Positions 1 to 64,000 of a DNA stretch of 64,000 nucleotides are shown piece by piece. The first letter of the stretch is position 1. Every line of letters begins with the position of its first letter. The translations under genes were made by a program, and so were the position numbers. The notes under the pieces are model-generated. The model did not search any database and was not told the DNA's origin. It worked only from the letters and a program-made list of their open reading frames with translations. Source of the stretch: Pedobacter faecalis (GTDB taxonomy: Bacteria; Bacteroidota; Bacteroidia; Sphingobacteriales; Sphingobacteriaceae); the NCBI RefSeq assembly GCF_030182585.1, contig NZ_JARXOW010000003.1, forward strand, positions 1 to 64,000. The letters run 5' to 3'.

Positions 1-11
1 TGGAAGCATGT

Positions 12-51
12 GAGTCCGCCATCCGCCTTTTCCCAGAAAAAAGGCGGACTC
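12..51. repeat. 9-bp inverted repeat at the window edge
   Basis: GAGTCCGCC (12-20) and GGCGGACTC (43-51) are perfect complements around a 22-nt spacer. A further GGCGGACTT copy lies near 74-82. Bases 1-211 otherwise show no gene. The hairpin may end a gene lying left of the window or be an intergenic repeat; I cannot tell which. Confidence 0.4.
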
Positions 52-211
52 ATGGCTCACCCACACTACTCCCAAGGCGGACTTACCAGCCACTTGGTGC
101 ACACCAGGTAGCATCCAAGACAGATTTCGTGAAGCGCAATACGAATGTTAAATAATGTTAACCGCTTTGCAGTAGCCTGCCGTTTATATAGCTTAGCACC
201 CTATATTTTTA

Positions 212-243
212 ATTGACGGTATCGTATTATTAGCTTATCTTTG
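212..243 (+). promoter_or_regulatory. Probable bamD promoter
   Basis: TATCTTTG at 236-243 matches the Bacteroidota -7 consensus TAnnTTTG. An ATTG at 212-215 lies 20 bp upstream, in the -33 position. The bamD ATG is only 4 bp beyond the box, so the transcript would have a very short leader or none. Confidence 0.6.
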
Positions 244-247
244 CACA

Positions 248-1180
248 ATGTTTAAAATTAAACACCTATTTATACTAATTTTCACCACTTTAGCCATTAC
301 TTTGGCCGGCTGTAAAAGCCAGTTTGAGAAAATCAGGGCAAGTAATGACGTAGGAAAAAAATACCAGGAAGCGCTCCGCCTATATAAAAAGAAGAGTTAC
401 TCCAAAGCACTGATCCTTTTTGAGGATCTGGCTCAAAAATACAGAGGCAGGGAGCAAGCAGAAGAATTGAATTATTATTACGCGCTGACGCTGTACAATC
501 TTAAAGACTATACCACAGCAAGATATCAGTTTAAGCAGTTTGCAGATACGTATCCTGCCAGTCAGTATGCGGAAGAATGCAGATATATGGCAGCATATTG
601 CTATTATCTGGAATCGCCAAGGCCCTCGCTGGATCAGGAAAACACTTACAAGGCCATAGATGCTTTACAGTTATTTATCAATTTCTATCCGAACAGCGCG
701 CGCGTTGCAGACGCTACCAAGTACATAGGAATTTTACGGGGCAAGCTGGAAGACAAGGCATATGCAAATGCCAAGATGTATTACGAGCTTGGCGGCGTAG
801 GGGTTAATGCTACTAACTATCGCGCCGCAGTTATCGCATTGCAAAATGCCCAGATTGACTTTCCTGACATTAAATATGCGGAGGAAATGGGTTTGCTTAC
901 TATTAAAGCCCAATATGCTTTTGCGCAAAACAGTATTGAGGAGCGCCAGGAAGAGCGTTTCAATGAGGCCATCACTTACGCTGACGAATTTGTAGAATCT
1001 TATCCTGAGAGCAAGTCGCTTGAAGAAGCTAAAAATTTAAAAAAGGATAGTGAGGCAGCTATTCTGAATGCCAGGAAAGTTCTGGCTGAGAGAAAAGCCA
1101 ACTATGAAAGAATCAGGGCTGAAATGGCCGAAGACACTAAAAAAGATACTTTGAATTCAGTAAAAAACTCTTTAAAATAA
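248..1180 (+). CDS. bamD: Outer membrane assembly lipoprotein BamD
   Basis: This is a 310-residue lipoprotein. A signal peptide ends in a lipobox (L-A-G-C, Cys22), so the mature protein should be anchored in the outer membrane on the periplasmic side. Residues about 36-230 form TPR-type helical repeats, with motifs such as YYYALTLYNLKDYTTARYQF, typical of the BamD/YfiO family. BamD works with BamA to fold and insert beta-barrel proteins. The C-terminus is charged and helical. It is followed after 5 bp by rpoZ and then coaBC, a common Bacteroidota neighbourhood. The start is supported by the lipoprotein signal and by the -7 box just upstream. Confidence 0.93.
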   Translation: MFKIKHLFILIFTTLAITLAGCKSQFEKIRASNDVGKKYQEALRLYKKKSYSKALILFEDLAQKYRGREQAEELNYYYALTLYNLKDYTTARYQFKQFADTYPASQYAEECRYMAAYCYYLESPRPSLDQENTYKAIDALQLFINFYPNSARVADATKYIGILRGKLEDKAYANAKMYYELGGVGVNATNYRAAVIALQNAQIDFPDIKYAEEMGLLTIKAQYAFAQNSIEERQEERFNEAITYADEFVESYPESKSLEEAKNLKKDSEAAILNARKVLAERKANYERIRAEMAEDTKKDTLNSVKNSLK

Positions 1181-1185
1181 GCACA

Positions 1186-1503
1186 ATGAATAAAAATACT
1201 ATACCCAATACTACGGTTACCAGAAATGTGAACGATCTGGACCAGCGCACTGAGAATATCTATGAATCGCTTGTGATTATCGCGAAAAGAGCTAATCAGA
1301 TCTCTAATAACATGAAAGAAGAACTTCATGGCAAACTTGCCGAGTTCGCATCTTCTAACGATAACCTGGAAGAGATTTTTGAAAACCGGGAACAGATCGA
1401 GATCAGCAAGCATTATGAGCGTTTACCAAAACCTACTTTAATTGCTATCGACGAATTTTTGAACGGCAAGGTTTACCATAGAAATCCTGCTAAAGAGCAA
1501 TAA
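1186..1503 (+). CDS. rpoZ: RNA polymerase omega subunit
   Basis: This 105-residue protein looks like the Bacteroidota version of omega (RpoZ/Rpb6 family). The helical core reads TENIYESLVIIAKRANQIS and is followed by an acidic linker and a conserved tail. Omega helps assemble and stabilise the beta-prime subunit of RNA polymerase in the cytoplasm. It starts 5 bp after bamD and is probably cotranscribed with it and with coaBC 42 bp downstream. Assignment rests on length, core motif and neighbourhood. Confidence 0.88.
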   Translation: MNKNTIPNTTVTRNVNDLDQRTENIYESLVIIAKRANQISNNMKEELHGKLAEFASSNDNLEEIFENREQIEISKHYERLPKPTLIAIDEFLNGKVYHRNPAKEQ

Positions 1504-1545
1504 ATTTCGGCATAGGTTTAATATTGCATTACTGCATCACCAACC

Positions 1546-2745
1546 ATGCTAAAAGACAAAAAAATTCTTCTCGGCGTTTGCGGCAGCATTGCAGCGTATA
1601 AGTCTGCTTCTTTAGTCAGACTGCTGGTTAAGGCTGGTGCAAACGTTAGGGTGGTGCTTACACAGGATGCATCAAACTTTATTACGCCGCTCACACTTGC
1701 TACGCTTTCTAAAAATCCTGTATACACTCAATATTTTGATTCCGAAACCGGTGTATGGAGCAACCATGTTGAGCTTGGCCTCTGGGCCGACTTCATGCTG
1801 ATTGCGCCGCTGAGTGCCAATACGCTTGCAAAAATGGCTTCAGGCTTGTGCGATAATCTGCTTACAGCAGTATATCTTTCTGTGAAATGTCCTGTTGTTG
1901 TTGCCCCGGCTATGGACCTGGACATGTGGAAACACGAACAGACGCAGGCAAACATTCAAAAAATTATTTCTTTCGGCAATACCGTGATACAACCTGGAAG
2001 TGGTGAACTGGCAAGCGGATTACATGGTGAAGGCAGAATGGCAGAACCGGAAGACATTCTTGAGCAGCTTTCCAAATTGATCGGGTCTGGGCTCCCGCTT
2101 CTTGGCAGGAAAGTCATGGTTACTGCGGGACCAACCTATGAAGCGATTGATCCTGTAAGATTTATTGGCAACCATTCCTCAGGAAAAATGGGTATTGCAA
2201 TTGCTGAAGAATTTGCACGCCTGGGCGCGGATGTGACATTGATTTGCGGGCCTACCGGCGAAAAAAGTGCGGATCCGGTGAAGCGCATTGATGTAACTAG
2301 TGCGGCAGAAATGCTTGATGCCTGCAAGAGCGTGTTTCCTGAAAGTGATATCACGGTAATGAGTGCCGCTGTGGCAGATTACAGGCCTGCGACGGTGGCT
2401 GATCAGAAGATCAAAAAAAAGGATAAAACGCTCCACCTGGATCTTGAGAAAACGGTGGATATACTAGCTACCCTTGGTGAGACAAAGCGCACCAATCAGG
2501 TTCTGGTAGGATTTGCACTGGAAACCGAGAACGAAGAAGCCTACGCCAAAGAGAAATTAGCCGCTAAGCATCTTGATCTTATTGTGCTTAACTCCTTAAA
2601 CGATCAGGGTGCCGGATTCAGGTCGGACGCCAATAAAATCACCGTATTTGATAAGGCCCTCCGGAAAAAGGCTTTTGAATTGAAACCTAAGACGGAGGTC
2701 GCGAAAGACATCTGCATGGAGGTCTTAAAATTACTGACACCATGA
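1546..2745 (+). CDS. coaBC: Bifunctional phosphopantothenoylcysteine decarboxylase/synthetase
   Basis: This 399-residue fusion performs two steps of coenzyme A synthesis: ligation of cysteine to 4'-phosphopantothenate and decarboxylation to 4'-phosphopantetheine. Residues 1-185 are the flavin-dependent CoaC part, with LGVCGSIAAYKSA near the start and the substrate-binding APAMDLDMW segment. Residues about 190-399 are the CoaB ligase part, with TAGPTYEAIDPVR, NHSSGKMG and AAVADYRP. Length and domain order are normal for the family. Its stop overlaps the start of the next gene by 4 bp (ATGA), which suggests translational coupling. Confidence 0.95.
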   Translation: MLKDKKILLGVCGSIAAYKSASLVRLLVKAGANVRVVLTQDASNFITPLTLATLSKNPVYTQYFDSETGVWSNHVELGLWADFMLIAPLSANTLAKMASGLCDNLLTAVYLSVKCPVVVAPAMDLDMWKHEQTQANIQKIISFGNTVIQPGSGELASGLHGEGRMAEPEDILEQLSKLIGSGLPLLGRKVMVTAGPTYEAIDPVRFIGNHSSGKMGIAIAEEFARLGADVTLICGPTGEKSADPVKRIDVTSAAEMLDACKSVFPESDITVMSAAVADYRPATVADQKIKKKDKTLHLDLEKTVDILATLGETKRTNQVLVGFALETENEEAYAKEKLAAKHLDLIVLNSLNDQGAGFRSDANKITVFDKALRKKAFELKPKTEVAKDICMEVLKLLTP

Positions 2746-3680
2746 AACTGTACGCCTCTGCCCTATTTTTGTTTTTGGTATTTTGTATCAATTTAAGCCA
2801 GGCGCAGGAATTAAATGCAAGGGTTCAGGTTTTGGCTCCTCAGGTAAGCAACATCGAAAAGCGGAATCTGGACATCATCCAGAACGTTGTAGCTAATTTC
2901 ATGAATAACAATAAATGGAGCGACGAAACTTACCTGGCTCAGGAACGGATTGAGTGCGATTTCGTTATCACACTTACCGAGTGGGACGGAAGTTCTGGTT
3001 ATAAGGCTGAAGCACAGATCCAGTCGAGCCGACCTGTATATGGCTCGTCGTACAACAGTGTTCTTTTGAATTTGAGCGACAAGGATTTCAGTTTCAACTA
3101 TGCAGAGGGGCAACCTTTAGATCTTTCCAACGAGACCTTTACCTCCAATCTTAGTTCATTGCTTAGTTTCTACGCATATGTAATCGTCGGCCTGGATAAA
3201 GACAGTTTTTCCAGATTAGGCGGAACGCCTTACTACGGTAGGGCTGTTAAAATACTCAATCTGGCGCAGACAGCCGGCTACCCGGGCTGGAAAGCGGGCG
3301 ACGGTCTGCGCAACAGGTTCTGGCTAAGCGACAACCTGACGAACCAGAATTTTGAGGCGCTCAGATCATTTATATATGACTATCATTTTGGGGGGCTCGA
3401 CCAGTTGCACGAAAACCCTGCGCGTGGGGTGAAAAGGATCATAGGCATGCTTCCGGACTTGAAACAGATGGACAAGCAGCGACTAGGTTCACCGTTTCCT
3501 TCCTTCTATTTTACTTCTAAAGCTGACGAGCTGGTTAAGGTTTGTTCTATCCCGACCGGCGATCCTTCGGACCGGATCAAGGCCTATAATATCCTTGTGG
3601 ATGTGGATCCGGCGAACATCAGCAAATATGACCTGCTTAAAGCAAACAATGATCAGGCAGGAAACCAGAGACTGAATTGA
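2742..3680 (+). CDS. DUF4835 family exported protein
   Basis: This 312-residue protein begins with a signal peptide (LFLFLVFCINLSQAQ) and is probably periplasmic. The rest matches what I know of the DUF4835 family, which in Bacteroidota is usually found between coaBC and recN, exactly as here. Recognisable stretches include YYGRAVKILNLAQTAGYPGW and the segment around RNRFWLSDNLTNQNF. Function is unknown. It overlaps coaBC by 4 bp. Assignment depends on synteny as well as sequence recall. Confidence 0.8.
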   Translation: MKLYASALFLFLVFCINLSQAQELNARVQVLAPQVSNIEKRNLDIIQNVVANFMNNNKWSDETYLAQERIECDFVITLTEWDGSSGYKAEAQIQSSRPVYGSSYNSVLLNLSDKDFSFNYAEGQPLDLSNETFTSNLSSLLSFYAYVIVGLDKDSFSRLGGTPYYGRAVKILNLAQTAGYPGWKAGDGLRNRFWLSDNLTNQNFEALRSFIYDYHFGGLDQLHENPARGVKRIIGMLPDLKQMDKQRLGSPFPSFYFTSKADELVKVCSIPTGDPSDRIKAYNILVDVDPANISKYDLLKANNDQAGNQRLN

Positions 3681-3720
3681 TAAGTATTGCCGCTACGATG
3701 AATACGCAATGGCTAAAGTT

Positions 3721-3733
3721 TGCTAATTTAGCA
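3721..3733. promoter_or_regulatory. Palindrome in front of recN
   Basis: TGCTAATTTAGCA is a 6-bp dyad around a single base. It ends 4 bp before the recN ATG and overlaps a possible -7 box (TAATTTAG). Because recN is damage-inducible in many bacteria, this may be an operator; that is inference. Confidence 0.35.
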
Positions 3734-3737
3734 GCGT

Positions 3738-5393
3738 ATGCTACAAAGACTTTCTATTCGCAATTATGCATTGATCGACAGTGTGGAACTGGAGCCAGAT
3801 GGCGGTCTGAATATTATAACAGGTGAAACCGGGGCAGGTAAGTCAATCATCCTCGGGGCGCTTTCACTGATATTGGGACAAAGGGCCGAAACGCGGTTCT
3901 TTTTCAATCAGGACCGGAAATGTATTATTGAAGGACACTTTCTTTTAAAGAACGAAGCACTGAAAGGGCTTTTTGACAGCAATGATATTGACTTTGGTAC
4001 GGAGACGATTTTAAGGCGTGAGATTTCAACGGATGGCAAGTCGCGGGCTTTCATTAACGATACGCCGGTCAACCTCTCGCTCATGAAACAGGTAGGCGAG
4101 CAACTCATTGACATCCACTCGCAGCATGCAACGCTGGAGCTTAACGATCCTGAGTTTCAGTTGCTCGTGGTAGATACGCTGGCAGATCATCAAGGATTGC
4201 TTGACGACTACAGGGCTAAATTCAGGTTGTTCCAGAAAACGCAGCATAAATTAAAGTCGCTCCGTGAGCTGGCCATTGAAGCGAACAGTCGCCAGGACTA
4301 CGAGCAATACCTGTTTAACGAATTGGATGCCGCGCGGCTTAGTAGCGGCGAACAAGAAGTCCTGGAACAGGAGCTGGAAACGCTGACGCATGCTGAGCAG
4401 ATTAAGCATGCCCTGGTCGGCACCTATAATATCATCAGCGAGCAGGAAATCTCTGCTTTGCCTTTGCTGAAACAGGCGCTGAGTCAATTAAGCAGCGTTG
4501 AGCGGTTTAACACGCAGTATGCCGAGATGGCTGAACGCCTGCGTTCGAGCCTGATCGAGATCAAAGACATTTCTGATGAGGTGTTGTCGGCCGAGGAAAG
4601 CATCATCTTTGATCCTGCAAGGATCGAGGAGATTAACCTGAGGCTGAGCACCATTTATGCGCTGCAGCAGAAACACAAGGTCTCCTCTGTTGAAGCGCTG
4701 ATAGCAATAAAACAAGACCTCTCCGACCGCCTCGAGGCGATATCTGCGGGCGACGATGAAATCACGCAAATTGAAGCTGAGCTGAAGGCGCTGGAGGAAG
4801 AGCTAAGGAAAATAGCCGGAACATTGGCTGACAACAGAGGCCGGTCGATAGCCAACGTAGAGGGCCAGCTGGCCGAAATACTGGTGAAGGTAGGCATGCC
4901 CAAAGCGAAAATAGTGATTGCGCACGAAATAGGAACGCAACTGCACAAGGACGGGCTTGATCATGTTAAGCTTATGTTTTCGGCGAACAACGGGCAAAAC
5001 CCGGCGCCGATTGGAAAGGTTGCTTCAGGGGGGGAGTTGTCGAGGCTTATGCTTGCGATCAAGTCGGTACTCGCGCAACATACTTCTTTGCCTACCATGA
5101 TCTTTGATGAGATTGACACTGGGATCTCCGGGGAAATCGCCATGCGGGTAGGCGATGTGATATCAGATCTTCAGAGAAATATGCAGGTTATTTGTATTAC
5201 ACATTTGCCCCAGATCGCTGCAAAAGGCCATAGTCATTATTTTGTGTACAAACAGGAGGACCAAGGCAAAACAAATACCGGGATCAGAAAGCTGGACTTT
5301 TCGGAGCGGGTATTGGCCATCGCTGAGATGCTAAGTGGTAAGGATCCTGGAGAGTCTGCCATCAGTCACGCTAAAGACTTGTTAGAAAACTAA
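3738..5393 (+). CDS. recN: DNA repair protein RecN
   Basis: This 551-residue protein is an SMC-like ATPase that helps hold or search DNA during double-strand-break repair. The Walker A motif is GETGAGKS (residues 29-36). A long coiled-coil region covers about 155-360. The ABC signature SGGELSRLMLAIK and the Walker B segment MIFDEIDTGISG follow near residues 434-465. Length and motif order are normal. It is preceded by a small palindrome that could be an operator. The gene downstream is 33 bp away. Confidence 0.95.
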   Translation: MLQRLSIRNYALIDSVELEPDGGLNIITGETGAGKSIILGALSLILGQRAETRFFFNQDRKCIIEGHFLLKNEALKGLFDSNDIDFGTETILRREISTDGKSRAFINDTPVNLSLMKQVGEQLIDIHSQHATLELNDPEFQLLVVDTLADHQGLLDDYRAKFRLFQKTQHKLKSLRELAIEANSRQDYEQYLFNELDAARLSSGEQEVLEQELETLTHAEQIKHALVGTYNIISEQEISALPLLKQALSQLSSVERFNTQYAEMAERLRSSLIEIKDISDEVLSAEESIIFDPARIEEINLRLSTIYALQQKHKVSSVEALIAIKQDLSDRLEAISAGDDEITQIEAELKALEEELRKIAGTLADNRGRSIANVEGQLAEILVKVGMPKAKIVIAHEIGTQLHKDGLDHVKLMFSANNGQNPAPIGKVASGGELSRLMLAIKSVLAQHTSLPTMIFDEIDTGISGEIAMRVGDVISDLQRNMQVICITHLPQIAAKGHSHYFVYKQEDQGKTNTGIRKLDFSERVLAIAEMLSGKDPGESAISHAKDLLEN

Positions 5394-5406
5394 TTTAATT
5401 AGTATA

Positions 5407-5427
5407 TTAGCTAAATATTTTAGCTAA
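5407..5427. repeat. Paired TTAGCTAA palindromes before radical SAM gene
   Basis: TTAGCTAA occurs at 5407-5414 and again at 5420-5427, separated by ATATT. Each copy is a palindrome and the whole 21-bp element is also a dyad. It abuts the ATG at 5427, so a bound protein would block the start region. A regulatory role is inferred. Confidence 0.35.
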
Positions 5428-6488
5428 TGGAACTTTCTGATGACTATTATAAAGGCAGGGGTGCCCAGATCAATCCGGGTAACAAATTTGAGCGTAGCGC
5501 ACATGAGAAGATACATGCGGAGGGCATAGATGATTGGGCTGAACCTGATCACAAAACCCGCTTTATTACGGGCGCTGCAAAGTCGATCGTGAACAAGGTT
5601 GACAGCCCAGATGTAGGGATGTCTTTTTCACTAAACCCCTATCAGGGCTGCGAACATGGTTGCATTTATTGTTACGCGCGAAACTCACACGAATACTGGG
5701 GCTATAGTCCGGGGCTCGATTTCGAACGCAAAATTATTGTGAAGACTGATGCGCCTGAGCTGTTCAAAAAGTTCCTTAACCGCAAGTCCTGGGATGGATC
5801 GGTTATTTCAATTTCGGGTAATACCGACTGTTATCAGCCGGCAGAAAAGAAGTTCAGGCTAACCCGGCAGTTGCTTGAGATCGCGCTTGAATATAAACAG
5901 CCCATTGGGATGATTACCAAGAATGCGCTTGTTCTGCGCGATCTTGATATTCTGCAGGAGATGGCGAAACTCAATCTTTGTATGGTCTACGTGTCGATCA
6001 ACAGCCTGAATGAGTCGCTCAGGCAAAAGATGGAGCCTCGGACAACCACGGCAAGTCAGCGGCTCAAAGTTGTGCAGAAACTCTCGGAGGCAGGGATACC
6101 TGCGGGCGTAATGGTTGCACCGCTGATCCCCGGACTAAGCGATCATGAAATACCGGCGGTGTTAAAGGCCGTGGCCCAGGCGGGCGCCGTTGCAGCCGGC
6201 TATACGGTGGTACGTCTGAACGGTGCGATCGGCGGAATTTTTAAAGATTGGTTGCAGAAGAATTACCCAGACAGGTTTGATAAGGTATGGCATGCCATAC
6301 AGTCGTGCCACAACGGCCAGGTGAACGACAGCCGCTTCGGTGAGCGCATGCGTGGAGAAGGGAACATCGCCCAGATGATCAGCGATAATTTTAGATTGCA
6401 TTGCCGGTTAAACGGGCTCAATATACAGCAAGTTGAGCTGGATAGCAGCCGCTTTTGCGTGCCGAAAACCCAACTCAGCTTGTTTTAA
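5427..6488 (+). CDS. PA0069/SplB-like radical SAM protein
   Basis: This 353-residue protein has the radical SAM cluster motif GCEHGCIYCYARN, with Cys75, Cys79 and Cys82 in CxxxCxxC spacing to bind the 4Fe-4S cluster. The fold and flanking text (SLNPYQGCEHGC near the start, MVAPLIPGLSD later) fit the PA0069 family, related to spore photoproduct lyase-like proteins. The substrate is not known. It follows recN by 33 bp on the same strand, so a link with DNA repair is possible but unproven. Confidence 0.85.
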   Translation: MELSDDYYKGRGAQINPGNKFERSAHEKIHAEGIDDWAEPDHKTRFITGAAKSIVNKVDSPDVGMSFSLNPYQGCEHGCIYCYARNSHEYWGYSPGLDFERKIIVKTDAPELFKKFLNRKSWDGSVISISGNTDCYQPAEKKFRLTRQLLEIALEYKQPIGMITKNALVLRDLDILQEMAKLNLCMVYVSINSLNESLRQKMEPRTTTASQRLKVVQKLSEAGIPAGVMVAPLIPGLSDHEIPAVLKAVAQAGAVAAGYTVVRLNGAIGGIFKDWLQKNYPDRFDKVWHAIQSCHNGQVNDSRFGERMRGEGNIAQMISDNFRLHCRLNGLNIQQVELDSSRFCVPKTQLSLF

Positions 6489-6501
6489 ATTGATGGTAAA
6501 C

Positions 6502-7437
6502 CTACTTTTCAAGGAAGTTATCTACCTCACGATAAGCCTGAATGAGCCGGGTTTCACCTTCTTTTCCTTTGATGGAATTGCCGTGTTCCATGCCCATTAT
6601 TCCTTTGTAGCCTTTGTTGTAAATATGCTTAAACAAGTTTTTGTAGTTAATCTCCCCTGTTGTAGGTTCGTTTCTTCCCGGGTTGTCTCCTATCTGTATG
6701 TAGGCAATTTCATCCCAGCATCTGTCGATATTCACGATGAGCTGTCCCTCGGTTTTCTGCATATGATAGATATCATATAGAATTTTACATGAAGGGCTGT
6801 TTACCGCCTTGCATACGGCGTAAGTTTCATGTGTTTGCTGAAGGAACAGCTCAGGCGTATCGCTCAGCGTTTCGAGTACCATGATCAGGCCATGTGGTTC
6901 AAAAATCTCCGCACCGGCGCGCATGGCATCTATAATGTTGGCAAATTGATTGCCCCAGGGCAAACGGCGCTCATAAAATCCGGGCACCACGGTAAGCCAT
7001 TTTGCATTACAGCGCTTGGCCGCTTCTACCGAGCGCTTACAGGTTTCTACGAATTTATCTTTAAACTCCTTCTTCCCTGTACTCAGGGAAGTTTTCCAGT
7101 TATCGCCGCCGTCGACAACGAATACGCCCATACGCATGCCGAGCTTGGCAAGTAATTCGCCAATCTTGGTTTGCTCTTCTATGGACCGGTTCAGATAGCC
7201 GTTGTCCTCTATCGACCGGAATCCCTGATCGTGCATGAATCTGATCTGGTCGAGAAAGTCCTTCCCCGCATGATTTTGAAACATTCCCTGATGGGGCGCG
7301 TAATCGAGGTTAAAAGTCTTTCCGGCATATGCGTTTTGGGTGGCCGACTGATCCTTTGCAGCCGCATTCAGGACAGATCCTGTAGCTATTGCTCCGGTGG
7401 CAATGAATCCGTTCCTTAAAAATTCCTTTCTGTTCAT
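6502..7437 (-). CDS. Exported TIM-barrel sugar isomerase-like protein
   Basis: This 311-residue protein starts with a Tat-like leader (NRKEFLRNGFIATGA) that has R-K in place of R-R. The mature part is an AP-endonuclease-2/hydroxypyruvate-isomerase-like TIM barrel, with metal-site-like segments VLETLSDTPELF, YDIYHMQKTEG and MGMEHGNS. Such enzymes isomerise small hydroxy-carbonyl sugars, but the substrate here is unknown. It is the last gene of a four-gene minus-strand cluster with ApbE, Gfo/Idh/MocA and FGE-like genes, which suggests a periplasmic carbohydrate pathway. Confidence 0.8.
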   Translation of the reverse strand: MNRKEFLRNGFIATGAIATGSVLNAAAKDQSATQNAYAGKTFNLDYAPHQGMFQNHAGKDFLDQIRFMHDQGFRSIEDNGYLNRSIEEQTKIGELLAKLGMRMGVFVVDGGDNWKTSLSTGKKEFKDKFVETCKRSVEAAKRCNAKWLTVVPGFYERRLPWGNQFANIIDAMRAGAEIFEPHGLIMVLETLSDTPELFLQQTHETYAVCKAVNSPSCKILYDIYHMQKTEGQLIVNIDRCWDEIAYIQIGDNPGRNEPTTGEINYKNLFKHIYNKGYKGIMGMEHGNSIKGKEGETRLIQAYREVDNFLEK

Positions 7438-7462
7438 ACTTTAATATTGTTTGGTTTTCTCA

Positions 7463-8470
7463 TTAATCAATAATCAACTTCCTGAACCCGGAAGTAAGTG
7501 TGTCTGCCACGCTTCCGTCGTCACGCTGGTAGATAAGATATGCTTCAAATTTTTGAGCGCGCGCCACAGCCAGAGCCTGTTGCACATCCATTGCCATTAA
7601 GGCATTGTCATATCCGTCGGCCGTCAGCGCATCTTTGGCGTAGACCGTAACGCTTATCATTTTGCTTCTTAACGGGTATCCTGTTTTTGGGTCGACCAGG
7701 TGACTTATGCGCTCGCCGCCTACATCAATATATTTCCGGTAATTGCCCGAGGTAGTCACAGCTCCGCTCTTTAGTCCCAAAATATGCCGGATACCAGGTT
7801 CCGGGCTTCCTGCTGATGCAGGCCCCTCTACCCCAACTTTGTACAATGAGCCGTCAGGCTTTCGACCATGAACACGAAGTTCACCGCCCAGCTCTACGAC
7901 AAAGGAGCCGACTCCTTTCTTCAGAAAATGGCCAGCCAGTACGTCGACGGTATATCCCTGGGCTATGCCGTTCAGGTCGACCTCCACACAGGGCTTAAGT
8001 TTCTTTAAATAATTGCCCTGCAGTTTAAGTTTTTCCATCCCAACGCATGACAGCAAACTACTGATGGTCGCGCTGTCTGGTATCTTATTTATTTTGGCAG
8101 GGCCAAAACCCCACGCATTTACAAGAGGGGCAACCGTAGCATCGAATCGTCCGGCTGTTACTTTATTAATTTGCCAGGCCTTCAAAAGAACCTTCCTGAA
8201 ATGGTCATCGATCTCACCACCTTCCTTTGCCTGATTAAACCGTGTAATTCTGGAATATGGCTTATAAAGAGACATGGACGAGTCTATTTGCATTAAGATC
8301 TCTTCAATATCATGCCGGGTAACCACACTGTCTTTTGCGTAGTACTTAATGGTATAGTCGGTACCTTGTGCAATACCAGAAATAGTAAACTGTCGCTGCT
8401 CATCCCTAAAAACAATGGGGATAAGAAGCGACAGCAGACATGTCAGGATCAGGTTCTTGAAGAAAAACAC
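7463..8470 (-). CDS. apbE: FAD:protein FMN transferase
   Basis: This 335-residue ApbE-family protein should attach FMN covalently to threonine or serine residues of periplasmic redox subunits. An N-terminal hydrophobic segment (residues 4-20) acts as a signal or anchor. Family motifs include VDLNGIAQGYTVD, ELGGELRVHG and the C-terminal magnesium-site region around YDNALMAMD. No obvious flavinylated target is visible nearby, so its client is elsewhere. It sits 6 bp from the upstream oxidoreductase gene and is probably cotranscribed with it. Confidence 0.9.
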   Translation of the reverse strand: MFFFKNLILTCLLSLLIPIVFRDEQRQFTISGIAQGTDYTIKYYAKDSVVTRHDIEEILMQIDSSMSLYKPYSRITRFNQAKEGGEIDDHFRKVLLKAWQINKVTAGRFDATVAPLVNAWGFGPAKINKIPDSATISSLLSCVGMEKLKLQGNYLKKLKPCVEVDLNGIAQGYTVDVLAGHFLKKGVGSFVVELGGELRVHGRKPDGSLYKVGVEGPASAGSPEPGIRHILGLKSGAVTTSGNYRKYIDVGGERISHLVDPKTGYPLRSKMISVTVYAKDALTADGYDNALMAMDVQQALAVARAQKFEAYLIYQRDDGSVADTLTSGFRKLIID

Positions 8471-8476
8471 TGCACC

Positions 8477-9799
8477 CTAGATTACTTTAGTCTTCCCTGG
8501 CGTAGGTATCGGGTAAAAGCCTTGTGCATCCGGCAGGATTTTGGGATTTGCGTCCCAGGCTAGCTTATCAGGAAATAAGCTGTTCTCGGCCTGCAGGGCA
8601 GTATCCCACTTAATAATCTCGCCAGAATAGGTCGCATACCTTCCGATGATGGAGGAGAACGTACTTTTTGCGGTGCGTTCTGCGTCGGTAAATTTAAACT
8701 CACCTTTAGCTATGGCCTCAAATAATTCGTCGTGTTCGGTCTGATATGGGTTTTTATTGCCTTTCACATCGTGGTTATACAACTGCTTGCCGGCATAGTC
8801 TGATATAATGCCCTGGTTGCCCGCAGATAGGTACACCTTACCCTTGGTTCCTTGAAACGACTCATCGACACGGTTGGAAATACCTTCAAAGTGCCTGCAC
8901 TGGCTATGGATTATCGTTCCGTCAGCGTAGGTCAGCTCGATAGAATGATTGTCATAGATCTCGCCGTATTCCTTCCCGGTGCGCCATGCCCTGCTGCCAG
9001 TACCTTGAACGGATACTGGATAGGCATTCTTAACCCAGTTGGCGATATCAATATTGTGTACATGCTGCTCTACGATATGGTCGCCACACAGCCAGTTGAA
9101 ATAATACCAGTTTCTCATCTGATATTCCATCTCGGTCTGACCTGCCTGCCGAGGTTTTACCCATACACCACCACTGTTCCAGTATACCTGTCCGCCAGTG
9201 ATGTCGCCAATTGCACCATCTTCGAGGCGCTTAATGGTCTCGCGATAATTGGTCTGATATCTCCGTTGCAGGCCAGTAACCACATTTAATTTCTTTTGCT
9301 TAGCAAGTTCAGCCGCAGCAAGCACCCTGCGGATACCTGGCGCATCAACCGCCACGGGCTTTTCCATGAACACATGTTTCCCTTGCTTTACGGCTTCTTC
9401 GAAATGCATTGGTCGGAAGCCCGGAGGTGTAGTTAAAAGCACAACATCTGCCAATGCGATGGCTTTCTTATAGCCATCAAAGCCTATAAATCTGCGTTCT
9501 TTTGGTACACTGATTTTATCCTTGAAGCGGTCGGCCAATGTACTATAACTCTTCTCGAGCCTGTCCTCGAACGCGTCGGCCATGGCGACAAGTTTTATAT
9601 TATACTTTGTGCTCAGGGCTTGAAATGCGGCTCCTGTGCCTCTGTCGCCGCAGCCTATAAGCGCAATTTTAATGGTATCATCTACCGAGGAATGCCCAGG
9701 TGCAGCAAATGCAGCACCATTCAACATCATTCCACCGGCGAATAAGGCTGACGCTCTTAAAAAGTCGCGCCGCCCGTTCTGTGGTTCGTTTTTGTTCAT
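8477..9799 (-). CDS. Tat-exported Gfo/Idh/MocA family oxidoreductase
   Basis: This 440-residue protein starts with a Tat signal (GRRDFLRASALFAGG). The NAD(P)-binding Rossmann domain follows with IALIGCGDRG, and the family EKP motif is in HVFMEKPVAV. The C-terminal substrate domain contains HNIDIANW. Related exported oxidoreductases in Bacteroidota and Planctomycetota act on sugars or glycosides; the substrate cannot be read from sequence. It lies between the FGE-like and ApbE genes with gaps of 32 and 6 bp. Confidence 0.88.
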   Translation of the reverse strand: MNKNEPQNGRRDFLRASALFAGGMMLNGAAFAAPGHSSVDDTIKIALIGCGDRGTGAAFQALSTKYNIKLVAMADAFEDRLEKSYSTLADRFKDKISVPKERRFIGFDGYKKAIALADVVLLTTPPGFRPMHFEEAVKQGKHVFMEKPVAVDAPGIRRVLAAAELAKQKKLNVVTGLQRRYQTNYRETIKRLEDGAIGDITGGQVYWNSGGVWVKPRQAGQTEMEYQMRNWYYFNWLCGDHIVEQHVHNIDIANWVKNAYPVSVQGTGSRAWRTGKEYGEIYDNHSIELTYADGTIIHSQCRHFEGISNRVDESFQGTKGKVYLSAGNQGIISDYAGKQLYNHDVKGNKNPYQTEHDELFEAIAKGEFKFTDAERTAKSTFSSIIGRYATYSGEIIKWDTALQAENSLFPDKLAWDANPKILPDAQGFYPIPTPGKTKVI

Positions 9800-9831
9800 T
9801 TTATTCAGGTTATATAAAGGTTTCAGGTATT

Positions 9832-10788
9832 CTAGTAATCGGAGATCGGCGCCTTGTTATAGTAGGCTTCAATCTCTTCTTTGGAAGGTGGTACCGCCGG
9901 ACGCACCAGCCGGATGCCTACAAAAGGTGCTTCAGGGAACCACCAGTTGCTCTTTGGTATTTGCGGATCCAGTTGCTTCCAGGAAGGGTCCGATGCCATT
10001 CTTGCGGCCGATCGAAGCATAGAGGCTTCATCACTATAGGATCCGCCCCTTACCGCATGCGGATATAACTTCTCGGGAATGGCAACAGGGTTTTCTACCT
10101 GCTTCTGTGTGTAAAAATCTGGCAGGTACTGATCGTAGGTCCATTCTGCTACATTACCATATACGTCGTACAAACCCCAGGGATTCGGCTTTTTCTGACC
10201 AACAGGATGTGTTTTATTGTCACTGTTGCCCTTATACCATGCGTATTGATCGAGTGAAGCTGCATCGCTTCCAAAGAAGTATTCCGTAGATGCCCCAGCC
10301 CTACTGGCATATTCCCATTCCGCCTCCGTTGGCAGCCGATAGAAAACACCCGTTCTGGCATACAACCATTTGCAATACTGAATGGCATTATAATGTGTCA
10401 TGGCCAGTGCCGGCTGACCAGCCTTACCCATTCCGAAAGTCATATCAAGATAGGGTTTAGTAGGCCGGGTTACGGCATCCACGTTCGCCGGAACAGGCGA
10501 GGTGCTGTGTGTCTTTTCGTAGTCTTTGTACAGAAAGGGTTCATAAATATCCCAGGTTACCTCATGGGTACCAATCCAAAAAGGCGATAGTTTGACCTTG
10601 TGAACCGGCGCTTCGTCAGCGTTACCGCTCTTGCTGCCCATCATAAACTCCCCGCCCGGAATTCCAGCCATGGTAAATGAGAGCTTCGTACCTGAAATTT
10701 CCTGAGTATAATCTTTTGGTTTCTGCTGAGCGTAACCCGATACACAGTTTGCAACAAGTATGGCGACGCTCAAGATTTTCTTTCGCAT
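9832..10788 (-). CDS. SUMF1/FGE-fold protein without catalytic cysteines
   Basis: This 318-residue exported protein has a signal peptide ending near GYAQ. The fold is that of formylglycine-generating enzyme: GGEFMMGS at the start, YRLPTEAEWEYASRAG, NPWGLYDVYGNVAEW and the C-terminal VGIRLVRP. The usual RGGSW...C...C catalytic segment reads RGGSYSDEASMLRSAAR, so both active-site cysteines are missing. It is therefore unlikely to make formylglycine and may have a binding role, as with gliding or sugar-pathway relatives in this phylum. It begins the minus-strand cluster that ends at 6502. Confidence 0.85.
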   Translation of the reverse strand: MRKKILSVAILVANCVSGYAQQKPKDYTQEISGTKLSFTMAGIPGGEFMMGSKSGNADEAPVHKVKLSPFWIGTHEVTWDIYEPFLYKDYEKTHSTSPVPANVDAVTRPTKPYLDMTFGMGKAGQPALAMTHYNAIQYCKWLYARTGVFYRLPTEAEWEYASRAGASTEYFFGSDAASLDQYAWYKGNSDNKTHPVGQKKPNPWGLYDVYGNVAEWTYDQYLPDFYTQKQVENPVAIPEKLYPHAVRGGSYSDEASMLRSAARMASDPSWKQLDPQIPKSNWWFPEAPFVGIRLVRPAVPPSKEEIEAYYNKAPISDY

Positions 10789-10850
10789 GTATGTTATATA
10801 TAATGACCTAACCTAGTAAACCTTAAAAATAAGGTCAATTATCCGTAAAT

Positions 10851-10888
10851 GCAAAGGCCCCTGTCATTTATTTGACAAGGGCCTTTGC
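10851..10888 (-). terminator. Terminator-like hairpin after clpC
   Basis: GCAAAGGCCC (10851-10860) pairs with GGGCCTTTGC (10879-10888), with an inner TGTCA/TGACA pair extending the stem. It lies just beyond the clpC stop on the minus strand. The U-tract is weak, so termination strength is uncertain. Confidence 0.6.
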
Positions 10889-10906
10889 ATTACAATTATT
10901 GAGAAA

Positions 10907-13447
10907 CTACTCTATGTTTCCTTCTTCTTTCTTGCGCTTTTTTGAAGGTGCCTTATTTTCAATAACGATTTTATCGGCTTCTGCATCATAATTGATCTCC
11001 AGAATATCGCCTTCGTTGATCTCTCCTTTGAGTATCTCTTCTGCAATCGGATCTTCCAGATATTTCTGTATCGCACGCTTAAGCGGTCTGGCTCCGAAGT
11101 TGGCATCAAACCCTTTCTCCGCTATGAATTCCTTAGCGTTGTCAGTCAGCTTGATCTCATAACCCAGATTGTGAACGCGGCCGAACAGTGACTTCAATTC
11201 AATATCAATGATTCGGAAGATATCTGACTTACCTAAAGAATTAAACACAACCACATCATCCACGCGGTTCAAAAACTCAGGAGCAAAAGCACGTTTCAAA
11301 GCGTTCTCTATAACGCCACGTGAGTGCGCATCAACCTGGTTGATCTTGGCCGAGGTTGAAAAGCCTACACCCTGACCGAAATCTTTCAACTGGCGGGCAC
11401 CGATGTTAGAAGTCATAATGATTATGGTATTTCTAAAATCAACCTTACGTCCCAGACTATCGGTCAGCTGCCCTTCATCAAGCACCTGCAACAAAATGTT
11501 AAATACATCAGGGTGTGCTTTCTCGATCTCGTCGAGCAAGATTACGGCATACGGTTTCCTGCGTACTTTCTCAGTAAGCTGTCCGCCTTCTTCGTAGCCA
11601 ACATATCCCGGAGGAGCTCCTACCAGACGAGAAACCGCAAATTTCTCCATGTATTCGCTCATGTCAATCTGAATCAGTGAATCATCGCTGTCAAACATGA
11701 AGCGGGCCAGCTCTTTGGCAAGCTCTGTCTTACCGACACCAGTCGGCCCGAGGAAGATGAACGATCCGATCGGCTTTTTTGGATCCTTAAGCCCTGCCCT
11801 GGTCCGCTGTATCGCACGGGTCAGTTTTTTAATGGCATCGTCCTGACCAATGATCTTCTCGCCAACAGTTTCGTACATATTCAACAACTTCATGCTGTCT
11901 GTTTGTCCGACCCTTTGAAGCGGGATACCGGTCATCATCGAAACCACTTCAGCAACATTATCTTCGCTTACAGTGTAACGTTTCGTTTTTGTCTCGCTTT
12001 CCCATTCCGCCTTCGCGCGATCAAGTTCTTCCAAAAGATTCTTTTCGGTATCCCTTAATTTAGCCGCCTCTTCGTACTTCTGGCTCTTAACGACCTTGTT
12101 CTTTTCGAGCTTTATCTCTTCTATCTTATTCTCTATATCAATGATGTTCTGAGGAACATGGATATTGGTAAGGTGAACTCTTGAACCAGCTTCATCCAGG
12201 GCATCTATAGCCTTATCCGGCAAAAATCTGTCCGTAATATATCTTGAGGTAAGAGCCACACAGGCGTTTATTGCTTCCTCTGTATAGGTAACGCCATGAT
12301 GATCTTCATATTTCTCCTTGATCCGGTTCAGAATCTCGATGGTTTCATCCGGTGTTGCCGGCTCTATCATTACCTTTTGGAAACGGCGGTCTAGCGCCCC
12401 GTCTTTCTCAATATACTGGCGGTATTCATCCAGCGTAGTGGCACCTATACATTGTATTTCACCCCTTGCCAAAGCAGGTTTGAACATGTTTGATGCGTCG
12501 AGGGAACCTGAAGCACCACCGGCACCCACAATGGTGTGGATCTCATCAATAAACAAGATAACGTCGGTAGACTTTTCCAGCTCGTTCATCACAGCTTTCA
12601 TCCTTTCCTCAAACTGGCCGCGGTACTTTGTACCTGCAACCAGAGATGCCAGATCGAGCGTAACCACGCGCTTGTTGAATAAAACGCGGGAAACTTTGCG
12701 CTTTACGATACGCAATGCCAGGCCTTCTGCAATGGCAGACTTACCTACACCGGGTTCGCCAATCAGGATAGGGTTGTTCTTCTTCCGTCTGGACAAAATC
12801 TGGGATACGCGTTCGATTTCTTTTTCACGCCCTACGATAGGATCCAGCCTTCCCTCCTCGGCAGCCTTTGTTAAATCCCGGCCAAAATTATCTAACACCG
12901 GGGTTTTAGATTTTATATCAGACACCTTTTTAGGCGCACTAAAACTGTCTTCCTCCCGGTAGTCGTCATCTCCGCCTGTAGATGCGCTGCTTTGCGGATC
13001 GTCTCTAAAGCCACCCTTGTTCATCTCAACCTCCTGTTTAAATATCTCGTAATTTATACTAAACTGAAGCAGTATCTGAGAGGCAATATTGTCATCGTCC
13101 CTCAGGATTGACAATAACAGATGCTCCGTTCCAATAAGATCACTCTTGAATATCTTAGCTTCCAGATAAGTAATCTTCAAAACTTTTTCTGCTTGTTTGG
13201 TCAGAGGAATATTACCCAGGTTTACTGTCACGCTCGAAGTACCCCTTACAGATTCCTCGATAGATCGCCGCAACTTTAGCGTATCAACGCCCAATGATTT
13301 TAATATCTTAATAGCCATACCATCGCCTTCGCGGATGAGGCCTAGTAAGAGATGCTCCGCACCGATATAATCGTGCCCCAACCGCAGCGCTTCTTCCCTG
13401 CTGAATGAGATAACATCCTTTACTTGTGGTGAAAATTTAGCTTCCAT
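10907..13447 (-). CDS. clpC: ATP-dependent Clp protease ATPase subunit ClpC
   Basis: This 846-residue HSP100 unfoldase feeds substrates to ClpP. Two Clp-N repeats occupy residues 1-145. The first AAA+ module has Walker A GEPGVGKS (about 207), followed by a UVR-type coiled-coil linker (EEIKLEKNKVVKSQKYEEA). The second AAA+ module has GPTGVGKT (about 553), and the C-terminal D2 small domain ends in a lysine-rich tail. Domain order and length are typical of Bacteroidota ClpC. Divergent from ettA, with 187 bp between the two starts. Confidence 0.95.
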   Translation of the reverse strand: MEAKFSPQVKDVISFSREEALRLGHDYIGAEHLLLGLIREGDGMAIKILKSLGVDTLKLRRSIEESVRGTSSVTVNLGNIPLTKQAEKVLKITYLEAKIFKSDLIGTEHLLLSILRDDDNIASQILLQFSINYEIFKQEVEMNKGGFRDDPQSSASTGGDDDYREEDSFSAPKKVSDIKSKTPVLDNFGRDLTKAAEEGRLDPIVGREKEIERVSQILSRRKKNNPILIGEPGVGKSAIAEGLALRIVKRKVSRVLFNKRVVTLDLASLVAGTKYRGQFEERMKAVMNELEKSTDVILFIDEIHTIVGAGGASGSLDASNMFKPALARGEIQCIGATTLDEYRQYIEKDGALDRRFQKVMIEPATPDETIEILNRIKEKYEDHHGVTYTEEAINACVALTSRYITDRFLPDKAIDALDEAGSRVHLTNIHVPQNIIDIENKIEEIKLEKNKVVKSQKYEEAAKLRDTEKNLLEELDRAKAEWESETKTKRYTVSEDNVAEVVSMMTGIPLQRVGQTDSMKLLNMYETVGEKIIGQDDAIKKLTRAIQRTRAGLKDPKKPIGSFIFLGPTGVGKTELAKELARFMFDSDDSLIQIDMSEYMEKFAVSRLVGAPPGYVGYEEGGQLTEKVRRKPYAVILLDEIEKAHPDVFNILLQVLDEGQLTDSLGRKVDFRNTIIIMTSNIGARQLKDFGQGVGFSTSAKINQVDAHSRGVIENALKRAFAPEFLNRVDDVVVFNSLGKSDIFRIIDIELKSLFGRVHNLGYEIKLTDNAKEFIAEKGFDANFGARPLKRAIQKYLEDPIAEEILKGEINEGDILEINYDAEADKIVIENKAPSKKRKKEEGNIE

Positions 13448-13634
13448 ATATACCTTTCTAAAATGCGGAATGCCCTAAACTAAAAAATTTTGATTTATAA
13501 AAGCACCCCTGCTTTTTTTATTTTATCAACAATTACGCCAGTGCCTGTTATATGGATGCCCCGCCTGTCGTTATTTCATAAATGTTACCGACTTTTGACT
13601 AAGTTTCTTCATATTTGCAGGCCAACAAGCAACT

Positions 13635-15314
13635 ATGTCAGACGAAAAAATAATCTTCTCCATGGCAGGGGTAAATAAGATTTACCCTCCCCAGAAACAA
13701 GTTCTGAAGAACATATACCTGTCCTTTTTCTACGGCGCCAAGATAGGCGTGATCGGTCTCAATGGATCAGGAAAATCCTCTCTTTTGAAGATCATTGCAG
13801 GAATTGATAAGTCGTACCAGGGGGAAGTTGTTTTTTCTCCAGGATATAGCGTAGGTTACCTGGCACAGGAGCCCGAACTCGACAATGAAAAGACCGTCCG
13901 CGAAGTAGTTGAGGAAGGCGTTGCCGAAATCACCGCAATCCTAAAGGAATACGAAGAAATCAACGAGCAGTTCGGCCTTCCGGAAATATACGAAGATGCT
14001 GATGCGATGGACAAGCTGATGGTGAGGCAGGGCGAACTCCAGGACAAGATCGATGCTGTAAACGCCTGGGAGCTAGACAACAAACTAGAACGTGCGATGG
14101 ATGCGCTGCGCTGTCCGGACCCCGATACAAAAATAGCGGTACTCTCGGGAGGTGAACGCCGCCGTGTGGCCATGTGCCGTTTGTTACTTCAGGAACCGGA
14201 TGTACTTTTACTTGACGAGCCTACCAACCACCTTGATGCTGAAAGTATCGACTGGCTTGAACAGTTCCTGAAAAATTACAAAGGAACCGTTATTGCCGTA
14301 ACGCACGACAGATATTTCCTTGACAATGTTGCGGGATGGATCCTTGAACTGGATCGCGGAGAAGGTATTCCATGGAAAGGTAACTATTCGTCGTGGCTAG
14401 ACCAAAAAGCTAAGCGTTTGGCCCAGGAGGAAAAGACAGAATCAAAACGTCAGAAAACATTAGAGCGGGAATTGGAATGGGTACGCATGGCGCCGAAAGC
14501 CCGGCATGCGAAATCAAAAGCCAGGCTGTCTAACTATGACAAACTGGCATCAGAAGATTCTAAAGACCGTGAAGAAAAACTGGAATTGTTCATTCCCGCC
14601 GGTCCGCGTCTGGGAAATGTAGTCATTGAAGCAAACGAGGTCACAAAAGCATACGGCGATAAAATACTATTTGAAAACCTGAGCTTCTCGCTTCCGCCTG
14701 CTGGAATCGTTGGTATAATCGGGCCTAACGGCGCCGGAAAGACCACACTTTTCCGCCTGATAACCGGACAGGAGACACCTGATTCGGGAACTTTTAGGGT
14801 GGGCGACACGGTTTCTCTTGGCTATGTGGATCAGATGCACAATGACCTTAACCCGGACAAAACCGTCTACGAAAATATCACCGATGGGCTGGACAACATC
14901 CAACTTGGAAACAAGGCTGTAAACGGCAGGGCCTATGTATCGAAATTTAATTTTAATGGCGGCGACCAGCAGAAAAAAGTCGGCATTCTATCCGGTGGCG
15001 AACGTAACCGCGTTCACCTGGCAATTACCTTAAAGAAAGGCGCCAATGTGTTGCTGCTTGACGAACCAACCAACGATATTGATGTGAATACATTAAGAGC
15101 ATTGGAGGAGGCGCTGGAGAATTTCGGAGGCTGCGCTGTAGTCATCAGTCACGACCGCTGGTTCCTTGATCGTATCTGTACGCATATTCTGGCCTTTGAA
15201 GGCAATTCACAGGTTTACTTTTTTGAGGGCAACTACTCAGACTACGAGGAGAACAGGAAGAAGAGACTGGGTGATGCCACACCGCACCGTATTAAATACA
15301 AAAAGCTGGGTTAA
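13635..15314 (+). CDS. ettA: Energy-dependent translational throttle protein EttA
   Basis: This 559-residue ABC-F ATPase has two nucleotide-binding domains. The first has GLNGSGKSSLLK and LSGGERRRVAMC with LLLDEPTNHLDAES. The second has GPNGAGKTTLFR, LSGGERNRVHLA and LLLDEPTNDIDVNT. There are no membrane segments. EttA binds the ribosomal E site and adjusts early elongation to the ATP/ADP state. Length and the arm and linker regions fit EttA better than Uup. Its stop codon sits inside a terminator hairpin. Confidence 0.93.
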   Translation: MSDEKIIFSMAGVNKIYPPQKQVLKNIYLSFFYGAKIGVIGLNGSGKSSLLKIIAGIDKSYQGEVVFSPGYSVGYLAQEPELDNEKTVREVVEEGVAEITAILKEYEEINEQFGLPEIYEDADAMDKLMVRQGELQDKIDAVNAWELDNKLERAMDALRCPDPDTKIAVLSGGERRRVAMCRLLLQEPDVLLLDEPTNHLDAESIDWLEQFLKNYKGTVIAVTHDRYFLDNVAGWILELDRGEGIPWKGNYSSWLDQKAKRLAQEEKTESKRQKTLERELEWVRMAPKARHAKSKARLSNYDKLASEDSKDREEKLELFIPAGPRLGNVVIEANEVTKAYGDKILFENLSFSLPPAGIVGIIGPNGAGKTTLFRLITGQETPDSGTFRVGDTVSLGYVDQMHNDLNPDKTVYENITDGLDNIQLGNKAVNGRAYVSKFNFNGGDQQKKVGILSGGERNRVHLAITLKKGANVLLLDEPTNDIDVNTLRALEEALENFGGCAVVISHDRWFLDRICTHILAFEGNSQVYFFEGNYSDYEENRKKRLGDATPHRIKYKKLG

Positions 15315-15325
15315 CCCAGCTTTTT
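15300..15325. terminator. Bidirectional terminator between ettA and a convergent gene
   Basis: AAAAAGCTGGG, loop TTAA, then CCCAGCTTTTT form a near-perfect hairpin with A-run and T-run on the two sides. It can end ettA from the left and the minus-strand gene at 15343 from the right. The ettA stop (15312-15314) is in the loop region. Confidence 0.85.
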
Positions 15326-15342
15326 GTATTTAATACCAATTG

Positions 15343-16263
15343 CTATTTATACTTCTCCTGCATCCGTACCAACAGGTCTTTGGTCTTTTGTATGCCTTCA
15401 GCTTCTGAATATTTAGAGCCCTCATATTCAATGCCGATAATACCGGACCACTTAGCCTCCCGGATGATCTTGAACATCCTGTCGTAGTCGATATTTGCTT
15501 CATTACCTGCTTCGTCAAAATCGTAGGTTTTAGCGCTTAGGCCTTTAGCATAGGGCAAAAGTTCTTTCACACCCTGATACTTATCATAGGTCTTTTCTGC
15601 ACTGATCCGAAAGTTACCAAAATCAGGAAGAGTTCCGCAATAGGTATTATTTACCTGCTTCATTACATCCGCCAGCCATTGCCCGTCAGACGAATATCCT
15701 CCATGATTCTCAACGATGATGTTGATCTTACTCTTTTTGCCATATTCGGAGAGCCTTCCCAGACCGTCGACCGCCGCTTTCTTCACATCTTCGGCACTGC
15801 CCCTTCCGGCCGCATTTACGCGGATGGTTTTACATCCCAATACTTTCGCTGCGTCGACCCACTTATAGTGATTCTCCACCGCCTTAATCCGGGCCTCCTG
15901 GTTTAGGTCGCCAAGATCTCCCTCGCCGTCTACCATAATCAAATGGTTTTTTACACCCTCGCCTTTGGTAATGCTGAGCAATTCCTTAAGATATGCAGAA
16001 TCTCTTTCCTTTTTGTTGAAAAAAGGGCTCACATACTCCACGATGTCGATACCAAAATCCTTTTTAGCTCTTACCGGAAATTCGAGATTTGTCATTTTAC
16101 CGCCGAACAATGCATTATGAAACGACCACTCTGCAAGGGATATCTGAAAAAAAGGTGCTTTAACAGAAGCAAAGAGGTCGACCGGCAGCATGGTAGATAA
16201 ACCGGTGGCCGCGGCAAACAAGCCGGCACTTTTAATGAATGACCTTCTATCTGTTGATTTCAT
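15343..16263 (-). CDS. Tat-exported sugar phosphate isomerase/epimerase-like protein
   Basis: This 306-residue protein has a clear Tat leader (TDRRSFIKSAGLFAAATG). The mature domain is a xylose-isomerase-like TIM barrel, with metal-ligand-like segments NIIVENHGGYSSDG, TLPDFGNF and IIGIEYEGS. It is related to the TIM-barrel protein at 6502 but is clearly a different gene. The substrate is unknown. It is convergent with ettA and is followed upstream by a small unknown gene on the same strand. Confidence 0.82.
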   Translation of the reverse strand: MKSTDRRSFIKSAGLFAAATGLSTMLPVDLFASVKAPFFQISLAEWSFHNALFGGKMTNLEFPVRAKKDFGIDIVEYVSPFFNKKERDSAYLKELLSITKGEGVKNHLIMVDGEGDLGDLNQEARIKAVENHYKWVDAAKVLGCKTIRVNAAGRGSAEDVKKAAVDGLGRLSEYGKKSKINIIVENHGGYSSDGQWLADVMKQVNNTYCGTLPDFGNFRISAEKTYDKYQGVKELLPYAKGLSAKTYDFDEAGNEANIDYDRMFKIIREAKWSGIIGIEYEGSKYSEAEGIQKTKDLLVRMQEKYK

Positions 16264-16291
16264 AATATTTAATAATTAGGTTACTAGTTCG

Positions 16292-16780
16292 TTATAGAGA
16301 ATGCGCTTCAAAGCTTCCTTCCAGCTCGGCCTGGTAGTTCAGCAAATCACGTTTTCGTTCCTCGCATAATACCTCATCCGGTTCTGTGGCTTCGGCAGCA
16401 CATTTATACGCCCGGTATTTTTCCTTCAACGTGTCAAGCTCAAACCGCCGGGCAGCAATAAAATGGAAGTAACGAAAGGCATCCAGATCCAGCTGAACCA
16501 ACTTTCCTTCCAGTATCTTCAAACTTTTTTCAGCGCAACGCAGTGTATCCCCCGCTTCTGTACCCGACTCAGCTTCATTCCGCATACACAAAACTTGCTG
16601 TCCCAAAACCCGGGCCTCAGCTATCAAGTTTATCGCCTCATCCGTAAAAATCTCTTCCGGTCCGCAAGCCGGAATCTGTATTGGCTTGCTGTAGACATCC
16701 TCCAGATCTTTAATAAACGGCTCTCTCAAATCGAAATAACCATTATAAAGTGCAGGGTATTCACTATTTACTTTGTTCAT
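16292..16780 (-). CDS. Hypothetical helical protein
   Basis: I do not recognise this 162-residue protein. It has no signal peptide or membrane segment and is rich in charged helical sequence with five cysteines. It precedes the exported isomerase gene by 28 bp on the same strand and may share its transcript. Codon use looks chromosomal, so it is likely a real gene. Confidence 0.6.
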   Translation of the reverse strand: MNKVNSEYPALYNGYFDLREPFIKDLEDVYSKPIQIPACGPEEIFTDEAINLIAEARVLGQQVLCMRNEAESGTEAGDTLRCAEKSLKILEGKLVQLDLDAFRYFHFIAARRFELDTLKEKYRAYKCAAEATEPDEVLCEERKRDLLNYQAELEGSFEAHSL

Positions 16781-16890
16781 TTGGTCGGCGGCTAGTATAC
16801 AAATAAACGCATTTCTGTTTGATTCCTAAAACTATATAATTAAGAATTTTGTTGTTCAGACATATATAAACACTATCAAAAGCAATCAGT

Positions 16891-17583
16891 ATGAAAGCAC
16901 ACGAGAACCGTTTTAAACTACTGGCCGGCAACTTTTCCATAGAAAAACAGCATTATGCAAATATCGGTTTAGACGAAAGGCTTTTGTCTATGTTCCTTGG
17001 AGGCGTGCTCATGGGACGTGGGTTGAAAAAGCCACATAAGCTACCGTTTCTGGCAGGCATCTACCTGGCCTATCGTGGTTCTACCGGAAAATGCGCTATC
17101 TATGAAAAGCTTGGCATTGATAGCAGACACCCAAAAGCTATTAATATAAGGGGAGAATTTGACATAGATAAACCCGCAGCAGAAGTATACGCTTACTGGC
17201 GTAACCTCGAGAATCTGCCAGGAAGCCTGAAACACCTCCTGGACGTAAAGGTGATCGACAACAAACTTTCTCACTGGAAGTCTAATATATTAGGAAACAT
17301 GTTCCCGATTGATTGGAATGCGCAGATCGTAAAAGATGAGCCAGGGCGACTGATTGGCTGGCGATCCCTCCCTGGTTCATCTATACATCATGTAGGCCGG
17401 GTGACTTTTACCGAAACCGCAGATGGTCTGGGCACAAAGCTCCATATCATCCTTTCCTACCATCCGCCGATTGGCGGCATTGGTGCAGGCATCGCAAAAC
17501 TGTTAAATCCAGTTTTTGAGAACCTCCTGGTTAAGGAAATAAAAAGCTTTAAGCACAATATTGAGGAAGCCGTGCCCTTTTAA
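16891..17583 (+). CDS. SRPBCC/polyketide-cyclase-like protein with short membrane N-domain
   Basis: This 230-residue protein has an N-terminal segment (about 20-75) resembling DUF2892-type small hydrophobic domains (LLSMFLGGVLMGRGL and FLAGIYLAYRGSTGKC). Residues 85-230 form a START/SRPBCC lipid-binding-like domain (INIRGEFDIDKPAAEVYAYW, HVGRVTFTETADG). Such proteins bind hydrophobic ligands; the ligand is unknown. It overlaps the convergent DUF5362-type gene by 4 bp at its end. Confidence 0.75.
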   Translation: MKAHENRFKLLAGNFSIEKQHYANIGLDERLLSMFLGGVLMGRGLKKPHKLPFLAGIYLAYRGSTGKCAIYEKLGIDSRHPKAINIRGEFDIDKPAAEVYAYWRNLENLPGSLKHLLDVKVIDNKLSHWKSNILGNMFPIDWNAQIVKDEPGRLIGWRSLPGSSIHHVGRVTFTETADGLGTKLHIILSYHPPIGGIGAGIAKLLNPVFENLLVKEIKSFKHNIEEAVPF

Positions 17584-18026
17584 GCTGCGCTCATAAAAGC
17601 CAGGGCTGAAATAAAGGCGATGAGATAAAAGGCCAGTACAACGATGGTGAGTATTCCCCAGAATTTAAAAAAGCTCTTCATCGTAGCCATCGCGACCTCC
17701 AGTTTTGGCTGATCACCAAACAGCACCGCCTGCTTCGCCGCATTAGCATACTTAAAAAGCATGAAACTCGGATAGAAATAGATCAGCGCAATGATCATGA
17801 ACATCACCGTTAGCCCAGAAGCACCCATAGCTGCATATGGGTTACTTTCTCCTGCCACACTATTCATGCTTGCCAGAAATGCGCCCGGACTAAAGGCCAG
17901 CAACACAATAAATACAGTGATCACGAACCCGATTATCGATAAAAATTTCGCCCATTTTGCAGTCTCATACAGATAGCTCCGAATATCCTCTGATATCATT
18001 AAAGGCTGCTCTTCCAGATTTTCCAT
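17580..18026 (-). CDS. DUF5362-like membrane protein
   Basis: This 148-residue protein has a soluble start followed by three predicted membrane segments (about 27-52, 70-92 and 120-146). The charged loop KYANAAKQAVLFGDQPKLE fits the DUF5362 family of Bacteroidota. Function is unknown. It reads away from ychF, so both may be controlled from the 94-bp space between them. Confidence 0.7.
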   Translation of the reverse strand: MENLEEQPLMISEDIRSYLYETAKWAKFLSIIGFVITVFIVLLAFSPGAFLASMNSVAGESNPYAAMGASGLTVMFMIIALIYFYPSFMLFKYANAAKQAVLFGDQPKLEVAMATMKSFFKFWGILTIVVLAFYLIAFISALAFMSAA

Positions 18027-18084
18027 AGTTATTACTCGTCTCTTTTAGGTTGCCTAAACTTAAAGATTATTTTTAAAAAAATGA

Positions 18085-18092
18085 TACCTTTG
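18085..18092 (+). promoter_or_regulatory. -7 box of ychF
   Basis: TACCTTTG matches TAnnTTTG and lies 28 bp before the ychF ATG. I see no clear TTTG at the usual upstream spacing. Confidence 0.5.
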
Positions 18093-18120
18093 CCGCTCAA
18101 ATCAAAGAATAAAACACTCG

Positions 18121-19215
18121 ATGGCATTACAATGTGGTATAGTGGGTTTACCAAATGTTGGAAAATCAACTTTATTTAACTGTTTATCAAACGCAAAGGC
18201 TCAGGCAGCGAATTTCCCGTTCTGTACTATAGAACCCAATGTGGGCGTGATATCGGTACCGGATGATCGATTAACAAAGCTGGCCGAACTGGTAAAGCCA
18301 AACCGTATTGTACCAAACACCATCGAGATCGTAGATATTGCCGGATTGGTAAAGGGTGCTTCCAAAGGGGAAGGGCTTGGAAACCAGTTCCTGGGGAATA
18401 TCCGGGCAACGAATGCGATTATCCATGTACTTCGCTGTTTCGATGACGGCAACGTAATCCATGTTGACGGGTCAGTTGACCCTATCCGCGACAAAGAAAT
18501 CATTGACACAGAACTGCAGCTTAAGGACCTTGACACTGTTACAAAGCGCATCCAGAAAGTTGAAAAACTAGCCAAAAACGATAAGGACGCGAAGAAAACG
18601 TTTGATGTGCTTAGCGTTGTAAAAACCCATATTGAGAGCGGTAAATCTGTGCGCTCAGCTCCGCTCACCGCAGAGGATTTTGATCATATACAGGATTTAG
18701 GCTTGCTGACGCAGAAACCGGTGATGTATGTATGTAATGTTGATGAGGCTTCAGTAGTGAGCGGCAACAATTATGTAGAGCGGGTAAAGGAAGCGGTTAA
18801 AGACGAGCACGCCGAAGTATTGGTGATTTCAGCCAAAATAGAGTCTGAAATAGCAGAGCTTGAAAGTTACGAAGAACGCCAGGAATTTCTGGCCGACCTT
18901 GGATTAGACGAGTCTGGCGTGAATAAACTGATCCGGGCAGCATACAGGCTTCTTGACTTATACACTTATTTTACAGCCGGGGTACAGGAGGTTCGGGCCT
19001 GGACAATCACTAAAGGTTTCACCGCACCGCAGGCTGCCGGTGTTATCCATACCGACTTCGAGAAAGGGTTTATTCGCGCTGAGGTCATCAAGTATCAGGA
19101 TTTTGTAACGCTGGGATCTGAGAACGCCTGCAAAGAGGCTGGTAAGCTAGGTGTGGAAGGTAAATCTTACGTGGTAGAGGACGGCGATATCATGCATTTC
19201 CGCTTCAACGTATAA
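18121..19215 (+). CDS. ychF: Redox-regulated ATPase YchF
   Basis: This 364-residue Obg-family P-loop protein has GLPNVGKS at residues 9-16. It prefers ATP over GTP, associates with ribosomes and takes part in stress responses. Other motifs are DIAGLVKGASKGEGLGNQFL and the TGS-type C-terminus (IRAEVIKYQDF). Its length equals the family norm. It is convergent with mgtE 22 bp downstream. Confidence 0.96.
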   Translation: MALQCGIVGLPNVGKSTLFNCLSNAKAQAANFPFCTIEPNVGVISVPDDRLTKLAELVKPNRIVPNTIEIVDIAGLVKGASKGEGLGNQFLGNIRATNAIIHVLRCFDDGNVIHVDGSVDPIRDKEIIDTELQLKDLDTVTKRIQKVEKLAKNDKDAKKTFDVLSVVKTHIESGKSVRSAPLTAEDFDHIQDLGLLTQKPVMYVCNVDEASVVSGNNYVERVKEAVKDEHAEVLVISAKIESEIAELESYEERQEFLADLGLDESGVNKLIRAAYRLLDLYTYFTAGVQEVRAWTITKGFTAPQAAGVIHTDFEKGFIRAEVIKYQDFVTLGSENACKEAGKLGVEGKSYVVEDGDIMHFRFNV

Positions 19216-19237
19216 AGCGCCGGCAACTTTTTCCGGC

Positions 19238-20608
19238 TTAAAGCAGAACGCCTTTCAGGAAATACAGCGCCATCGTGAAATAAATGAGCAAGCCGGTAAC
19301 GTCTACGAGGGTTGCTACGAATGGCGTTGACGATACCGCGGGGTCAGCGCCGAGCCTTTTCAATAGAAGCGGCAGCATCGATCCCATGAGCGTTCCCCAG
19401 AGCACAACCCCAACCAGCGAACAGCCCACGACCATGGAGATCAGCACCGGCTCTGTAAGTGCGCCGCCAAGTAACTGCCAGCTAAGGATCACACAGAAAC
19501 TCAATAAGCAGAGCGTAGTGCCTAAAAATATTCCCGAGAATATTTCCCGCCGCATAACGCGCCACCAATCTTTAATGGTTACCTCGCCGAGCGCCATAGC
19601 CTGAATGATCAATGTGGCAGCCTGAGATCCGCTGTTTCCTCCGCTCGACATGATCAGCGGAATAAACGTCGCCAAAATGACTACCTTCTCGATTTGACTT
19701 TCAAAATTTGACATCGCAAAAATTGTCAGCAACTCGCCAAAGAAAAGCAATATAAGCCAGACTATGCGCTTTTTGTAAAGCTGAAAAACAGGAACGTCGA
19801 GATACGGCTCGTCCAGCGCCTGTGTACCCCCGATCTTATGAATATCCTCGGTGTATTCCTCGTTGGCAATCCACAGGATGTCATCGACGGTTACGATGCC
19901 CAGAAGAACCTGGCTATCGTCGACCACCGGCAACGCTACCCGGTTGTTCATCCTGAAAACGTTGATGGCTTCTTCCTGTGGGTCGTTTACATGCAAGGAA
20001 ATCAGGCGCTGATCGGTAAGCGTCCCAATTTCGGCCTCCGGATCCGCAAGGAGAATTTCCCGTATTCTTATGTCGTCTAGTAGAACGCCATCCTTATCTA
20101 TAACATAGATTACATCGATCGTCTCAGAGTTCTTTCCGTACCTGCGGATATGCGAGAGCACCCGGTTTACTGTCCAATGTTTTTTAACAGCAACGTAATC
20201 CGGGGTCATCAGACGGCCAACGCTGTCCTCCTTATACCCTAAAAGGGATAAGGCCTCCACCCGATCCTTGGCGGGAAGCAGGATAATCAGCTTTTTTACC
20301 GCATCACCGGTTAATTCACTGAAAAGTGCGGTACGGTCATCCGGCGGCAGCAGGTTAATAAGTTCGGCCAGCTTGGTTCCCGGCAGTTTACCTATGATGC
20401 GTTCCTGGGTAGGAAAATCAAGAATTCTAAATACATTTACCGCGCGTTTGGCAGAGAGGGTCTCAATAAAACGTACGGCATGCTGGGGTAATTCGTCAAT
20501 TAAGTGCTCTACATCAGATATGTTCAGATCGTCCAAATAAATCTTCAACTGTCCATCGTCCTCAATTTCTATCAGTTTTTCGATTTCTTCAACGATTCTT
20601 TTCTCCAT
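19238..20608 (-). CDS. mgtE: Magnesium transporter MgtE
   Basis: This 456-residue protein has a cytoplasmic N-terminal domain of helical repeats, a CBS pair (about 135-255: DVIYVIDKDGVLLDDI and ALPVVDDSQVLLGIVTVDD) and five membrane helices (about 285-456). The pore-region motifs SSGGNSGSQAATLI and STPFVATLVDVTGLLIYF are present. It forms a homodimeric Mg2+ channel gated by magnesium binding to the N and CBS domains. It is full length. Confidence 0.95.
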   Translation of the reverse strand: MEKRIVEEIEKLIEIEDDGQLKIYLDDLNISDVEHLIDELPQHAVRFIETLSAKRAVNVFRILDFPTQERIIGKLPGTKLAELINLLPPDDRTALFSELTGDAVKKLIILLPAKDRVEALSLLGYKEDSVGRLMTPDYVAVKKHWTVNRVLSHIRRYGKNSETIDVIYVIDKDGVLLDDIRIREILLADPEAEIGTLTDQRLISLHVNDPQEEAINVFRMNNRVALPVVDDSQVLLGIVTVDDILWIANEEYTEDIHKIGGTQALDEPYLDVPVFQLYKKRIVWLILLFFGELLTIFAMSNFESQIEKVVILATFIPLIMSSGGNSGSQAATLIIQAMALGEVTIKDWWRVMRREIFSGIFLGTTLCLLSFCVILSWQLLGGALTEPVLISMVVGCSLVGVVLWGTLMGSMLPLLLKRLGADPAVSSTPFVATLVDVTGLLIYFTMALYFLKGVLL

Positions 20609-20727
20609 ATGCCGACGTGTTTACATGATATATTACCTTCCCGCAAAAATGCCTCTTTTTCTCGTAAATTCAGTCATTCGCTGACATATATTTAAGTCAA
20701 CCTCATATTTATCTGAGATCATTTTTA

Positions 20728-20735
20728 TATATTTG
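20728..20735 (+). promoter_or_regulatory. -7 box of the tRNA-Arg gene
   Basis: TATATTTG is a perfect TAnnTTTG, ending 9 bp before the mature tRNA 5' end, as expected for a tRNA promoter. The upstream region is A/T rich. Confidence 0.6.
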
Positions 20736-20744
20736 CGGACTTTT

Positions 20745-20816
20745 GTTTCCGTAGTTCAATGGATAGAATGTCAGATTCCGGTTCTGATGATGGGGGTTCG
20801 AATCCCTTCGGGAACA
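20745..20816 (+). tRNA. tRNA-Arg (anticodon CCG)
   Basis: A full cloverleaf can be folded. The acceptor is GTTTCCG/CGGGAAC, the D stem GTTC/GAAT, the anticodon stem TCAGA/TCTGA with loop TTCCGGT (anticodon CCG), and the T arm GGGGG-TTCGAAT-CCCTT. The discriminator is A116 and no CCA is encoded. The tRNA borders the prophage, so its 3' half is the likely attachment site. Confidence 0.93.
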
Positions 20817-20830
20817 CTTATCGTAAGAAT

Positions 20831-20865
20831 AAACCCGCCTAACGTATGTTTTAAGCGGGTTTTTT
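20831..20865. terminator. Terminator shared by tRNA-Arg and the lysis operon
   Basis: AAACCCGC (831-838) pairs with GCGGGTTT (855-862), followed on the plus strand by a T run. On the minus strand the hairpin is followed by a shorter T-rich tail. It can stop tRNA transcription from the left and phage lysis transcription from the right. Confidence 0.8.
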
Positions 20866-20911
20866 AATGACTAAGATTATTGGTGTAAACATAGTGTAAG
20901 CAAAGTGTATT

Positions 20912-21460
20912 TTACCGCTTCCTCAACCACCAAACCAGCCCAACGACCAGCAGCAAACCAATAACCAACGGCCACATAAACCCATAGTCAGGATCACGCT
21001 GGACTTCGCTACTGCTCCACTTTGAATTGGCGTTTGTTTGATTCTCCTGCACCCTTCGTATTCCCTCCTGAATATCGTTGCGAACAGTCTGTTCTACATC
21101 CATACGAACAGGTAAGGTTTGAGGCTTGACAGTTGCAACTGCCGTAAGTATTCCGGTCTGGACATCAAGTGTAAGCTTCACATCCACCAGGTCGCTTTGT
21201 ATCGCATTGATGCCTTTAATCAGGCTATCCTGGTTCAGCTTTGTGGTTTGGGTAACCGTCCGCTCGGGAGTGGTAACAACTGTGTCCGCAGTCTTCCTGA
21301 TGGTTGTAGTAGTTCGATCTACCCTGACAGCGATACTGTCGGTAGAAGTTCGGGTTTGAATGGATGCAGACTCTGACTCGTGCAGCTTGAAAACCTTACG
21401 TATAGATCCGCAGGCCGAAAGCGTGACAGCAATAAGTAGGTAGATGATTAGATTTTTCAT
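20912..21460 (-). CDS. Putative unimolecular spanin
   Basis: This 182-residue protein begins with a lipoprotein signal (LLIAVTLSAC, Cys17) for outer-membrane anchoring and ends with one membrane helix (about 158-178, WPLVIGLLLVVGLVWW) plus a basic tail for the inner membrane. The middle is a long polar, valine/threonine-rich stretch. Two membrane anchors at opposite ends is the layout of u-spanins such as phage T1 gp11, which fuse inner and outer membranes in the last lysis step. It is the last gene of the lysis cassette. No sequence homology is claimed; the call rests on topology and position. Confidence 0.65.
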   Translation of the reverse strand: MKNLIIYLLIAVTLSACGSIRKVFKLHESESASIQTRTSTDSIAVRVDRTTTTIRKTADTVVTTPERTVTQTTKLNQDSLIKGINAIQSDLVDVKLTLDVQTGILTAVATVKPQTLPVRMDVEQTVRNDIQEGIRRVQENQTNANSKWSSSEVQRDPDYGFMWPLVIGLLLVVGLVWWLRKR

Positions 21461-21461
21461 G

Positions 21462-21638
21462 TTACAGGCGGTTGTGTTCCAGTAAGTCCCTCAGTTCGGA
21501 AGCCTTGCTGTTGATGCTGTCTAGCTTTGTTGAAAGCGGTATTGCGATCTGCTCGTAGGACTGGATATTTGTGTCTATATTGCTTGGCTTTGCTGATAGA
21601 AATAATATAACCACTGGTATAATTAATATCTTTTTCAT
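21462..21638 (-). CDS. Small exported or membrane protein of lysis cassette
   Basis: This is a 58-residue protein. The N-terminus is one hydrophobic segment (KKILIIPVVILFLSA) that could be a signal or anchor. The rest is a short amphipathic helix rich in serine, leucine and charged residues. Its ATG overlaps the stop of the upstream gene by 4 bp and it ends 1 bp before the spanin start. I do not recognise a family. It may be a lysis accessory or regulator. Confidence 0.65.
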   Translation of the reverse strand: MKKILIIPVVILFLSAKPSNIDTNIQSYEQIAIPLSTKLDSINSKASELRDLLEHNRL

Positions 21639-21997
21639 TTTCTCTTGTTTTTATTGAAATATTCCTTGACCGATTCTACTGTACCATTGATGTTAAGCAG
21701 GGTTGTATCGACACTCTTTGATATGCTGTCCTGTTTGGCTTTGATTGGCTCCATTTGCTTCGGTATCTCTCTCCTGACGCTATTTCTAACCTCACTGATC
21801 ATTTCATCTTTGGACGCCCGGTTGTCGTTAAGTCTATCCTGATATCCCTCTATAATGATATTCAAAAGCCATACATTTATTAGCACTGACACTATAGCAA
21901 TAGTGCCGTAGGGGTTCTCTTTGATGGCCAAAAAAAGCCGGTCGAACATCCTTTCAAACCACGCCCCTTTTCTGTCTATTACGTCTTGATTTGGCAT
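21635..21997 (-). CDS. Putative holin-like membrane protein
   Basis: This 120-residue protein has one membrane helix (about 31-50, GTIAIVSVLINVWLLNII) followed by a charged coiled coil (55-110) and a lysine-rich end. Its place between endolysin and spanin suggests a holin or holin partner, although most holins have more membrane helices. It starts 2 bp after the endolysin stop. Confidence 0.5.
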   Translation of the reverse strand: MPNQDVIDRKGAWFERMFDRLFLAIKENPYGTIAIVSVLINVWLLNIIIEGYQDRLNDNRASKDEMISEVRNSVRREIPKQMEPIKAKQDSISKSVDTTLLNINGTVESVKEYFNKNKRK

Positions 21998-21999
21998 GG

Positions 22000-22536
22000 T
22001 TAGGCTTCGTTTTTAGATAATTCTCCGGTTTCCGATAATTTGATTTGCCTAACGTTAGCAGGCTCGCCGACTGCGTATTTAGGAGTTCGAATAGCTATGC
22101 ATCTTTCTTTCGCTATCCATGCGAAACCAACCGCATTCGATTGGTTGCCTCCGTAGACTAAGTACGCATGATCGTTTTCACCCACATAAAACCCTACATG
22201 ACCTCCGCCTGGCCGAACAAAAACTAAAACGTCCCAAAGCCTCGCGCACCCGATTCGCGGCACGCCCCAATTTGCCCATTCACGAGCGGCGAGCAACTTG
22301 CCCGAGCTAAAGGCGTAATTGCAGCGCTTTGCAACCACCCCAACAAAAAGGCCACACCAAGGGATATCGTCGTCAGTATACCAGCCTGATACACCAACCT
22401 CCTTTGCCCATTTAATAATATTCGGATTACTTCCCTTTCCTGCATGTTCCAATGTGCCATAGTGCCTGATTGCTTCTACCAACATCTTAGGCGCACCCTC
22501 TAAATTCAACCAGCTATATTTCTGCGGCAATCCCAT
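22000..22536 (-). CDS. Endolysin, TIGR02594/CHAP-like peptidase
   Basis: This 178-residue cysteine peptidase resembles the TIGR02594 phage family. The catalytic cysteine is Cys61 in DDIPWCGLFVG and the histidine is His113 in RPGGGHVGFYVGEN. These enzymes cut peptide crosslinks in peptidoglycan. There is no signal peptide, so export would need the holin. It is the first gene behind late promoter 22553-22614. Confidence 0.85.
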   Translation of the reverse strand: MGLPQKYSWLNLEGAPKMLVEAIRHYGTLEHAGKGSNPNIIKWAKEVGVSGWYTDDDIPWCGLFVGVVAKRCNYAFSSGKLLAAREWANWGVPRIGCARLWDVLVFVRPGGGHVGFYVGENDHAYLVYGGNQSNAVGFAWIAKERCIAIRTPKYAVGEPANVRQIKLSETGELSKNEA

Positions 22537-22552
22537 ATCAATGATTTACCAG

Positions 22553-22614
22553 CAAAACTACATCCCTACTACACGCGCGTGAGGTTTAGCGGTTTACGTG
22601 GGTCGGATAGTAAA
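22553..22614 (-). promoter_or_regulatory. Phage late promoter 1 (lysis)
   Basis: On the minus strand, TTTAC-N12-GTAAA (593-614) is followed after exactly 32 bp by TAGTTTTG (553-560), a TAnnTTTG -7 box. A GCGC-rich segment lies between them. The endolysin ATG is 17 bp downstream of the box. Three other late operons show the same layout and spacing. Confidence 0.75.
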
Positions 22615-22669
22615 TAATTACTACTTAAGTGGTATTTACAATGCGACAGGCACGCTCGACCTTTGAAAT

Positions 22670-22888
22670 ATGAAAAAGACACTCATTATCATGATATTAG
22701 CTACCGGACTTTTTGCCTGCAAGAAAGATTGCCCTGTACCGGAGGCACCAGAATGCCCAACGTTCATTTTGCCAAATGAAGTAAGATCACTGGAAACTGG
22801 AAAACCCGAATGGATTGGCCGGGCACCGGTTTACGATACAAACGGGTCGCTATTGTATGTAGGGTATATTTATCGAGAGAAGTGTTAG
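22670..22888 (+). CDS. Small phage-encoded lipoprotein
   Basis: This 72-residue protein has a lipobox (ATGLFAC, Cys17) and a short cysteine-containing mature part (KKDCPVPEAPECP). It reads against the phage late genes from the space beside late promoter 1. Small lipoproteins in such positions can act in superinfection exclusion by blocking receptors, but nothing here proves it. Confidence 0.7.
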   Translation: MKKTLIIMILATGLFACKKDCPVPEAPECPTFILPNEVRSLETGKPEWIGRAPVYDTNGSLLYVGYIYREKC

Positions 22889-22898
22889 GCGCGCAACC

Positions 22899-25460
22899 CT
22901 ACGGATTCAGCGTGCACCTAACAAGTATTCCGTTTAACCACTCCAACGTGTAATAATCAGACCCTCCAACACGCACACCGTCTAGGGTAATTGATACGCC
23001 TGTCCGCTCGCCTTCGCCTACTTTGATACTTGACCCGGACAACACGACATTGCCGCCCACACTCAGTGTCCCCGTAGTTTCAATCCCTTCTTTAGTCATT
23101 TTAGACACCTGCGTCATGTCGGGAGTAGACGCCTGTACATGTCCAGTCGTTTCAAAGCCTTTCCGCCCCATCGAACTGAAGCCCGCTGCATCATCGGGCG
23201 TGATGCCTACTGATACGCCAGGACCGACTGCAGCGTAGAAATAAGTCATCACCCCGCCGACAAGTTTTTGGTATAAGAAGTTACGGGGTTTGGGAAGAAT
23301 AGGTATAGTGGTGCTTGTTACGTTGTTAGTTTCAATCGCACTGTCATCATCAATAAGTAACAGTTCCTGCTCGGTGGCACTGATCAGCTTGATATTATTT
23401 TCAGATTCCAATATCTGCACCCTCTTGCCAGTTGCATTGGTCCGCAGGTTCTTTACGATCAGGTTTATGAACTCAGCGCCGGTAGCTATCACCTGCCCCC
23501 TTATGGTGAGCTGCCCGTCATTTGTAACGCCCCAGTCCATACCGCTTAACAGATCACCAATATTGAATCGGTCATTATCCAGGTCTATGTATGTCTGACC
23601 GCTTGCTGATTCAATACGTCCGGTGCTTAGGGTCCCTGCAACTGCTGATGTGCGGCCTCGGAGACTTACAAACTCGCGCTGGCCGGCAAAGATGCTGGAT
23701 ATGATGCCATACGGGAAATGATAATAATCCGGATCGTCCTCAACGCCTATTTTGTCAAGGCTAACGATAACGTCCGCCAGCTGGCTATTCCGGTAGGCTT
23801 TAATATATACGTAGTATGGTTGATTGGCTTCCAAAGCCTCTGTAATCCCCGTAACCGTCCAAATCCCCCCATTATCTGTATACTGTTCATGAACTATTTG
23901 CCCGTCAGTAGCGACAAACTCATCCACTTCAAGCGTACTCGACACACTGGTCTGGTATGATCCGCCGTCAAGAGTGATGAGCAGCATTTCAGCCCGTAGC
24001 GTATTGAGTAGGCTTGTCAGTTCGTTGGTTGTACGCCAATTGAGACGCGCGCGGTTGATGTCGCCGATCTTGTTCAGGTTAAGCGCCTTGCGTGTCGATG
24101 CTACTGAGTTGGCCTGACGAACAATCGGCGAGCCTTTAACGGCTACATTGGATAGCTTCAGGTTGGTATACTTGTACTCATCGTGCAAATCCTGATCAAA
24201 GCCGACCGCCCGTATCTGGCCGTCAAGCAATACGTCATGATCTTTAATGTGATAGTAGTTCCCAAGCTGCAGGGCAATGGAATGGTTATCAAAGAATACG
24301 TGATCGGTAGGTGTTTTATACGTACATTTTGGGATCGACTCCTCCTGGAAGTATTCGGTACCGCGTTCGAGCAGACGCGCTTCGGCGGCTGTCACGTATG
24401 CAGTAGGCATTTGAATATCGAACAGGCTGAAGGTGTCACCAACAGCCGCATGCAGATCCTCAGACGGAAGTTCGAACGCTTTCTCCATCTCATTCTTGTT
24501 GAACTTGATCGTGCGTGTTGTGTGGTTGTAGCCCCCCTTAGCAATCTCAAAAACGTATCCTGCTAACTGGCCAGTCAGGAAAGTAATCTTGGCTGACAAG
24601 TCGCCGTACAGGTGTGCGTTAATGTCAAAGTCAATGCCTGTGTCGGTTATGGTGTACATATCAGAAGTAGCGGTGACTGTACCCACATATTCGGGGCGTA
24701 TGTCGTCGAACGTAACGGATTCCTCAATCTCATCCGGACCGTATTTCGGCCCCTGAATGTAAGTGCCTGACGGGATGGTTAAGCGCTTACGGCCGCCCCG
24801 GTAGTTCGCAGGGATGTTCTGCTCGGATCCGTAAACATTAAGCCTGCTGAACACATCACCGCTGGCATTGGTTCGTTCCAGACCGCCGGCGATACCTTTC
24901 CTGTATTCGAATGTGTACTCAGCCGCTTGGCCACGCCGTTTAAGGGATATAACCTTGTTATCCACCCACCATTCCGTCTCAAACGCCTCGGCTAGCTGAG
25001 CAAGCGCCTGCAGGATATTCTCTCCATTAAATGCCAATAGCTTAAAACCGGTATCTGCCTCAACCTCTCCCTTACTCCACCCTTCACTTATGGCATTTGC
25101 GTTGGCAATGGCAAGGTCAAGAAAGTCTTCAAGGGTTCCGTTAAGCTCAAACTGTTCCTCGGTCAGTTCATTCTCATAGTTGTACTGCTTATACTTCCAT
25201 TTGGCTAGGCTGTAGTACTGCGCCTGAAACTCGAGGTTATAGGTGTAGTCGGTGGTTGACGCCTTAGTTACATCCGCCCATCTATTTAGCGTGTACGTCT
25301 CCCCCCAAACCGTCACATAGTCGCCATGCTGGAAGTGAACCGGGTTTGGCGTCCGAACCTGCATCGAGACGATGTTCTTAACCATGACCTCACGCTCGCG
25401 CTGGCCTGTCGGGCGGCATATTAGTATAGGGTGGCCGTTACGGCAGATAGTGTATTGCAT
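22899..25460 (-). CDS. Tail tip/hub protein
   Basis: This 853-residue protein follows the tail fibre-like gene in transcription order. The N-terminal 380 residues look like a tail-hub module (NPVHFQHGDYVTVWGETYT, YNLEFQAQYYSLAKW). The rest is rich in beta segments with GDLLSGMDWGVTNDGQL-type repeats usual in central fibres of Bacteroidota siphophages. It probably forms the tail tip and contacts the receptor. The family assignment is by position and composition. Confidence 0.7.
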   Translation of the reverse strand: MQYTICRNGHPILICRPTGQREREVMVKNIVSMQVRTPNPVHFQHGDYVTVWGETYTLNRWADVTKASTTDYTYNLEFQAQYYSLAKWKYKQYNYENELTEEQFELNGTLEDFLDLAIANANAISEGWSKGEVEADTGFKLLAFNGENILQALAQLAEAFETEWWVDNKVISLKRRGQAAEYTFEYRKGIAGGLERTNASGDVFSRLNVYGSEQNIPANYRGGRKRLTIPSGTYIQGPKYGPDEIEESVTFDDIRPEYVGTVTATSDMYTITDTGIDFDINAHLYGDLSAKITFLTGQLAGYVFEIAKGGYNHTTRTIKFNKNEMEKAFELPSEDLHAAVGDTFSLFDIQMPTAYVTAAEARLLERGTEYFQEESIPKCTYKTPTDHVFFDNHSIALQLGNYYHIKDHDVLLDGQIRAVGFDQDLHDEYKYTNLKLSNVAVKGSPIVRQANSVASTRKALNLNKIGDINRARLNWRTTNELTSLLNTLRAEMLLITLDGGSYQTSVSSTLEVDEFVATDGQIVHEQYTDNGGIWTVTGITEALEANQPYYVYIKAYRNSQLADVIVSLDKIGVEDDPDYYHFPYGIISSIFAGQREFVSLRGRTSAVAGTLSTGRIESASGQTYIDLDNDRFNIGDLLSGMDWGVTNDGQLTIRGQVIATGAEFINLIVKNLRTNATGKRVQILESENNIKLISATEQELLLIDDDSAIETNNVTSTTIPILPKPRNFLYQKLVGGVMTYFYAAVGPGVSVGITPDDAAGFSSMGRKGFETTGHVQASTPDMTQVSKMTKEGIETTGTLSVGGNVVLSGSSIKVGEGERTGVSITLDGVRVGGSDYYTLEWLNGILVRCTLNP

Positions 25461-25475
25461 ATGCCGATATATTAT

Positions 25476-25664
25476 TTAAATATGTGGGTAATTCCGTCTA
25501 TATTTTACCAGAAAAATATAGTACGAAACACAGACTACTAATAGAAATAGGAAGTACAATTGACCAAATTTGAAAATTATTCCGGCCAATGGAGGGGTGA
25601 CATAGCATAATATGGATAACGTTTCTTTTATTGTAAATATGAGGAGTTTGATTATTCGCTTCAT
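25476..25664 (-). CDS. Small two-helix membrane protein
   Basis: This 62-residue protein has two hydrophobic segments (about 5-32 and 33-53) and a basic end. It lies between the two big tail genes with 15-bp gaps on either side, so the space is used tightly. No family is recognised. It might be a superinfection-immunity peptide. Confidence 0.5.
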   Translation of the reverse strand: MKRIIKLLIFTIKETLSILCYVTPPLAGIIFKFGQLYFLFLLVVCVSYYIFLVKYRRNYPHI

Positions 25665-25679
25665 TTCTTGGTAATTTGA

Positions 25680-28352
25680 TCAAGCAATTAGTAACATTTC
25701 ATTAGCCAGGATTTTTCCCAATATCTCATGAGCAAATGTTGAGGGGTGATCATCGGTGCCACCTAAAGACTTGATAACTAGATTGGATTTCGGCGACGTG
25801 TTAATTTTAGACCATATATCAACAACAGGTATTTTCCACTGTGTAGACAAAGCCTGAAATGCTGCTATGCCCTGCGTGTAGTTATATGAACTACCAATTA
25901 ACAGCAACATTCTTGCATTAGGATTAAGAGAATACATCTTGTCCATTAGGAATAACAGCGCTCCTAAAAAAGTGGTCCGGTGTGCAGAAAACGGTGAGGC
26001 GTCATTGTATTGCCATGTGTTTTTATTGAAAGCATTCCAGTCCGTTAAATCGAAGTTTGCATTATTAGGCACCACATCAAAAACCCAAAGATCAGCATCA
26101 GCATTGCCAGGGGTGAATACATTTTCCCATGTTCTGTAATACGTGTTGCTACTACCGCCGGGAACATAAGGTGTTACTGGAGCAGCCGAGATAGTTATTC
26201 CGTTGTCCAAATATTCTTGTTTAGATAAAACGGTCGATCCGTTTGGCCTTGGAGCCAGACCGCCAGAACCATTATCTACTGCGTGTATAGCCAGCCCAGG
26301 CACCGACGCATTAACAAGGGTAAAACCTAGTTTATTTGCGGCCTCAAGCGCATAGCTTTTCGTTGCATTAGCTCCAAAAGGCACGGAAGTCCCAAGCCAA
26401 ACTATTTTTTTTCCAAGGAAATGATTTTGTGATTTTTCTAGGGTAACATCAGCTTGTAGTTCAGATAGATTCGGTAGCTCATAACTTACTCGTTCTAACT
26501 TTGCATAGACCGAAGAGCTGTTGTTTACCAATGCTACATATTTTGTTCCTGCGGGAATCGTAAGCACTTGTCTTGTATAAGCAGTGTTTGTGCTCGTGCC
26601 TCTATTTTGATAGCCCAAGTATGTCATACCGGAATCGAAGTATACTGCCAGCGCGGTGCCTGTTCCAACGATTCTTGTTGCGGTTGCCAGTAACTGATCG
26701 GTTATCCCAGAAATATCAAACACCTTTGTTAAATAGCCAGAAAAAGGAGTCCAATTTCCCGGGGTATAATTATAGAAGCCTGGTTCCGATGCAGCCGCCC
26801 CTGATATTTCCGTGTATACGGCAGTCTTTAGGTTTGTAACGTCCGCTTGCAGACCGCCCACGTTTGTCTCCAGTACTGTAACTCTGGAACTTGTGTCAGG
26901 AGCAACATAAATAGGTGCAATAGCAATATTTGAAGGTAGCCCGCTATTGATTATAACACCGGTTTCATCGCTTAAAGCGTAATCAAACCATATTTTTGCA
27001 AACATGCCGGCATAACCTGTTACTGAGTTTAATGAAATTTCTGCATAACCGGCCGATAACTCTGAGCTGGTGAAAAGTTTACTTACTTGTTGCCCGGCCG
27101 TAGTGTTCCTCAGTTCTATGTAATTTAGCAAGCTCGGTGTTGCGGTGTAGTTTTTGGTAAAAACCCTGATCACCCATACATCAGATTGCCTTGTCTTATC
27201 GGATACTTCAATTCTGACATTCTTAATCATTTTAGTAGCCGCTATTTCCAAATTGGTAAATGCTATCTGTCTGTTAAGAACATACGGTGCGGCACCTGCT
27301 GAAACGTAACTAATTTTCGTCTGAACTGAGCCATCTGAGGTGGGTTTAAAGATGATATTTTTAGCGTTTGGATTACTTGAGGAAATAAGCAATTCATTTG
27401 TTGCGCCAGCCAGTGACAAGTCAAACCAAATACGGATAAATTGTCTTGCAAATCCGGCAAAGCTATTAATGCTAATTTCACAATAACCAGCAGCAACTTC
27501 AGCGCTACTAAGGCTTTTGTTTACGTTTTGCCCTATGGTAATATTCCTGAATTCTATATAGTTGGTTAAGCTGCCTATTGTGCCCTTCACAAAAGCATTT
27601 ATGACAAATTTATCGTTGCTGTGAGCCTCATCATAGTAAGACACTCGAATGTCTTTGATGATCTTAAGAACGGCAGATTCTCCTGCGGTGAAATTTGATT
27701 CTTGGCTTAAAAGGTATCCCCGACTTAGGCTCATTTTTACAACCAAGCCATTGTTGCTATAATCCGGACCTGGCCACCAATACTCAACAATAGGGTGGTT
27801 CTCGCCCTCAGTAATCCCCACAACTTTTCCTTCCCGTTTATTTTTGCCAGTTCCGTCTACCTCATTAGGGATAGCCGAACGGGCGGCATCCAACGAAACG
27901 TACGGTCCGAAGTATCCAGTAGGTATCTCGCTTTTAGTAACATAAGCCGCAAGCCCCGGCAGCGGCTTCACCTCCTTAACCCAAACCTCCCCTTTCTTAG
28001 CGAATTGGACAAACCCACCCTCAATGTCATCGGTTGTCACAACAATTCCCCCGTACTCTGGATACGTTCCCGCATCAAACACATTGGCCAGTGTCACGTT
28101 AGGCGGCGGAGCAACACCGATCTGAGCGGTAACCTGTCCAGCTTCAAGCGCATCAATGGCTGCCTGTACCGCGTCATTGTCCAGTACAAACGGCAACGTG
28201 TTCCATGGTGTGACGCCTGTACCTATCTTGAACTTTATCGGGTTCGTACCTAATACCACCCCGATTTCGCCCTCTTTAAGTATCTCATTGAGTGCTTCCC
28301 ATTCAGCGGCCGTCCGCCTTCGCATTAACATTCTACCGTACTCAGTTGCCAT
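25680..28352 (-). CDS. Tail protein with MTD-like N-domain and SGNH esterase
   Basis: This 890-residue protein begins with a segment resembling the major tropism determinant N-terminal domain (WEALNEILKEGEIGV, KIGTGVTPWNTLPF). Two similar beta domains lie in tandem (about 230-340 and 365-470; both contain NYIE and AGY-EIS-NS). The C-terminal 220 residues look like an SGNH hydrolase: G-T-S in WLGTSVPFG and a final DDHPSTFAHE with the Asp-x-x-His pair. It is probably a receptor-binding protein that trims acyl groups from surface polysaccharide. The enzyme role is inference from motifs. Confidence 0.75.
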   Translation of the reverse strand: MATEYGRMLMRRRTAAEWEALNEILKEGEIGVVLGTNPIKFKIGTGVTPWNTLPFVLDNDAVQAAIDALEAGQVTAQIGVAPPPNVTLANVFDAGTYPEYGGIVVTTDDIEGGFVQFAKKGEVWVKEVKPLPGLAAYVTKSEIPTGYFGPYVSLDAARSAIPNEVDGTGKNKREGKVVGITEGENHPIVEYWWPGPDYSNNGLVVKMSLSRGYLLSQESNFTAGESAVLKIIKDIRVSYYDEAHSNDKFVINAFVKGTIGSLTNYIEFRNITIGQNVNKSLSSAEVAAGYCEISINSFAGFARQFIRIWFDLSLAGATNELLISSSNPNAKNIIFKPTSDGSVQTKISYVSAGAAPYVLNRQIAFTNLEIAATKMIKNVRIEVSDKTRQSDVWVIRVFTKNYTATPSLLNYIELRNTTAGQQVSKLFTSSELSAGYAEISLNSVTGYAGMFAKIWFDYALSDETGVIINSGLPSNIAIAPIYVAPDTSSRVTVLETNVGGLQADVTNLKTAVYTEISGAAASEPGFYNYTPGNWTPFSGYLTKVFDISGITDQLLATATRIVGTGTALAVYFDSGMTYLGYQNRGTSTNTAYTRQVLTIPAGTKYVALVNNSSSVYAKLERVSYELPNLSELQADVTLEKSQNHFLGKKIVWLGTSVPFGANATKSYALEAANKLGFTLVNASVPGLAIHAVDNGSGGLAPRPNGSTVLSKQEYLDNGITISAAPVTPYVPGGSSNTYYRTWENVFTPGNADADLWVFDVVPNNANFDLTDWNAFNKNTWQYNDASPFSAHRTTFLGALLFLMDKMYSLNPNARMLLLIGSSYNYTQGIAAFQALSTQWKIPVVDIWSKINTSPKSNLVIKSLGGTDDHPSTFAHEILGKILANEMLLIA

Positions 28353-28386
28353 TTATCCTCCTTGCACCCAACTGTGCATTGTATAT

Positions 28387-28839
28387 TTAATCCCCATTTC
28401 CATCAAGTATGATCTCCGTCTCCGGCTGAAACTCCTCGTAGCACTGGATCAGCTTCAAATCAAACATCACCCCATGACCGCTTGCCGTAGTATACCAACT
28501 CATACCGCTAGCGCCTGTATACCTCACGCGGTACGTCTTGTTAGTGCTATACACGTACAGCGATTTGCTGCCAGTGCCCGACACCAACGCCCCAAGCAAG
28601 GCGTCCTTACTCGCCACCACATCAGCCACCGTCGCCCCGGTTATCGCCACACTCAACACGACCTCCCTGTCCTGAAATACCGCAGGCCTGTTGAGGTAAG
28701 TCCGCCCCGAAACTTCCGGGTAATCCGAATACTCAATTGGCTTAACAAGGTCAGGCTCTTCAAACATCTTCAGCCCGTCACGTATAACGGCTGCATATGC
28801 TGTGAAAAAATCCTGACCTTCTAATGTTGCTTGCTGCAT
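28387..28839 (-). CDS. Distal tail-like protein
   Basis: I use the ATG at 28839 (protein starts MQQATLEGQDFF, 150 residues). The longer frame to 28893 needs a TTG start and would lie inside late promoter 2. The protein has beta-rich sequence with VVLSVAITGATVADVVASKDAL and YVYSTNKTYRVRYTG, fitting a distal tail or tail-associated protein upstream of the hub. It is the first gene of the tail-tip operon. Confidence 0.6.
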   Translation of the reverse strand: MQQATLEGQDFFTAYAAVIRDGLKMFEEPDLVKPIEYSDYPEVSGRTYLNRPAVFQDREVVLSVAITGATVADVVASKDALLGALVSGTGSKSLYVYSTNKTYRVRYTGASGMSWYTTASGHGVMFDLKLIQCYEEFQPETEIILDGNGD

Positions 28840-28877
28840 AACTTTTGCTGTCCCTTCGCGCGTTGCGTGGGTTACTT

Positions 28878-28939
28878 CAAATTTACCTATCAACCATGCG
28901 CTGATCGGAGGTTCGAGTTTACGTGCGGCATTTGGTAAA
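28878..28939 (-). promoter_or_regulatory. Phage late promoter 2 (tail tip)
   Basis: TTTAC-N12-GTAAA (918-939) lies exactly 32 bp from TAAATTTG (878-885 on the minus strand). The intervening segment contains GCGC. It implies a transcript starting near 28,873, which decides the ATG at 28839 for the first gene. Confidence 0.75.
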
Positions 28940-28995
28940 GTGGTGGCGTCAGTCTTGCACTGATTATTAGAATTTTAGAATATTGTAGATTTTCA

Positions 28996-29003
28996 TATTT
29001 TTG
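28996..29003 (+). promoter_or_regulatory. -7 box of the plus-strand membrane-protein gene
   Basis: TATTTTTG is a perfect TAnnTTTG 28 bp before the ATG at 29032. The leader is A/C rich with repeated CCAAA units. Confidence 0.6.
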
Positions 29004-29031
29004 CCAAACCAACAAACCAACCAAACATTAA

Positions 29032-29631
29032 ATGAATGCTTTCACAGAGTGGTGGGCTAACTACGATACTACTGCCTTTTTTGGCGACATAGTAACCGGT
29101 CTTGTAGCCTCTTTAATTTTCCTTTTTGGACTATATTTATTAAAGCCCGGTATAAGAATTTGCGATAAGATCGCATTCCAGTATGATAGTAATGCAGAAC
29201 TAGAAAAGAGGCGTCACTATTCCTTTAAGATTGTAAACCGGTCTCTTTTCTTCAAGGTATACGATATCCAAATAAGAGCGTGGACTTCAAAGGTGGAACC
29301 ATCCATTAATGCTGACGATGTTTCCTTCAAGTCAATAGCTTTGGTTAAAGACTACCAGTGGGTTCTTTACCGAATGTTTATAGGCCACTTGTTTCAGGAT
29401 ATCAGGCTAGGCGAAAAACGCCTTGAAAAAAGAACTGACTATGCTGCTCAGTTTTCAACCTATGACGATTTAGCAAAATTAATAGATGCGGGACATTACG
29501 TAACCGTAGAGGTAATTGCAAAGCACTCCTTGACGGGCTTCACCAGAGTAAGAGCTAAGAGATACAAACATAAGAACGATTTAACCGAAGGCACGTTCCA
29601 CAGTGGTAACTCATGCAAAATCAAGGTATAA
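29032..29631 (+). CDS. Membrane-anchored cargo protein
   Basis: This 199-residue protein has one membrane helix (about 18-40) and a soluble basic domain (45-199) with no family I recognise. It lies against the direction of the tail genes, with its own promoter and a terminator. That makes it a moron (lysogenic cargo gene). Membrane morons often alter phage adsorption or DNA entry; here this is only inference. Confidence 0.7.
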   Translation: MNAFTEWWANYDTTAFFGDIVTGLVASLIFLFGLYLLKPGIRICDKIAFQYDSNAELEKRRHYSFKIVNRSLFFKVYDIQIRAWTSKVEPSINADDVSFKSIALVKDYQWVLYRMFIGHLFQDIRLGEKRLEKRTDYAAQFSTYDDLAKLIDAGHYVTVEVIAKHSLTGFTRVRAKRYKHKNDLTEGTFHSGNSCKIKV

Positions 29632-29784
29632 AACTTTTTTTACGATTAGATGTTGATTATACCAAACACTTGTACTAACTTTATTTCAACTAATAAAACC
29701 AACTCAATGATGGACATTATAGTTAAATAAGAAAGAGGCTTATAAAAGCCGCTTCTTACAGACTAACCAAACACAACGATCCAA

Positions 29785-29835
29785 AAAAAAATTATTAACC
29801 TGCCCCACACCTAACAATGTGGGGCATTAATTTTA
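29785..29835. terminator. Bidirectional terminator between cargo gene and tape measure
   Basis: TGCCCCACA (801-809) pairs perfectly with TGTGGGGCA (818-826). The plus side continues TTAATTTT and the minus side continues into a long T run (opposite the A8 near 29783-29791). It ends the head-tail operon and the convergent cargo gene. Bases 29632-29784 hold no gene I can see. Confidence 0.85.
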
Positions 29836-32800
29836 GATCGGCCCATACCCATTCCCATTCAGCGCCTTGGCGTTTTCATCCATCTTCCTGTCAATACTGA
29901 TCAAAGCTGCTTCAACCCGTTCTAGGCGGTCGGTGTTGTTTGCTGTGCGGAGGGTGTTGGCTTCTATCTTGACCAAGGCATCTAACTTGCGTAGGGATAC
30001 ATCATATACCTTCCCGAATGAATCAGCCATTCGCTTAACTTCGGCGTTTGTCTGTACCAAACTGATTTGCATGCCACCCAAACGCCCGGCCAACAGATCC
30101 GCCTGATCGGTAGTGATGGTAGAAACACGGGCCGATAGGGTACCGTTGTTGCTGGTGCCTTCGGTGTCAGGGGCCACGCTGTTGATGTACTCCAGACGTT
30201 TCTTGCCGTATTCATCAGCATCTTTGTAAATGTTCCTCAACAAAGCATCTTCCTCAGAGGTGATCTTTCCGTCCATCAGCGCCTCATCCAGCTTTTTATA
30301 GTAGTCTTGGAGGTACTTTTCTGTGATATCCCCCTCTAATGCCTTCAGAAGTCCCCGGCGCAATGATTTGGTTAAGAACTCCTCTGCTGAGCCTATCCCG
30401 TCTGTAAGGTTGGTGATGAACTCATCTACAATGGTGCCGAGGCTGGCGCCAACTCGTTCAGCACGCAAGTTGTTCGCAAGTTCCTGCGCCATCTTGTTAG
30501 CTTCAATCAGGTTTGTGACTATTGTTGCGGTCGAGGAGTCAAGTTTCCCCTCATCGAGTAGCTGCTGCAGCTCTGCCAAGTCAGTAGGCAAGCCAAATTT
30601 CCCACTTGCCTGAATATCTGCTATGAGACTTTTGTAAAGGAAGTCAACCTTGCCTGTTTCGTTAAATTTCTGTATCTGCTCATCGAGGTTTTTATCACCT
30701 GTTAATTGCAGCCTCCCTTTCAACTGCTCGGTATACTTGGCTTCATTCTCTCTGGCCTTTGCCAGCGCTTCCCCATACTTCAATATCCGTTCTGTACCAT
30801 AAACATCATCCAGCAGTTCAACCTGACGCTGCAACGCTTTATTTAACGCCTCGGTTTGCTTGTTTTGAAGATCACGGGCATATGCTGCCTGCTCCTCCCT
30901 CTTAGCGGACCTGTCAAACAGTTTGAAGATGCTTGAGAATATTGACACTCCGGCGCCCACGATGCCAAGTCCTGCGGTAAGCTGTCCAAGTCCAGTGGTC
31001 GCAGACTTGAAGTCGTCCATTCCTTTTTGAATATTGCCGACCTGACCAACGACATTCGAGACTGTCGATAATACTTGCGCAAAGGCGCTGTCTACATTGC
31101 CAACAGAAGAGACTACCTGATCAATCATATTAGCCAGATCAATGAGTTCTTCTCCAGCTTCCTTGGTTCCGCGTATGATAGCCTTTTTAGTCTTGTCAAA
31201 AAGTTCCTCAGTTTCCTTGGCTACCTTTTCCGATACCGTGCCAGCAGACCTGTCGTTTGCAAGAACAGTACGCGCGTTTTCAAGAACTGCCAGGGCCTCT
31301 TTTCGAGACATTGCCTCAATACCTTCCAGCAGCTTTTCATACTCGTCGAGTTTTTTACTATTGGCATCAACTAAATCCTGCAACTCCTTATCATACGCCT
31401 GCTTCCGTACTGCAAGATTCCTTGGATCGTTAGCAAGCAATGCAGCATCAGCCTCAAACCTCTTACGGGCATCCTCCATCTGCTGACCAAAGTCCCGGTA
31501 GTCCTTCAACAGTTGCTTATAATGATCCTCCGCTTCCTTCTCATCACGCTTCCGCTTATCTTGCTCGCGTTTAAATAAAATAGCGTCCTCTTCCTGTTGG
31601 GCGTCTGCCTTAAGTATGCCGTACACTTCAGACTTGCTTACATTTTTGCCATTGATCTTAATGGAAGCCCCTGTATTTTTCGGATCCTTATAAAAGGCGT
31701 CTACCTCACGTTTTATCTGGGCATACTTATCCTTTACAGCTTGAATTTCCGCATCGTCAGTTTCAAGTGTTTTTCGGAAAGAAGCATTATGCAGTTCAGT
31801 CAATCGTTTACTTAAGGTTTCGGCCTCAGTTAGTCTTGTAGCAGTCGCTTTGTTCGACCGTTCAGTTATCTCAGCACCTTTTTGCTGTTGATCGAATATA
31901 TTCTTGGTCAGAGCAAGGTTGCGCTCATTAAGTATGGCCCGGTCGCTGGCTGCATCAGTGATCTTTTTGTCGCTTTCCGCCAACTTGTTATTCAGATCAG
32001 CAAGACGAAGTAAAAACTCGTTCTCCTGAGAAGACACTCCGGTGGCTCCAATTTGAGAAAATCCCCTTTTCCGGGCTTCAGCGTATTGAGCTTGTGTCTT
32101 TGCTATTTCCCTTCGGATGGTTTCGTTTGTTACTCGCTCCTCTGCGATAATCTGCTCATCGGCCAGTTGCCTTGATGCATTTTCAGCAATCTTTTGCTCT
32201 GAAGCGCGCGCCCTTGCAGTTGCAATAATTGATTTGGTCAAGTTGTCATAAGCAACTCCAACCTTGCCAAGCTGAATTTGCTCATCGCTGAAATTCTTGA
32301 ATGTCTTTGGGTACAGGTTTTGCAGGTCCTTAACTGCCCTTGTACGCTGTTCGGTTGATAGCTTCACGTTCTGAGCGGTCGCGTATAATACTTTCAACCT
32401 GGTAATCTCCGTTTGAGCGTTTTGCGCGCCCAACGTGTTCACATCTTCCAGGGCTTTCTTTGCCAGCTTTATCTTGTCAACCCGCTCTTTGAAGAAATCC
32501 AGTTGCCTGATATAATTTACGATTGGGTCGATAGCGAATGCCAGTAGTCCGGCGATGCCGACACCGGGCAGAATATTGGCAATAAACTTAAGCCCCGACC
32601 ACGCCTTACCAAGGGCACCGCCGTAGTTGCCGACGTTTCGCTGTGCCCGTAGCGTATCCTTTTCAAGTTGAAGTACTTGCTGGTTTACACCGACGACAAT
32701 ACCTTTCAATCGCTGGCCGGCAGCAGAGTTTCTTTCCGAAGCAGACAACTGATCATATGCCTTTGTAAGCCGTATTAAAGCCGCACGGCGTTGCTCCAGA

Positions 32801-33399
32801 GAACCCTTCGCATTCAACATCTCCCGGGCATTGTTCTTCATTTCAGCCGTAGCCTGGGACTGTATATACTTTTCCTCAATGAGCGCCTGCTGGAGCTGTT
32901 TTTTGGTAAGTACAGTTCGTTTCTGTACCCGATCATTCTCAACAGTAGCCCGTCCTGCAGCAGTAGCGCTATTTGCAACCGCTTGTTGTGCCCGGTCCTG
33001 TTCATTTAACACATCGGTTACCGCCTTGCTTCCATTTAGGGTTTTGTTATACGCATCAACCTCGGCTTGGGAATTGGAAATGACTGTTTTTCGACCACCT
33101 GCTTCCTTTTTAAGTTGTGCTTGTTGCCGAAGTTCTGCTGTCCGCTCCTTTTCAGCCAGATTAAGCTCAGCTATTTTTCTGTTCGCTTCTGCGCGCAGTT
33201 TGTTCTGTTCAAGTATCTCAAGACGTTCACGCTTAAGTGCGTCCATTGTTGCCAAATGAGCGGCCCTGCTGCTATCACGGTCTTTAGCGTTACTGGCTGG
33301 ACTTATCTTGGCCTCTGCCAGCATCTTCTCAAATTCCTTCAGGTCACGTTTGGCCTGGGTGAAATCAACCTTGGCTCTAAAATCTAATAATTCTGACAT
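29833..33399 (-). CDS. Tail tape measure protein
   Basis: This is a 1188-residue coiled-coil protein, the longest tail gene, placed right after the tail chaperones. Most of residues 1-260 and 300-750 are charged helical repeats. Hydrophobic stretches (FIANILPGVGIAGLLAFAID near 275, LGQLTAGLGIVGAGVSIF near 795) are usual for proteins that insert into the host membrane during DNA entry. At roughly 1.5 angstrom per residue it suggests a tail of about 170-180 nm; this is an estimate from the usual rule. Confidence 0.9.
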   Translation of the reverse strand: MSELLDFRAKVDFTQAKRDLKEFEKMLAEAKISPASNAKDRDSSRAAHLATMDALKRERLEILEQNKLRAEANRKIAELNLAEKERTAELRQQAQLKKEAGGRKTVISNSQAEVDAYNKTLNGSKAVTDVLNEQDRAQQAVANSATAAGRATVENDRVQKRTVLTKKQLQQALIEEKYIQSQATAEMKNNAREMLNAKGSLEQRRAALIRLTKAYDQLSASERNSAAGQRLKGIVVGVNQQVLQLEKDTLRAQRNVGNYGGALGKAWSGLKFIANILPGVGIAGLLAFAIDPIVNYIRQLDFFKERVDKIKLAKKALEDVNTLGAQNAQTEITRLKVLYATAQNVKLSTEQRTRAVKDLQNLYPKTFKNFSDEQIQLGKVGVAYDNLTKSIIATARARASEQKIAENASRQLADEQIIAEERVTNETIRREIAKTQAQYAEARKRGFSQIGATGVSSQENEFLLRLADLNNKLAESDKKITDAASDRAILNERNLALTKNIFDQQQKGAEITERSNKATATRLTEAETLSKRLTELHNASFRKTLETDDAEIQAVKDKYAQIKREVDAFYKDPKNTGASIKINGKNVSKSEVYGILKADAQQEEDAILFKREQDKRKRDEKEAEDHYKQLLKDYRDFGQQMEDARKRFEADAALLANDPRNLAVRKQAYDKELQDLVDANSKKLDEYEKLLEGIEAMSRKEALAVLENARTVLANDRSAGTVSEKVAKETEELFDKTKKAIIRGTKEAGEELIDLANMIDQVVSSVGNVDSAFAQVLSTVSNVVGQVGNIQKGMDDFKSATTGLGQLTAGLGIVGAGVSIFSSIFKLFDRSAKREEQAAYARDLQNKQTEALNKALQRQVELLDDVYGTERILKYGEALAKARENEAKYTEQLKGRLQLTGDKNLDEQIQKFNETGKVDFLYKSLIADIQASGKFGLPTDLAELQQLLDEGKLDSSTATIVTNLIEANKMAQELANNLRAERVGASLGTIVDEFITNLTDGIGSAEEFLTKSLRRGLLKALEGDITEKYLQDYYKKLDEALMDGKITSEEDALLRNIYKDADEYGKKRLEYINSVAPDTEGTSNNGTLSARVSTITTDQADLLAGRLGGMQISLVQTNAEVKRMADSFGKVYDVSLRKLDALVKIEANTLRTANNTDRLERVEAALISIDRKMDENAKALNGNGYGPI

Positions 33400-33402
33400 G
33401 GC

Positions 33403-33687
33403 TTAAAAAATATCGTCTGAATCCTTTGTTTCTATTTTCTCTTTGTCTGGTTTGTCTTTGATGCTTGTATCAGGGATGCTGGCCAGATACAGCATGTAAT
33501 TATCCCAGGTCATGTTTAGTACTACATCGGGTGTCCAGCCCCCGGCGTATTTGCATAATGAAAGGATGCTAGCATGTGGGAGGCTATTTCTTACTCCGTC
33601 CCGTCCGTTGGACTCGTCTTCGGTTTCAGTATCTTCACTGTCCCTTTCATTAAGACGATAGAATTCGTAAAAGACTGCATGCCGTAA
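33403..33687 (-). CDS. Minus-one-frame extension of tail chaperone (gpGT-like)
   Basis: In the -1 frame relative to the chaperone gene, translation is open from 33687 to the stop at 33403-33405, 4 bp before the tape measure ATG. The first part overlaps the end of the chaperone gene; the unique part contains LSLCKYAGGWTPDVVLNMTW and an acidic lysine-rich tail. It has no good start of its own. This is the standard layout for a G/GT tail chaperone pair made by -1 frameshifting before the tape measure gene. The slip site is not certain; the overlap (33594-33687) has a TCTTTTA stretch but no ideal XXXYYYZ heptamer. Confidence 0.7.
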   Translation of the reverse strand, partial: LRHAVFYEFYRLNERDSEDTETEDESNGRDGVRNSLPHASILSLCKYAGGWTPDVVLNMTWDNYMLYLASIPDTSIKDKPDKEKIETKDSDDIF

Positions 33688-34142
33688 TTATCGAATACGG
33701 CCCTAAGTGCTGTATACAAATCCTCTCCAAAAACATTCTCTTCAATGAATGCGATCAATTCCGGATCCGGCTCTTTTCCATCGTTCTGAATGGCTGTGGC
33801 AACAATTTCCACGATTAACGGCTGATTGGCATTCACAAACCTGAAATTGCCTGATAGTTCCTCTTCAAGCTCTGCTGTTTTGACAAGTTTGTCGGACAGC
33901 GCTGCCACCCTGTATTGAGTGCTAACCCTGGCAGGCCAAATCTCAAGTTTACGCACCATATCTTGCTCGGACGGCGGTATCTCAATTGTCCGCGGCCTTC
34001 TGCCAATTAGCCGCTCCCACCATTTCTGAGGCAACACCTCAACTGTGGGTGCAGGTGACTTACTCAACCTAACTTGTAACGTGTGGACTTTATACCTATT
34101 GAGGGTTTGAGTCACCAGATCAAATATTTTGCTTTCTTCCAT
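33591..34142 (-). CDS. Tail assembly chaperone (gpG-like)
   Basis: This 183-residue protein sits between the tail-tube region and tape measure. It has no membrane segment or signal. Such chaperones coat the tape measure during tail polymerisation. A -1 frame that is open across its 3' end gives a longer product ending at 33403. Function is inferred from position and the overlapping frame. Confidence 0.7.
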   Translation of the reverse strand: MEESKIFDLVTQTLNRYKVHTLQVRLSKSPAPTVEVLPQKWWERLIGRRPRTIEIPPSEQDMVRKLEIWPARVSTQYRVAALSDKLVKTAELEEELSGNFRFVNANQPLIVEIVATAIQNDGKEPDPELIAFIEENVFGEDLYTALRAVFDNYGMQSFTNSIVLMKGTVKILKPKTSPTDGTE

Positions 34143-34207
34143 CTTTACGATAAAGCCCCGTACCCATTTTTGAGCCGGGGCTTTCTTTAATAGTTCTACA
34201 ACCCTTG

Positions 34208-34429
34208 TTACTTATCCTTTGCCGGGGTTTCTGTCGCATTGGCTGGCTTTTTGGCCTTTGCCTTCGGATCTTGTATCACCGCATCCTCAGGAAGCAGCTT
34301 TAAAAACCCGGTCCCCTCCGGCCCGTGCCGCTGTGCCAGCGCATTTGAAACCTCACCTTTCCATCCGGCGGCATAGTACGAACTTGTAGCTTCTACAAGA
34401 AAATCGCTAACTACTTCGACCTTTACCAT
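34208..34429 (-). CDS. Small tail-region protein
   Basis: This 73-residue protein begins VKVEVVSDFLVEATSSYY and ends in a lysine/alanine-rich tail. It starts 2 bp after the tube-protein gene. It is probably a tail-module accessory; no family is recognised. Confidence 0.55.
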   Translation of the reverse strand: MVKVEVVSDFLVEATSSYYAAGWKGEVSNALAQRHGPEGTGFLKLLPEDAVIQDPKAKAKKPANATETPAKDK

Positions 34430-34431
34430 GA

Positions 34432-35001
34432 TTAGTCTTCGCTAGAATCAATTGCAGCACCAGCCTCAGTAACCCATTTCTTTATCGAAATAGCGTCCAG
34501 GTTGCCGGTTGTAGTTTTGAAAGTCCCAATTATAGCACTGAGCAAAAGTTGCTGAACTGAGGTCTTTGACCCGCCGCCTGGAGTTGTATAAGTCACTTCA
34601 GTGTTAGGAAAAACTACAATTTGCTTTCTATTGTCCTTCGCCGACCTGGTAGTCAAACGGATAGCAAGATTTGCAACCTTACGTTTGGCTAATTCAATAA
34701 TTTCCGTAGTCTCAGCAGTATAGACAATGTTGTCCAACATCTGAAGAATCTCTGGTTTTTGCTGCAATACACCCACCGTTAACACATTTGGCTCTCCGTC
34801 CTCATAAAAAGTCAATACCACACCGTCTTTATCCTCAGCGCCTAATGTTGTCCTTGTGTCTAGGTTCTTCGTGTATTGAGGAGGGTTATCTTTTGCAATG
34901 TATTCTAGCTTTGTCCACACTGCGGAAGATGCGCCAGCCTGTGTGAAAAACGCAGGAGCGATCTCAACGCTTTCAGTTCCTGCTACAAAAAATGTTGCCA
35001 T
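34432..35001 (-). CDS. Major tail tube protein
   Basis: This 189-residue beta-rich protein lies directly before the chaperone region, where siphophages encode the tube subunit. Segments such as TFYEDGEPNVLTVGV and a C-terminal AISIKKWVTEAG fit tube folds. It should be the most abundant tail protein. The call is by position and composition. Confidence 0.7.
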   Translation of the reverse strand: MATFFVAGTESVEIAPAFFTQAGASSAVWTKLEYIAKDNPPQYTKNLDTRTTLGAEDKDGVVLTFYEDGEPNVLTVGVLQQKPEILQMLDNIVYTAETTEIIELAKRKVANLAIRLTTRSAKDNRKQIVVFPNTEVTYTTPGGGSKTSVQQLLLSAIIGTFKTTTGNLDAISIKKWVTEAGAAIDSSED

Positions 35002-35045
35002 AATATTAATTTTTAGTGCCTACTAGCCAAGGGCGTTTGGCGATT

Positions 35046-35471
35046 TTAAACTTCTACTTGTTTGTTTTGTATCGAATAATACTTGTACTGAATATTCACG
35101 AAGTATGAGCCGTCAGTATCTTGAATCGGTAATGCAGGACCGTCGAGGAACACCCGGAATGTCGACTTGTAAATACCATCAATCAAGGGCATGACGGCTT
35201 TTCCTATGGCGGACATTCGAGCCTGGTCTGGCACCATTAAAGTGCCGGCCTTTATCTTAGGCACATAGATGTTAATATTGCCTGCCCCAGCCTGGTCCTG
35301 ATTTTGGGTAATGCCAAGCCCATTGATTACGACATCACATTTGGTACTACCGTCAGGCCTAATGCTTGGATAAATACCGCCATCAATGAGACTTGTCAAT
35401 GCAGGCACATTTAGTAGCGACCGTACATCAGTAACCATATCAAACACATCCTTCATCAGAAGCCCCTCCAC
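35046..35471 (-). CDS. Tail terminator/completion-like protein
   Basis: This 141-residue protein lies between the gp10-like gene and tube gene, the usual place of the tail terminator. It overlaps the previous gene by 16 bp. The start FDMVTDVRSLLNVP and the final NIQYKYYSIQ fit a small alpha/beta connector. Role inferred from order. Confidence 0.6.
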   Translation of the reverse strand: MEGLLMKDVFDMVTDVRSLLNVPALTSLIDGGIYPSIRPDGSTKCDVVINGLGITQNQDQAGAGNINIYVPKIKAGTLMVPDQARMSAIGKAVMPLIDGIYKSTFRVFLDGPALPIQDTDGSYFVNIQYKYYSIQNKQVEV

Positions 35472-35905
35472 TTTTGGTTAAGGAATCCGCTGAATTCTAT
35501 GGATGCCATTTTCGTTACGTCAAATTCTTTCGCCTGAACGAACGAGGCATAATCTTCCCCTGCTACCAGGACCAGAACGACATCGTCAGAGTCTGAATGC
35601 CCCTTTGCCCATCGTGCTGCAGTCGCTTCACCTTTCGCTTTTCCTTCCGCGCCTGTACGCATCAAAGGGAAGTAGCTTTCAACGACCTGACCCGATTTCA
35701 CGATTGCAAACCCAACCGATGAAACAAGGTTAAACGTCCTGTTGGTGTAGGGCTTGTTAGCTAACGTCTTGCTACGGGCAATTTCGGTGTACTCGACACC
35801 TTTGGCCCGAAGGAATGATATGACCTCTTCAGTACGCTCACTAACCCGTTTCTCGATATATGATCGAACCCGATCCATGCTGTATGTAGCCTCAAGCGAT
35901 ATCAT
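35456..35905 (-). CDS. HK97 gp10-like tail completion protein
   Basis: This 149-residue protein has an N-terminal helix (DRVRSYIEKRVSERTEEV) and a basic middle, like HK97 gp10-type proteins that join head and tail. It overlaps the upstream gene by 4 bp. Assignment is by place in the head-tail gene order. Confidence 0.6.
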   Translation of the reverse strand: MISLEATYSMDRVRSYIEKRVSERTEEVISFLRAKGVEYTEIARSKTLANKPYTNRTFNLVSSVGFAIVKSGQVVESYFPLMRTGAEGKAKGEATAARWAKGHSDSDDVVLVLVAGEDYASFVQAKEFDVTKMASIEFSGFLNQKWRGF

Positions 35906-36228
35906 ACATCAACCCTCCATCTTCTCACCTGTCCCCTATACACTTCCCTAACCACACCAACGAAATGAACATACTCCCCTTCAGTAACCGTCACCTCCTG
36001 GCCTATTTCCGGCATTGGCGAACCGACATCGACCGCAATACGCCCCTGTTGCCTGACCACCGAGTTATCCTCGTTACGGAACTCCTTACTGTTGTCAGCA
36101 TGCCACCTGCATGCCACCTGCACCTGCTCTCCGCCACCTCCCGGAATCGGAAACCCGGTAACAGGATCGATTTGCGGCTCGCCTGCGCCAGTTACCCATG
36201 AAACGATATGTGGTCTGAAGTTTACCAT
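35902..36228 (-). CDS. Head closure (head-tail joining) protein
   Basis: This 108-residue beta-barrel-like protein (WVTGAGEPQIDP near the start, GSPMPEIGQEVTVTEGEYVH later) is like SPP1 gp16/HK97 head closure proteins. It overlaps neighbours by 4 and 7 bp, showing tight coupling in the head-tail connector block. Confidence 0.65.
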   Translation of the reverse strand: MVNFRPHIVSWVTGAGEPQIDPVTGFPIPGGGGEQVQVACRWHADNSKEFRNEDNSVVRQQGRIAVDVGSPMPEIGQEVTVTEGEYVHFVGVVREVYRGQVRRWRVDV

Positions 36229-36539
36229 ATCACCCTTTGTCTAACTGTTGGCTTAGCTGCTGCGAATGGATCTACCAGGCCCCACTTCCTCATTATCGCA
36301 CTGTAAATCTCGCGCAGGTTGCCAGCGTATTTTACCGACGCATCATCCTCACGAACTTCAGTCACCTGAATAACAGTCAAAAGAAGCCCCGCCCATACCA
36401 GATCGACATCCTTACCATTCGTTCCCGGATCGTAAGTCGCTGTGCCGTCCAATCCTGATTCAAGGATTGCAAGGTCTAGCGCGCCGGATGCAAGGGTAAG
36501 CTGCTCGGTCTTGGTGGAAAGGGCTTCTTTGATGGTCAT
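36222..36539 (-). CDS. Head-tail connector protein (gp6-like)
   Basis: This 105-residue helical protein resembles phage gp6/gp15 connectors. It lies after the capsid gene and before head closure. The helical text LAGLLLTVIQVTEVRED-type pattern and gene order support the call, and the 1-bp overlap with the next gene is usual here. Confidence 0.6.
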   Translation of the reverse strand: MTIKEALSTKTEQLTLASGALDLAILESGLDGTATYDPGTNGKDVDLVWAGLLLTVIQVTEVREDDASVKYAGNLREIYSAIMRKWGLVDPFAAAKPTVRQRVIW

Positions 36540-36721
36540 TACTCGCTGTCTTTAGCAGTTTCTCCGTTTGATACCAGTCCTTTCTCGACAAGCTCAGCGA
36601 TACGCTCTTGCGTTAGATCGGATACGTCCTGACCGACCTCATAAGCGATATCCCAATTATCCTTGTCTCTAAATGGAGCGACTACCTTGTAGCCTGCTCC
36701 TTCGGTTTTTCCTTTAGCCAT
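36539..36721 (-). CDS. Small capsid-adjacent protein
   Basis: This 60-residue protein reads YKVVAPFRDKDNWDIAYEVG and ends acidic. Similar short proteins often follow the capsid gene in siphophages. It shares 1 bp with both neighbours. Role unknown. Confidence 0.6.
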   Translation of the reverse strand: MAKGKTEGAGYKVVAPFRDKDNWDIAYEVGQDVSDLTQERIAELVEKGLVSNGETAKDSE

Positions 36722-37815
36722 TACGATTGAACTGTTTTAGTGTCCAACAGATAGATTTCATCAACATTGTTGATTACCGGCAGGGCCAGTGCCTGTGAAG
36801 AAGTGTACTCCTTCAAAGGATCAACTTTGTGATACTTCGAAACCAGGATGAACTCGTCTGCAACCTCATAGGTAACTGCCTTGTTCTTGTGAACCATTTC
36901 AGCAAGTGTACCCCATGTAAGTGTACCAACCTCCTCTGTGGTAAGGAATACAACAGACCCCTCTTGCCAAGGCTTCACGTTTGTCTTAACGCCGTTACGC
37001 TCGGTGCGTACAGTTCTGTTGACGATAACAACCTTCCATCCGTACTCACTCAGGATAAATGCTTTCGCCTTTTCTGAATTTGGTGTAGGGATAATGGTGT
37101 TGCCGTCAATTGCCATGTCGAGGCTGAAGGCGTACCTTTGCTTAAACTCAGTTGTTTTGATCATGTTCGCGAACGCGTACTGGTCCATCATGACAGTTGA
37201 AATGGTATTGCCATCAGCGTCAGCCTTATCCTTCACCCTATTGAAGTCGGAGATCGGAGTTGCAGAAGCGGCAGTTGACCAAAGTACTGACACACCGAAC
37301 TTGTTTGCAGACTTGTAGCCAAAGTCAACACGGATACCTAACCCAACATTGGCAGTGTCCTGGATCAGCGTAACACCACTGGACAAGGCTTGCAAGAACA
37401 TAAGCTCCAACACCTCATACACACCGGTGATTGCTTTTGCAGTATCCTGGAACAACTTCTGAACGATGGTAGACTCCTGAGTCGCCGGGCTGTTAGCCAG
37501 GATATTCAGATCAGTCATGGTACGCTCGTTCAAGGCCAGTTTCATACCCAGTTTAGGGATATCACCGTCAGCCTTGCTAATCGAGTCGCGTTTTTTCAAC
37601 GGAAGCGGTGAATCCATTGCAACTACGTCAGCAGCTACATTTGATCCCTCAACATTGATTGAGTTCCACTTCAACGTTGGAGAATACTCCTTGCGAAGCA
37701 TTGTTTTGTGCAGATACGTCTGCGGCGCTTTTGTGCCGTTGATCTTTTCAACGACCTTCGCTACTAAGGGCTTGAAATACTTCGCTACCCAGGCGGTAAA
37801 TAATGATGGTTCCAT
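36721..37815 (-). CDS. Major capsid protein
   Basis: This 364-residue protein has the order and length of a HK97-fold capsid of the lambda gpE kind. The N-terminus has KMTLRKEYSPT-like text (actual: HKTMLRKEYSPTLKW), then a long central helix (TIVQKLFQDTAKAITGVYEV). It has no separate protease region. It lies 2 bp after the decoration-like gene. It should form the icosahedral shell. Confidence 0.8.
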   Translation of the reverse strand: MEPSLFTAWVAKYFKPLVAKVVEKINGTKAPQTYLHKTMLRKEYSPTLKWNSINVEGSNVAADVVAMDSPLPLKKRDSISKADGDIPKLGMKLALNERTMTDLNILANSPATQESTIVQKLFQDTAKAITGVYEVLELMFLQALSSGVTLIQDTANVGLGIRVDFGYKSANKFGVSVLWSTAASATPISDFNRVKDKADADGNTISTVMMDQYAFANMIKTTEFKQRYAFSLDMAIDGNTIIPTPNSEKAKAFILSEYGWKVVIVNRTVRTERNGVKTNVKPWQEGSVVFLTTEEVGTLTWGTLAEMVHKNKAVTYEVADEFILVSKYHKVDPLKEYTSSQALALPVINNVDEIYLLDTKTVQS

Positions 37816-37817
37816 AA

Positions 37818-38213
37818 TTAATCTGCCCTCCAGATGATTTGCGGCTGAGCAGTCTTAACTGCGGCCAGAATTGAACTGATGTTGTAAGCCTGAGCGGACG
37901 GGTTTACTGTACCTCTATCCATCAGACCGACAAATGGCTTGCTTTTCGGCACTGAGGCCACAACCACGTAAGGGCTGTAAGTGTGATCCGCTGGCAGTGC
38001 AGCATAGTTGGCTCCGGAGATAGGCATCGGCTTGAGATTGCCGGTAGCAGTCTCAACAATCACCACATGCCCTGCAGGAATGATATCTGGTGTAAAACCA
38101 GTTACATCGAGCGTTGCTCCACCCACTTTGCCGCTGATATACTCAACGATCACAATTGAATCGTTACCTGTGTCCAGGTTAACCGAGTCGTTGTTTAAAT
38201 TTGCTGTAGGCAT
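37818..38213 (-). CDS. Head decoration-like protein
   Basis: This 131-residue beta-rich protein precedes the capsid gene, as lambda gpD-type decoration proteins do. It has a barrel-like PAGHVVIVETATGNLKPMP stretch. No signal or membrane part. It probably stabilises the filled capsid. Confidence 0.6.
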   Translation of the reverse strand: MPTANLNNDSVNLDTGNDSIVIVEYISGKVGGATLDVTGFTPDIIPAGHVVIVETATGNLKPMPISGANYAALPADHTYSPYVVVASVPKSKPFVGLMDRGTVNPSAQAYNISSILAAVKTAQPQIIWRAD

Positions 38214-38231
38214 TTTTTAGAATTTAGTTAG

Positions 38232-38864
38232 TTATAAAATCGCATCTACGACGGCCTCAACTTCGGCGTCTGATGCCTTTCCTTTGCTGGCAGCACTTCC
38301 GCTACCCCCCGCCGGTCTGCCTCCGCCAAGCGTCTCGTTGGTTTCCTCCTGGATTGCGGCAGCGTGATCTTCTTTCATTGACTCCAGCACTTCATTGAAG
38401 TGAGCATCATCTCTAAAAGTGAATAAGTCAAACTTTTTCAGTTCACGCGCTTGGTACTCCTTAGAGGTTCCCTCCATCGACTTGATGAATTGCTCCCTGC
38501 GAGTGTTGCCGATTTTTTCCGTCTGTAAGGCTTGCAACCCCTGTCCTAAAGTCTCTACCGACTTCACGAGTGACTTTGCCCATTCGGGCACATCAGCATC
38601 ATTGGCAGGTTTTGTTTCCTCAGCCGGTTTTTCGGCAGGTTTATCTTCAGGCTTTGGCTTGTTGGCGTTAACCTGACGGTTAATCTCCGACTGCATGATA
38701 TCAGTCATTGGCTTCACCGCTTCGATTGCCGCTGTAATTTCCGCGTCTGTAGATTCTTCGGTGAGGTTCACGCTAATCACATCAGCAAGACCCTCCAATG
38801 CTTTTGGGCTGAAACCCTTGCTTGCAAACAAGGTCTTCAACATTGCAATAAGTTTTTGTTTCAT
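38232..38864 (-). CDS. Scaffold-like head protein
   Basis: I start at the ATG at 38864 (MKQKLIAMLKTLF), since the longer frame to 38972 overlaps late promoter 3. The 210-residue product is helical and acidic, with a proline/lysine/glutamate linker (KPKPEDKPAEKPAEETKP) and a glycine/serine-rich C-terminus (GGGRPAGGSGSAASKG). This is typical of head scaffolds placed just before capsid genes. It is the first gene of the head-tail operon. Confidence 0.65.
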   Translation of the reverse strand: MKQKLIAMLKTLFASKGFSPKALEGLADVISVNLTEESTDAEITAAIEAVKPMTDIMQSEINRQVNANKPKPEDKPAEKPAEETKPANDADVPEWAKSLVKSVETLGQGLQALQTEKIGNTRREQFIKSMEGTSKEYQARELKKFDLFTFRDDAHFNEVLESMKEDHAAAIQEETNETLGGGRPAGGSGSAASKGKASDAEVEAVVDAIL

Positions 38865-38918
38865 TGGTATTTTGGCGATTATACACCCCGGAATTGGGTT
38901 GCATATCGGCCTTTGACA

Positions 38919-38980
38919 CGAAATTACCCCTATGCCCGCGCGTGCTAAAGTGAACGGATTTACTAAGCACACTTGGTAAA
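38919..38980 (-). promoter_or_regulatory. Phage late promoter 3 (head-tail)
   Basis: TTTAC-N12-GTAAA (959-980) lies exactly 32 bp from TAATTTCG (919-926 on the minus strand), one base off TAnnTTTG. GCGCG lies between. The scaffold ATG is 55 bp downstream of the box. Confidence 0.75.
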
Positions 38981-39015
38981 TCGGGAACGGTTATTGCTAT
39001 TCAATCGGCTGACTT

Positions 39016-39300
39016 ATGATCCCCAACCACAGCATAACAGCGTCCTTCGGATCGGTAAACGAGACGGTAGACTTCCTTCAGGGAACTGGAGGCGGTCAGC
39101 CTAATATTCACATTTACATGAAAGGCTACTTTTTAGGCAATGTGATTTATACAGATAACGGCTGGCGCGTTCATTGGGGGCCGGTGACGGATAAGTCTGT
39201 TTTTCGGGAGTACACACAGTATTTTGCAGCCTCCGACGCCGATGCTGTTTTGGACCGGCTTGTTGAGGCTGGTATTGTTGAACCGGGGGATATTTTATAA
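39016..39300 (+). CDS. Small cargo protein of SRAP cassette
   Basis: This 94-residue soluble protein has a short beta region (IHIYMKGYFLGNVIYTD) and a C-terminal helix (DADAVLDRLVEAGI). It is not recognised. Its layout resembles the 71-residue and 72-residue proteins at 40024 and 50374. It begins the plus-strand cassette beside late promoter 3. Confidence 0.6.
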   Translation: MIPNHSITASFGSVNETVDFLQGTGGGQPNIHIYMKGYFLGNVIYTDNGWRVHWGPVTDKSVFREYTQYFAASDADAVLDRLVEAGIVEPGDIL

Positions 39301-39335
39301 CTTCAAACTTTAACACCACAGACTAAACGCATATT

Positions 39336-40043
39336 ATGTGCTACTACACTTCTGTAAAGACTACCGGCCGCCAACTTGCCGCTGACTTACATGCGCCGTT
39401 CGAACGTGCAGATCAGTTTACCGGGATTGTCCGGGCAAACGGGTTTTCACATCCTGAGCTGCCTGTACTGTCAGTAGATAACGGGCGGTCGATAAATATG
39501 TACAACTGGGGCCTGATCCCTCATTGGGTTAAGGATTGGGAGTCTGCCGTGAAGCTAAGAAGGCAGACCCTCAACTGCATTAGTGAAGAGGTGTTTGAAA
39601 AGCCATCATTCAGGGATAGCATAATGAAGCGCCGGTGCATCATACCTGTAACTGGATTTTTTGAGTGGAAGCACGTTGGAAAAAGTAAGTTTCCGTACTT
39701 CATCCACCCAAAGGAACAGCCGTATTTCTATCTGATGTGTTTGTACAGTTTTTGGACTGACCCTGCCACCCGAGACGTATTGCCAACATTCACTATTCTC
39801 ACAGGTGCCGCAAACGTCCTTATGGCCGATATCCACAACACCAAAAAGCGCCAGCCTTTAATGATTGATAAGCGCAACATTGACGCCTGGATGTCTCTTG
39901 ACCTGCCTAAATCCGGCGTTATTGAACTGATGCAACCTTGCGACGATAGAGAAATGGCGGCGTATACAATTGCGGGGGGAACTGACAACTCCAACGATGA
40001 TCACATACTTGAACAGGTAAACTATGGATCCCTTCATAATTAA
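39336..40043 (+). CDS. SRAP/HMCES-family abasic-site protein
   Basis: This 235-residue protein has the SRAP start Met-Cys (MCYY); after Met removal Cys2 is the nucleophile that crosslinks abasic sites in single-stranded DNA. Other family text: WGLIPHWVKDW, KRRCIIPVTGFFEW (with the active-site Glu) and IHNTKKRQPLMI (with the family His). The usual NARAE motif reads NCISE, so one DNA-contact arginine is absent. It sits in a phage cargo cassette and overlaps the next gene by 20 bp. The protein would shield damaged phage or host DNA; that use is inference. Confidence 0.88.
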   Translation: MCYYTSVKTTGRQLAADLHAPFERADQFTGIVRANGFSHPELPVLSVDNGRSINMYNWGLIPHWVKDWESAVKLRRQTLNCISEEVFEKPSFRDSIMKRRCIIPVTGFFEWKHVGKSKFPYFIHPKEQPYFYLMCLYSFWTDPATRDVLPTFTILTGAANVLMADIHNTKKRQPLMIDKRNIDAWMSLDLPKSGVIELMQPCDDREMAAYTIAGGTDNSNDDHILEQVNYGSLHN

Positions 40044-40239
40044 AGTAAACGGAACTGTGCTCACTGTCTATCCCCAAGAAGATGGATCATTCAATATTTT
40101 TTGGAACGGGGAACAGTATGCGAACATATTCGCTGATATCGACGGTGACACAATGGAACCTATATGGTCAACAGGTGACCTGGTATCGCTGGAAGAGGTT
40201 CAAGCAATTGGTGAGGCTATTGAGCGTTTTGAGAAGTAA
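40024..40239 (+). CDS. Small cargo protein, beta plus C-terminal helix
   Basis: This 71-residue protein reads FIIKVNGTVLTVYPQEDG and ends with a helix (SLEEVQAIGEAIERF). It resembles small proteins present in many copies in Sphingobacteriaceae genomes, and the one at 50374. Function is unknown. It overlaps the SRAP gene by 20 bp, so translation is coupled. Confidence 0.65.
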   Translation: MDPFIIKVNGTVLTVYPQEDGSFNIFWNGEQYANIFADIDGDTMEPIWSTGDLVSLEEVQAIGEAIERFEK

Positions 40240-40432
40240 TTATCTCCAACGCCCGATCTAACCTGTATTTAACAGCCTCCTCAACACGGGCACCTGCAGA
40301 TCTGCTCTTTAGGATATCGATTGACTTAGCTATAAACTCACTGGTATCCGGCACAAATACACCGCTGTCAAGCTGTAAAGTTTCTGGTAGATCAATGCCG
40401 TGAAAGGCTGCTTCGTATTCTTCTGCTGTCAT
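40217..40432 (-). CDS. Hypothetical small phage protein
   Basis: This 71-residue soluble protein (TAEEYEAAFHGIDLPETL at the start) is convergent with the cargo gene and overlaps it by 23 bp at the 3' end. It has normal codon use. No family is recognised. Confidence 0.5.
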   Translation of the reverse strand: MTAEEYEAAFHGIDLPETLQLDSGVFVPDTSEFIAKSIDILKSRSAGARVEEAVKYRLDRALEIITSQNAQ

Positions 40433-40509
40433 GGCCGCGAAGGTAAGTAAAACTTTGATGCCGGGCCAGGTGTTTTATTGGTCCGGCTCGCATATCAGCC
40501 ACCATAGCT

Positions 40510-40845
40510 ATGGCAATAAAAAATATGAAGATTGATAAGGCTGCAATCGTTCAGCCCGACTTTGAATTACCAACGGCGGCAGAAGTATTACATCCCGTAC
40601 TATTTAAAGAAGGTGATCAGTATTGCTGCCTGCTTGGCCCTGATCCACAAGCCGGTGTGTTCGGGTGTGGAACCTCAGCTCAGGAAGCCGTTAACGATTG
40701 GGAGCAGGAGCTGAAAGACAGGGTGAACAATGCCGGCGCATCGGATAAGCTGACGAGTCAGATTATTGAGGAGCTTAACGCCGAGGCCACACGTAGAATG
40801 GTGTGGGAGTTTGAAAATCAGTTTAGGCCGGTTAAGAGGAAGTAG
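40510..40845 (+). CDS. Hypothetical cargo protein, HicB-like layout
   Basis: This 111-residue protein has LFKEGDQYCCLLGPDPQAG, then GCGTSAQEAVNDWEQEL, a layout resembling the partial RNase-H fold of HicB-like proteins, then a C-terminal helix. No HicA toxin partner is seen. It is the last plus-strand gene of this block and its end overlaps a minus-strand gene by 14 bp. Confidence 0.55.
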   Translation: MAIKNMKIDKAAIVQPDFELPTAAEVLHPVLFKEGDQYCCLLGPDPQAGVFGCGTSAQEAVNDWEQELKDRVNNAGASDKLTSQIIEELNAEATRRMVWEFENQFRPVKRK

Positions 40846-41032
40846 CCTTTATTTTCCTCAACAAACGCGCAAGTATTACGACCTGCGTGCCATCGGCGAA
40901 CTCAACTAGCATATTTGAATTTCGTCCCCGTATGCATTTCCCGTCCGGGCGGCGAACTGCTTTGCAGGGCTGCTTTCGGTATGCCGGGTCGGTGTCTTTT
41001 GATCCGTGGTAGATGTATTGCATGTTACTCAT
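40832..41032 (-). CDS. Hypothetical small phage protein
   Basis: This protein of about 66 residues has a basic middle (KAVRRPDGKCIRGRN) and a beta segment LVEFADGTQVVILARLLRK. It overlaps the upstream gene by about 8 bp. Start among three nearby Met codons is unsure. No known family. Confidence 0.5.
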   Translation of the reverse strand: MSNMQYIYHGSKDTDPAYRKQPCKAVRRPDGKCIRGRNSNMLVEFADGTQVVILARLLRKIKATSS

Positions 41033-41213
41033 CACTGTTTTGCCTCAGATAATCATAAAACACTCCAATTAACAGGTCTTTATCCCCTTTGGATAGCATG
41101 GTGCTATTGACAAACGCCCGGAATTTTTCGGGGTCGAGTTTGGCTTGTAGCCGTTTTATCGTGGCCAGCAGTTGGGCAATTACTTTGCTGTTGTCGGTGT
41201 AGATTTGGGTCAT
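41025..41213 (-). CDS. Hypothetical small helical protein
   Basis: This 62-residue protein is a helical, charged, soluble protein (AQLLATIKRLQAKLDPEKF). Located in the accessory block. No family recognised. Bases 41214-41343 upstream hold no gene I can see. Confidence 0.5.
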   Translation of the reverse strand: MTQIYTDNSKVIAQLLATIKRLQAKLDPEKFRAFVNSTMLSKGDKDLLIGVFYDYLRQNSDE

Positions 41214-41343
41214 AACTTCACTATTATACTAAACCCTAAAATTGTCAGTATGCCACCATCCGAGCCATGCCCGATGTAAAGTAGTGGATAGTGCCTGTAA
41301 TTACTTTTTGATCTTTTGCCTAGCGCAAATGTTGTGCTGATTT

Positions 41344-41805
41344 TCATATCTTCTCTGCTTTAAGTATTAAAGGGTTGCTTACTTTGGATTGGGCTTCTTC
41401 GTATTGAGCCTCCATATTTGTGTACAGCTCGTCGCTCATAGTGCCGTAGTAAATGGGATGCTGATACGGATTCTCCAACAATATACCGTTAGCTTTTAGA
41501 AAGTCAACAAAAGCAGTCTTTCCGAACTTATAAGCCGTCCTATTATTAGGATGAGGCAACTCAACCCACATACCATATCCATCTTTAAATCTGAACAGTG
41601 GTTTTACTTGCTCCTCAGTCAGCTCCAACGCCCTGCCCAATACGGTATACTTGTAGCCGGAAGGGAGCGGAATGTAATCCGGCATGCGTATATCGTCTTC
41701 CATGCAATCGAACGAAAGCCTGTCCGGTAATATCTCAAATCCGGTGGCGTTAGTAGGAACCTCTACAACCAGCAGATCGGCTATGCCTGTGTTAAGTAGT
41801 TTCAT
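41344..41805 (-). CDS. Hypothetical phage accessory protein
   Basis: I start at the ATG at 41805 (MKLLNTGIADLLVVEVP, 153 residues), which overlaps the regulator stop by 4 bp (ATGA); a longer frame would run 54 bp into that gene. The protein contains YIPLPSGYKYTVLGRALELTEEQ and NRTAYKFGKTAFVDFL. It looks like a common small phage protein with no known function, cotranscribed with the regulator. Confidence 0.6.
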   Translation of the reverse strand: MKLLNTGIADLLVVEVPTNATGFEILPDRLSFDCMEDDIRMPDYIPLPSGYKYTVLGRALELTEEQVKPLFRFKDGYGMWVELPHPNNRTAYKFGKTAFVDFLKANGILLENPYQHPIYYGTMSDELYTNMEAQYEEAQSKVSNPLILKAEKI

Positions 41806-42251
41806 TGTTCGGCCTCCATATTTAAAATAGCATAATGCACACTTCCGCATTCGGGGCACCTCTGACGCTTTTTGATAACTATTAGGTCTGAATATTTGAA
41901 CTCATGGCAACAATCCATACATTTCAATGTCACTTTCGCCTTATCTATTCTAGTCCTTGATGTAGTTTCAGGGGTTGTTGTGCTCAAATGAGCAGGGGTA
42001 TAAGGTGGCACCAGGTCGTTAATGGAAATTGACAGTAGTCCGGACAGGAAACTAACCACATGTAACGGTAGCCTTTGCTTTCCACTCTCAATGTTGACTA
42101 TTGACACCCGGCTTATATTAATCAAAGAAGCAAGTTGATCCTGAGTATAACCTTTGTTCCTTCTCGCCTCGTAAATGAGCCCACCGACCTTTTCATAAAA
42201 TTTGGTCTGATGCTCCTTTTCTTGATAAAATTCGTTCTTCTTTTCCATCAC
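41802..42251 (-). CDS. XRE-family regulator with zinc ribbon
   Basis: This 149-residue protein has an HTH_XRE domain (residues about 23-80, YEARRNKGYTQDQLASLINI and NIESGKQRLPLHV) and a C-terminal Cys-x2-Cys...Cys-x2-Cys ribbon (LKCMDCCHEF, QRCPECGS). It is a likely phage repressor or timing regulator, but its operators are not known. It may read one of the dyads in this prophage. Confidence 0.75.
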   Translation of the reverse strand: MMEKKNEFYQEKEHQTKFYEKVGGLIYEARRNKGYTQDQLASLINISRVSIVNIESGKQRLPLHVVSFLSGLLSISINDLVPPYTPAHLSTTTPETTSRTRIDKAKVTLKCMDCCHEFKYSDLIVIKKRQRCPECGSVHYAILNMEAEQ

Positions 42252-42302
42252 TTACTGTTTATTTTCTAATATGCTCCTGACATTGATGTCGTGAACAGGG
42301 GG

Positions 42303-42725
42303 TTAATAAATTGGTTTGGGTTCTTCAGTGATTGGTTTGTAGTGGGTGATTATTTTCTTTTCAAAAAGATCGCCTACGGAGTCAGAAGAGAAAGTCTGAG
42401 CCAACATCAATTCAGATTCAGGAAGTAGGTTTAACCTTTCAATGTTGCAGACTTTGTGTCTACCAACTTCCGGCAAATTGCTTCCGTCCGGCTCTATGCG
42501 TATCCATCCGTTATTGTCGCTTAGATGCCTAAGTTCATAAGGAAGAAATTCTTTATACCACTTTGCTGTTTTCCCTGTAGCTCTTGAATATTCAATGCAA
42601 TGAAACCAACCTGTTTTAGTGTCTATAAAAGGAAGCATTTCTGCAAACTCTTCCTCTGTAGCATGTTTAGGAACGTATGCGGCTTTTATAACTTCCAATC
42701 TTGCTTGTTCGTTAGTCATACTCAA
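42303..42725 (-). CDS. Hypothetical phage protein
   Basis: This 140-residue soluble protein (IDTKTGWFHCIEYSRATG, WYKEFLPYELRHLS) has no family I recognise. It belongs to a tightly packed block of small accessory genes. Codon use is like its neighbours. Confidence 0.55.
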   Translation of the reverse strand: MSMTNEQARLEVIKAAYVPKHATEEEFAEMLPFIDTKTGWFHCIEYSRATGKTAKWYKEFLPYELRHLSDNNGWIRIEPDGSNLPEVGRHKVCNIERLNLLPESELMLAQTFSSDSVGDLFEKKIITHYKPITEEPKPIY

Positions 42726-42765
42726 TCTATTTTAATTATCGCCCATTGTTTGTTAGTGTCGGCTC

Positions 42766-43182
42766 CTATGGCTTCAAGTAGCCTAGCTTTATTGCTAATT
42801 GTTGGATAGCTTCCATATCCTCTTTAGGATATCCCCAATGACTACAATACAGTCCGCCGTAGCCGTTATTATGGTTGGCGTTGTCGTCTCCCTGAATGAA
42901 ATCTTTAAAGTCTCTCACAAGTCCCAATAAAGTGTCGCCGTGAAACCAGCCTTTAGGCTTTCGGTATTCAGGAACTGATAGACAAATATCATATCTCGGA
43001 TTATGCTTCCATACCCATTCGGCTTTATACCAAATCTTGTTGTTTCGAATAAACAGATAAGCCACTTCTGTTTGAGCTTCTGATTTTCCGTTTTCTCCTT
43101 TTGAATGGAAAAACCTACGTCCTCTGGACGCGATTTCTCTCATGATTTCGTTTACGATTTCAATTCGCTGCTGCTTATCCAT
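42766..43182 (-). CDS. Hypothetical phage protein
   Basis: This 138-residue protein starts DKQQRIEIVNEIMREIASRG, with a central KIWYKAEWVWKHNPRYD stretch. It overlaps the DUF551-like gene by 8 bp. Soluble, no known domain. Probably an early or middle accessory gene. Confidence 0.55.
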   Translation of the reverse strand: MDKQQRIEIVNEIMREIASRGRRFFHSKGENGKSEAQTEVAYLFIRNNKIWYKAEWVWKHNPRYDICLSVPEYRKPKGWFHGDTLLGLVRDFKDFIQGDDNANHNNGYGGLYCSHWGYPKEDMEAIQQLAIKLGYLKP

Positions 43183-43405
43183 TGTCTTTCTCTTTAGGGG
43201 GTTGGGGGATTGGTTTCCAATGAGTAGGTTTTGAATCTAAAGTAACGCCATGAACGTGCTTAATGCTCCAAACGCCTGATTTCGTCAGCCACCCTGTAGT
43301 TACCCAACTATCGCACACTGCCGCTCTGGTTCCAAATAACCCGTAGGACAGACGTACCTTTACATTTGGTTCAGGGAGTTTCTCTTTTATTGATATCCAT
43401 TTCAT
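43175..43405 (-). CDS. DUF551-like phage protein
   Basis: This 76-residue protein has WISIKEKLPEPNVKVRLSY at the start and THWKPIPQPP near the end, both typical of DUF551. Such proteins occur in many phages; function unknown. It overlaps both neighbours. Confidence 0.75.
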   Translation of the reverse strand: MKWISIKEKLPEPNVKVRLSYGLFGTRAAVCDSWVTTGWLTKSGVWSIKHVHGVTLDSKPTHWKPIPQPPKEKDNG

Positions 43406-43644
43406 TGTTTAGGTGTTGAGCCATATTTGTCGTACCACCCTCCTCTATTATCGTTTATATCTGGAATACCGTCGGGAACCATTTCGAACAATGCTTCACC
43501 TTCATCTGAAAAAAGCCCTTGCCTCATGCCGCAATGTCCAAATGCACAACATCTTCCTTGCTCGTCCGCAAACTCGTTAGTAGTCCACTTATCTTCAGGT
43601 ATCGCTTCAAACTTCTCAATGAAGTAGTCTAATGTGTAGTTCAT
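43402..43644 (-). CDS. Hypothetical phage protein
   Basis: This 80-residue protein has a cysteine-rich middle (GRCCAFGHCGMRQGLF) and may bind metal. It overlaps the next gene by 4 bp on both ends. I cannot name a family. Confidence 0.55.
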   Translation of the reverse strand: MNYTLDYFIEKFEAIPEDKWTTNEFADEQGRCCAFGHCGMRQGLFSDEGEALFEMVPDGIPDINDNRGGWYDKYGSTPKQ

Positions 43645-44030
43645 GACTTATCGTTTAGTGTTAGTTCCTGGCCTGTCAATGATTGGTGAAGGTTCTGAAG
43701 CTGGTGTACGTATTGGATGTCCCCTCCTAGATGATATAAATGGCAATAACCTGTTTGATGTGTATAAACTTTGAAGTAGTTGAAAGACCAAATTTTTATC
43801 CATGGATCTTCGCCCTTTGTATAGGTAAACCCAAACCTTACCAGCCATTCTTGGGTGAGAGGGATGCCAAACAAGTTTACCGCTTGAACGATTGAAACGT
43901 GTGCCGAGAGGGTGTCGTTCCTGGTATATTTACATCTCGCGCCGTCTTCCCTCACCTGTACCACTTCCATTTCGGAGCCGTCTTCAGTCTGTACCAGGTT
44001 GCCTAGTCGGAGTTCTCTTGGGTTTATCAT
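43641..44030 (-). CDS. Common Bacteroidota phage protein of unknown role
   Basis: This 129-residue protein reads NPRELRLGNLVQTEDG at the start, GIPLTQEWLVRFGF in the middle and YVHQLQNLHQSLTGQELTL at the end. This pattern recurs in many Bacteroidota phages and mobile elements. Function unknown. It overlaps both neighbours by 4 bp. Confidence 0.65.
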   Translation of the reverse strand: MINPRELRLGNLVQTEDGSEMEVVQVREDGARCKYTRNDTLSAHVSIVQAVNLFGIPLTQEWLVRFGFTYTKGEDPWIKIWSFNYFKVYTHQTGYCHLYHLGGDIQYVHQLQNLHQSLTGQELTLNDKS

Positions 44031-44260
44031 GGCTTCTCGTTTAATGCTTTAATTAAAGCGTCGGCCAGTGTTACCGCACGTTCGGCGATATCTTCGCTTT
44101 GATTGGGTTGCAAATACGTCTGATCGGACAGTATCCCTTGCATAGCCATAGCTGCGAATATTTCTCGTTTGGTCAAGCCGGTATTCGCATCGTACTGAAC
44201 AGTTCCATCCTGGTTGACGTGTGGCGCTGGATTAACCGGATCGTGTGGTTGTGTATTCAT
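44027..44260 (-). CDS. Small phage protein
   Basis: This 77-residue protein has GLTKREIFAAMAMQGILSD and a C-terminal helix with ADALIKAL. Similar proteins are common in phages and prophages; role unknown. Bases 44261-44376 contain no gene I can see. Confidence 0.6.
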   Translation of the reverse strand: MNTQPHDPVNPAPHVNQDGTVQYDANTGLTKREIFAAMAMQGILSDQTYLQPNQSEDIAERAVTLADALIKALNEKP

Positions 44261-44376
44261 AACGTTTCTTCTATAATTAGATTTTATTGAATTGTTGTTC
44301 TATAATGCCGAACACGTGGCCGGCACCTCAAAACCCCGCTGTGGTGGTCAGCGAGGCCTTGGGGGTGTTCAATGGT

Positions 44377-44841
44377 TTACATGAATGTCACATTTCCTTG
44401 TGTATGATAGACTATGCCGTCTCCTAGCATCTTCATCCAATCTTCTTTTGAAGCTTTGAAATGAGCGAAAGTTGTGGCATTCGCTGCCGCCCACTCGCAC
44501 AGCTTATCAAAGTCATCCTTATGAAATACTGGACTTAATGGCGTCCCCTCAGAAGTGCTTTCGTATAATTGAATATGGGTCAACTCATCATGTGAATATA
44601 ACCGAGTGTGATAAGACTCTACATCAGGAGGATTTCCTCCCCACATAGCGTAAAAAGGATACTCAATCTTACGATCCGGATTACCTATGAGGTCGGCGTG
44701 TGTTCCCAACTGCCAAGCGTTGTGCTCTTTTAACCAATCGTTTAATGCATCCAGGTAAAACGTGTCAAACATTGGAATATACCTCCCGTTTTCTTTTGGA
44801 TGTTCCCAACCTTCAGGAACTCTTCTGATTTCTCTTCCCAT
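44377..44841 (-). CDS. Widespread phage protein of unknown function
   Basis: This 154-residue protein starts GREIRRVPEGWEHPKENG and has YPFYAMWGGNPPD and YESTSEGTPLSPVF. This set of motifs occurs in many unrelated phages without known function. It begins the leftward accessory unit and faces the divergent regulator gene at 44966. Confidence 0.7.
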   Translation of the reverse strand: MGREIRRVPEGWEHPKENGRYIPMFDTFYLDALNDWLKEHNAWQLGTHADLIGNPDRKIEYPFYAMWGGNPPDVESYHTRLYSHDELTHIQLYESTSEGTPLSPVFHKDDFDKLCEWAAANATTFAHFKASKEDWMKMLGDGIVYHTQGNVTFM

Positions 44842-44887
44842 TATATTATTATTATTTAATCTCCGGCTTTAGTGCCTTTGACAGTTC

Positions 44888-44961
44888 AAATGTACAACGT
44901 TTGTTTCACATTTACAAATATTTTGTACATTTTTTATTTCACATTTATTTTTATATGTTTG
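44888..44961. promoter_or_regulatory. Operator/promoter region between divergent genes
   Basis: AAATGTACAA (888-897) and TTGTACATTT (923-932) are perfect inverted copies. The inner TGTACA palindromes are 33 bp apart (about three helical turns). TTTCACATTTA appears twice (904-914 and 937-947). TATGTTTG (954-961) is a -7 box for the plus-strand gene. This looks like a phage switch with two operator sites; the binding protein is unknown. Confidence 0.65.
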
Positions 44962-44965
44962 CAGC

Positions 44966-45178
44966 ATGACAGTTAAAGAATTCCTACTTGCTACCGACGA
45001 TATAAAGCTTGCTTCAATAGCCAAAAAGATGTACCCTACAAACGTGAGCGCTGATACATATCTCAATCGCAAACTAAAAGGAACTGACGGCCGTCCTTTC
45101 ACAAAAAAAGACGCTGAAAAGGCGTTAACCATTCTCAAAGAATTGTCCATAACGATTAATAACCTTACTGTCGAGTAA
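44966..45178 (+). CDS. Small putative DNA-binding regulator
   Basis: This 70-residue protein (TVKEFLLATDDIKLASIAKK, KDAEKALTILKELS) has a helix-rich, basic make-up like small phage regulators; NVSADTYLNRKLKGTDGRPF fits a turn and recognition helix. It is divergent from the 44377 gene and starts right behind the TGTACA dyads, so it may bind them. Lone plus-strand gene in this block. Confidence 0.6.
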   Translation: MTVKEFLLATDDIKLASIAKKMYPTNVSADTYLNRKLKGTDGRPFTKKDAEKALTILKELSITINNLTVE

Positions 45179-45201
45179 TTCTATATTTTCCTTTTATAGA
45201 G

Positions 45202-45561
45202 CTAATGTTCTATAAGTGTCCCATCGCTAGTCCCGCTAGCGCTATCCACCGCATCCATAAACTCCCGTGTCCGGTCCACACCTAGCGCTATGAAATGCGA
45301 TAGAAGCCGATGCAGTTCAACGGCATGCTCATAGGTCAACTCCTCCCTATCTGTGACTTTAAAAGCAAATGCCAGGTCAAGCCCGATCTGATCAGCGGAT
45401 TGCTTGATGCGTCCGGCATGATTGTTCACTGAGGGCTGCTTGAATTTCGTATCAACGAGATCCGTTTGGTACTCGATTTTTATCATCTCTGCCAACACAC
45501 CCATTGTGTGAACTGACTTTAATATGCGATACACCTTCGCTTCGCTTAATGGCTGTTTCAT
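45202..45561 (-). CDS. Hypothetical phage protein
   Basis: This 119-residue soluble helical protein (AKVYRILKSVHTMGVLAEM at the start) overlaps the upstream gene by 4 bp. No domain recognised. It is convergent with the small regulator gene, with a 23-bp gap. Confidence 0.55.
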   Translation of the reverse strand: MKQPLSEAKVYRILKSVHTMGVLAEMIKIEYQTDLVDTKFKQPSVNNHAGRIKQSADQIGLDLAFAFKVTDREELTYEHAVELHRLLSHFIALGVDRTREFMDAVDSASGTSDGTLIEH

Positions 45562-45743
45562 GGCTTTTGTTCCTTTCTAGCCGGTAGCGTGTCGGACTTT
45601 AGGCTCTCTGAGTACTCACGTAACCACTCTGCTTCAGCCGCTATATAGTCGTCCTGGACTTTCTGATATGCAGCGCCTGCGACTACGTATAGCAGTGCGT
45701 ACAGGGCGATCATGGCGAATCCAAATATTATTGCGCAGATCAT
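45558..45743 (-). CDS. Small membrane protein
   Basis: This 61-residue protein has one strong membrane helix (about 2-26) and a charged cytoplasmic-like tail. It overlaps its neighbours by 4 bp on both sides. No family recognised. Confidence 0.6.
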   Translation of the reverse strand: MICAIIFGFAMIALYALLYVVAGAAYQKVQDDYIAAEAEWLREYSESLKSDTLPARKEQKP

Positions 45744-46324
45744 ACGTCCTGCCTCCTCTCAGCGTCAGCGTCGAATCCAGCCTCCTCCAGCCACAATTTC
45801 AGCAAGGCAATCGTCTTTTCGATATCCTGCTTAAACTGGCCTTTCTTTAAAGCCCTGTCAATGCGTTTAACGGCATCAAACTGGTATGAGTTCCATCCAC
45901 GATCTTGTGCGACCTTGTACAGGCTGCCTTTGCTGTTGTCGTAGTATTCTGGAAGCTTGACGCCTCTGATCACTTCGTTTTCTGTGCGGTCTACAGCCCT
46001 CTCCAGCAATGGCGCTTTATAGTTGCCACCACCTGAAGTTGATCGTGGCATAGATTTTTCAAATTCCCTCAGCAGGTTAGCATAAGGTTCAGCATCTTCC
46101 ATCGTCTTTGCTGCCTTGTATTGTTCCCAAACGGCGCCATAGGTGTACGGGATGAAGTGTTGGTTGATGTTATTCAGATCCCAGCCTCCGCATGAGCCGT
46201 TTTCACACGTAATGGCGGTATCACTAATGGCATGGTAAACTTGTCCTATGGCAAAAACATCTTTGCCAAATCCGGTTGTATCAACACACACGAACTGATC
46301 GCCTTTTTTGATTGATGTTATCAT
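45740..46324 (-). CDS. Phage protein with DUF3310-like end
   Basis: This 194-residue protein has a C-terminal part (YQFDAVKRIDRALKKG, IEKTIALLKLWLEEAG) that resembles the DUF3310 phage family. The N-terminal SH3-like start (IKKGDQFVCVDTTG) could be a separate module. The DUF3310 link is weak. It overlaps both neighbours by 4 bp. Confidence 0.55.
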   Translation of the reverse strand: MITSIKKGDQFVCVDTTGFGKDVFAIGQVYHAISDTAITCENGSCGGWDLNNINQHFIPYTYGAVWEQYKAAKTMEDAEPYANLLREFEKSMPRSTSGGGNYKAPLLERAVDRTENEVIRGVKLPEYYDNSKGSLYKVAQDRGWNSYQFDAVKRIDRALKKGQFKQDIEKTIALLKLWLEEAGFDADAERRQDV

Positions 46325-46629
46325 AAATCCACATTCACTTTAATTGTTGCACGATCTATATTTATCTGCCTGCCCTTATACAGGCCTTGCTTTTTACGCA
46401 GCTTCTTGACTTTCCTGGGCAGCCTTTTAAGCCTTATAGACACACCGTATTCAGGCTGGCCAAGCCAGGTTCCTATGCCGTAATTCAAGTAGCCTTCCAT
46501 GTTGATGAGTACTGGTTTTTGAAGGTCAATAACAGGCATCTCCGTTAGTTGGGCAACTACCGCTCTCTCTTCCTCTGAGATGTGGCGCATTACAACCATG
46601 CTAATGCCGTGTATACTGTATGTGCTCAC
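46321..46629 (-). CDS. Hypothetical basic phage protein
   Basis: This 102-residue protein ends with a basic, nucleic-acid-binding-like region (RLKRLPRKVKKLRKKQGLYK). The start has ERAVVAQLTEMPVIDL. No family recognised; overlap of 4 bp with the next gene. Confidence 0.55.
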   Translation of the reverse strand: MSTYSIHGISMVVMRHISEEERAVVAQLTEMPVIDLQKPVLINMEGYLNYGIGTWLGQPEYGVSIRLKRLPRKVKKLRKKQGLYKGRQINIDRATIKVNVDL

Positions 46630-46632
46630 GAT

Positions 46633-46833
46633 CTACTGCTCCCCATTCTTATCTGTCAAATCCCAATCCTTAGCGTTATAGGAGGCACCCGTCACCTTCG
46701 CTCCGACCCTTGCCAGTTCCTCCTGATCAATTAGCCCCATGTGAGGCTTGTACTTGCTTGCCAGTGTAATGGCATCCTGCAAGTCTTCTTTCAATGTGCG
46801 TACTTCGCGCTGTAATTGTTGTAATTGGTTCAT
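46633..46833 (-). CDS. Small coiled-coil protein
   Basis: I use the ATG at 46833, giving NQLQQLQREVRTLKEDL at the N-terminus, a coiled coil (66 residues). The longer frame to 46890 overlaps the upstream gene. Function unknown. Confidence 0.5.
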   Translation of the reverse strand: MNQLQQLQREVRTLKEDLQDAITLASKYKPHMGLIDQEELARVGAKVTGASYNAKDWDLTDKNGEQ

Positions 46834-46837
46834 AATT

Positions 46838-47128
46838 TTAAACTGCGTATCTGGTTTGTAATTGCGCATATAAGGCCTCATATACATCATTTTTCTGATC
46901 TTCGGTTAATCCTAAGGGCACCTGGATATGGTTGGAACATTTAAACCCCTTCCCGTTAGCCTTGACTACTAAAAATATGTGGCCTGTTTTGGCAATTCTT
47001 TTATTGTGCACCCTCGTTTCTTCTGTGGTATAATTACGCAGGCATCCTTTTTTAGTTAATTTGTCAGCCGTGGATTCTTTGTCCTGTTGCTGTAGTGTCT
47101 TTTCTTGCATATTGTATATATAGCCCAT
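46838..47128 (-). CDS. Hypothetical phage protein
   Basis: This 96-residue protein (start may be the internal Met7 at 47110) has a basic, helical start and GHIFLVVKANGKGFKCSNH in the middle. Soluble. No family. It lies 4 bp from the next gene in the chain. Confidence 0.5.
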   Translation of the reverse strand: MGYIYNMQEKTLQQQDKESTADKLTKKGCLRNYTTEETRVHNKRIAKTGHIFLVVKANGKGFKCSNHIQVPLGLTEDQKNDVYEALYAQLQTRYAV

Positions 47129-47178
47129 CCGGAGCCGGTCTGTGCTGCTATAGCATACCCATTACGGGTGATTTGTAG

Positions 47179-47403
47179 CTAATGCAGCGTGTTAATGTAT
47201 TCTTTAGTTATCCATGCCATTACTGCGACTGCTATCCACAGCACTACGTGCACCCACCAATTGCGGTCTGGCTTGTGGGGCGTTGGTCTGCGTGGCGCAG
47301 GTATAAACTGGCCGGTGTTATCGTCAAGTATTGGCGCTGTCAGGTATTCGTGAAGCAGCCAGAGCCAGGCAGCGAACCACAGGGTTGCGAGTAGGGTTAG
47401 CAT
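47179..47403 (-). CDS. Small two-helix membrane protein
   Basis: This 74-residue protein has two membrane helices (about 2-23 and 50-67) with a proline/arginine-rich linker. It follows a lipoprotein gene by 3 bp. Such a pair could act in membrane exclusion or lysis control; no direct evidence. Confidence 0.55.
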   Translation of the reverse strand: MLTLLATLWFAAWLWLLHEYLTAPILDDNTGQFIPAPRRPTPHKPDRNWWVHVVLWIAVAVMAWITKEYINTLH

Positions 47404-47406
47404 GGG

Positions 47407-47661
47407 TTACCTAGATTTAATAATATAATCGCCACTAACTTCGATCAGGCTATCTCCTTTGAAGTAGAAGACGCCATCAGACTCCTTGCTTTCATTGACA
47501 ATGCCTCTGAATGAGTCGCGAAAAACAACTTCTCCTCCACTGTACATTTCAACTTCGTAATTTCTTTCGGTTGTCTGGAAGCCTCTTTCCATTCGTTGAC
47601 AACCTCTCTGACAGCTGGACAACAGCCCAACAGCCAAAATCATAACCATTAATCTTTTCAT
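47407..47661 (-). CDS. Phage-encoded lipoprotein
   Basis: I start at the ATG at 47661 (KRLMVMILAVGLLSSCQRGC). The lipobox is L-S-S-C with Cys17. The 84-residue product has a short beta-rich mature domain (NYEVEMYSGGEVVFRD). It lies just after the RNA-locus terminator on the minus strand. Function unknown; may affect infection by other phages. Confidence 0.65.
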   Translation of the reverse strand: MKRLMVMILAVGLLSSCQRGCQRMERGFQTTERNYEVEMYSGGEVVFRDSFRGIVNESKESDGVFYFKGDSLIEVSGDYIIKSR

Positions 47662-47715
47662 ATTACATACGCCTCTCGGCAATTAGTTACAATCCACGCC
47701 GCCCAAAATGAGCCG

Positions 47716-47751
47716 GCAATAAAACAAGCGTGAGGTAACCACTCCTCACGC
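47716..47751 (-). terminator. Terminator of tRNA/RNA transcript
   Basis: GCGTGAGG (728-735) and CCTCACGC (744-751) form a perfect 8-bp stem with an 8-nt loop, followed on the minus strand by TTGTTTTATT. It ends the transcript that begins near 48,323. Confidence 0.85.
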
Positions 47752-47760
47752 TATTCAACT

Positions 47761-47948
47761 CAACTATTCCCGGGCGTTTCGCCCTTACCAAACATAACCT
47801 CCGCATCATGCGGATAACAAGTGCCCAAAGGGCTTTCACAATAGACCCCATGCCGGGGATGCTTTGCCTGCACGTCGCGGATACCCGCTGGCAGGGCTTG
47901 AATGGTGGGGCTATGCGATACCGTCCCTAGGTATCTTGATGCATAGCC
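47761..47948 (-). ncRNA. Candidate structured RNA downstream of phage tRNAs
   Basis: Six local hairpins are packed in 188 bp. The largest has GGCTATGC/GCATAGCC (909-916 with 941-948) stacked on GATACC/GGTATC (917-922 with 930-935), 14 bp with a 5-nt bulge and 7-nt loop. The others are GGGCG/CGCCC (772-784), CCGCA/TGCGG (801-813), GCCC/GGGC (823-833), CCCC/GGGG (846-858) and TGCC/GGCA plus GCGG/CCGC (865-893). It lies between the tRNA-like gene and a terminator, within one transcript. An open frame crosses it but has no credible start. No known RNA family is matched; the setting recalls large phage RNAs found by tRNA genes. Confidence 0.6.
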
Positions 47949-47957
47949 TTTTTCCTG

Positions 47958-48029
47958 TAGAGAATGCCGGGATCGAACCGGCGACCTGATGGATAAAACC
48001 ACCGCTCTAACCTACTGAGCTAATTCTCC
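47958..48029 (-). tRNA. Irregular tRNA-like gene
   Basis: Acceptor GGAGAAT/ATTCTCT (G-U at 1-72), D stem GCTC/GAGC and T arm GCCGG-TTCGATC-CCGGC are canonical. Between D and T arms only 21 nt are present, 2 fewer than normal. The best anticodon stem (GGTGG/CCATC) leaves a 6-nt loop TTTTAT; the other fold has loop TTTATCC (TAT) with a wrong base at position 37 and a 3-nt variable loop. It may be a degenerate tRNA or a tRNA mimic. No amino acid is assigned. Confidence 0.65.
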
Positions 48030-48155
48030 GCGCCCGTCTTTCCGGGCTGTCAACCATTGCGTATGTCATGCATCTTTCAGCATGGTGCCTATTTGCAAGT
48101 TTTTTCTACTTAATAGATCAACTCCGTTCGACGCTTTAAACGTTGGCTTTCTGCG

Positions 48156-48228
48156 TTGCGGGGACACGACTTGAACGTGCGACCTCTTGGTTATGAGCCA
48201 AGCGAGCTACCAACTGCTCCACCCCACA
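48156..48228 (-). tRNA. tRNA with anticodon CAT (Met or lysidine-Ile)
   Basis: The cloverleaf is complete: acceptor TGTGGGG/CCCCGCA, D stem GAGC/GCTC, anticodon stem CTTGG/CCAAG with loop CTCATAA, variable AGGTC, T arm GCACG-TTCAAGT-CGTGT, discriminator A. The acceptor begins with U1-A72, which is unusual for elongator tRNA-Met. The CAT anticodon can serve Met or, after lysidine modification, Ile (AUA). Transcribed from the promoter at 48329. Confidence 0.88.
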
Positions 48229-48328
48229 ATGTTTGCTTGCCACCCGAATGATGTACAAAAAAGAATGATGCTATCTCTAACATCATTCCCTTCTTTGTTA
48301 AGCACATACTCACTATCCGGTGACAAGA

Positions 48329-48364
48329 CAAATATAGCAATATACTTTTTATTCACAAATGAAT
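48329..48364 (-). promoter_or_regulatory. Phage promoter family B, copy A (tRNA locus)
   Basis: On the minus strand, TATATTTG (329-336) is preceded by a TTTG exactly 19 bp upstream. The + strand core atactttttatt is at 342-353, followed by the ATTCA-N4-TGAAT dyad (351-364). It drives tRNAs and the structured RNA, down to the terminator at 47716. Confidence 0.75.
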
Positions 48365-48385
48365 ATTAAAAATTATTTTTAGCTG

Positions 48386-48685
48386 CTATCCGGCCCTACG
48401 AGCAGCCACCTTGTAACCATGCGACCGCTGAATCTTATTCGTTTTGTGCCGTTTGCTCTTCCCATTCCCGTAACGCAAGCCATACTCTTTTGGGGACAGC
48501 CCCGGCATACCGTGTGTAACCAAATCTAACCCTCCAACTTCTCGCATCACCTTATACTTACTGACTGGCCGGGCGGCAGTTGCTTTAGTCTCGTGCAAGG
48601 TGCCCGCTGTGCGATGTGCCTGTGCGGCGTGTGATCCGGCCAGACCTGCCATCAGGGCTGCAGCCATTAAAAAATGTTTTCTCAT
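48386..48685 (-). CDS. Small exported basic protein
   Basis: This 99-residue protein has a signal peptide (LMAAALMAGLAGSHAAQA) and a basic C-terminus (GNGKSKRHKTNKIQRSHG). It lies between portal and tRNA locus, behind the portal gene. I do not recognise it; being exported it may act on the envelope. Confidence 0.6.
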   Translation of the reverse strand: MRKHFLMAAALMAGLAGSHAAQAHRTAGTLHETKATAARPVSKYKVMREVGGLDLVTHGMPGLSPKEYGLRYGNGKSKRHKTNKIQRSHGYKVAARRAG

Positions 48686-48749
48686 ATATAATTTCTCTAA
48701 GCCTTTCGGCGGTTAATAACCCGCATTTCCGCACGGGCAGGCGGTTTAG

Positions 48750-50243
48750 TTATTCTTGTACAGGCGGCGCGTCGGTCTGGATTTGCGTTGGTTTGAGGGC
48801 TGCTGCGCGTTTGGTGGCTGCCTCAAGTTCAACCTCTATCTGCTTCAGCTCCTCCTCGTCACTATCAGTCAGGTTTAGCATGGCTACGGCTTTCTTGCGG
48901 CTCAGCAGCCCGGCCCCTACCAGTTTCACAATGTTCTCGTAATTCTCGGTGTCATTTGACGGCATGAATATCGAAAACTTAGGTGTCACCTCGAGTTCCA
49001 CGTCCTGCATGCCGCCAATTACCCCCATAATGGTAAGTAGCAGGTTATACCGGCGCTGTACTGACATGCCCCATCCGCCCATTTGCTCATTCATGGCTTT
49101 AAGTGTTGCTGGAAGAAAGAAAAGCTTCATTGTCACGCCTGGTACATTGGCGCCTAACGAGGTTGCGTCCTGAAAGCTGATCTGAGGCGTAAACGTCTCA
49201 TCATAGATCATCTTAATCAGGTTTTTCCTTTCATCAATGATCGATTCAGGAGCACCGGTAGCTTCAACAAACTTCATGTCGGCACCATCGTTAAGCTCGA
49301 ACACCTTTCCAGTCTCGCCTCTGGCTATAAAGCCCTTTACCTCACCTTTAACGGCAAGTATCGGAGATCCTGTGGCATCATTCTGGTCTGAATGGTTTGA
49401 ATTTAGTATTTCAAGCCTGTCGATCTTATCTTGAACATCAGCCCACTCAACATCATTCTGCTCATGAACGATAAACTGAGGCTTAGTGAACTTGTGTGGT
49501 TCAAAGGTTTCGAGCGCCCATCCGCCCTGCTTCTGCGTGTAGACGTAATAACCGTTATCGACGTACAGGTCAAACTTGCTGACCTCCTTACCTTCATCGT
49601 CTCTGATCTTGTACCCACGGCCAAGGGCGATCATTTTACCAAACTTATTTCTGATCGGGTACAGATCGTCTCCGGTTTCAGTGGACATGATAAGCAGGCG
49701 CATCTTCTTAACCTTCGACGTACCCGGCATAAGATCGCCCCAGAAAGACTTCTCTGCATCTTCCGAATACCAGACCTCAGCACATATCTTGTATGTCTTC
49801 TTGAGGCGCAAAATCTCCTTATCCAGATAATCGATCTTGTTATCCTTAAGCGTCTTTAAGAGCATCTTGTATTTGCGCTCCTGCTTATCGTCCATTTTGT
49901 TAGGCGCAACTGGTTCAACAGGCGTACCGGCAGCGATTTGGACTGCCCACTGAACGATCATCTTTTGGGCGCTGGAAGTGATACGGGCGACCTTCTCCCA
50001 ATCTTTGGTCATTTTATCCGTACCGGCGCCTGGCTGTCCATCTTCAATTTTTACCGGCTGACCGTTGGAATCGTAGACAGGTTTCCATACCTCCCTGTCT
50101 TTGCGGGAAGACTTTTGCATCACCGCATGGTTTTCAGGATAGTACTGCTTCCAATCATCATCCTCCTCAGGCCTCGAGGCCTGAACTACGCTAATGAGTT
50201 TTGACGGATCGTTTGTAAGTTCCTTAAGTTTCTCTATCTCCAT
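48750..50243 (-). CDS. Portal protein
   Basis: I start at the ATG at 50243 (MEIEKLKELTNDPSKL, 497 residues), because the longer frame to 50288 enters late promoter 4. The text fits SPP1/gp6-type portals: QKMIVQWAVQIAAGTPV near residue 95, a long wing and crown, and ATSLGANVPGVTMKL near the clip. Twelve copies form the DNA gate at the capsid vertex. The C-terminal acidic coiled coil (about 440-475) is usual. Confidence 0.85.
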   Translation of the reverse strand: MEIEKLKELTNDPSKLISVVQASRPEEDDDWKQYYPENHAVMQKSSRKDREVWKPVYDSNGQPVKIEDGQPGAGTDKMTKDWEKVARITSSAQKMIVQWAVQIAAGTPVEPVAPNKMDDKQERKYKMLLKTLKDNKIDYLDKEILRLKKTYKICAEVWYSEDAEKSFWGDLMPGTSKVKKMRLLIMSTETGDDLYPIRNKFGKMIALGRGYKIRDDEGKEVSKFDLYVDNGYYVYTQKQGGWALETFEPHKFTKPQFIVHEQNDVEWADVQDKIDRLEILNSNHSDQNDATGSPILAVKGEVKGFIARGETGKVFELNDGADMKFVEATGAPESIIDERKNLIKMIYDETFTPQISFQDATSLGANVPGVTMKLFFLPATLKAMNEQMGGWGMSVQRRYNLLLTIMGVIGGMQDVELEVTPKFSIFMPSNDTENYENIVKLVGAGLLSRKKAVAMLNLTDSDEEELKQIEVELEAATKRAAALKPTQIQTDAPPVQE

Positions 50244-50285
50244 GCTGCAAACACCGATCCTTGCTTGGGGCAACACGGTGTACAA

Positions 50286-50347
50286 CAAAAATAGCCAGCC
50301 TTACGCGCGAGGGTGCGTTTGTGGGTTTACTAAATGAGTTTGGTAAA
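50286..50347 (-). promoter_or_regulatory. Phage late promoter 4 (portal)
   Basis: TTTAC-N12-GTAAA (326-347) is exactly 32 bp from TATTTTTG (286-293 on the minus strand). CGCGCG lies between. The portal ATG is 43 bp downstream of the box. The same layout occurs at 22553, 28878 and 38919. Confidence 0.78.
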
Positions 50348-50373
50348 TTCATGTTGTGTCGCTATATTCGGAA

Positions 50374-50589
50374 ATGGAATCAAGACAGGTACAGGTCAGT
50401 GGCGAAACTTATAAAGTTAGCCGACATCATGAAATAAAAGGATTGTTTTATGTTCTACATCCAAGCGGCACCCATGAACTTGCACGTCGTGAAGATGGAA
50501 CTTGGCATTATATTAGTCATTCGGTTCTTTCCAAAGGTTTTGATTTAGATTCAATGGGGGCAGCCATAGACAAATTATTTGACCTTTAA
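50374..50589 (+). CDS. Small cargo protein, beta plus C-terminal helix
   Basis: This 71-residue protein from ATG 50374 (ESRQVQVSGETYKVSRHH) ends in SMGAAIDKLFDL. A GTG at 50356 would add six residues. It has the same layout as the 40024 gene: a short beta domain with V-x-G...Y-x-V, a D-G-x-W turn and a final helix. It begins the DUF6414-like cassette, 28 bp before the membrane gene. Confidence 0.6.
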   Translation: MESRQVQVSGETYKVSRHHEIKGLFYVLHPSGTHELARREDGTWHYISHSVLSKGFDLDSMGAAIDKLFDL

Positions 50590-50617
50590 TTCCTGCCTTT
50601 GATATTCACGCGATCTT

Positions 50618-51007
50618 ATGGTAAGAACTAACTGGCTTATATATACCGTTTTAATTGGATTATTACCTTTCTTTGTCAGATTTTTTATTTTCCTAATAGC
50701 TAACTCACTAGATGCAACATATATACTAAATGAAATTGACATGGTGGCATTCGGTCTAATTTTAAATGTTTCAAACATTAATGAGTTAGATCGTAACAAA
50801 GAGATGCCTGCAATTGAAAAAGCAAAAAATACAGGCCTCTCAATATTCTTAGTTATTATATTCTCGTCGTTACTAGGTATTTCTTATATCGCTGATCTCA
50901 AAAATGATGGAACATTTAATCACAGTGCAGTCAAGTATCTTTCAGTCACTTTGTCTTGCGCAGCGTTAATTTTTAGCTATTCAATTTTTAAACGCGTTAA
51001 GGTATGA
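50618..51007 (+). CDS. Cargo membrane protein
   Basis: This 129-residue protein has three to four membrane helices (about 5-28, 40-52, 73-91, 104-123) and a short soluble loop. A/T-rich codons set it apart from phage late genes. It overlaps the next gene by 4 bp (ATGA). I do not recognise the family. Confidence 0.7.
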   Translation: MVRTNWLIYTVLIGLLPFFVRFFIFLIANSLDATYILNEIDMVAFGLILNVSNINELDRNKEMPAIEKAKNTGLSIFLVIIFSSLLGISYIADLKNDGTFNHSAVKYLSVTLSCAALIFSYSIFKRVKV

Positions 51008-51162
51008 CAACAAGTATGATTATACTTTGCATTCTGGTCGCAATCGGGGTAATAGCAACCGCAATAGTGAGTTTTCAAAATTTAACGTATCGAAGAAAGG
51101 ATAGTATTAAAGAATTTAACCACAAAAGGAATGAAAGAAGAGACCAAAAAACAAAAAATTAA
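51004..51162 (+). CDS. Short membrane-anchored protein
   Basis: This 52-residue protein has one membrane helix (SMIILCILVAIGVIATAIVS) and a highly basic tail (RRKDSIKEFNHKRNERR). Its ATG overlaps the upstream stop and its last 32 bp overlap the start of the DUF6414-like gene in another frame. Such tight overlaps suggest a fixed stoichiometry within one operon. Confidence 0.65.
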   Translation: MTTSMIILCILVAIGVIATAIVSFQNLTYRRKDSIKEFNHKRNERRDQKTKN

Positions 51163-52126
51163 ATCATTCATATATCTTGACAACAGCAAGATGTTCTCGA
51201 TCTCGTCACAACTTTTTTCAGGGTTGACGGAATATATCGTTAGGTCTAACACCGACACAGTTTCGGAAAGAGATGAACAAAAGGGTTTGCTGGGAACAGG
51301 CAGGGTGATGGCAGACATTATCGAAACACAAAAATCATTTGCTGAAAAAAGGTTTTTACACCATTACGCTTATAACATCTTCGAAGATAAGTTAGAAGAG
51401 GAAAATCGAGTACTCGAAATTAATCAAACTAACGTTGGATCAGCGATCAATCGCATAAATGAATTTAGCTTTGTAAAAATAACTGGAAGAATCGGATTTA
51501 ACGATTCGACAAAAATCCGCTATACTTTAGAAAATTTTAATTCCATTGGTGAATCATTAGCGTATGCAGCTCACATGAATGATATCAATGAACTGGAACA
51601 GGAAACAAGTAAAATGATTTCGTCTACTAAAGACAGGAACTCAAAGCATAAGATAAAGCAACAGTCTAACCAAATTTCAAATATCCGGTCAATATCCAAA
51701 TCTCTAGGTTTGTATTTAGACCCTAAAATGTTGGATCATTTGTCTAACATTTTAAAATTTGGGTATGAGGGATCATTTGAAGTACAGTTGCCCATCGTGA
51801 GTACTTCTACATATTACCTTTTCAGTTCTCTATTGGATAGGTCTCTACTAAGCGAACCCGAGAACACAATAATAACAAGAAATTCGAGGGAAACTGAGAA
51901 AGAGTTTACAATTTTTGGTATACCGACCCAAGTTCAATCAAGAGATGTTAAGCAATCAATATACGCTGATGCTCAAGAAAAGTTATTGAACTCAGATGCA
52001 ACGCCTAATATGAAGGAAGCGATTATGAATATAATTTCCCATATCACGAATATTGAAACAGCCTTTACTGGTAAATTGGATTATGAATACATGATTGATC
52101 CTATAGCGGTTTATAGAGATCTGTAG
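51131..52126 (+). CDS. DUF6414-like protein
   Basis: This 331-residue soluble protein starts SFIYLDNSKMFSISSQLFSG, then LTEYIVRSNTDTVSERDEQK, matching what I recall of DUF6414. Later text includes FLHHYAYNIFEDKLEEENR and EKEFTIFGIPTQVQ. The family has no known function, and several members lie in variable genomic spots. It is noticeably A/T rich and points against the phage genes; its stop is 6 bp from the terminase stop. It may be a defence or exclusion gene; the DUF name needs a profile search. Confidence 0.65.
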   Translation: MKEETKKQKIKSFIYLDNSKMFSISSQLFSGLTEYIVRSNTDTVSERDEQKGLLGTGRVMADIIETQKSFAEKRFLHHYAYNIFEDKLEEENRVLEINQTNVGSAINRINEFSFVKITGRIGFNDSTKIRYTLENFNSIGESLAYAAHMNDINELEQETSKMISSTKDRNSKHKIKQQSNQISNIRSISKSLGLYLDPKMLDHLSNILKFGYEGSFEVQLPIVSTSTYYLFSSLLDRSLLSEPENTIITRNSRETEKEFTIFGIPTQVQSRDVKQSIYADAQEKLLNSDATPNMKEAIMNIISHITNIETAFTGKLDYEYMIDPIAVYRDL

Positions 52127-52132
52127 AGTTAT

Positions 52133-53596
52133 CTACCTAATCCCCGAGAACATTCTCAGGTCTGGTTTTTTCTTTTGCTTGTCAACAAACGCCAGATACT
52201 CCTTGTGGAAAGCCGAAACAATGAAGTCCTTGAGTGTATCGGTTAAGTGCCCATTCTTCTCGTATGTCAGGTTCTCTATTGTAGGATGCTTGACTCGCAC
52301 CTTCAAAATACTACCGTCCTTGTCGGTCTTTGTTTCGATATAATCATTGATCGATTGTCTGCAGTGCTCGGCAATCTCAATTGATAATCCGTCGATCTCG
52401 CCGGCAAATATAGCGTTGATGAAGTCTGCTATTGTTGAAACAACCGGCGCGCTCGGCAGCATGCAATCTTCAATCTTGTGTCCTTCTTTGGTTATGGCTC
52501 CGGTGAATAGCTCAAAAAATGATTTCTTTTCCTCGTCGATATTGTTCCGATTCTTGGTAGACCTGTCCCCGTAAATCTTCACCCGCTGGTTGTACCCGAT
52601 CTTGGTCAGCCACTCACCTACGTTCTTACCGGCCTTAGTGCCTGTATTAATAGGATCAGCTGCAGGCAGCTCATGCACCTGGCGAATGATCCAACCCCCA
52701 GATTCCTTCTTGATCAGTTGCCAAACAGTAACGGCTATGTGCGGGTACACATTGCTATCAAGAGAGACATGCATCATGTTGTTTACATCCCAATCAAGCG
52801 GACGGACGTGATCACTCAGTTCAAACTTACGCAGGAACTCTCCCCCTGTTTTTAACTGAACATCCCAATTTCCTTCGACGTACACTTCATACTCGTAATG
52901 ATTGAGGTTTTCCCTTAGCGACGGAAGATAATGCGGCTGAGCCTTTAAAAGCGGCAAGTTATCGTGTATTCTAGACTGGATATAATGCCATGTTGATTTC
53001 AGCGTTCCTTTTTTCCATGGCGTATAGATCAAATCCTTTACCCATCCTTGCGTCGGGTTACATGTAGCCATGACGATAGGTTTTGGTTGAATCGTCAATT
53101 TAGGCACGATATAGGATCCGGCACGCTCGAAGGCTTTGAAAAGTGATACCTGCTGGCATTCATTGATTTCCTCAAAGCCAAATCCATTAACCTCAAGTCC
53201 TTTCCAACGGTCCAGTTCTTTGTCCTGGTTATAGTTCTCCGGAAAGAAAATAATCTGGCTGCCGTTTTTGAAAGTGACGGTATGAGTTTCGTTATTCATC
53301 TTTTCGATGAAGCTATCCGGCTTTACTTTATTCCAGGACGGATAAAGGTTTTTCTTGATAGTGGGTAAATTCTTGCGGACAACTGCCCACCGGCTACCGG
53401 GGAATACTTTACATAGCAGACAGAAGATCGCTAGCAAGACAAACGTTTTGCCTCCCCTGATCGCTCCTCCGTACAGCACAAAAGAAAATTGACCTCCTAT
53501 TACAGCGTCTATAAACTCGCCCTGTTTCGGGAAAGACTCGAACAGTGTTATCTCCTCTGGAAGGATCTCTTCATCCGCTTCAAAACTAAAACTCAA
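52133..53596 (-). CDS. Terminase large subunit
   Basis: This 487-residue packaging motor has Walker A GGAIRGGKT (43-51), with the ATPase region up to about 240 (GFGFEEINECQQVSLF, MATCNPTQGWVKDL) and a C-terminal RNase-H-like nuclease with acidic residues (SLDSNVYPHIAVTVW, KIYGDRSTKNRNNIDEE). It cuts and pumps phage DNA into the head. It overlaps the small subunit by 11 bp. Confidence 0.9.
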   Translation of the reverse strand: MSFSFEADEEILPEEITLFESFPKQGEFIDAVIGGQFSFVLYGGAIRGGKTFVLLAIFCLLCKVFPGSRWAVVRKNLPTIKKNLYPSWNKVKPDSFIEKMNNETHTVTFKNGSQIIFFPENYNQDKELDRWKGLEVNGFGFEEINECQQVSLFKAFERAGSYIVPKLTIQPKPIVMATCNPTQGWVKDLIYTPWKKGTLKSTWHYIQSRIHDNLPLLKAQPHYLPSLRENLNHYEYEVYVEGNWDVQLKTGGEFLRKFELSDHVRPLDWDVNNMMHVSLDSNVYPHIAVTVWQLIKKESGGWIIRQVHELPAADPINTGTKAGKNVGEWLTKIGYNQRVKIYGDRSTKNRNNIDEEKKSFFELFTGAITKEGHKIEDCMLPSAPVVSTIADFINAIFAGEIDGLSIEIAEHCRQSINDYIETKTDKDGSILKVRVKHPTIENLTYEKNGHLTDTLKDFIVSAFHKEYLAFVDKQKKKPDLRMFSGIR

Positions 53597-54080
53597 TTTT
53601 TTGGCCGTTAAATATCATCACCTGCTTTGCCGGCGGTGTTTCCGGAATGCCGTCATGCTTCACGTTCTGATTGTCAGCCATACCCAAGTCACGGGCGATA
53701 ATGTTTGCATTGAACGCACCAACAGCAGCGCCTTCAAATTTCTGGGCGCGGCATCTGGCTCTCGCCTGCGTTAAGATGTTGGATAATTCTGTGGCTTCAT
53801 CGTGAAGTTTGCTCTCTTTATCCTTGACGTGCTTCAAAAGCGTATGTGAAAGTTCCGTGATATATTTCTCACCAAGGTTGTGGAATGCACAGAAACCGAC
53901 TTCAGAATACGGCCTTGCTGTTGGCACCTGAATGATCTGGCCCGCTAGCTCTCCGGACTTCATAACCTCGTTTTTCATCCAAGGATTATCGTCAACATAC
54001 TGGAAGTATTGTTGCCAAGCCAAATCAAATTCAGTTGGTGAAAATTTAAACGGTCTGCCTACAGGTTTTTTCTTTGCCAT
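53586..54080 (-). CDS. Terminase small subunit
   Basis: This 164-residue protein has an N-terminal DNA-binding part (GRPFKFSPTEFDLAWQQYF) and a helical oligomerisation part (ILTQARARCRAQKFEGAAVG). It lies before the large subunit and overlaps it by 11 bp. It recognises the packaging site; the site itself cannot be found from sequence alone. Confidence 0.8.
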   Translation of the reverse strand: MAKKKPVGRPFKFSPTEFDLAWQQYFQYVDDNPWMKNEVMKSGELAGQIIQVPTARPYSEVGFCAFHNLGEKYITELSHTLLKHVKDKESKLHDEATELSNILTQARARCRAQKFEGAAVGAFNANIIARDLGMADNQNVKHDGIPETPPAKQVMIFNGQKIEF

Positions 54081-54083
54081 TAC

Positions 54084-54560
54084 TTACGCGAATAACTCCA
54101 TTTGCGTCTCCCAACTGTTGATGGAATACTTTTTAAACTGATCAACTATTTGCATTACCCTGGACCGAAAAGGACGTTCAACACCAACATTGATTGGACG
54201 CATCCATGGTTCAATAAACGACTTCAGCCGGTTTACTTCCTCGGGGTGATGGAGGTTTAGACATAACGCTACCTGATCTCTAACTCCTGGAGGAAGTTTA
54301 CCTACAGCTTTTCGGTCATGCCCCTGAATTTCAAACGCGCTAAGGAACGACAACGGCTGATAGAGCTGGTACACTGCTCCGATGAGCATGTTCCTAAGTT
54401 CGTTGTCCGATTCATTTGAGTACTGAGATTGAATTGTGTTCCAAATGTCTTTTACTAGTGATGGTTTTTTGATTGTTGGTGAAAATTGACGTACTATGCC
54501 TAAAGCCCCGGATTGATCCGTGGCCATAACGTAACGTCCAATGATTGTAGCGTTATCCAT
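54084..54560 (-). CDS. Unknown gene before terminase, possible late regulator
   Basis: This 158-residue soluble protein (TIKKPSLVKDIWNTIQSQ, MQIVDQFKKYSINSWE) has no domain I recognise. It is the first gene behind promoter B and is 3 bp from the terminase small subunit gene. Genes in this place often control late transcription, so it is a candidate activator of the TTTAC-N12-GTAAA promoters; that is a guess. Confidence 0.5.
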   Translation of the reverse strand: MDNATIIGRYVMATDQSGALGIVRQFSPTIKKPSLVKDIWNTIQSQYSNESDNELRNMLIGAVYQLYQPLSFLSAFEIQGHDRKAVGKLPPGVRDQVALCLNLHHPEEVNRLKSFIEPWMRPINVGVERPFRSRVMQIVDQFKKYSINSWETQMELFA

Positions 54561-54623
54561 AGTAAACCCTCCTTAGTTCGCCCTTACCTCCCCTGCTGTG
54601 TGGGACGGTAGGCATCGATGGAA

Positions 54624-54655
54624 CAAATATAAATACTTTTTATTTGGATGTGAAT
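54624..54655 (-). promoter_or_regulatory. Phage promoter family B, copy B (terminase)
   Basis: TATATTTG (624-631 on the minus strand) is next to the + strand core atactttttatt (633-644) and an imperfect dyad ATTTG-N4-TGAAT (642-655). The first gene starts 64 bp downstream. The core is shared with copies at 48342 and 61700. Confidence 0.7.
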
Positions 54656-54657
54656 AA

Positions 54658-54861
54658 TTATAACCAAATTTTTTTAGCTGCGTACCAGTCGGCGATTTGT
54701 TGCCTGGTCCATTCGAAATACTGACCGTTGCATTTGAAGGTGTCAAGTGTTTGCATTATCCTGTCGTTATCCTCGTTTGATTTTGAACCGATCAAAGTGT
54801 ATGTGCCTTTTGGTGACGTGAACTGGTTGTGGATGTATGAGCCGTCCGGATTTAGAAGCAT
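54658..54861 (-). CDS. Hypothetical small protein
   Basis: This 67-residue protein (GTYTLIGSKSNEDNDRIM, KCNGQYFEWTRQQIADWY) overlaps the nuclease gene by 10 bp and ends beside promoter B. It is probably cotranscribed with the nuclease. No family recognised. Confidence 0.6.
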   Translation of the reverse strand: MLLNPDGSYIHNQFTSPKGTYTLIGSKSNEDNDRIMQTLDTFKCNGQYFEWTRQQIADWYAAKKIWL

Positions 54862-55241
54862 GACACCTCCTGTATTGAACGATATCTGTTGAATTGATCA
54901 AGCGTATGGCCGGAGCATATAGCCTGCACAATGGCAAAGGCGGTGATGTGACACCTCAACACGTACACTGGAGTTTGCTGGTCCGCCCAGGCTTGATGTA
55001 CGGTTCGCTGATTTGTGCTGACAACTCCGGAGTTTGTTTTAAACTCGAATCCGTAAGCTTTGCCCTGGTGAATAAGGATCATATCAGGTTGGCCTGCGAT
55101 AAGACCTGTAGCCTTAAGCTTTGTGGCCTCGCGGATATCTCTTGTACTTCCATTTGGCACCGCAAATAGGCAGCGCCGCGTTTCTGGCAGCTCGGTCCAG
55201 CACTTCTGGAAAAAAGCCGCCTGAATTTGGTCTTCAGACAT
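54852..55241 (-). CDS. VRR-NUC domain nuclease
   Basis: This 129-residue PD-(D/E)XK-type nuclease has FAVPNGSTRD (start), GQPDMIL (Asp53) and YGFEFKTNSG (Glu66, Lys68), in the VRR-NUC order. Phage members cleave branched or junction DNA during replication or packaging. It starts right next to the iteron block. Confidence 0.82.
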   Translation of the reverse strand: MSEDQIQAAFFQKCWTELPETRRCLFAVPNGSTRDIREATKLKATGLIAGQPDMILIHQGKAYGFEFKTNSGVVSTNQRTVHQAWADQQTPVYVLRCHITAFAIVQAICSGHTLDQFNRYRSIQEVSCF

Positions 55242-55299
55242 AATGAAAATTGTTGATGTACTAAGATACGAAAATACGTTTGGACAAGCAAAAAATAGT

Positions 55300-55627
55300 T
55301 GTGTAGGTTGTTTCTGGCTGTGTAGGGTTTGTGTAGGGTTTCAAACCGGCGTTAAAATATTGATTATCAACGTTGTGTAGGTGTGTAGGTCTTTTTTGCC
55401 TTATAGGCTCTTATGAATTATATATGTGTAACGTTTGTTTGTGTGTCTGCTGTAGGCTGTGCAAGTGTAATAAATGTTTATTTTCTCATATATGTAAGAC
55501 TGTAAAATATAACCTACACAACCTACACAATAAATCTAACCGATTGACTTATAGATGTTTTTCTGTGTAGGTTTACAAATTTTATTCCCTACACAATGTC
55601 TACACAAGTGCTATTAAAGTCTACACA
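55300..55627. repeat. Iteron-like array, candidate phage origin
   Basis: The heptamer TGTGTAG occurs 11 times in 328 bp. Plus-strand copies start at 55300, 55319, 55330, 55374, 55382 and 55564. Reverse copies (CTACACA) start at 55514, 55523, 55589, 55600 and 55621. Most copies have an extra G (TGTGTAGG) and often a preceding T. The block lies between a terminator (55634) and the nuclease start (55241), is A/T rich, and holds no credible gene. This recalls iteron origins or clustered regulator sites. Confidence 0.75.
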
Positions 55628-55633
55628 AAACGC

Positions 55634-55662
55634 ATAAAAAAAACCAGCCGAGTTGGGCTGGT
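55634..55662 (-). terminator. Terminator of the replication operon
   Basis: ACCAGCC (643-649) and GGCTGGT (656-662) form a 7-bp stem, followed on the minus strand by a run of eight T. It ends transcription of the helicase/primase genes before the iteron block. Confidence 0.85.
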
Positions 55663-55689
55663 GCGGTACCAAAGGTGAGAATTGAGACG

Positions 55690-55959
55690 TCAGAAAAATC
55701 TTCTTTTACCGTGGTTTTTACAAAGAAGAACATCCTCTCCTTGGCCCCACCAAATAAAGTCCAAGTGATACCTGGCAGAAATCTTGACGATTATAGGTAT
55801 TTTGTAGACTGATGGACGGGACGCGATAATGATAAATTGCTCCATCATTAACAGTTCATCAGGGGTTAACTCCGCCTTAATCTTCCGATCATCATTTATT
55901 ATACGGCCATTAAGTTCGTGCTTAAGCTTCTTAGAAAGCTTTTCAATTTGTTCTTTCAT
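55690..55959 (-). CDS. Hypothetical small protein
   Basis: This 89-residue basic protein starts KEQIEKLSKKLKHELNGR (helical) and has a beta part (YKIPIIVKISARYHLDFIW). It is the last gene before the replication terminator. No family is recognised. Confidence 0.6.
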   Translation of the reverse strand: MKEQIEKLSKKLKHELNGRIINDDRKIKAELTPDELLMMEQFIIIASRPSVYKIPIIVKISARYHLDFIWWGQGEDVLLCKNHGKRRFF

Positions 55960-55968
55960 ATCTATTGT

Positions 55969-58545
55969 TTAAAACGGTGTAACTTCTTCCTCATCGGATT
56001 CAGATTTCGCGGCATTTAAAAGTCTTACTCCCTCTTCGGATATAGCCTTAAATTTCCGTCCCTTAGCTGTCGAGACTGCAGACACGCGGATTGTCTGGTC
56101 CGTCTTGACATCAATACCGTGCTTGTCACAATAAGCCTTCAGCGCATCGCTGATAACCTTGTGTTTAGCTTCGTAGTTCCTTGGGATGTTGTGCTCGGTA
56201 TAGTAGTTCGAAATAACCTTTTTAAAATCCTCGTTAGTGATTTCCCCCTTGCTAACAAAATCATTAAAGCATTCGGAGATAATTCCTGAGGCGACTTCGC
56301 CGTAGTTTTGTTCAAACTTCTTAAGCCATCCTTCCTCAGTCAGTTCACCTGGTTTCAGCTTGCAGCCATTTTGCATCCAAACCTGCACGCATTCAGCAAT
56401 ATAATTGTCGTATCCTGAATAGTCCTCATCAGTCCAACCATTAGGGAAATGAATCCCAAAATGAACATCCAACCCGCCACACCTCGTAAAAAAGTCTGTG
56501 AACTCAAGAGGTATGATACGTCTAATCAACCCACCATCGCTATCGGTGTAGCTATAATTGGTTTGCATGATAAATTTTGGAGCATCCTCAACCTTAACCG
56601 TCGTGATGTCCTTCCATAATTTTTTCAGAGCGAAGGATCCGGTCGCCGGTTCCTTGAAATTCTTAAAATCAAAGTTCTTGTGCAAATCACTGATTCCAAA
56701 TACTCGCTCTCCGTTCCATGACTGGAAGTAAGATTCATCGAATTTCCCCTGAATTGATGGCTTACTTGTATATGTTGTGGTAAGTTTAAGTAAGTTACAG
56801 AAGACATTTTTACCGCTACCTCCTCCCATCCTAGGATCGTAGCATGATTCGGTCAGAACGATAATAAAACCAGTTGTTTCATCTTTCCATTCGTGAGCCA
56901 GATACCCGATAGCTGGCTTTGCGTCTTCCGGCTTTACCAGGGCTAAGTTTAGATATTCAACGAACCGGCCGCCCTTGCCTGTTACGTAATCTCTAAGCTG
57001 TATTCTGTCTTTCCAAACTAGCCTATCGAAGTTGTCATACGTTGAGAAATCAACAGACTCCTTGGTTATATGAATATACCCGTTTTGATAGAATTTGTAG
57101 CAATCGTTACGGGTATCCTTGGCTATCAGTGACTCCTCCAACAATGCCAATCTGGTGGCTATAAACTTTGTGTTCTCCTTAAGGAACTTTTCGAAAACGT
57201 TACATAGCTTCTCGTACTCATCGGCTTCTTCTTCTCGGATATATGATTTCAGGATATCCTGAAATTGCCTGTCGGTTATCTTCTCGACCACGTGTCCACT
57301 AACGTAAACAATTTGCCCCTGATAACCATATAACCCCAATTCCTTGGCAACGTAAAGCAGAGATTCATAGCTTACTGATAGCTTTTCAGATTCTGAGTCG
57401 TACTTGATAAATACACCATACGGATGATCCTCTTGCAGCTGTTGGACCGTAGCTTCGTAGGACTGTTTAGCCTGATCGCTGAAGTTCGCTGGTATAGGTT
57501 TACCTGAGGCAGCAGCACGTTTCACGATTTTCTGCTCGACTGCAGGTTTTACTTTACCATAGCCATTGTTAACTAAATGCCAATATGTTTCAGACTTATT
57601 ACCCTGAAACTTAAGTTCGGCTAATAGGGTCGCCGGGTGATATCCTCGCATTCCTTCAAGATCGGTGGAAGTGGTGAAGATAAAAAACATACGCTTATCT
57701 ACATTCCATGAGGCAGAGACACCTTTGTCTTTACCTGGACGCGTGAACCAGTAGAACTTAGCGTTTTTGTGGCTGTACTTCCATCCGAACTCCTGAATGA
57801 GGGCTACAGGATCAACAGAATTGTTATAGTGCTCGAATGGGTTTTCATTATATACAGATTCCTGAGACTTACCAAGTTTAGGCTTTGGCGCTTCCTTGAC
57901 AATTTCAGAATAGCTCATGCAGAGCGTGATTAATGCCTCCCGTTCTTCCCAAGTGATCGTTGGTATGGGATTGTCTATCTCAACAGTATAACCGAGCGAT
58001 GGAGGCGCAAGGAAGTACCCGCCTTCGCCGCGTGTCTCAAGAAAGTTAACCTCTTTGCTAGGGCGCTTAATACCCTTTGACATTTGGAGTTCGATCTCTG
58101 CCTCTGTTGCAATGCGGCCCGCCAGCTTAAGGTTACCAGGCACCTCATGACCTTCAACACGATATGGAATATGAAGACCGGTTGAGGGTGTTCTATGGAA
58201 GCGTAACTTGCTAAAGAGTGTAGGATGGAAGGTTCGGATATCTTGAAGCAACGTGGTGTCAATACCGGGCTTAAATTTCACATCAACATCAATAACCTCC
58301 AGGTTTCCTGATATCTTTCCACACACAATTGCAACGGCGGTTGTATTCCTCTCCTCCATTTGTTGCCATAACTCCTCTTTGGTGATTTGCCTGATCTGAA
58401 ATTCCTTCCAGGCCTTGTATGGAGTTTTTGCGAGATATACAGCCCCCATCTTAGTGGTCTCGTCTTTGTCGCGAACGGGTATTATCGAAAGGCCAGACTG
58501 AAGCATCGAGTCAACATTCGACCAAATTCCGGATAGTGTATTCAT
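55969..58545 (-). CDS. Prim-pol/helicase replication protein
   Basis: This 858-residue fusion has a prim-pol-type N-domain (residues 1-220; SGNLEVIDVDVKFKPG with the catalytic D-x-D, and RFHRTPSTGLHIPY). A middle linker follows and then a superfamily 3 (D5-like) helicase with P-loop GGGSGKN near residue 577 and FIMQTNYSYTDSDGG as the sensor/walker region. It primes DNA and opens the fork. It overlaps the helicase gene by 4 bp. Confidence 0.85.
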   Translation of the reverse strand: MNTLSGIWSNVDSMLQSGLSIIPVRDKDETTKMGAVYLAKTPYKAWKEFQIRQITKEELWQQMEERNTTAVAIVCGKISGNLEVIDVDVKFKPGIDTTLLQDIRTFHPTLFSKLRFHRTPSTGLHIPYRVEGHEVPGNLKLAGRIATEAEIELQMSKGIKRPSKEVNFLETRGEGGYFLAPPSLGYTVEIDNPIPTITWEEREALITLCMSYSEIVKEAPKPKLGKSQESVYNENPFEHYNNSVDPVALIQEFGWKYSHKNAKFYWFTRPGKDKGVSASWNVDKRMFFIFTTSTDLEGMRGYHPATLLAELKFQGNKSETYWHLVNNGYGKVKPAVEQKIVKRAAASGKPIPANFSDQAKQSYEATVQQLQEDHPYGVFIKYDSESEKLSVSYESLLYVAKELGLYGYQGQIVYVSGHVVEKITDRQFQDILKSYIREEEADEYEKLCNVFEKFLKENTKFIATRLALLEESLIAKDTRNDCYKFYQNGYIHITKESVDFSTYDNFDRLVWKDRIQLRDYVTGKGGRFVEYLNLALVKPEDAKPAIGYLAHEWKDETTGFIIVLTESCYDPRMGGGSGKNVFCNLLKLTTTYTSKPSIQGKFDESYFQSWNGERVFGISDLHKNFDFKNFKEPATGSFALKKLWKDITTVKVEDAPKFIMQTNYSYTDSDGGLIRRIIPLEFTDFFTRCGGLDVHFGIHFPNGWTDEDYSGYDNYIAECVQVWMQNGCKLKPGELTEEGWLKKFEQNYGEVASGIISECFNDFVSKGEITNEDFKKVISNYYTEHNIPRNYEAKHKVISDALKAYCDKHGIDVKTDQTIRVSAVSTAKGRKFKAISEEGVRLLNAAKSESDEEEVTPF

Positions 58546-60035
58546 ATTGTGATGTTATGGAAGTCCAAATTTTGTACTGGCATTTCTCTTTGGATATAGG
58601 CCCAGTTATCCTTATATCCCATTGCTTTCCCGTAGTCTTTCAGAAAACCCTCCTGCTCAGCTTCTTTTGCTCTAGCTACGCGGGCTGCAAATGGTTTCTT
58701 GTCCTTAAGGTTGGCGTATAGGGCCAGCTCTTTAGGTGTAAGTTCGCTGATCCGCCTGCCTTTGAGAGGAGCCAACTTATTCGTAACGTCTTCAGCAATG
58801 CCAACCTCGGTACTCGCTGGCTTCTGTGGGATGTCAAAACCGCAATACTTACAGGTCTTAGCCATAACGAATATTATACTTTCGCACTTGGGGCAAAAGT
58901 TGATTGCTGCGACTCCGCCTTTCACCTTTTTTGGCTTCGCGGTCCACATCTTATCCCACGGGTGCGGATGGAAGTATGCTCCGTGACGGTCAAAGTTGCT
59001 GCCGTAATCTAGAGTACGGAAGAACATACCCTCTTTTGGACGGTCCGCCCTGAAGAGCATTTGTAGGTATATCGCTAGCGATGTTGTTGCTCGGTAAAGT
59101 ACGATCAGGTCAACGGGCGGGTAATCATAGCCAGTAGTCATTTTACCGACACTGATCATAATGTTTGTCTCGTTCAGGTCCTCAAACCGGGCTATCTGAA
59201 ATTTCTCATCGGTACGCCGGCCGTGATTGATTGAACACATAAAACCCTCACGCGTCATTCGATCATAGACTTCCTCGGCATGGTCAATTGAGGCACAGAA
59301 AAGCATGCATTTGTTGAAAGGCGTCTCGCGTAGATCCTTGAAAAGTTCTTGGTAATGCACTTCCGTACCGAAGAACTTTCGTTGGCTCGCCTCTGTAAAC
59401 TCCCCGTTACGCTTCTCGAGCTTGTCGGCGGCTTTACCAGACTTACGCTGGATATGCTGATAGTCACACAAAAATCCGTTATCAATGAACCACTGCACAT
59501 CGTATGTGGTGACGCATGTATTATAGAGCTTGGGCAGGTGTTTGGCCATTCGGAAATCCGGAGTAGCAGAGAACCCAAGCCTGCGACCGTAGGTAAGTTT
59601 ATCGAGCAGATTCGTGTATCTCCCGCTATGACACTCATCAATGATAATTTGAAAGTTGATCGGTAAGCCTCGCTCGTCAACTTGGCCAGCGAGCTTGTTA
59701 AATTGTTCGAATATCAACGGCCTCCTCTCAAGTGTCTGCGTCATGGCAACATAAAATCCGCCCGGCACAATGGGGATGTATTTGGGAGTTTCGTCGTTTA
59801 TACCGACCGCACCGGCCTCTTCAAGGTTTTGGTTGTATACGTTTTTACGTTCAGTGAGTATAAGAGTGACTCCGCCTTTGTTACAAACCTGGGTACCAAT
59901 ATAGACAAAGGTCTTGGTCTTACCAGTACCCCCAGGGGATTGGCCAATCACGTGCTCGTGCTCTTTAGTGGCGACAGCAAGGTTTTTAACGAAATCTTGC
60001 TGGTAAGGCCTTAATGTATAGTTGAGGACACGCAT
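58542..60035 (-). CDS. DEAD/DEAH superfamily 2 helicase
   Basis: This 497-residue helicase has Walker A SPGGTGKT (33-40) and DECH motif II in IIIDECHSG, motif VI around LQMLFRADRPKEG and a C-terminal zinc ribbon (FCPKCESI...CKYCGFD). It belongs with phage UvsW/Res III-type helicases that unwind branched DNA. Overlaps the primase by 4 bp. Confidence 0.88.
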   Translation of the reverse strand: MRVLNYTLRPYQQDFVKNLAVATKEHEHVIGQSPGGTGKTKTFVYIGTQVCNKGGVTLILTERKNVYNQNLEEAGAVGINDETPKYIPIVPGGFYVAMTQTLERRPLIFEQFNKLAGQVDERGLPINFQIIIDECHSGRYTNLLDKLTYGRRLGFSATPDFRMAKHLPKLYNTCVTTYDVQWFIDNGFLCDYQHIQRKSGKAADKLEKRNGEFTEASQRKFFGTEVHYQELFKDLRETPFNKCMLFCASIDHAEEVYDRMTREGFMCSINHGRRTDEKFQIARFEDLNETNIMISVGKMTTGYDYPPVDLIVLYRATTSLAIYLQMLFRADRPKEGMFFRTLDYGSNFDRHGAYFHPHPWDKMWTAKPKKVKGGVAAINFCPKCESIIFVMAKTCKYCGFDIPQKPASTEVGIAEDVTNKLAPLKGRRISELTPKELALYANLKDKKPFAARVARAKEAEQEGFLKDYGKAMGYKDNWAYIQREMPVQNLDFHNITI

Positions 60036-60038
60036 ATT

Positions 60039-61217
60039 CTACCTTCCTGTTATAATAGTCAAGCCGGATGGACCAGTAACTCTACTCAATGCAACATACA
60101 TCTGACCGGGTGCGAAGCATTTTCGGCTCAAGTCTACGGTGACTTCGGAGAATGTCATGCCCTGGCTTTTGTGTATGCTGAGGGCATAAGCAAGACGCAC
60201 CGGGATTTGAGTGATGCTTCCAATTTCCCTGAGTTCCAGTTTGTCCTCCTGCTCATTCAGGACATATTCCATTTTATGAAGTTCTACCTGCTCCAAAGCA
60301 TAGCGCACCTCACCAATTTCAATAAAGTGTTTTCCATCGTCAACCATGAATGTTCCTATGGCACCATTGAACAGGTTGTTGTTTTTGGAGTTCACTAGGT
60401 ACATGATCTTACAGCCATCTTTCAGAACAACTCTGCTCTCTAGATTGAAATCCTGCAGTTTCGCGCTGCCGGTGACGGTCGCTATAAACTCGTGTTCTTC
60501 AGCATCGATACCAGACAGACCAGCAACATTATATTGTTGGACAGTACTATTATGTGGAGCCAATATGACACCTTTAGGCTCCGTACCTACAAACTGCCGG
60601 AAGTAATCTGATTTACCACCATCGCGAACGGTGTTAAGAGCTTCAATGAAATCTGGATCAGATTGGCGAAGTATCTCATCCAATTCGATAGTCTGTACTG
60701 AAAGCTTTTCAAATACCTTAGCATTAGAGAAATACAGATCGTCGTAGGTGCTGAGCAATACGCTGCGCATATTATCATCAACCACGACGGGTAACTGCTT
60801 TAGGTCGCCGATAAATATGATTTGTTTATCACGAAGCGAACCGCATCCGTTTTTAACCATTGTCCAGTTGACCGCATCGAGCACGTCTGGGCGGAGCATA
60901 CTCACCTCATCAATGAAGATAACGTCAATCTTGGCGATCAGACGCCGCTTCTCAGATTTGAACCACCGGCAAGTTTGAAAGGTAAGTACGCCGAAAGGAT
61001 CAAGCGCAAACATGGAGTGTAATGTTTGGCCACCGATGTTGTTTGCGGCAAGTCCAGTGGGTGCCAGGGCGACAACGTTTTTACCCTTCTGTCTCAGGCG
61101 GCTCATTGCTTCCTTAACAACGAACGATTTGCCTGTTCCCGCCTTACCCGTCAGGAAAACATTCCGTCCAGCTTCGACAGCTTTAAGAAATTCAGCTTGT
61201 TTGGTTGCAAGTTTCAT
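60039..61217 (-). CDS. Pif1/RecD-like superfamily 1 helicase
   Basis: This 392-residue helicase has Walker A GKAGTGKS (24-31), motif II FIDEVSML, motif III GDLKQLPV and the C-terminal ALSIHKSQGMTF and YVALSRVTG. These fit Pif1-type helicases such as T4 Dda. It overlaps the upstream gene by 4 bp and is 3 bp from the next helicase. Confidence 0.9.
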   Translation of the reverse strand: MKLATKQAEFLKAVEAGRNVFLTGKAGTGKSFVVKEAMSRLRQKGKNVVALAPTGLAANNIGGQTLHSMFALDPFGVLTFQTCRWFKSEKRRLIAKIDVIFIDEVSMLRPDVLDAVNWTMVKNGCGSLRDKQIIFIGDLKQLPVVVDDNMRSVLLSTYDDLYFSNAKVFEKLSVQTIELDEILRQSDPDFIEALNTVRDGGKSDYFRQFVGTEPKGVILAPHNSTVQQYNVAGLSGIDAEEHEFIATVTGSAKLQDFNLESRVVLKDGCKIMYLVNSKNNNLFNGAIGTFMVDDGKHFIEIGEVRYALEQVELHKMEYVLNEQEDKLELREIGSITQIPVRLAYALSIHKSQGMTFSEVTVDLSRKCFAPGQMYVALSRVTGPSGLTIITGR

Positions 61218-61531
61218 AACCCAGCCTCCTTTCCCGATTGCTCACGAAGCTTCAGATACAACCTCCAGTAAAGCATCTTTGCTTCTGGGCCTACCGGATC
61301 GGACACGAATCCAACCTCTTTTTTCGCGGACTCAATGCGGGCCGTATCCTGGGTAATAGCCCATATCCGAATTTTAACCTCGCGGACATCAGGCATTTGA
61401 CCCTTGCCGTAGAACTTGACGTATTTGTTGCACGCGTTGCAGACCTGTTTAATATGCGGCCCAGCATAAACGAATTTTGCCTCGTCTACCGCCCCGCAGG
61501 TTCGGCACTCGTGAGGAATCATTAATTCCAT
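61214..61531 (-). CDS. Small zinc-ribbon protein
   Basis: This 105-residue protein has Cys-x2-Cys in HECRTCGAVD and in QVCNACNKYVKFYG, a zinc ribbon, then a helical C-terminus (EAKMLYWRLYLKLREQ). It may bind ssDNA or help load the helicase it overlaps by 4 bp. No family named. Confidence 0.65.
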   Translation of the reverse strand: MELMIPHECRTCGAVDEAKFVYAGPHIKQVCNACNKYVKFYGKGQMPDVREVKIRIWAITQDTARIESAKKEVGFVSDPVGPEAKMLYWRLYLKLREQSGKEAGL

Positions 61532-61544
61532 AGCTAAAGTAATT

Positions 61545-61626
61545 AAGTTAAAAACCCTTTAAGGCTTCAATGGTCTCTACTCCAAATCCACCTTAAAGGG
61601 CTGATTATCTTTATAGCCTGTAGAGA
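61545..61626 (-). promoter_or_regulatory. Leader hairpin/possible attenuator before replication operon
   Basis: CCCTTTAAGG (555-564) and CCTTAAAGGG (591-600) are a perfect 10-bp pair; on the minus strand it is followed by a T run. A second pair, TCTCTAC (574-580) and GTAGAGA (620-626), interleaves with it, so the two stems cannot form together except as a pseudoknot. That is the layout of an attenuator. It lies between promoter copy C and the first gene at 61531. Confidence 0.55.
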
Positions 61627-61688
61627 ACGGCTTATTTTGTTGCTGTATGTGTGCTGCCGGGCATCGCCAATTCGCACATACAATAATA

Positions 61689-61722
61689 CAAAATTAATTA
61701 TACTTTTTATTCATGTATGAAT
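61689..61722 (-). promoter_or_regulatory. Phage promoter family B, copy C (replication)
   Basis: TAATTTTG (689-696 on the minus strand) lies 3 bp from the + strand core atactttttatt (700-711), and the perfect ATTCA-N4-TGAAT dyad is at 709-722. It would give a leader of about 150 nt before the gene starting at 61531. Confidence 0.7.
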
Positions 61723-61741
61723 AAATTTTAAGCTGTCAAGT

Positions 61742-62092
61742 CTACAAAAGTGCCCTTACCTGATCCACTTTTGCGGTGAATGCTTTATCTCTTCCGTAGA
61801 GGTCATAGAATGTTTCTCTTGCGTAGATAACAGTCGAGTGGTCCCGGTTGAACAGTCTGCCTATTGCTTTCAGCGGCATCTTAGGGTTGGTCTTAATGAT
61901 CATACCTATCGCAATAAACCTGGGTTCACTGTACTCTCGGCTACGTAAGGGCGAAAGAAGTCTTTCCCGGTCAAGCTTAAGTACTTCGCATACGATTTCT
62001 ATAATTCTCACAGGGTCATTTTCGCGCATGTTCAGTCGGGACATGACCTGCTTTTGCTCGGGCAGCCCGGCGTATAGTTGTGGGTGGATCAT
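61742..62092 (-). CDS. DnaA domain IV-like DNA-binding protein
   Basis: This 116-residue protein has the DnaA C-terminal signature, with FNRDHSTVIYA (81-91) against the host GRDHTTVLHA pattern, after an LKAIGRL helix. It lacks the AAA+ part of host DnaA. Such stand-alone domains could bind an origin. It overlaps the methyltransferase by 4 bp. A role at the TGTGTAG array is a hypothesis. Confidence 0.8.
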   Translation of the reverse strand: MIHPQLYAGLPEQKQVMSRLNMRENDPVRIIEIVCEVLKLDRERLLSPLRSREYSEPRFIAIGMIIKTNPKMPLKAIGRLFNRDHSTVIYARETFYDLYGRDKAFTAKVDQVRALL

Positions 62093-63189
62093 GCTGCCTC
62101 CTCCTTTGAAAGTTCACTTAACCATTGATCGTAAATGTTAGATGCAATTTGCGCTGTCATTACAGGGGGGACGGACATTCCGATTAGGTAAGGATTATTT
62201 GATGGCGAAAAATCATAATCTAATGGAAAGGTTCCTATTTTGCATCTTTCCTCATTCGACAGATATTGAGGATAATCAAACTTAACCATGCAATCTGCTT
62301 TGGCCGTCAGGGTGCCAACGACTTTATCTTTGTAAATAAAGTTTTGCCCAAAACCAGTGTTAGGTTTGTTTCTAACCCTACTATTTACACAGCTAAAATC
62401 TAAGTCTCCTGGCTTTCTTTGCTCCCAAATAGTTTTGTAAAACTCGGAGATTGAAGGACCATTGTTTGTTTGAATGTCTCCATAAACAATTGGCTTCTCT
62501 TTAAAATCCATTTCAATTCGAGGTATTGATCTAAACATGTCAGCTGAATACAAAAACGGCCCCGCAATATCTTTCCTGAGTGCAATAAAAAAAACACGTT
62601 CCCTTTTTTGTGGCACACCCATTTTTGAAGCGTCCAAAAGAAAGTGCTGTACATAATATCCTGCTTTATCGAACTCTTTGTATATTTGAATCACATAGGA
62701 TTTTGCTGCGCCTAATAGTAGTCCTTTGACGTTCTCAGCCACAACTACTTTGGGTTTTAGTTCTTTTGCAAGATCGATAAAGTCGAAGAACAAAGTATCT
62801 AATATTTGCATCGACTGACCTTCTCGGAAGACTTTGTCTTTCCCCCAATCTTTTTCACGATTACCTGCCATGCTGAACGATGAGCATGGTGGCGAACCAT
62901 CCAAAATATCAAGATCATACAATTCATCTGGTAAATCTTTTCGCAGTTTAAAGGTTTGTATAGGTTCCAAGTAGGCGTACTTTGGACAATGATTGGTTAT
63001 GTATGCCTCCATCATTTTTGGATCGATTTCATTACATCCTATTACATCGAAACCGGCAAGTTTATAGCCCATAGTTGACCCTCCACCACAAGCGAAACAG
63101 CTAAAAACCTTTCCTTTGTCTTTTGTAAAGACAGCATCTTTCAATGTCCATTCATAAGGAAACCTATGCGGCTTTACATTCCTTTTCAT
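62089..63189 (-). CDS. DNA cytosine-5 methyltransferase
   Basis: This 366-residue enzyme has motif I FACGGGSTMGYKLAGFDV, motif IV GSPPCSSFS (catalytic Cys102), motif VI AENVKGLL, motif VIII QKRERVFFIAL and motif X IGMSVPPV. No cognate restriction gene lies near, so it is an orphan that probably shields phage DNA. Target sequence unknown. Confidence 0.92.
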   Translation of the reverse strand: MKRNVKPHRFPYEWTLKDAVFTKDKGKVFSCFACGGGSTMGYKLAGFDVIGCNEIDPKMMEAYITNHCPKYAYLEPIQTFKLRKDLPDELYDLDILDGSPPCSSFSMAGNREKDWGKDKVFREGQSMQILDTLFFDFIDLAKELKPKVVVAENVKGLLLGAAKSYVIQIYKEFDKAGYYVQHFLLDASKMGVPQKRERVFFIALRKDIAGPFLYSADMFRSIPRIEMDFKEKPIVYGDIQTNNGPSISEFYKTIWEQRKPGDLDFSCVNSRVRNKPNTGFGQNFIYKDKVVGTLTAKADCMVKFDYPQYLSNEERCKIGTFPLDYDFSPSNNPYLIGMSVPPVMTAQIASNIYDQWLSELSKEEAA

Positions 63190-63207
63190 TTTTGCTCGGT
63201 TGATTAA

Positions 63208-63254
63208 CCCCTCCCAGCCTCGGGTAGACTAAGTCCGAAATAATCCGGGAGGGG
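63208..63254. repeat. 8-bp inverted repeat between phage genes
   Basis: CCCCTCCC (208-215) pairs with GGGAGGGG (247-254). It lies between the methyltransferase start and the next minus-strand gene. The minus-strand tail TTAAT is not a strong terminator, so it may be a leader hairpin. Confidence 0.4.
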
Positions 63255-63258
63255 ATTG

Positions 63259-63558
63259 TTAAACAAATAATTCTCTCTGGGCACTTTCGGCGGCCCTCGC
63301 CTTTGTTTTTCGTACCCCCTCTGTCACAATCACCATCGCTGACCAGCCTTTCATATCGGGCGTTATCCGCGTGTACCAGTCGCCCGTAGCATCATGCCTG
63401 ACCACCGTGATGTAGTCGCGCGTTCGGTTGTATACGGTACGCTTTACGCCTCCGACCTCGTGCACGTAGCACTGACCTATTCGCAGCGTATGAACCGGTA
63501 CGCGCGGGTGCTCGGTTAGTGTAGCTGGCGGATGGTATATGTTTGAGAGGGGGTGCAT
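63259..63558 (-). CDS. Hypothetical phage protein
   Basis: This 99-residue protein has a beta-rich core (LRIGQCYVHEVGGVKRTVY) and ends QRELFV. It is 10 bp from the DUF3127 gene. Possibly a small DNA-associated protein; family not recognised. Confidence 0.6.
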   Translation of the reverse strand: MHPLSNIYHPPATLTEHPRVPVHTLRIGQCYVHEVGGVKRTVYNRTRDYITVVRHDATGDWYTRITPDMKGWSAMVIVTEGVRKTKARAAESAQRELFV

Positions 63559-63568
63559 GTGCTACTCG

Positions 63569-63934
63569 CTAGAACGGTAGGTCATCCGATCCGTCCGGGG
63601 CCGCAACTGGTGCCGGAGGCGCATACTGCGGTGCGGGCGTAGACTGCGCGGACTCCCCAGACTTTGAAATCCTCCATACGACAAGCGTATTGAAATACGA
63701 AGTTTTACCAGTCTTGTCCGTCCAAGGGCGGCCGCGCAGGTTGAAACTTACATCTATCTGATCGCCGGGTTGCAGATTGTCAAACAACGCAGTCTTGTCC
63801 TGCATCGCCTCAACCTTAATGTACTCAGGATATGTCGGGTTTTCCGCATACTCGACAATAAGATCGCGTTTTTTAAATGTCTCGCTAACATGCTGTACTG
63901 GGCCAACTTCATGGACCTTTCCTACTATATTCAT
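63569..63934 (-). CDS. DUF3127 single-stranded-DNA-binding-like protein
   Basis: This 121-residue protein has an OB-like domain (VHEVGPVQHVSETFKKRDL, YFNTLVVWRI) as in DUF3127, then a proline/alanine linker and an acidic tip ending DDLPF, like the SSB tail that docks replication partners. It is probably the phage ssDNA-binding protein. Bases 63935-64000 hold no gene I can see. Confidence 0.8.
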   Translation of the reverse strand: MNIVGKVHEVGPVQHVSETFKKRDLIVEYAENPTYPEYIKVEAMQDKTALFDNLQPGDQIDVSFNLRGRPWTDKTGKTSYFNTLVVWRISKSGESAQSTPAPQYAPPAPVAAPDGSDDLPF

Positions 63935-64000
63935 ATTGTTTCCGGTTTCACCAGAGCCGGAGTGGTTTAGATTATTTCACTTGTTCGTATGTACACCTGC

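Follow-up and report, generated by a model that had tools for sequence, protein, structure and literature searches.

How does a prophage of the Bacteroidota switch on its late genes, from portal and head to tail and lysis, at the same time? In the open-access literature, we found neither a late-gene activator nor a late-promoter rule for Bacteroidota phages. We addressed this question in a 64,000-nucleotide stretch of Pedobacter faecalis DNA (contig NZ_JARXOW010000003.1, positions 1 to 64,000), hereafter called the window, which includes the late genes of a 52-kb prophage. The minus strand carries the genes for terminase, portal, head, tail and lysis (Table 1). The first-pass annotation of the window had marked four sites at which a TTTAC-N12-GTAAA dyad precedes a TAnnTTTG-like box, and had proposed a phage activator bound approximately 45-65 bp upstream of the transcriptional start.

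Four putative late promoters in the prophage

The four 62-bp sites were all recovered on the minus strand with exact N12 and N32 spacing. The full pattern, TTTAC-N12-GTAAA-N32-TAnnTTTG, is present without mismatch at three of them, and the site preceding the head genes has one mismatch in the box (TAATTTCG). The identical spacing had been judged hard to obtain by chance; consistent with this, the pattern (N30 to N34) was absent from 100 dinucleotide-preserving shuffles. When up to three mismatches were allowed at N32, one extra match was detected in the window, at 44593 (1.07 expected). Exact dyads occur four times in the window, always at the promoter sites, and none was found in the early region of the prophage. 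Frequent hits in the host genome had been named as a possible refutation. The 3.63-Mb genome contains 13 exact dyads, namely the four promoter sites and nine elsewhere, and a reversed control pattern also occurs nine times. The full layout, searched with N28 to N36, has one further match in the whole genome (C2:411140, with N31).

Assuming that transcription starts 5-6 nt past the box, the leaders from promoters 1 to 4 to the ATG codons at 22536, 28839, 38864 and 50243 would be approximately 11-12, 33-34, 49-50 and 37-38 nt, respectively. The mechanical ORF starts at 28893 (TTG), 38972 (GTG) and 50288 (TTG) fall within promoter elements, and the ATG codons at 28839, 38864 and 50243, to which the first-pass annotation had corrected them, are therefore preferable; the portal starts in the nearest relatives agree for 50243. 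The assignment of lysis, tail and portal operons also held, but the operon starting at 38864, described as head-tail, is a head module. Its third gene, following two genes without assigned function, encodes the major head protein (36721-37815). The first gene of the lysis operon matches the C-terminal part of the PHROG 1259 profile, 'baseplate hub subunit and tail lysozyme'.

Plus-strand ORFs were observed directly upstream of promoters 2, 3 and 4 (29032-29631, 39016-40845 and 50618-52126), as if inserted between late modules, which would explain why the late operons at 28878, 38919 and 50286 need a start of their own. The second includes a PHROG 1599 protein (39336-40043, plus strand), which we take to be SRAP-like, and the third a DUF6414 protein (51131-52126, plus strand). 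The portal gene is followed, on its own strand, by a tRNA-Met (CAT) gene (48155-48228) and by a tRNA-like element (47957-48029) whose anticodon has 2 bases.

Table 1 Features of the prophage discussed in the text; C3 coordinates are contig positions.
Feature	Position	Strand	Remarks
Putative late promoter 1 (lysis)	22553..22614	-	dyad 22593-22614; -7 box TAGTTTTG 22553-22560
Putative late promoter 2 (tail)	28878..28939	-	dyad 28918-28939; -7 box TAAATTTG 28878-28885
Putative late promoter 3 (head)	38919..38980	-	dyad 38959-38980; -7 box TAATTTCG 38919-38926
Putative late promoter 4 (portal)	50286..50347	-	dyad 50326-50347; -7 box TATTTTTG 50286-50293
Lysozyme-domain protein, promoter 1 first gene	22000..22536	-	PHROG 1259
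Tail protein, promoter 2 first gene	28387..28839	-	PHROG 6305
Head operon start, promoter 3 first gene	38232..38864	-	PHROG 5824 (no function assigned)
Portal protein, promoter 4 first gene	48750..50243	-	PHROG 64
Terminase small subunit	53586..54080	-	PHROG 606; directly after candidate activator
Candidate late-gene activator, 158 aa	54084..54560	-	directly before terminase small subunit; predicted DnaA domain IV-like fold
attL	20800..20820	+	inside tRNA-Arg gene 20745-20817, at its 3' end; 21-bp direct repeat
attR	C3:73069-73089		beyond window; 21-bp direct repeat
Integrase	C3:71669-72964		

Conservation and shape of the promoter signal

We searched for related phages by tblastn with the portal protein, which was found in 34 of 399 genomes of the host family, its own included; portal-based scans of viral-contig and genome-contig collections found no relatives. 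Among 27 portal loci with upstream DNA inspected, TATTTTTG precedes the portal gene in seven (own included), a degenerate form is present at locus L122, and no such upstream element was seen at the 19 more distant loci. The pattern search in relatives that the first-pass annotation had suggested, performed with up to two mismatches in 60 kb around five intact relatives, yielded 12 sites on the late strand with N32 or N33 spacing. Five further matches, of which two were on the late strand, had spacings of N30, N31, N34 (twice) and N35. Training a weight matrix on 14 sites, including those of the window, added head promoters in genomes G213 (score 33.2), G267 (37.7) and G389 (22.0) and a portal promoter in G389 (33.4). 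The G389 head site is marginal, since the highest Markov control score was 21.5. Where homologues permit assignment (all sites except G321 137854, G321 117648 and G213 40735), the sites of the relatives lie ahead of genes for the portal, the head, the tape measure or tail tip, and lysis.

The strongest single number for the layout is the spacing test on seven phages, two of them originally found by pattern: the late strand carried 18 sites at N32, four at N33 and 0-2 at every other spacing, and the other strand 0-3 at every spacing. Weak N32 matches within tape-measure genes were excluded from the counts. At the sequence level, the layout is conserved among these phages and follows a spacing rule.

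We compiled 32 sites (27 with N32, five with N33) to describe the signal. The set omits G389 4882919, the sites of G255, G201, G388, G203, G088, G020, G013, G403 and L194, the tape-measure interior matches and the other operator classes described below. The sites were selected by pattern, matrix or -7 consensus, and the information figures are inflated for this reason. The dyad holds 21.4 bits, and the spacer is nearly uninformative except for C at -44 (0.82 bits) and GG at -14/-13 (1.26 and 1.40 bits). The -7 box is TAnnTT(T/C)G, in which T, A, T, T and G are invariant and the seventh base is T or C. In the excerpt of PMC6847099 used here, the -7 element is numbered T-12 to G-5 with the transcriptional start 4-5 nt beyond; by this numbering the dyad spans -66 to -45, with its centre at -55.5. 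The lysis site of the window has G at -10, against the revised H rule (TAHHTTTG) in the same excerpt.

The first-pass annotation had noted the lack of a -33 TTTG element, and each position from -36 to -30 indeed holds at most 0.32 bits in the 32 sites. It had also included a GCGC patch in the signal; GCGC or CGCG occurs in all four window sites and in 8 of the 32 compiled sites. As judged from the aligned sequences, GG at -14/-13 belongs to the signal and GCGC does not. A CTTTA[CT]C motif near -35 is common to head promoters (L142, L148, L138, L150 and the L145/L144 region), most of which have CTTTA within -36 to -30. It might represent an additional, third half-site or the remnant of a -33 element.

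A candidate activator and its putative operators

Orthologues of the protein encoded at 54084-54560 lie upstream of the terminase small subunit gene in all five intact relatives. They adjoin it directly in three, and a single gene intervenes in G267 and G389; the neighbouring small subunits are of different types. A profile of six proteins (window and five relatives) detected the protein in 16 of the 399 family genomes, and a dyad-box site was found in 13 of these 16, the exceptions being G055, G143 and G034. The sites of G388, G203 and G088 have no mismatch, that of G013 has one and that of G020 two; the opposite strand in the same scan gave four matches with 1-2 mismatches, which weakens two of the sites. 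A pattern scan of IMG/VR yielded 97 stretches. Of 80 records searched for the regulator, two contained it, and both are among the six records with at least two sites. In G449, another of these six, a regulator was detected by profile search (E 2.5e-7); none was found in the multi-site records G432 (a 16.5-kb fragment), G403 and G410. The layout and this protein family are associated in their occurrence, and from the sequences the protein is the candidate for the predicted activator.

In four genomes with a distant regulator (G203, G088, G020 and G013; loci L178, L186, L187 and L190), one N32 site was observed, followed by a small GNxxGRxxG-type gene. Three of them carry a tape-measure-sized ORF (1322-1429 aa) downstream, and a gene resembling that of the terminase small subunit is present in G088.

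The protein also led to phages with other operators. G323 and G209, found by the protein profile, have exactly three TTGACAAT-N7-ATTGTCAA dyads per genome. None lies outside the prophage, and each of the six has TAnnTTnG at a distance of 32 bp. The genes that follow are the head gene (PHROG 5824, the type also seen in the window), a 1535- or 1556-aa ORF of tape-measure size, and an endolysin gene. Their hosts belong to the same genus as that of the window, yet the operator differs. G550, from another family of the same class, contains three ACGACAAT-N6-ATTGTCGT dyads, which occur nowhere else in its genome and have TACCTTTG, TACTTTTA and GAACTTTG at a distance of 42 bp; a fourth, imperfect dyad is 41 bp from TAGTTTTG. 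Among INPHARED phages, the window protein and its G213 orthologue had no match, and the G550 orthologue matched Bacteroides phage BS-TP2 and MT835597. The BS-TP2 regulator is 81% identical to the G550 orthologue, and BS-TP2 has three G550-type dyads (one with one mismatch) with N42 to TACCTTTG, GAAATTTA and GAACTTTG, preceding genes that lead into terminase, head genes and a tail gene. The family of G550 is thus probably Bacteroidaceae. Several N42 boxes deviate from the -7 consensus.

The regulator was detected in 13 of 301 genomes of the G550 family. We inspected eight of the twelve others than G550. In four of these, an unsupervised search detected recurring dyads that have a box 41-42 bp away, with the dyad TTTCAC/GTGAAA in G1016, G1058 and G993 and TTTACCTAT/ATAGGTAAA in G891; the same search found no such pair in G1055, G940, G985 and G1090. 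A blind search of both strands of 24 elements found seven distinct pairs in seven elements, on the late strand only, and none in the other 17. The distance from dyad centre to box was exclusively 43-44 or 53-54 bp. No repeated dyad family was recognised in MT835597, which has a distant regulator, or in Porphyromonas phage005b. The dyad centre would lie at approximately -55.5 in the host-family phages and -65.5 in those of the second family. These positions differ by 10 bp, a full B-DNA turn, which would be expected for a protein that has to face the polymerase. These sequences support the view that the operator varies between phages and the distance does not, except that it may be one helical turn longer. 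As a lead, residue N110 may be a specificity determinant: it is present in the YTTA class except G449, and S occupies this position in the TTGAC class and also in G013.

An unlikely alternative is that the dyads are bound by some other protein, of phage or host, and that the 54084-54560 protein only accompanies the late module. The prophage encodes further DNA-binding candidates, namely an XRE and zinc-ribbon protein (41802-42251), a DnaA_C-like protein (61742-62092), a LuxR-type protein (C3:68591-69160), an HTH_17 protein (C3:67580-67873) and an HTH_3 protein (C3:71239-71682). In single-sequence searches, HTH_17 and HTH_3 each reached 3 of 15 elements, equal to 54084-54560, and structural genes reached at most 12. 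A fair comparison, in which each profile was started from one window protein and iterated over these 15 elements, separated them: the 54084-54560 profile rose from 3 to 12 to 15 elements, with one ORF each, versus 0 (XRE/zinc ribbon), 1 (DnaA_C), 2 (LuxR-type), 5 (HTH_17) and 4 (HTH_3). The next best was 43641-44030, a protein without assigned function, with 7. A host factor is an improbable binder, since two operator classes (G000 and G263 versus G323 and G209) occur within one host genus.

It is much less probable that the dyads are operators at which a lysogeny repressor silences the late promoters. A palindrome upstream of a promoter would suit a repressor equally, and an S24-type repressor-like protein is encoded at C3:69190-69930, but its homologues were found in none of the 15 elements. 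The dyad moreover lies off the core promoter, at about -66 to -45 with a single fixed spacing, the compiled sites have no -33 signal, the early region lacks an exact dyad, and the shift by one helical turn suits polymerase contact better than repression. Least credible is the reading that the elements function in the transcript, as terminators or antitermination sites upstream of the late operons. In Mucilaginibacter-type phages, the -7 box of portal promoters (L108, L110, L111, L195 and L197) is overlapped by an ATACCC/GGGTAT hairpin with TTTTTG behind it, but no such hairpin was seen in the four window sites, and the conserved part, TAnnTT[TC]G preceded by GG, is a promoter signature.

The activator proposed in the first-pass annotation is thus supported by conservation of the layout at portal, head, tail and lysis genes of related phages and by the enrichment of sites on the late strand at one spacing. 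We consider it highly probable that the four sites are late promoters of the prophage, switched on through the dyad by the 54084-54560 protein in the following manner. The protein would be made at the end of early transcription and would bind the 22-bp dyad (half-site approximately YTTAYYA) as a dimer centred near -55, and the helix-turn-helix of its predicted DnaA domain IV-like fold would make the contact. Placed on that face of the DNA, it would help the host sigma-ABfr polymerase onto a promoter with a good -7 box preceded by GG and no -33 element, and portal, head, tail and lysis genes would thereby be turned on together. We infer activation rather than repression.

The predicted fold comes from two structure models, both built on eight sequences, whose best structural match was DnaA domain IV; the Spo0A DNA-binding domain was second for one model. 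Foldseek gave nothing at E ≤ 0.001 against PDB and three phage models in BFVD with probability 1.00 but E 0.02-0.2. Sequence searches of Pfam, PHROGs and PDB with the candidate gave nothing convincing and no family name, Bac_DnaA_C was not among the Pfam families at E ≤ 1 for six members tested, and weak cullin-3 and TPR rows were judged to be chance. The early region also encodes, on the minus strand, a small protein with a clear Bac_DnaA_C domain (61742-62092; Pfam E 9.2e-16); hhalign aligned the conserved region of the candidate to its helix-turn-helix with a probability of only 6.6. The BS-TP2 homologue (gp42; PQ571275.1 26684-27121) is annotated as 'Bro-N domain-containing protein'. On the whole, it is reasonably probable that late activators of this kind form a widespread family in Bacteroidota phages, derived from the DnaA DNA-binding domain, with an operator that drifts freely from phage to phage and a distance fixed to whole helix turns.

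Comparison with known systems

The late-promoter dyad of phage P2 is centred near -55, and that of the window at -55.5 as counted from the -7 numbering. According to excerpts, P2 late promoters contain the inverted repeat TGT-N12-ACA (PMC3931495), Ogr is a zinc-finger activator (PMC3931495, PMC5694545), and in the P2 Ogr/P4 Delta system a small phage protein switches on four late operons via the N12 repeat, as is predicted here. The half-site, the polymerase (here sigma-ABfr with a -7 box) and the protein (here predicted DnaA domain IV-like) differ. An Ogr/Delta homologue was ruled out as the activator, as Ogr_Delta (PF04606) had no match in the host genome with a positive E. coli control; the CX2CX22CX4C zinc motif is not in the candidate sequence. 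By analogy, the candidate would work like Ogr without being a member of its family. A screen for zinc-cysteine ORFs gave 61214-61531 and 41802-42251, rejected with homologues in none of the 15 elements; the latter (minus strand) has an XRE-type helix-turn-helix and a C-terminal zinc-ribbon-like part.

In the excerpt of PMC4461284, the Mu activator binds upstream of the -35 site of several late promoters. Mu C/Mor shares with our prediction a phage activator upstream of several late promoters; the promoter type differs, and the candidate had no significant match in a general Pfam scan. The late regulators ArpU, RinA and LmaC of Gram-positive phages are encoded by the last early gene, adjoining the terminase small subunit gene. 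The candidate gene likewise adjoins the terminase small subunit gene and would be the last early gene, in another phylum and with other promoters.

These results provide candidates for both a late activator and a late-promoter rule of Bacteroidota phages. A role is proposed for a gene without assigned function, gene starts are corrected, and late operons may be read from sequence. The natural operator classes and the two helical positions offer material on how an activator may contact the unusual Bacteroidota polymerase. The candidate resembles DnaA domain IV in its predicted fold; unlike DnaA, it stands alone without an AAA+ domain, its putative site is palindromic instead of a single DnaA box, and the two have no significant sequence similarity. 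If this reading is true, the DnaA DNA-binding fold would have a further use, in phage late transcription.
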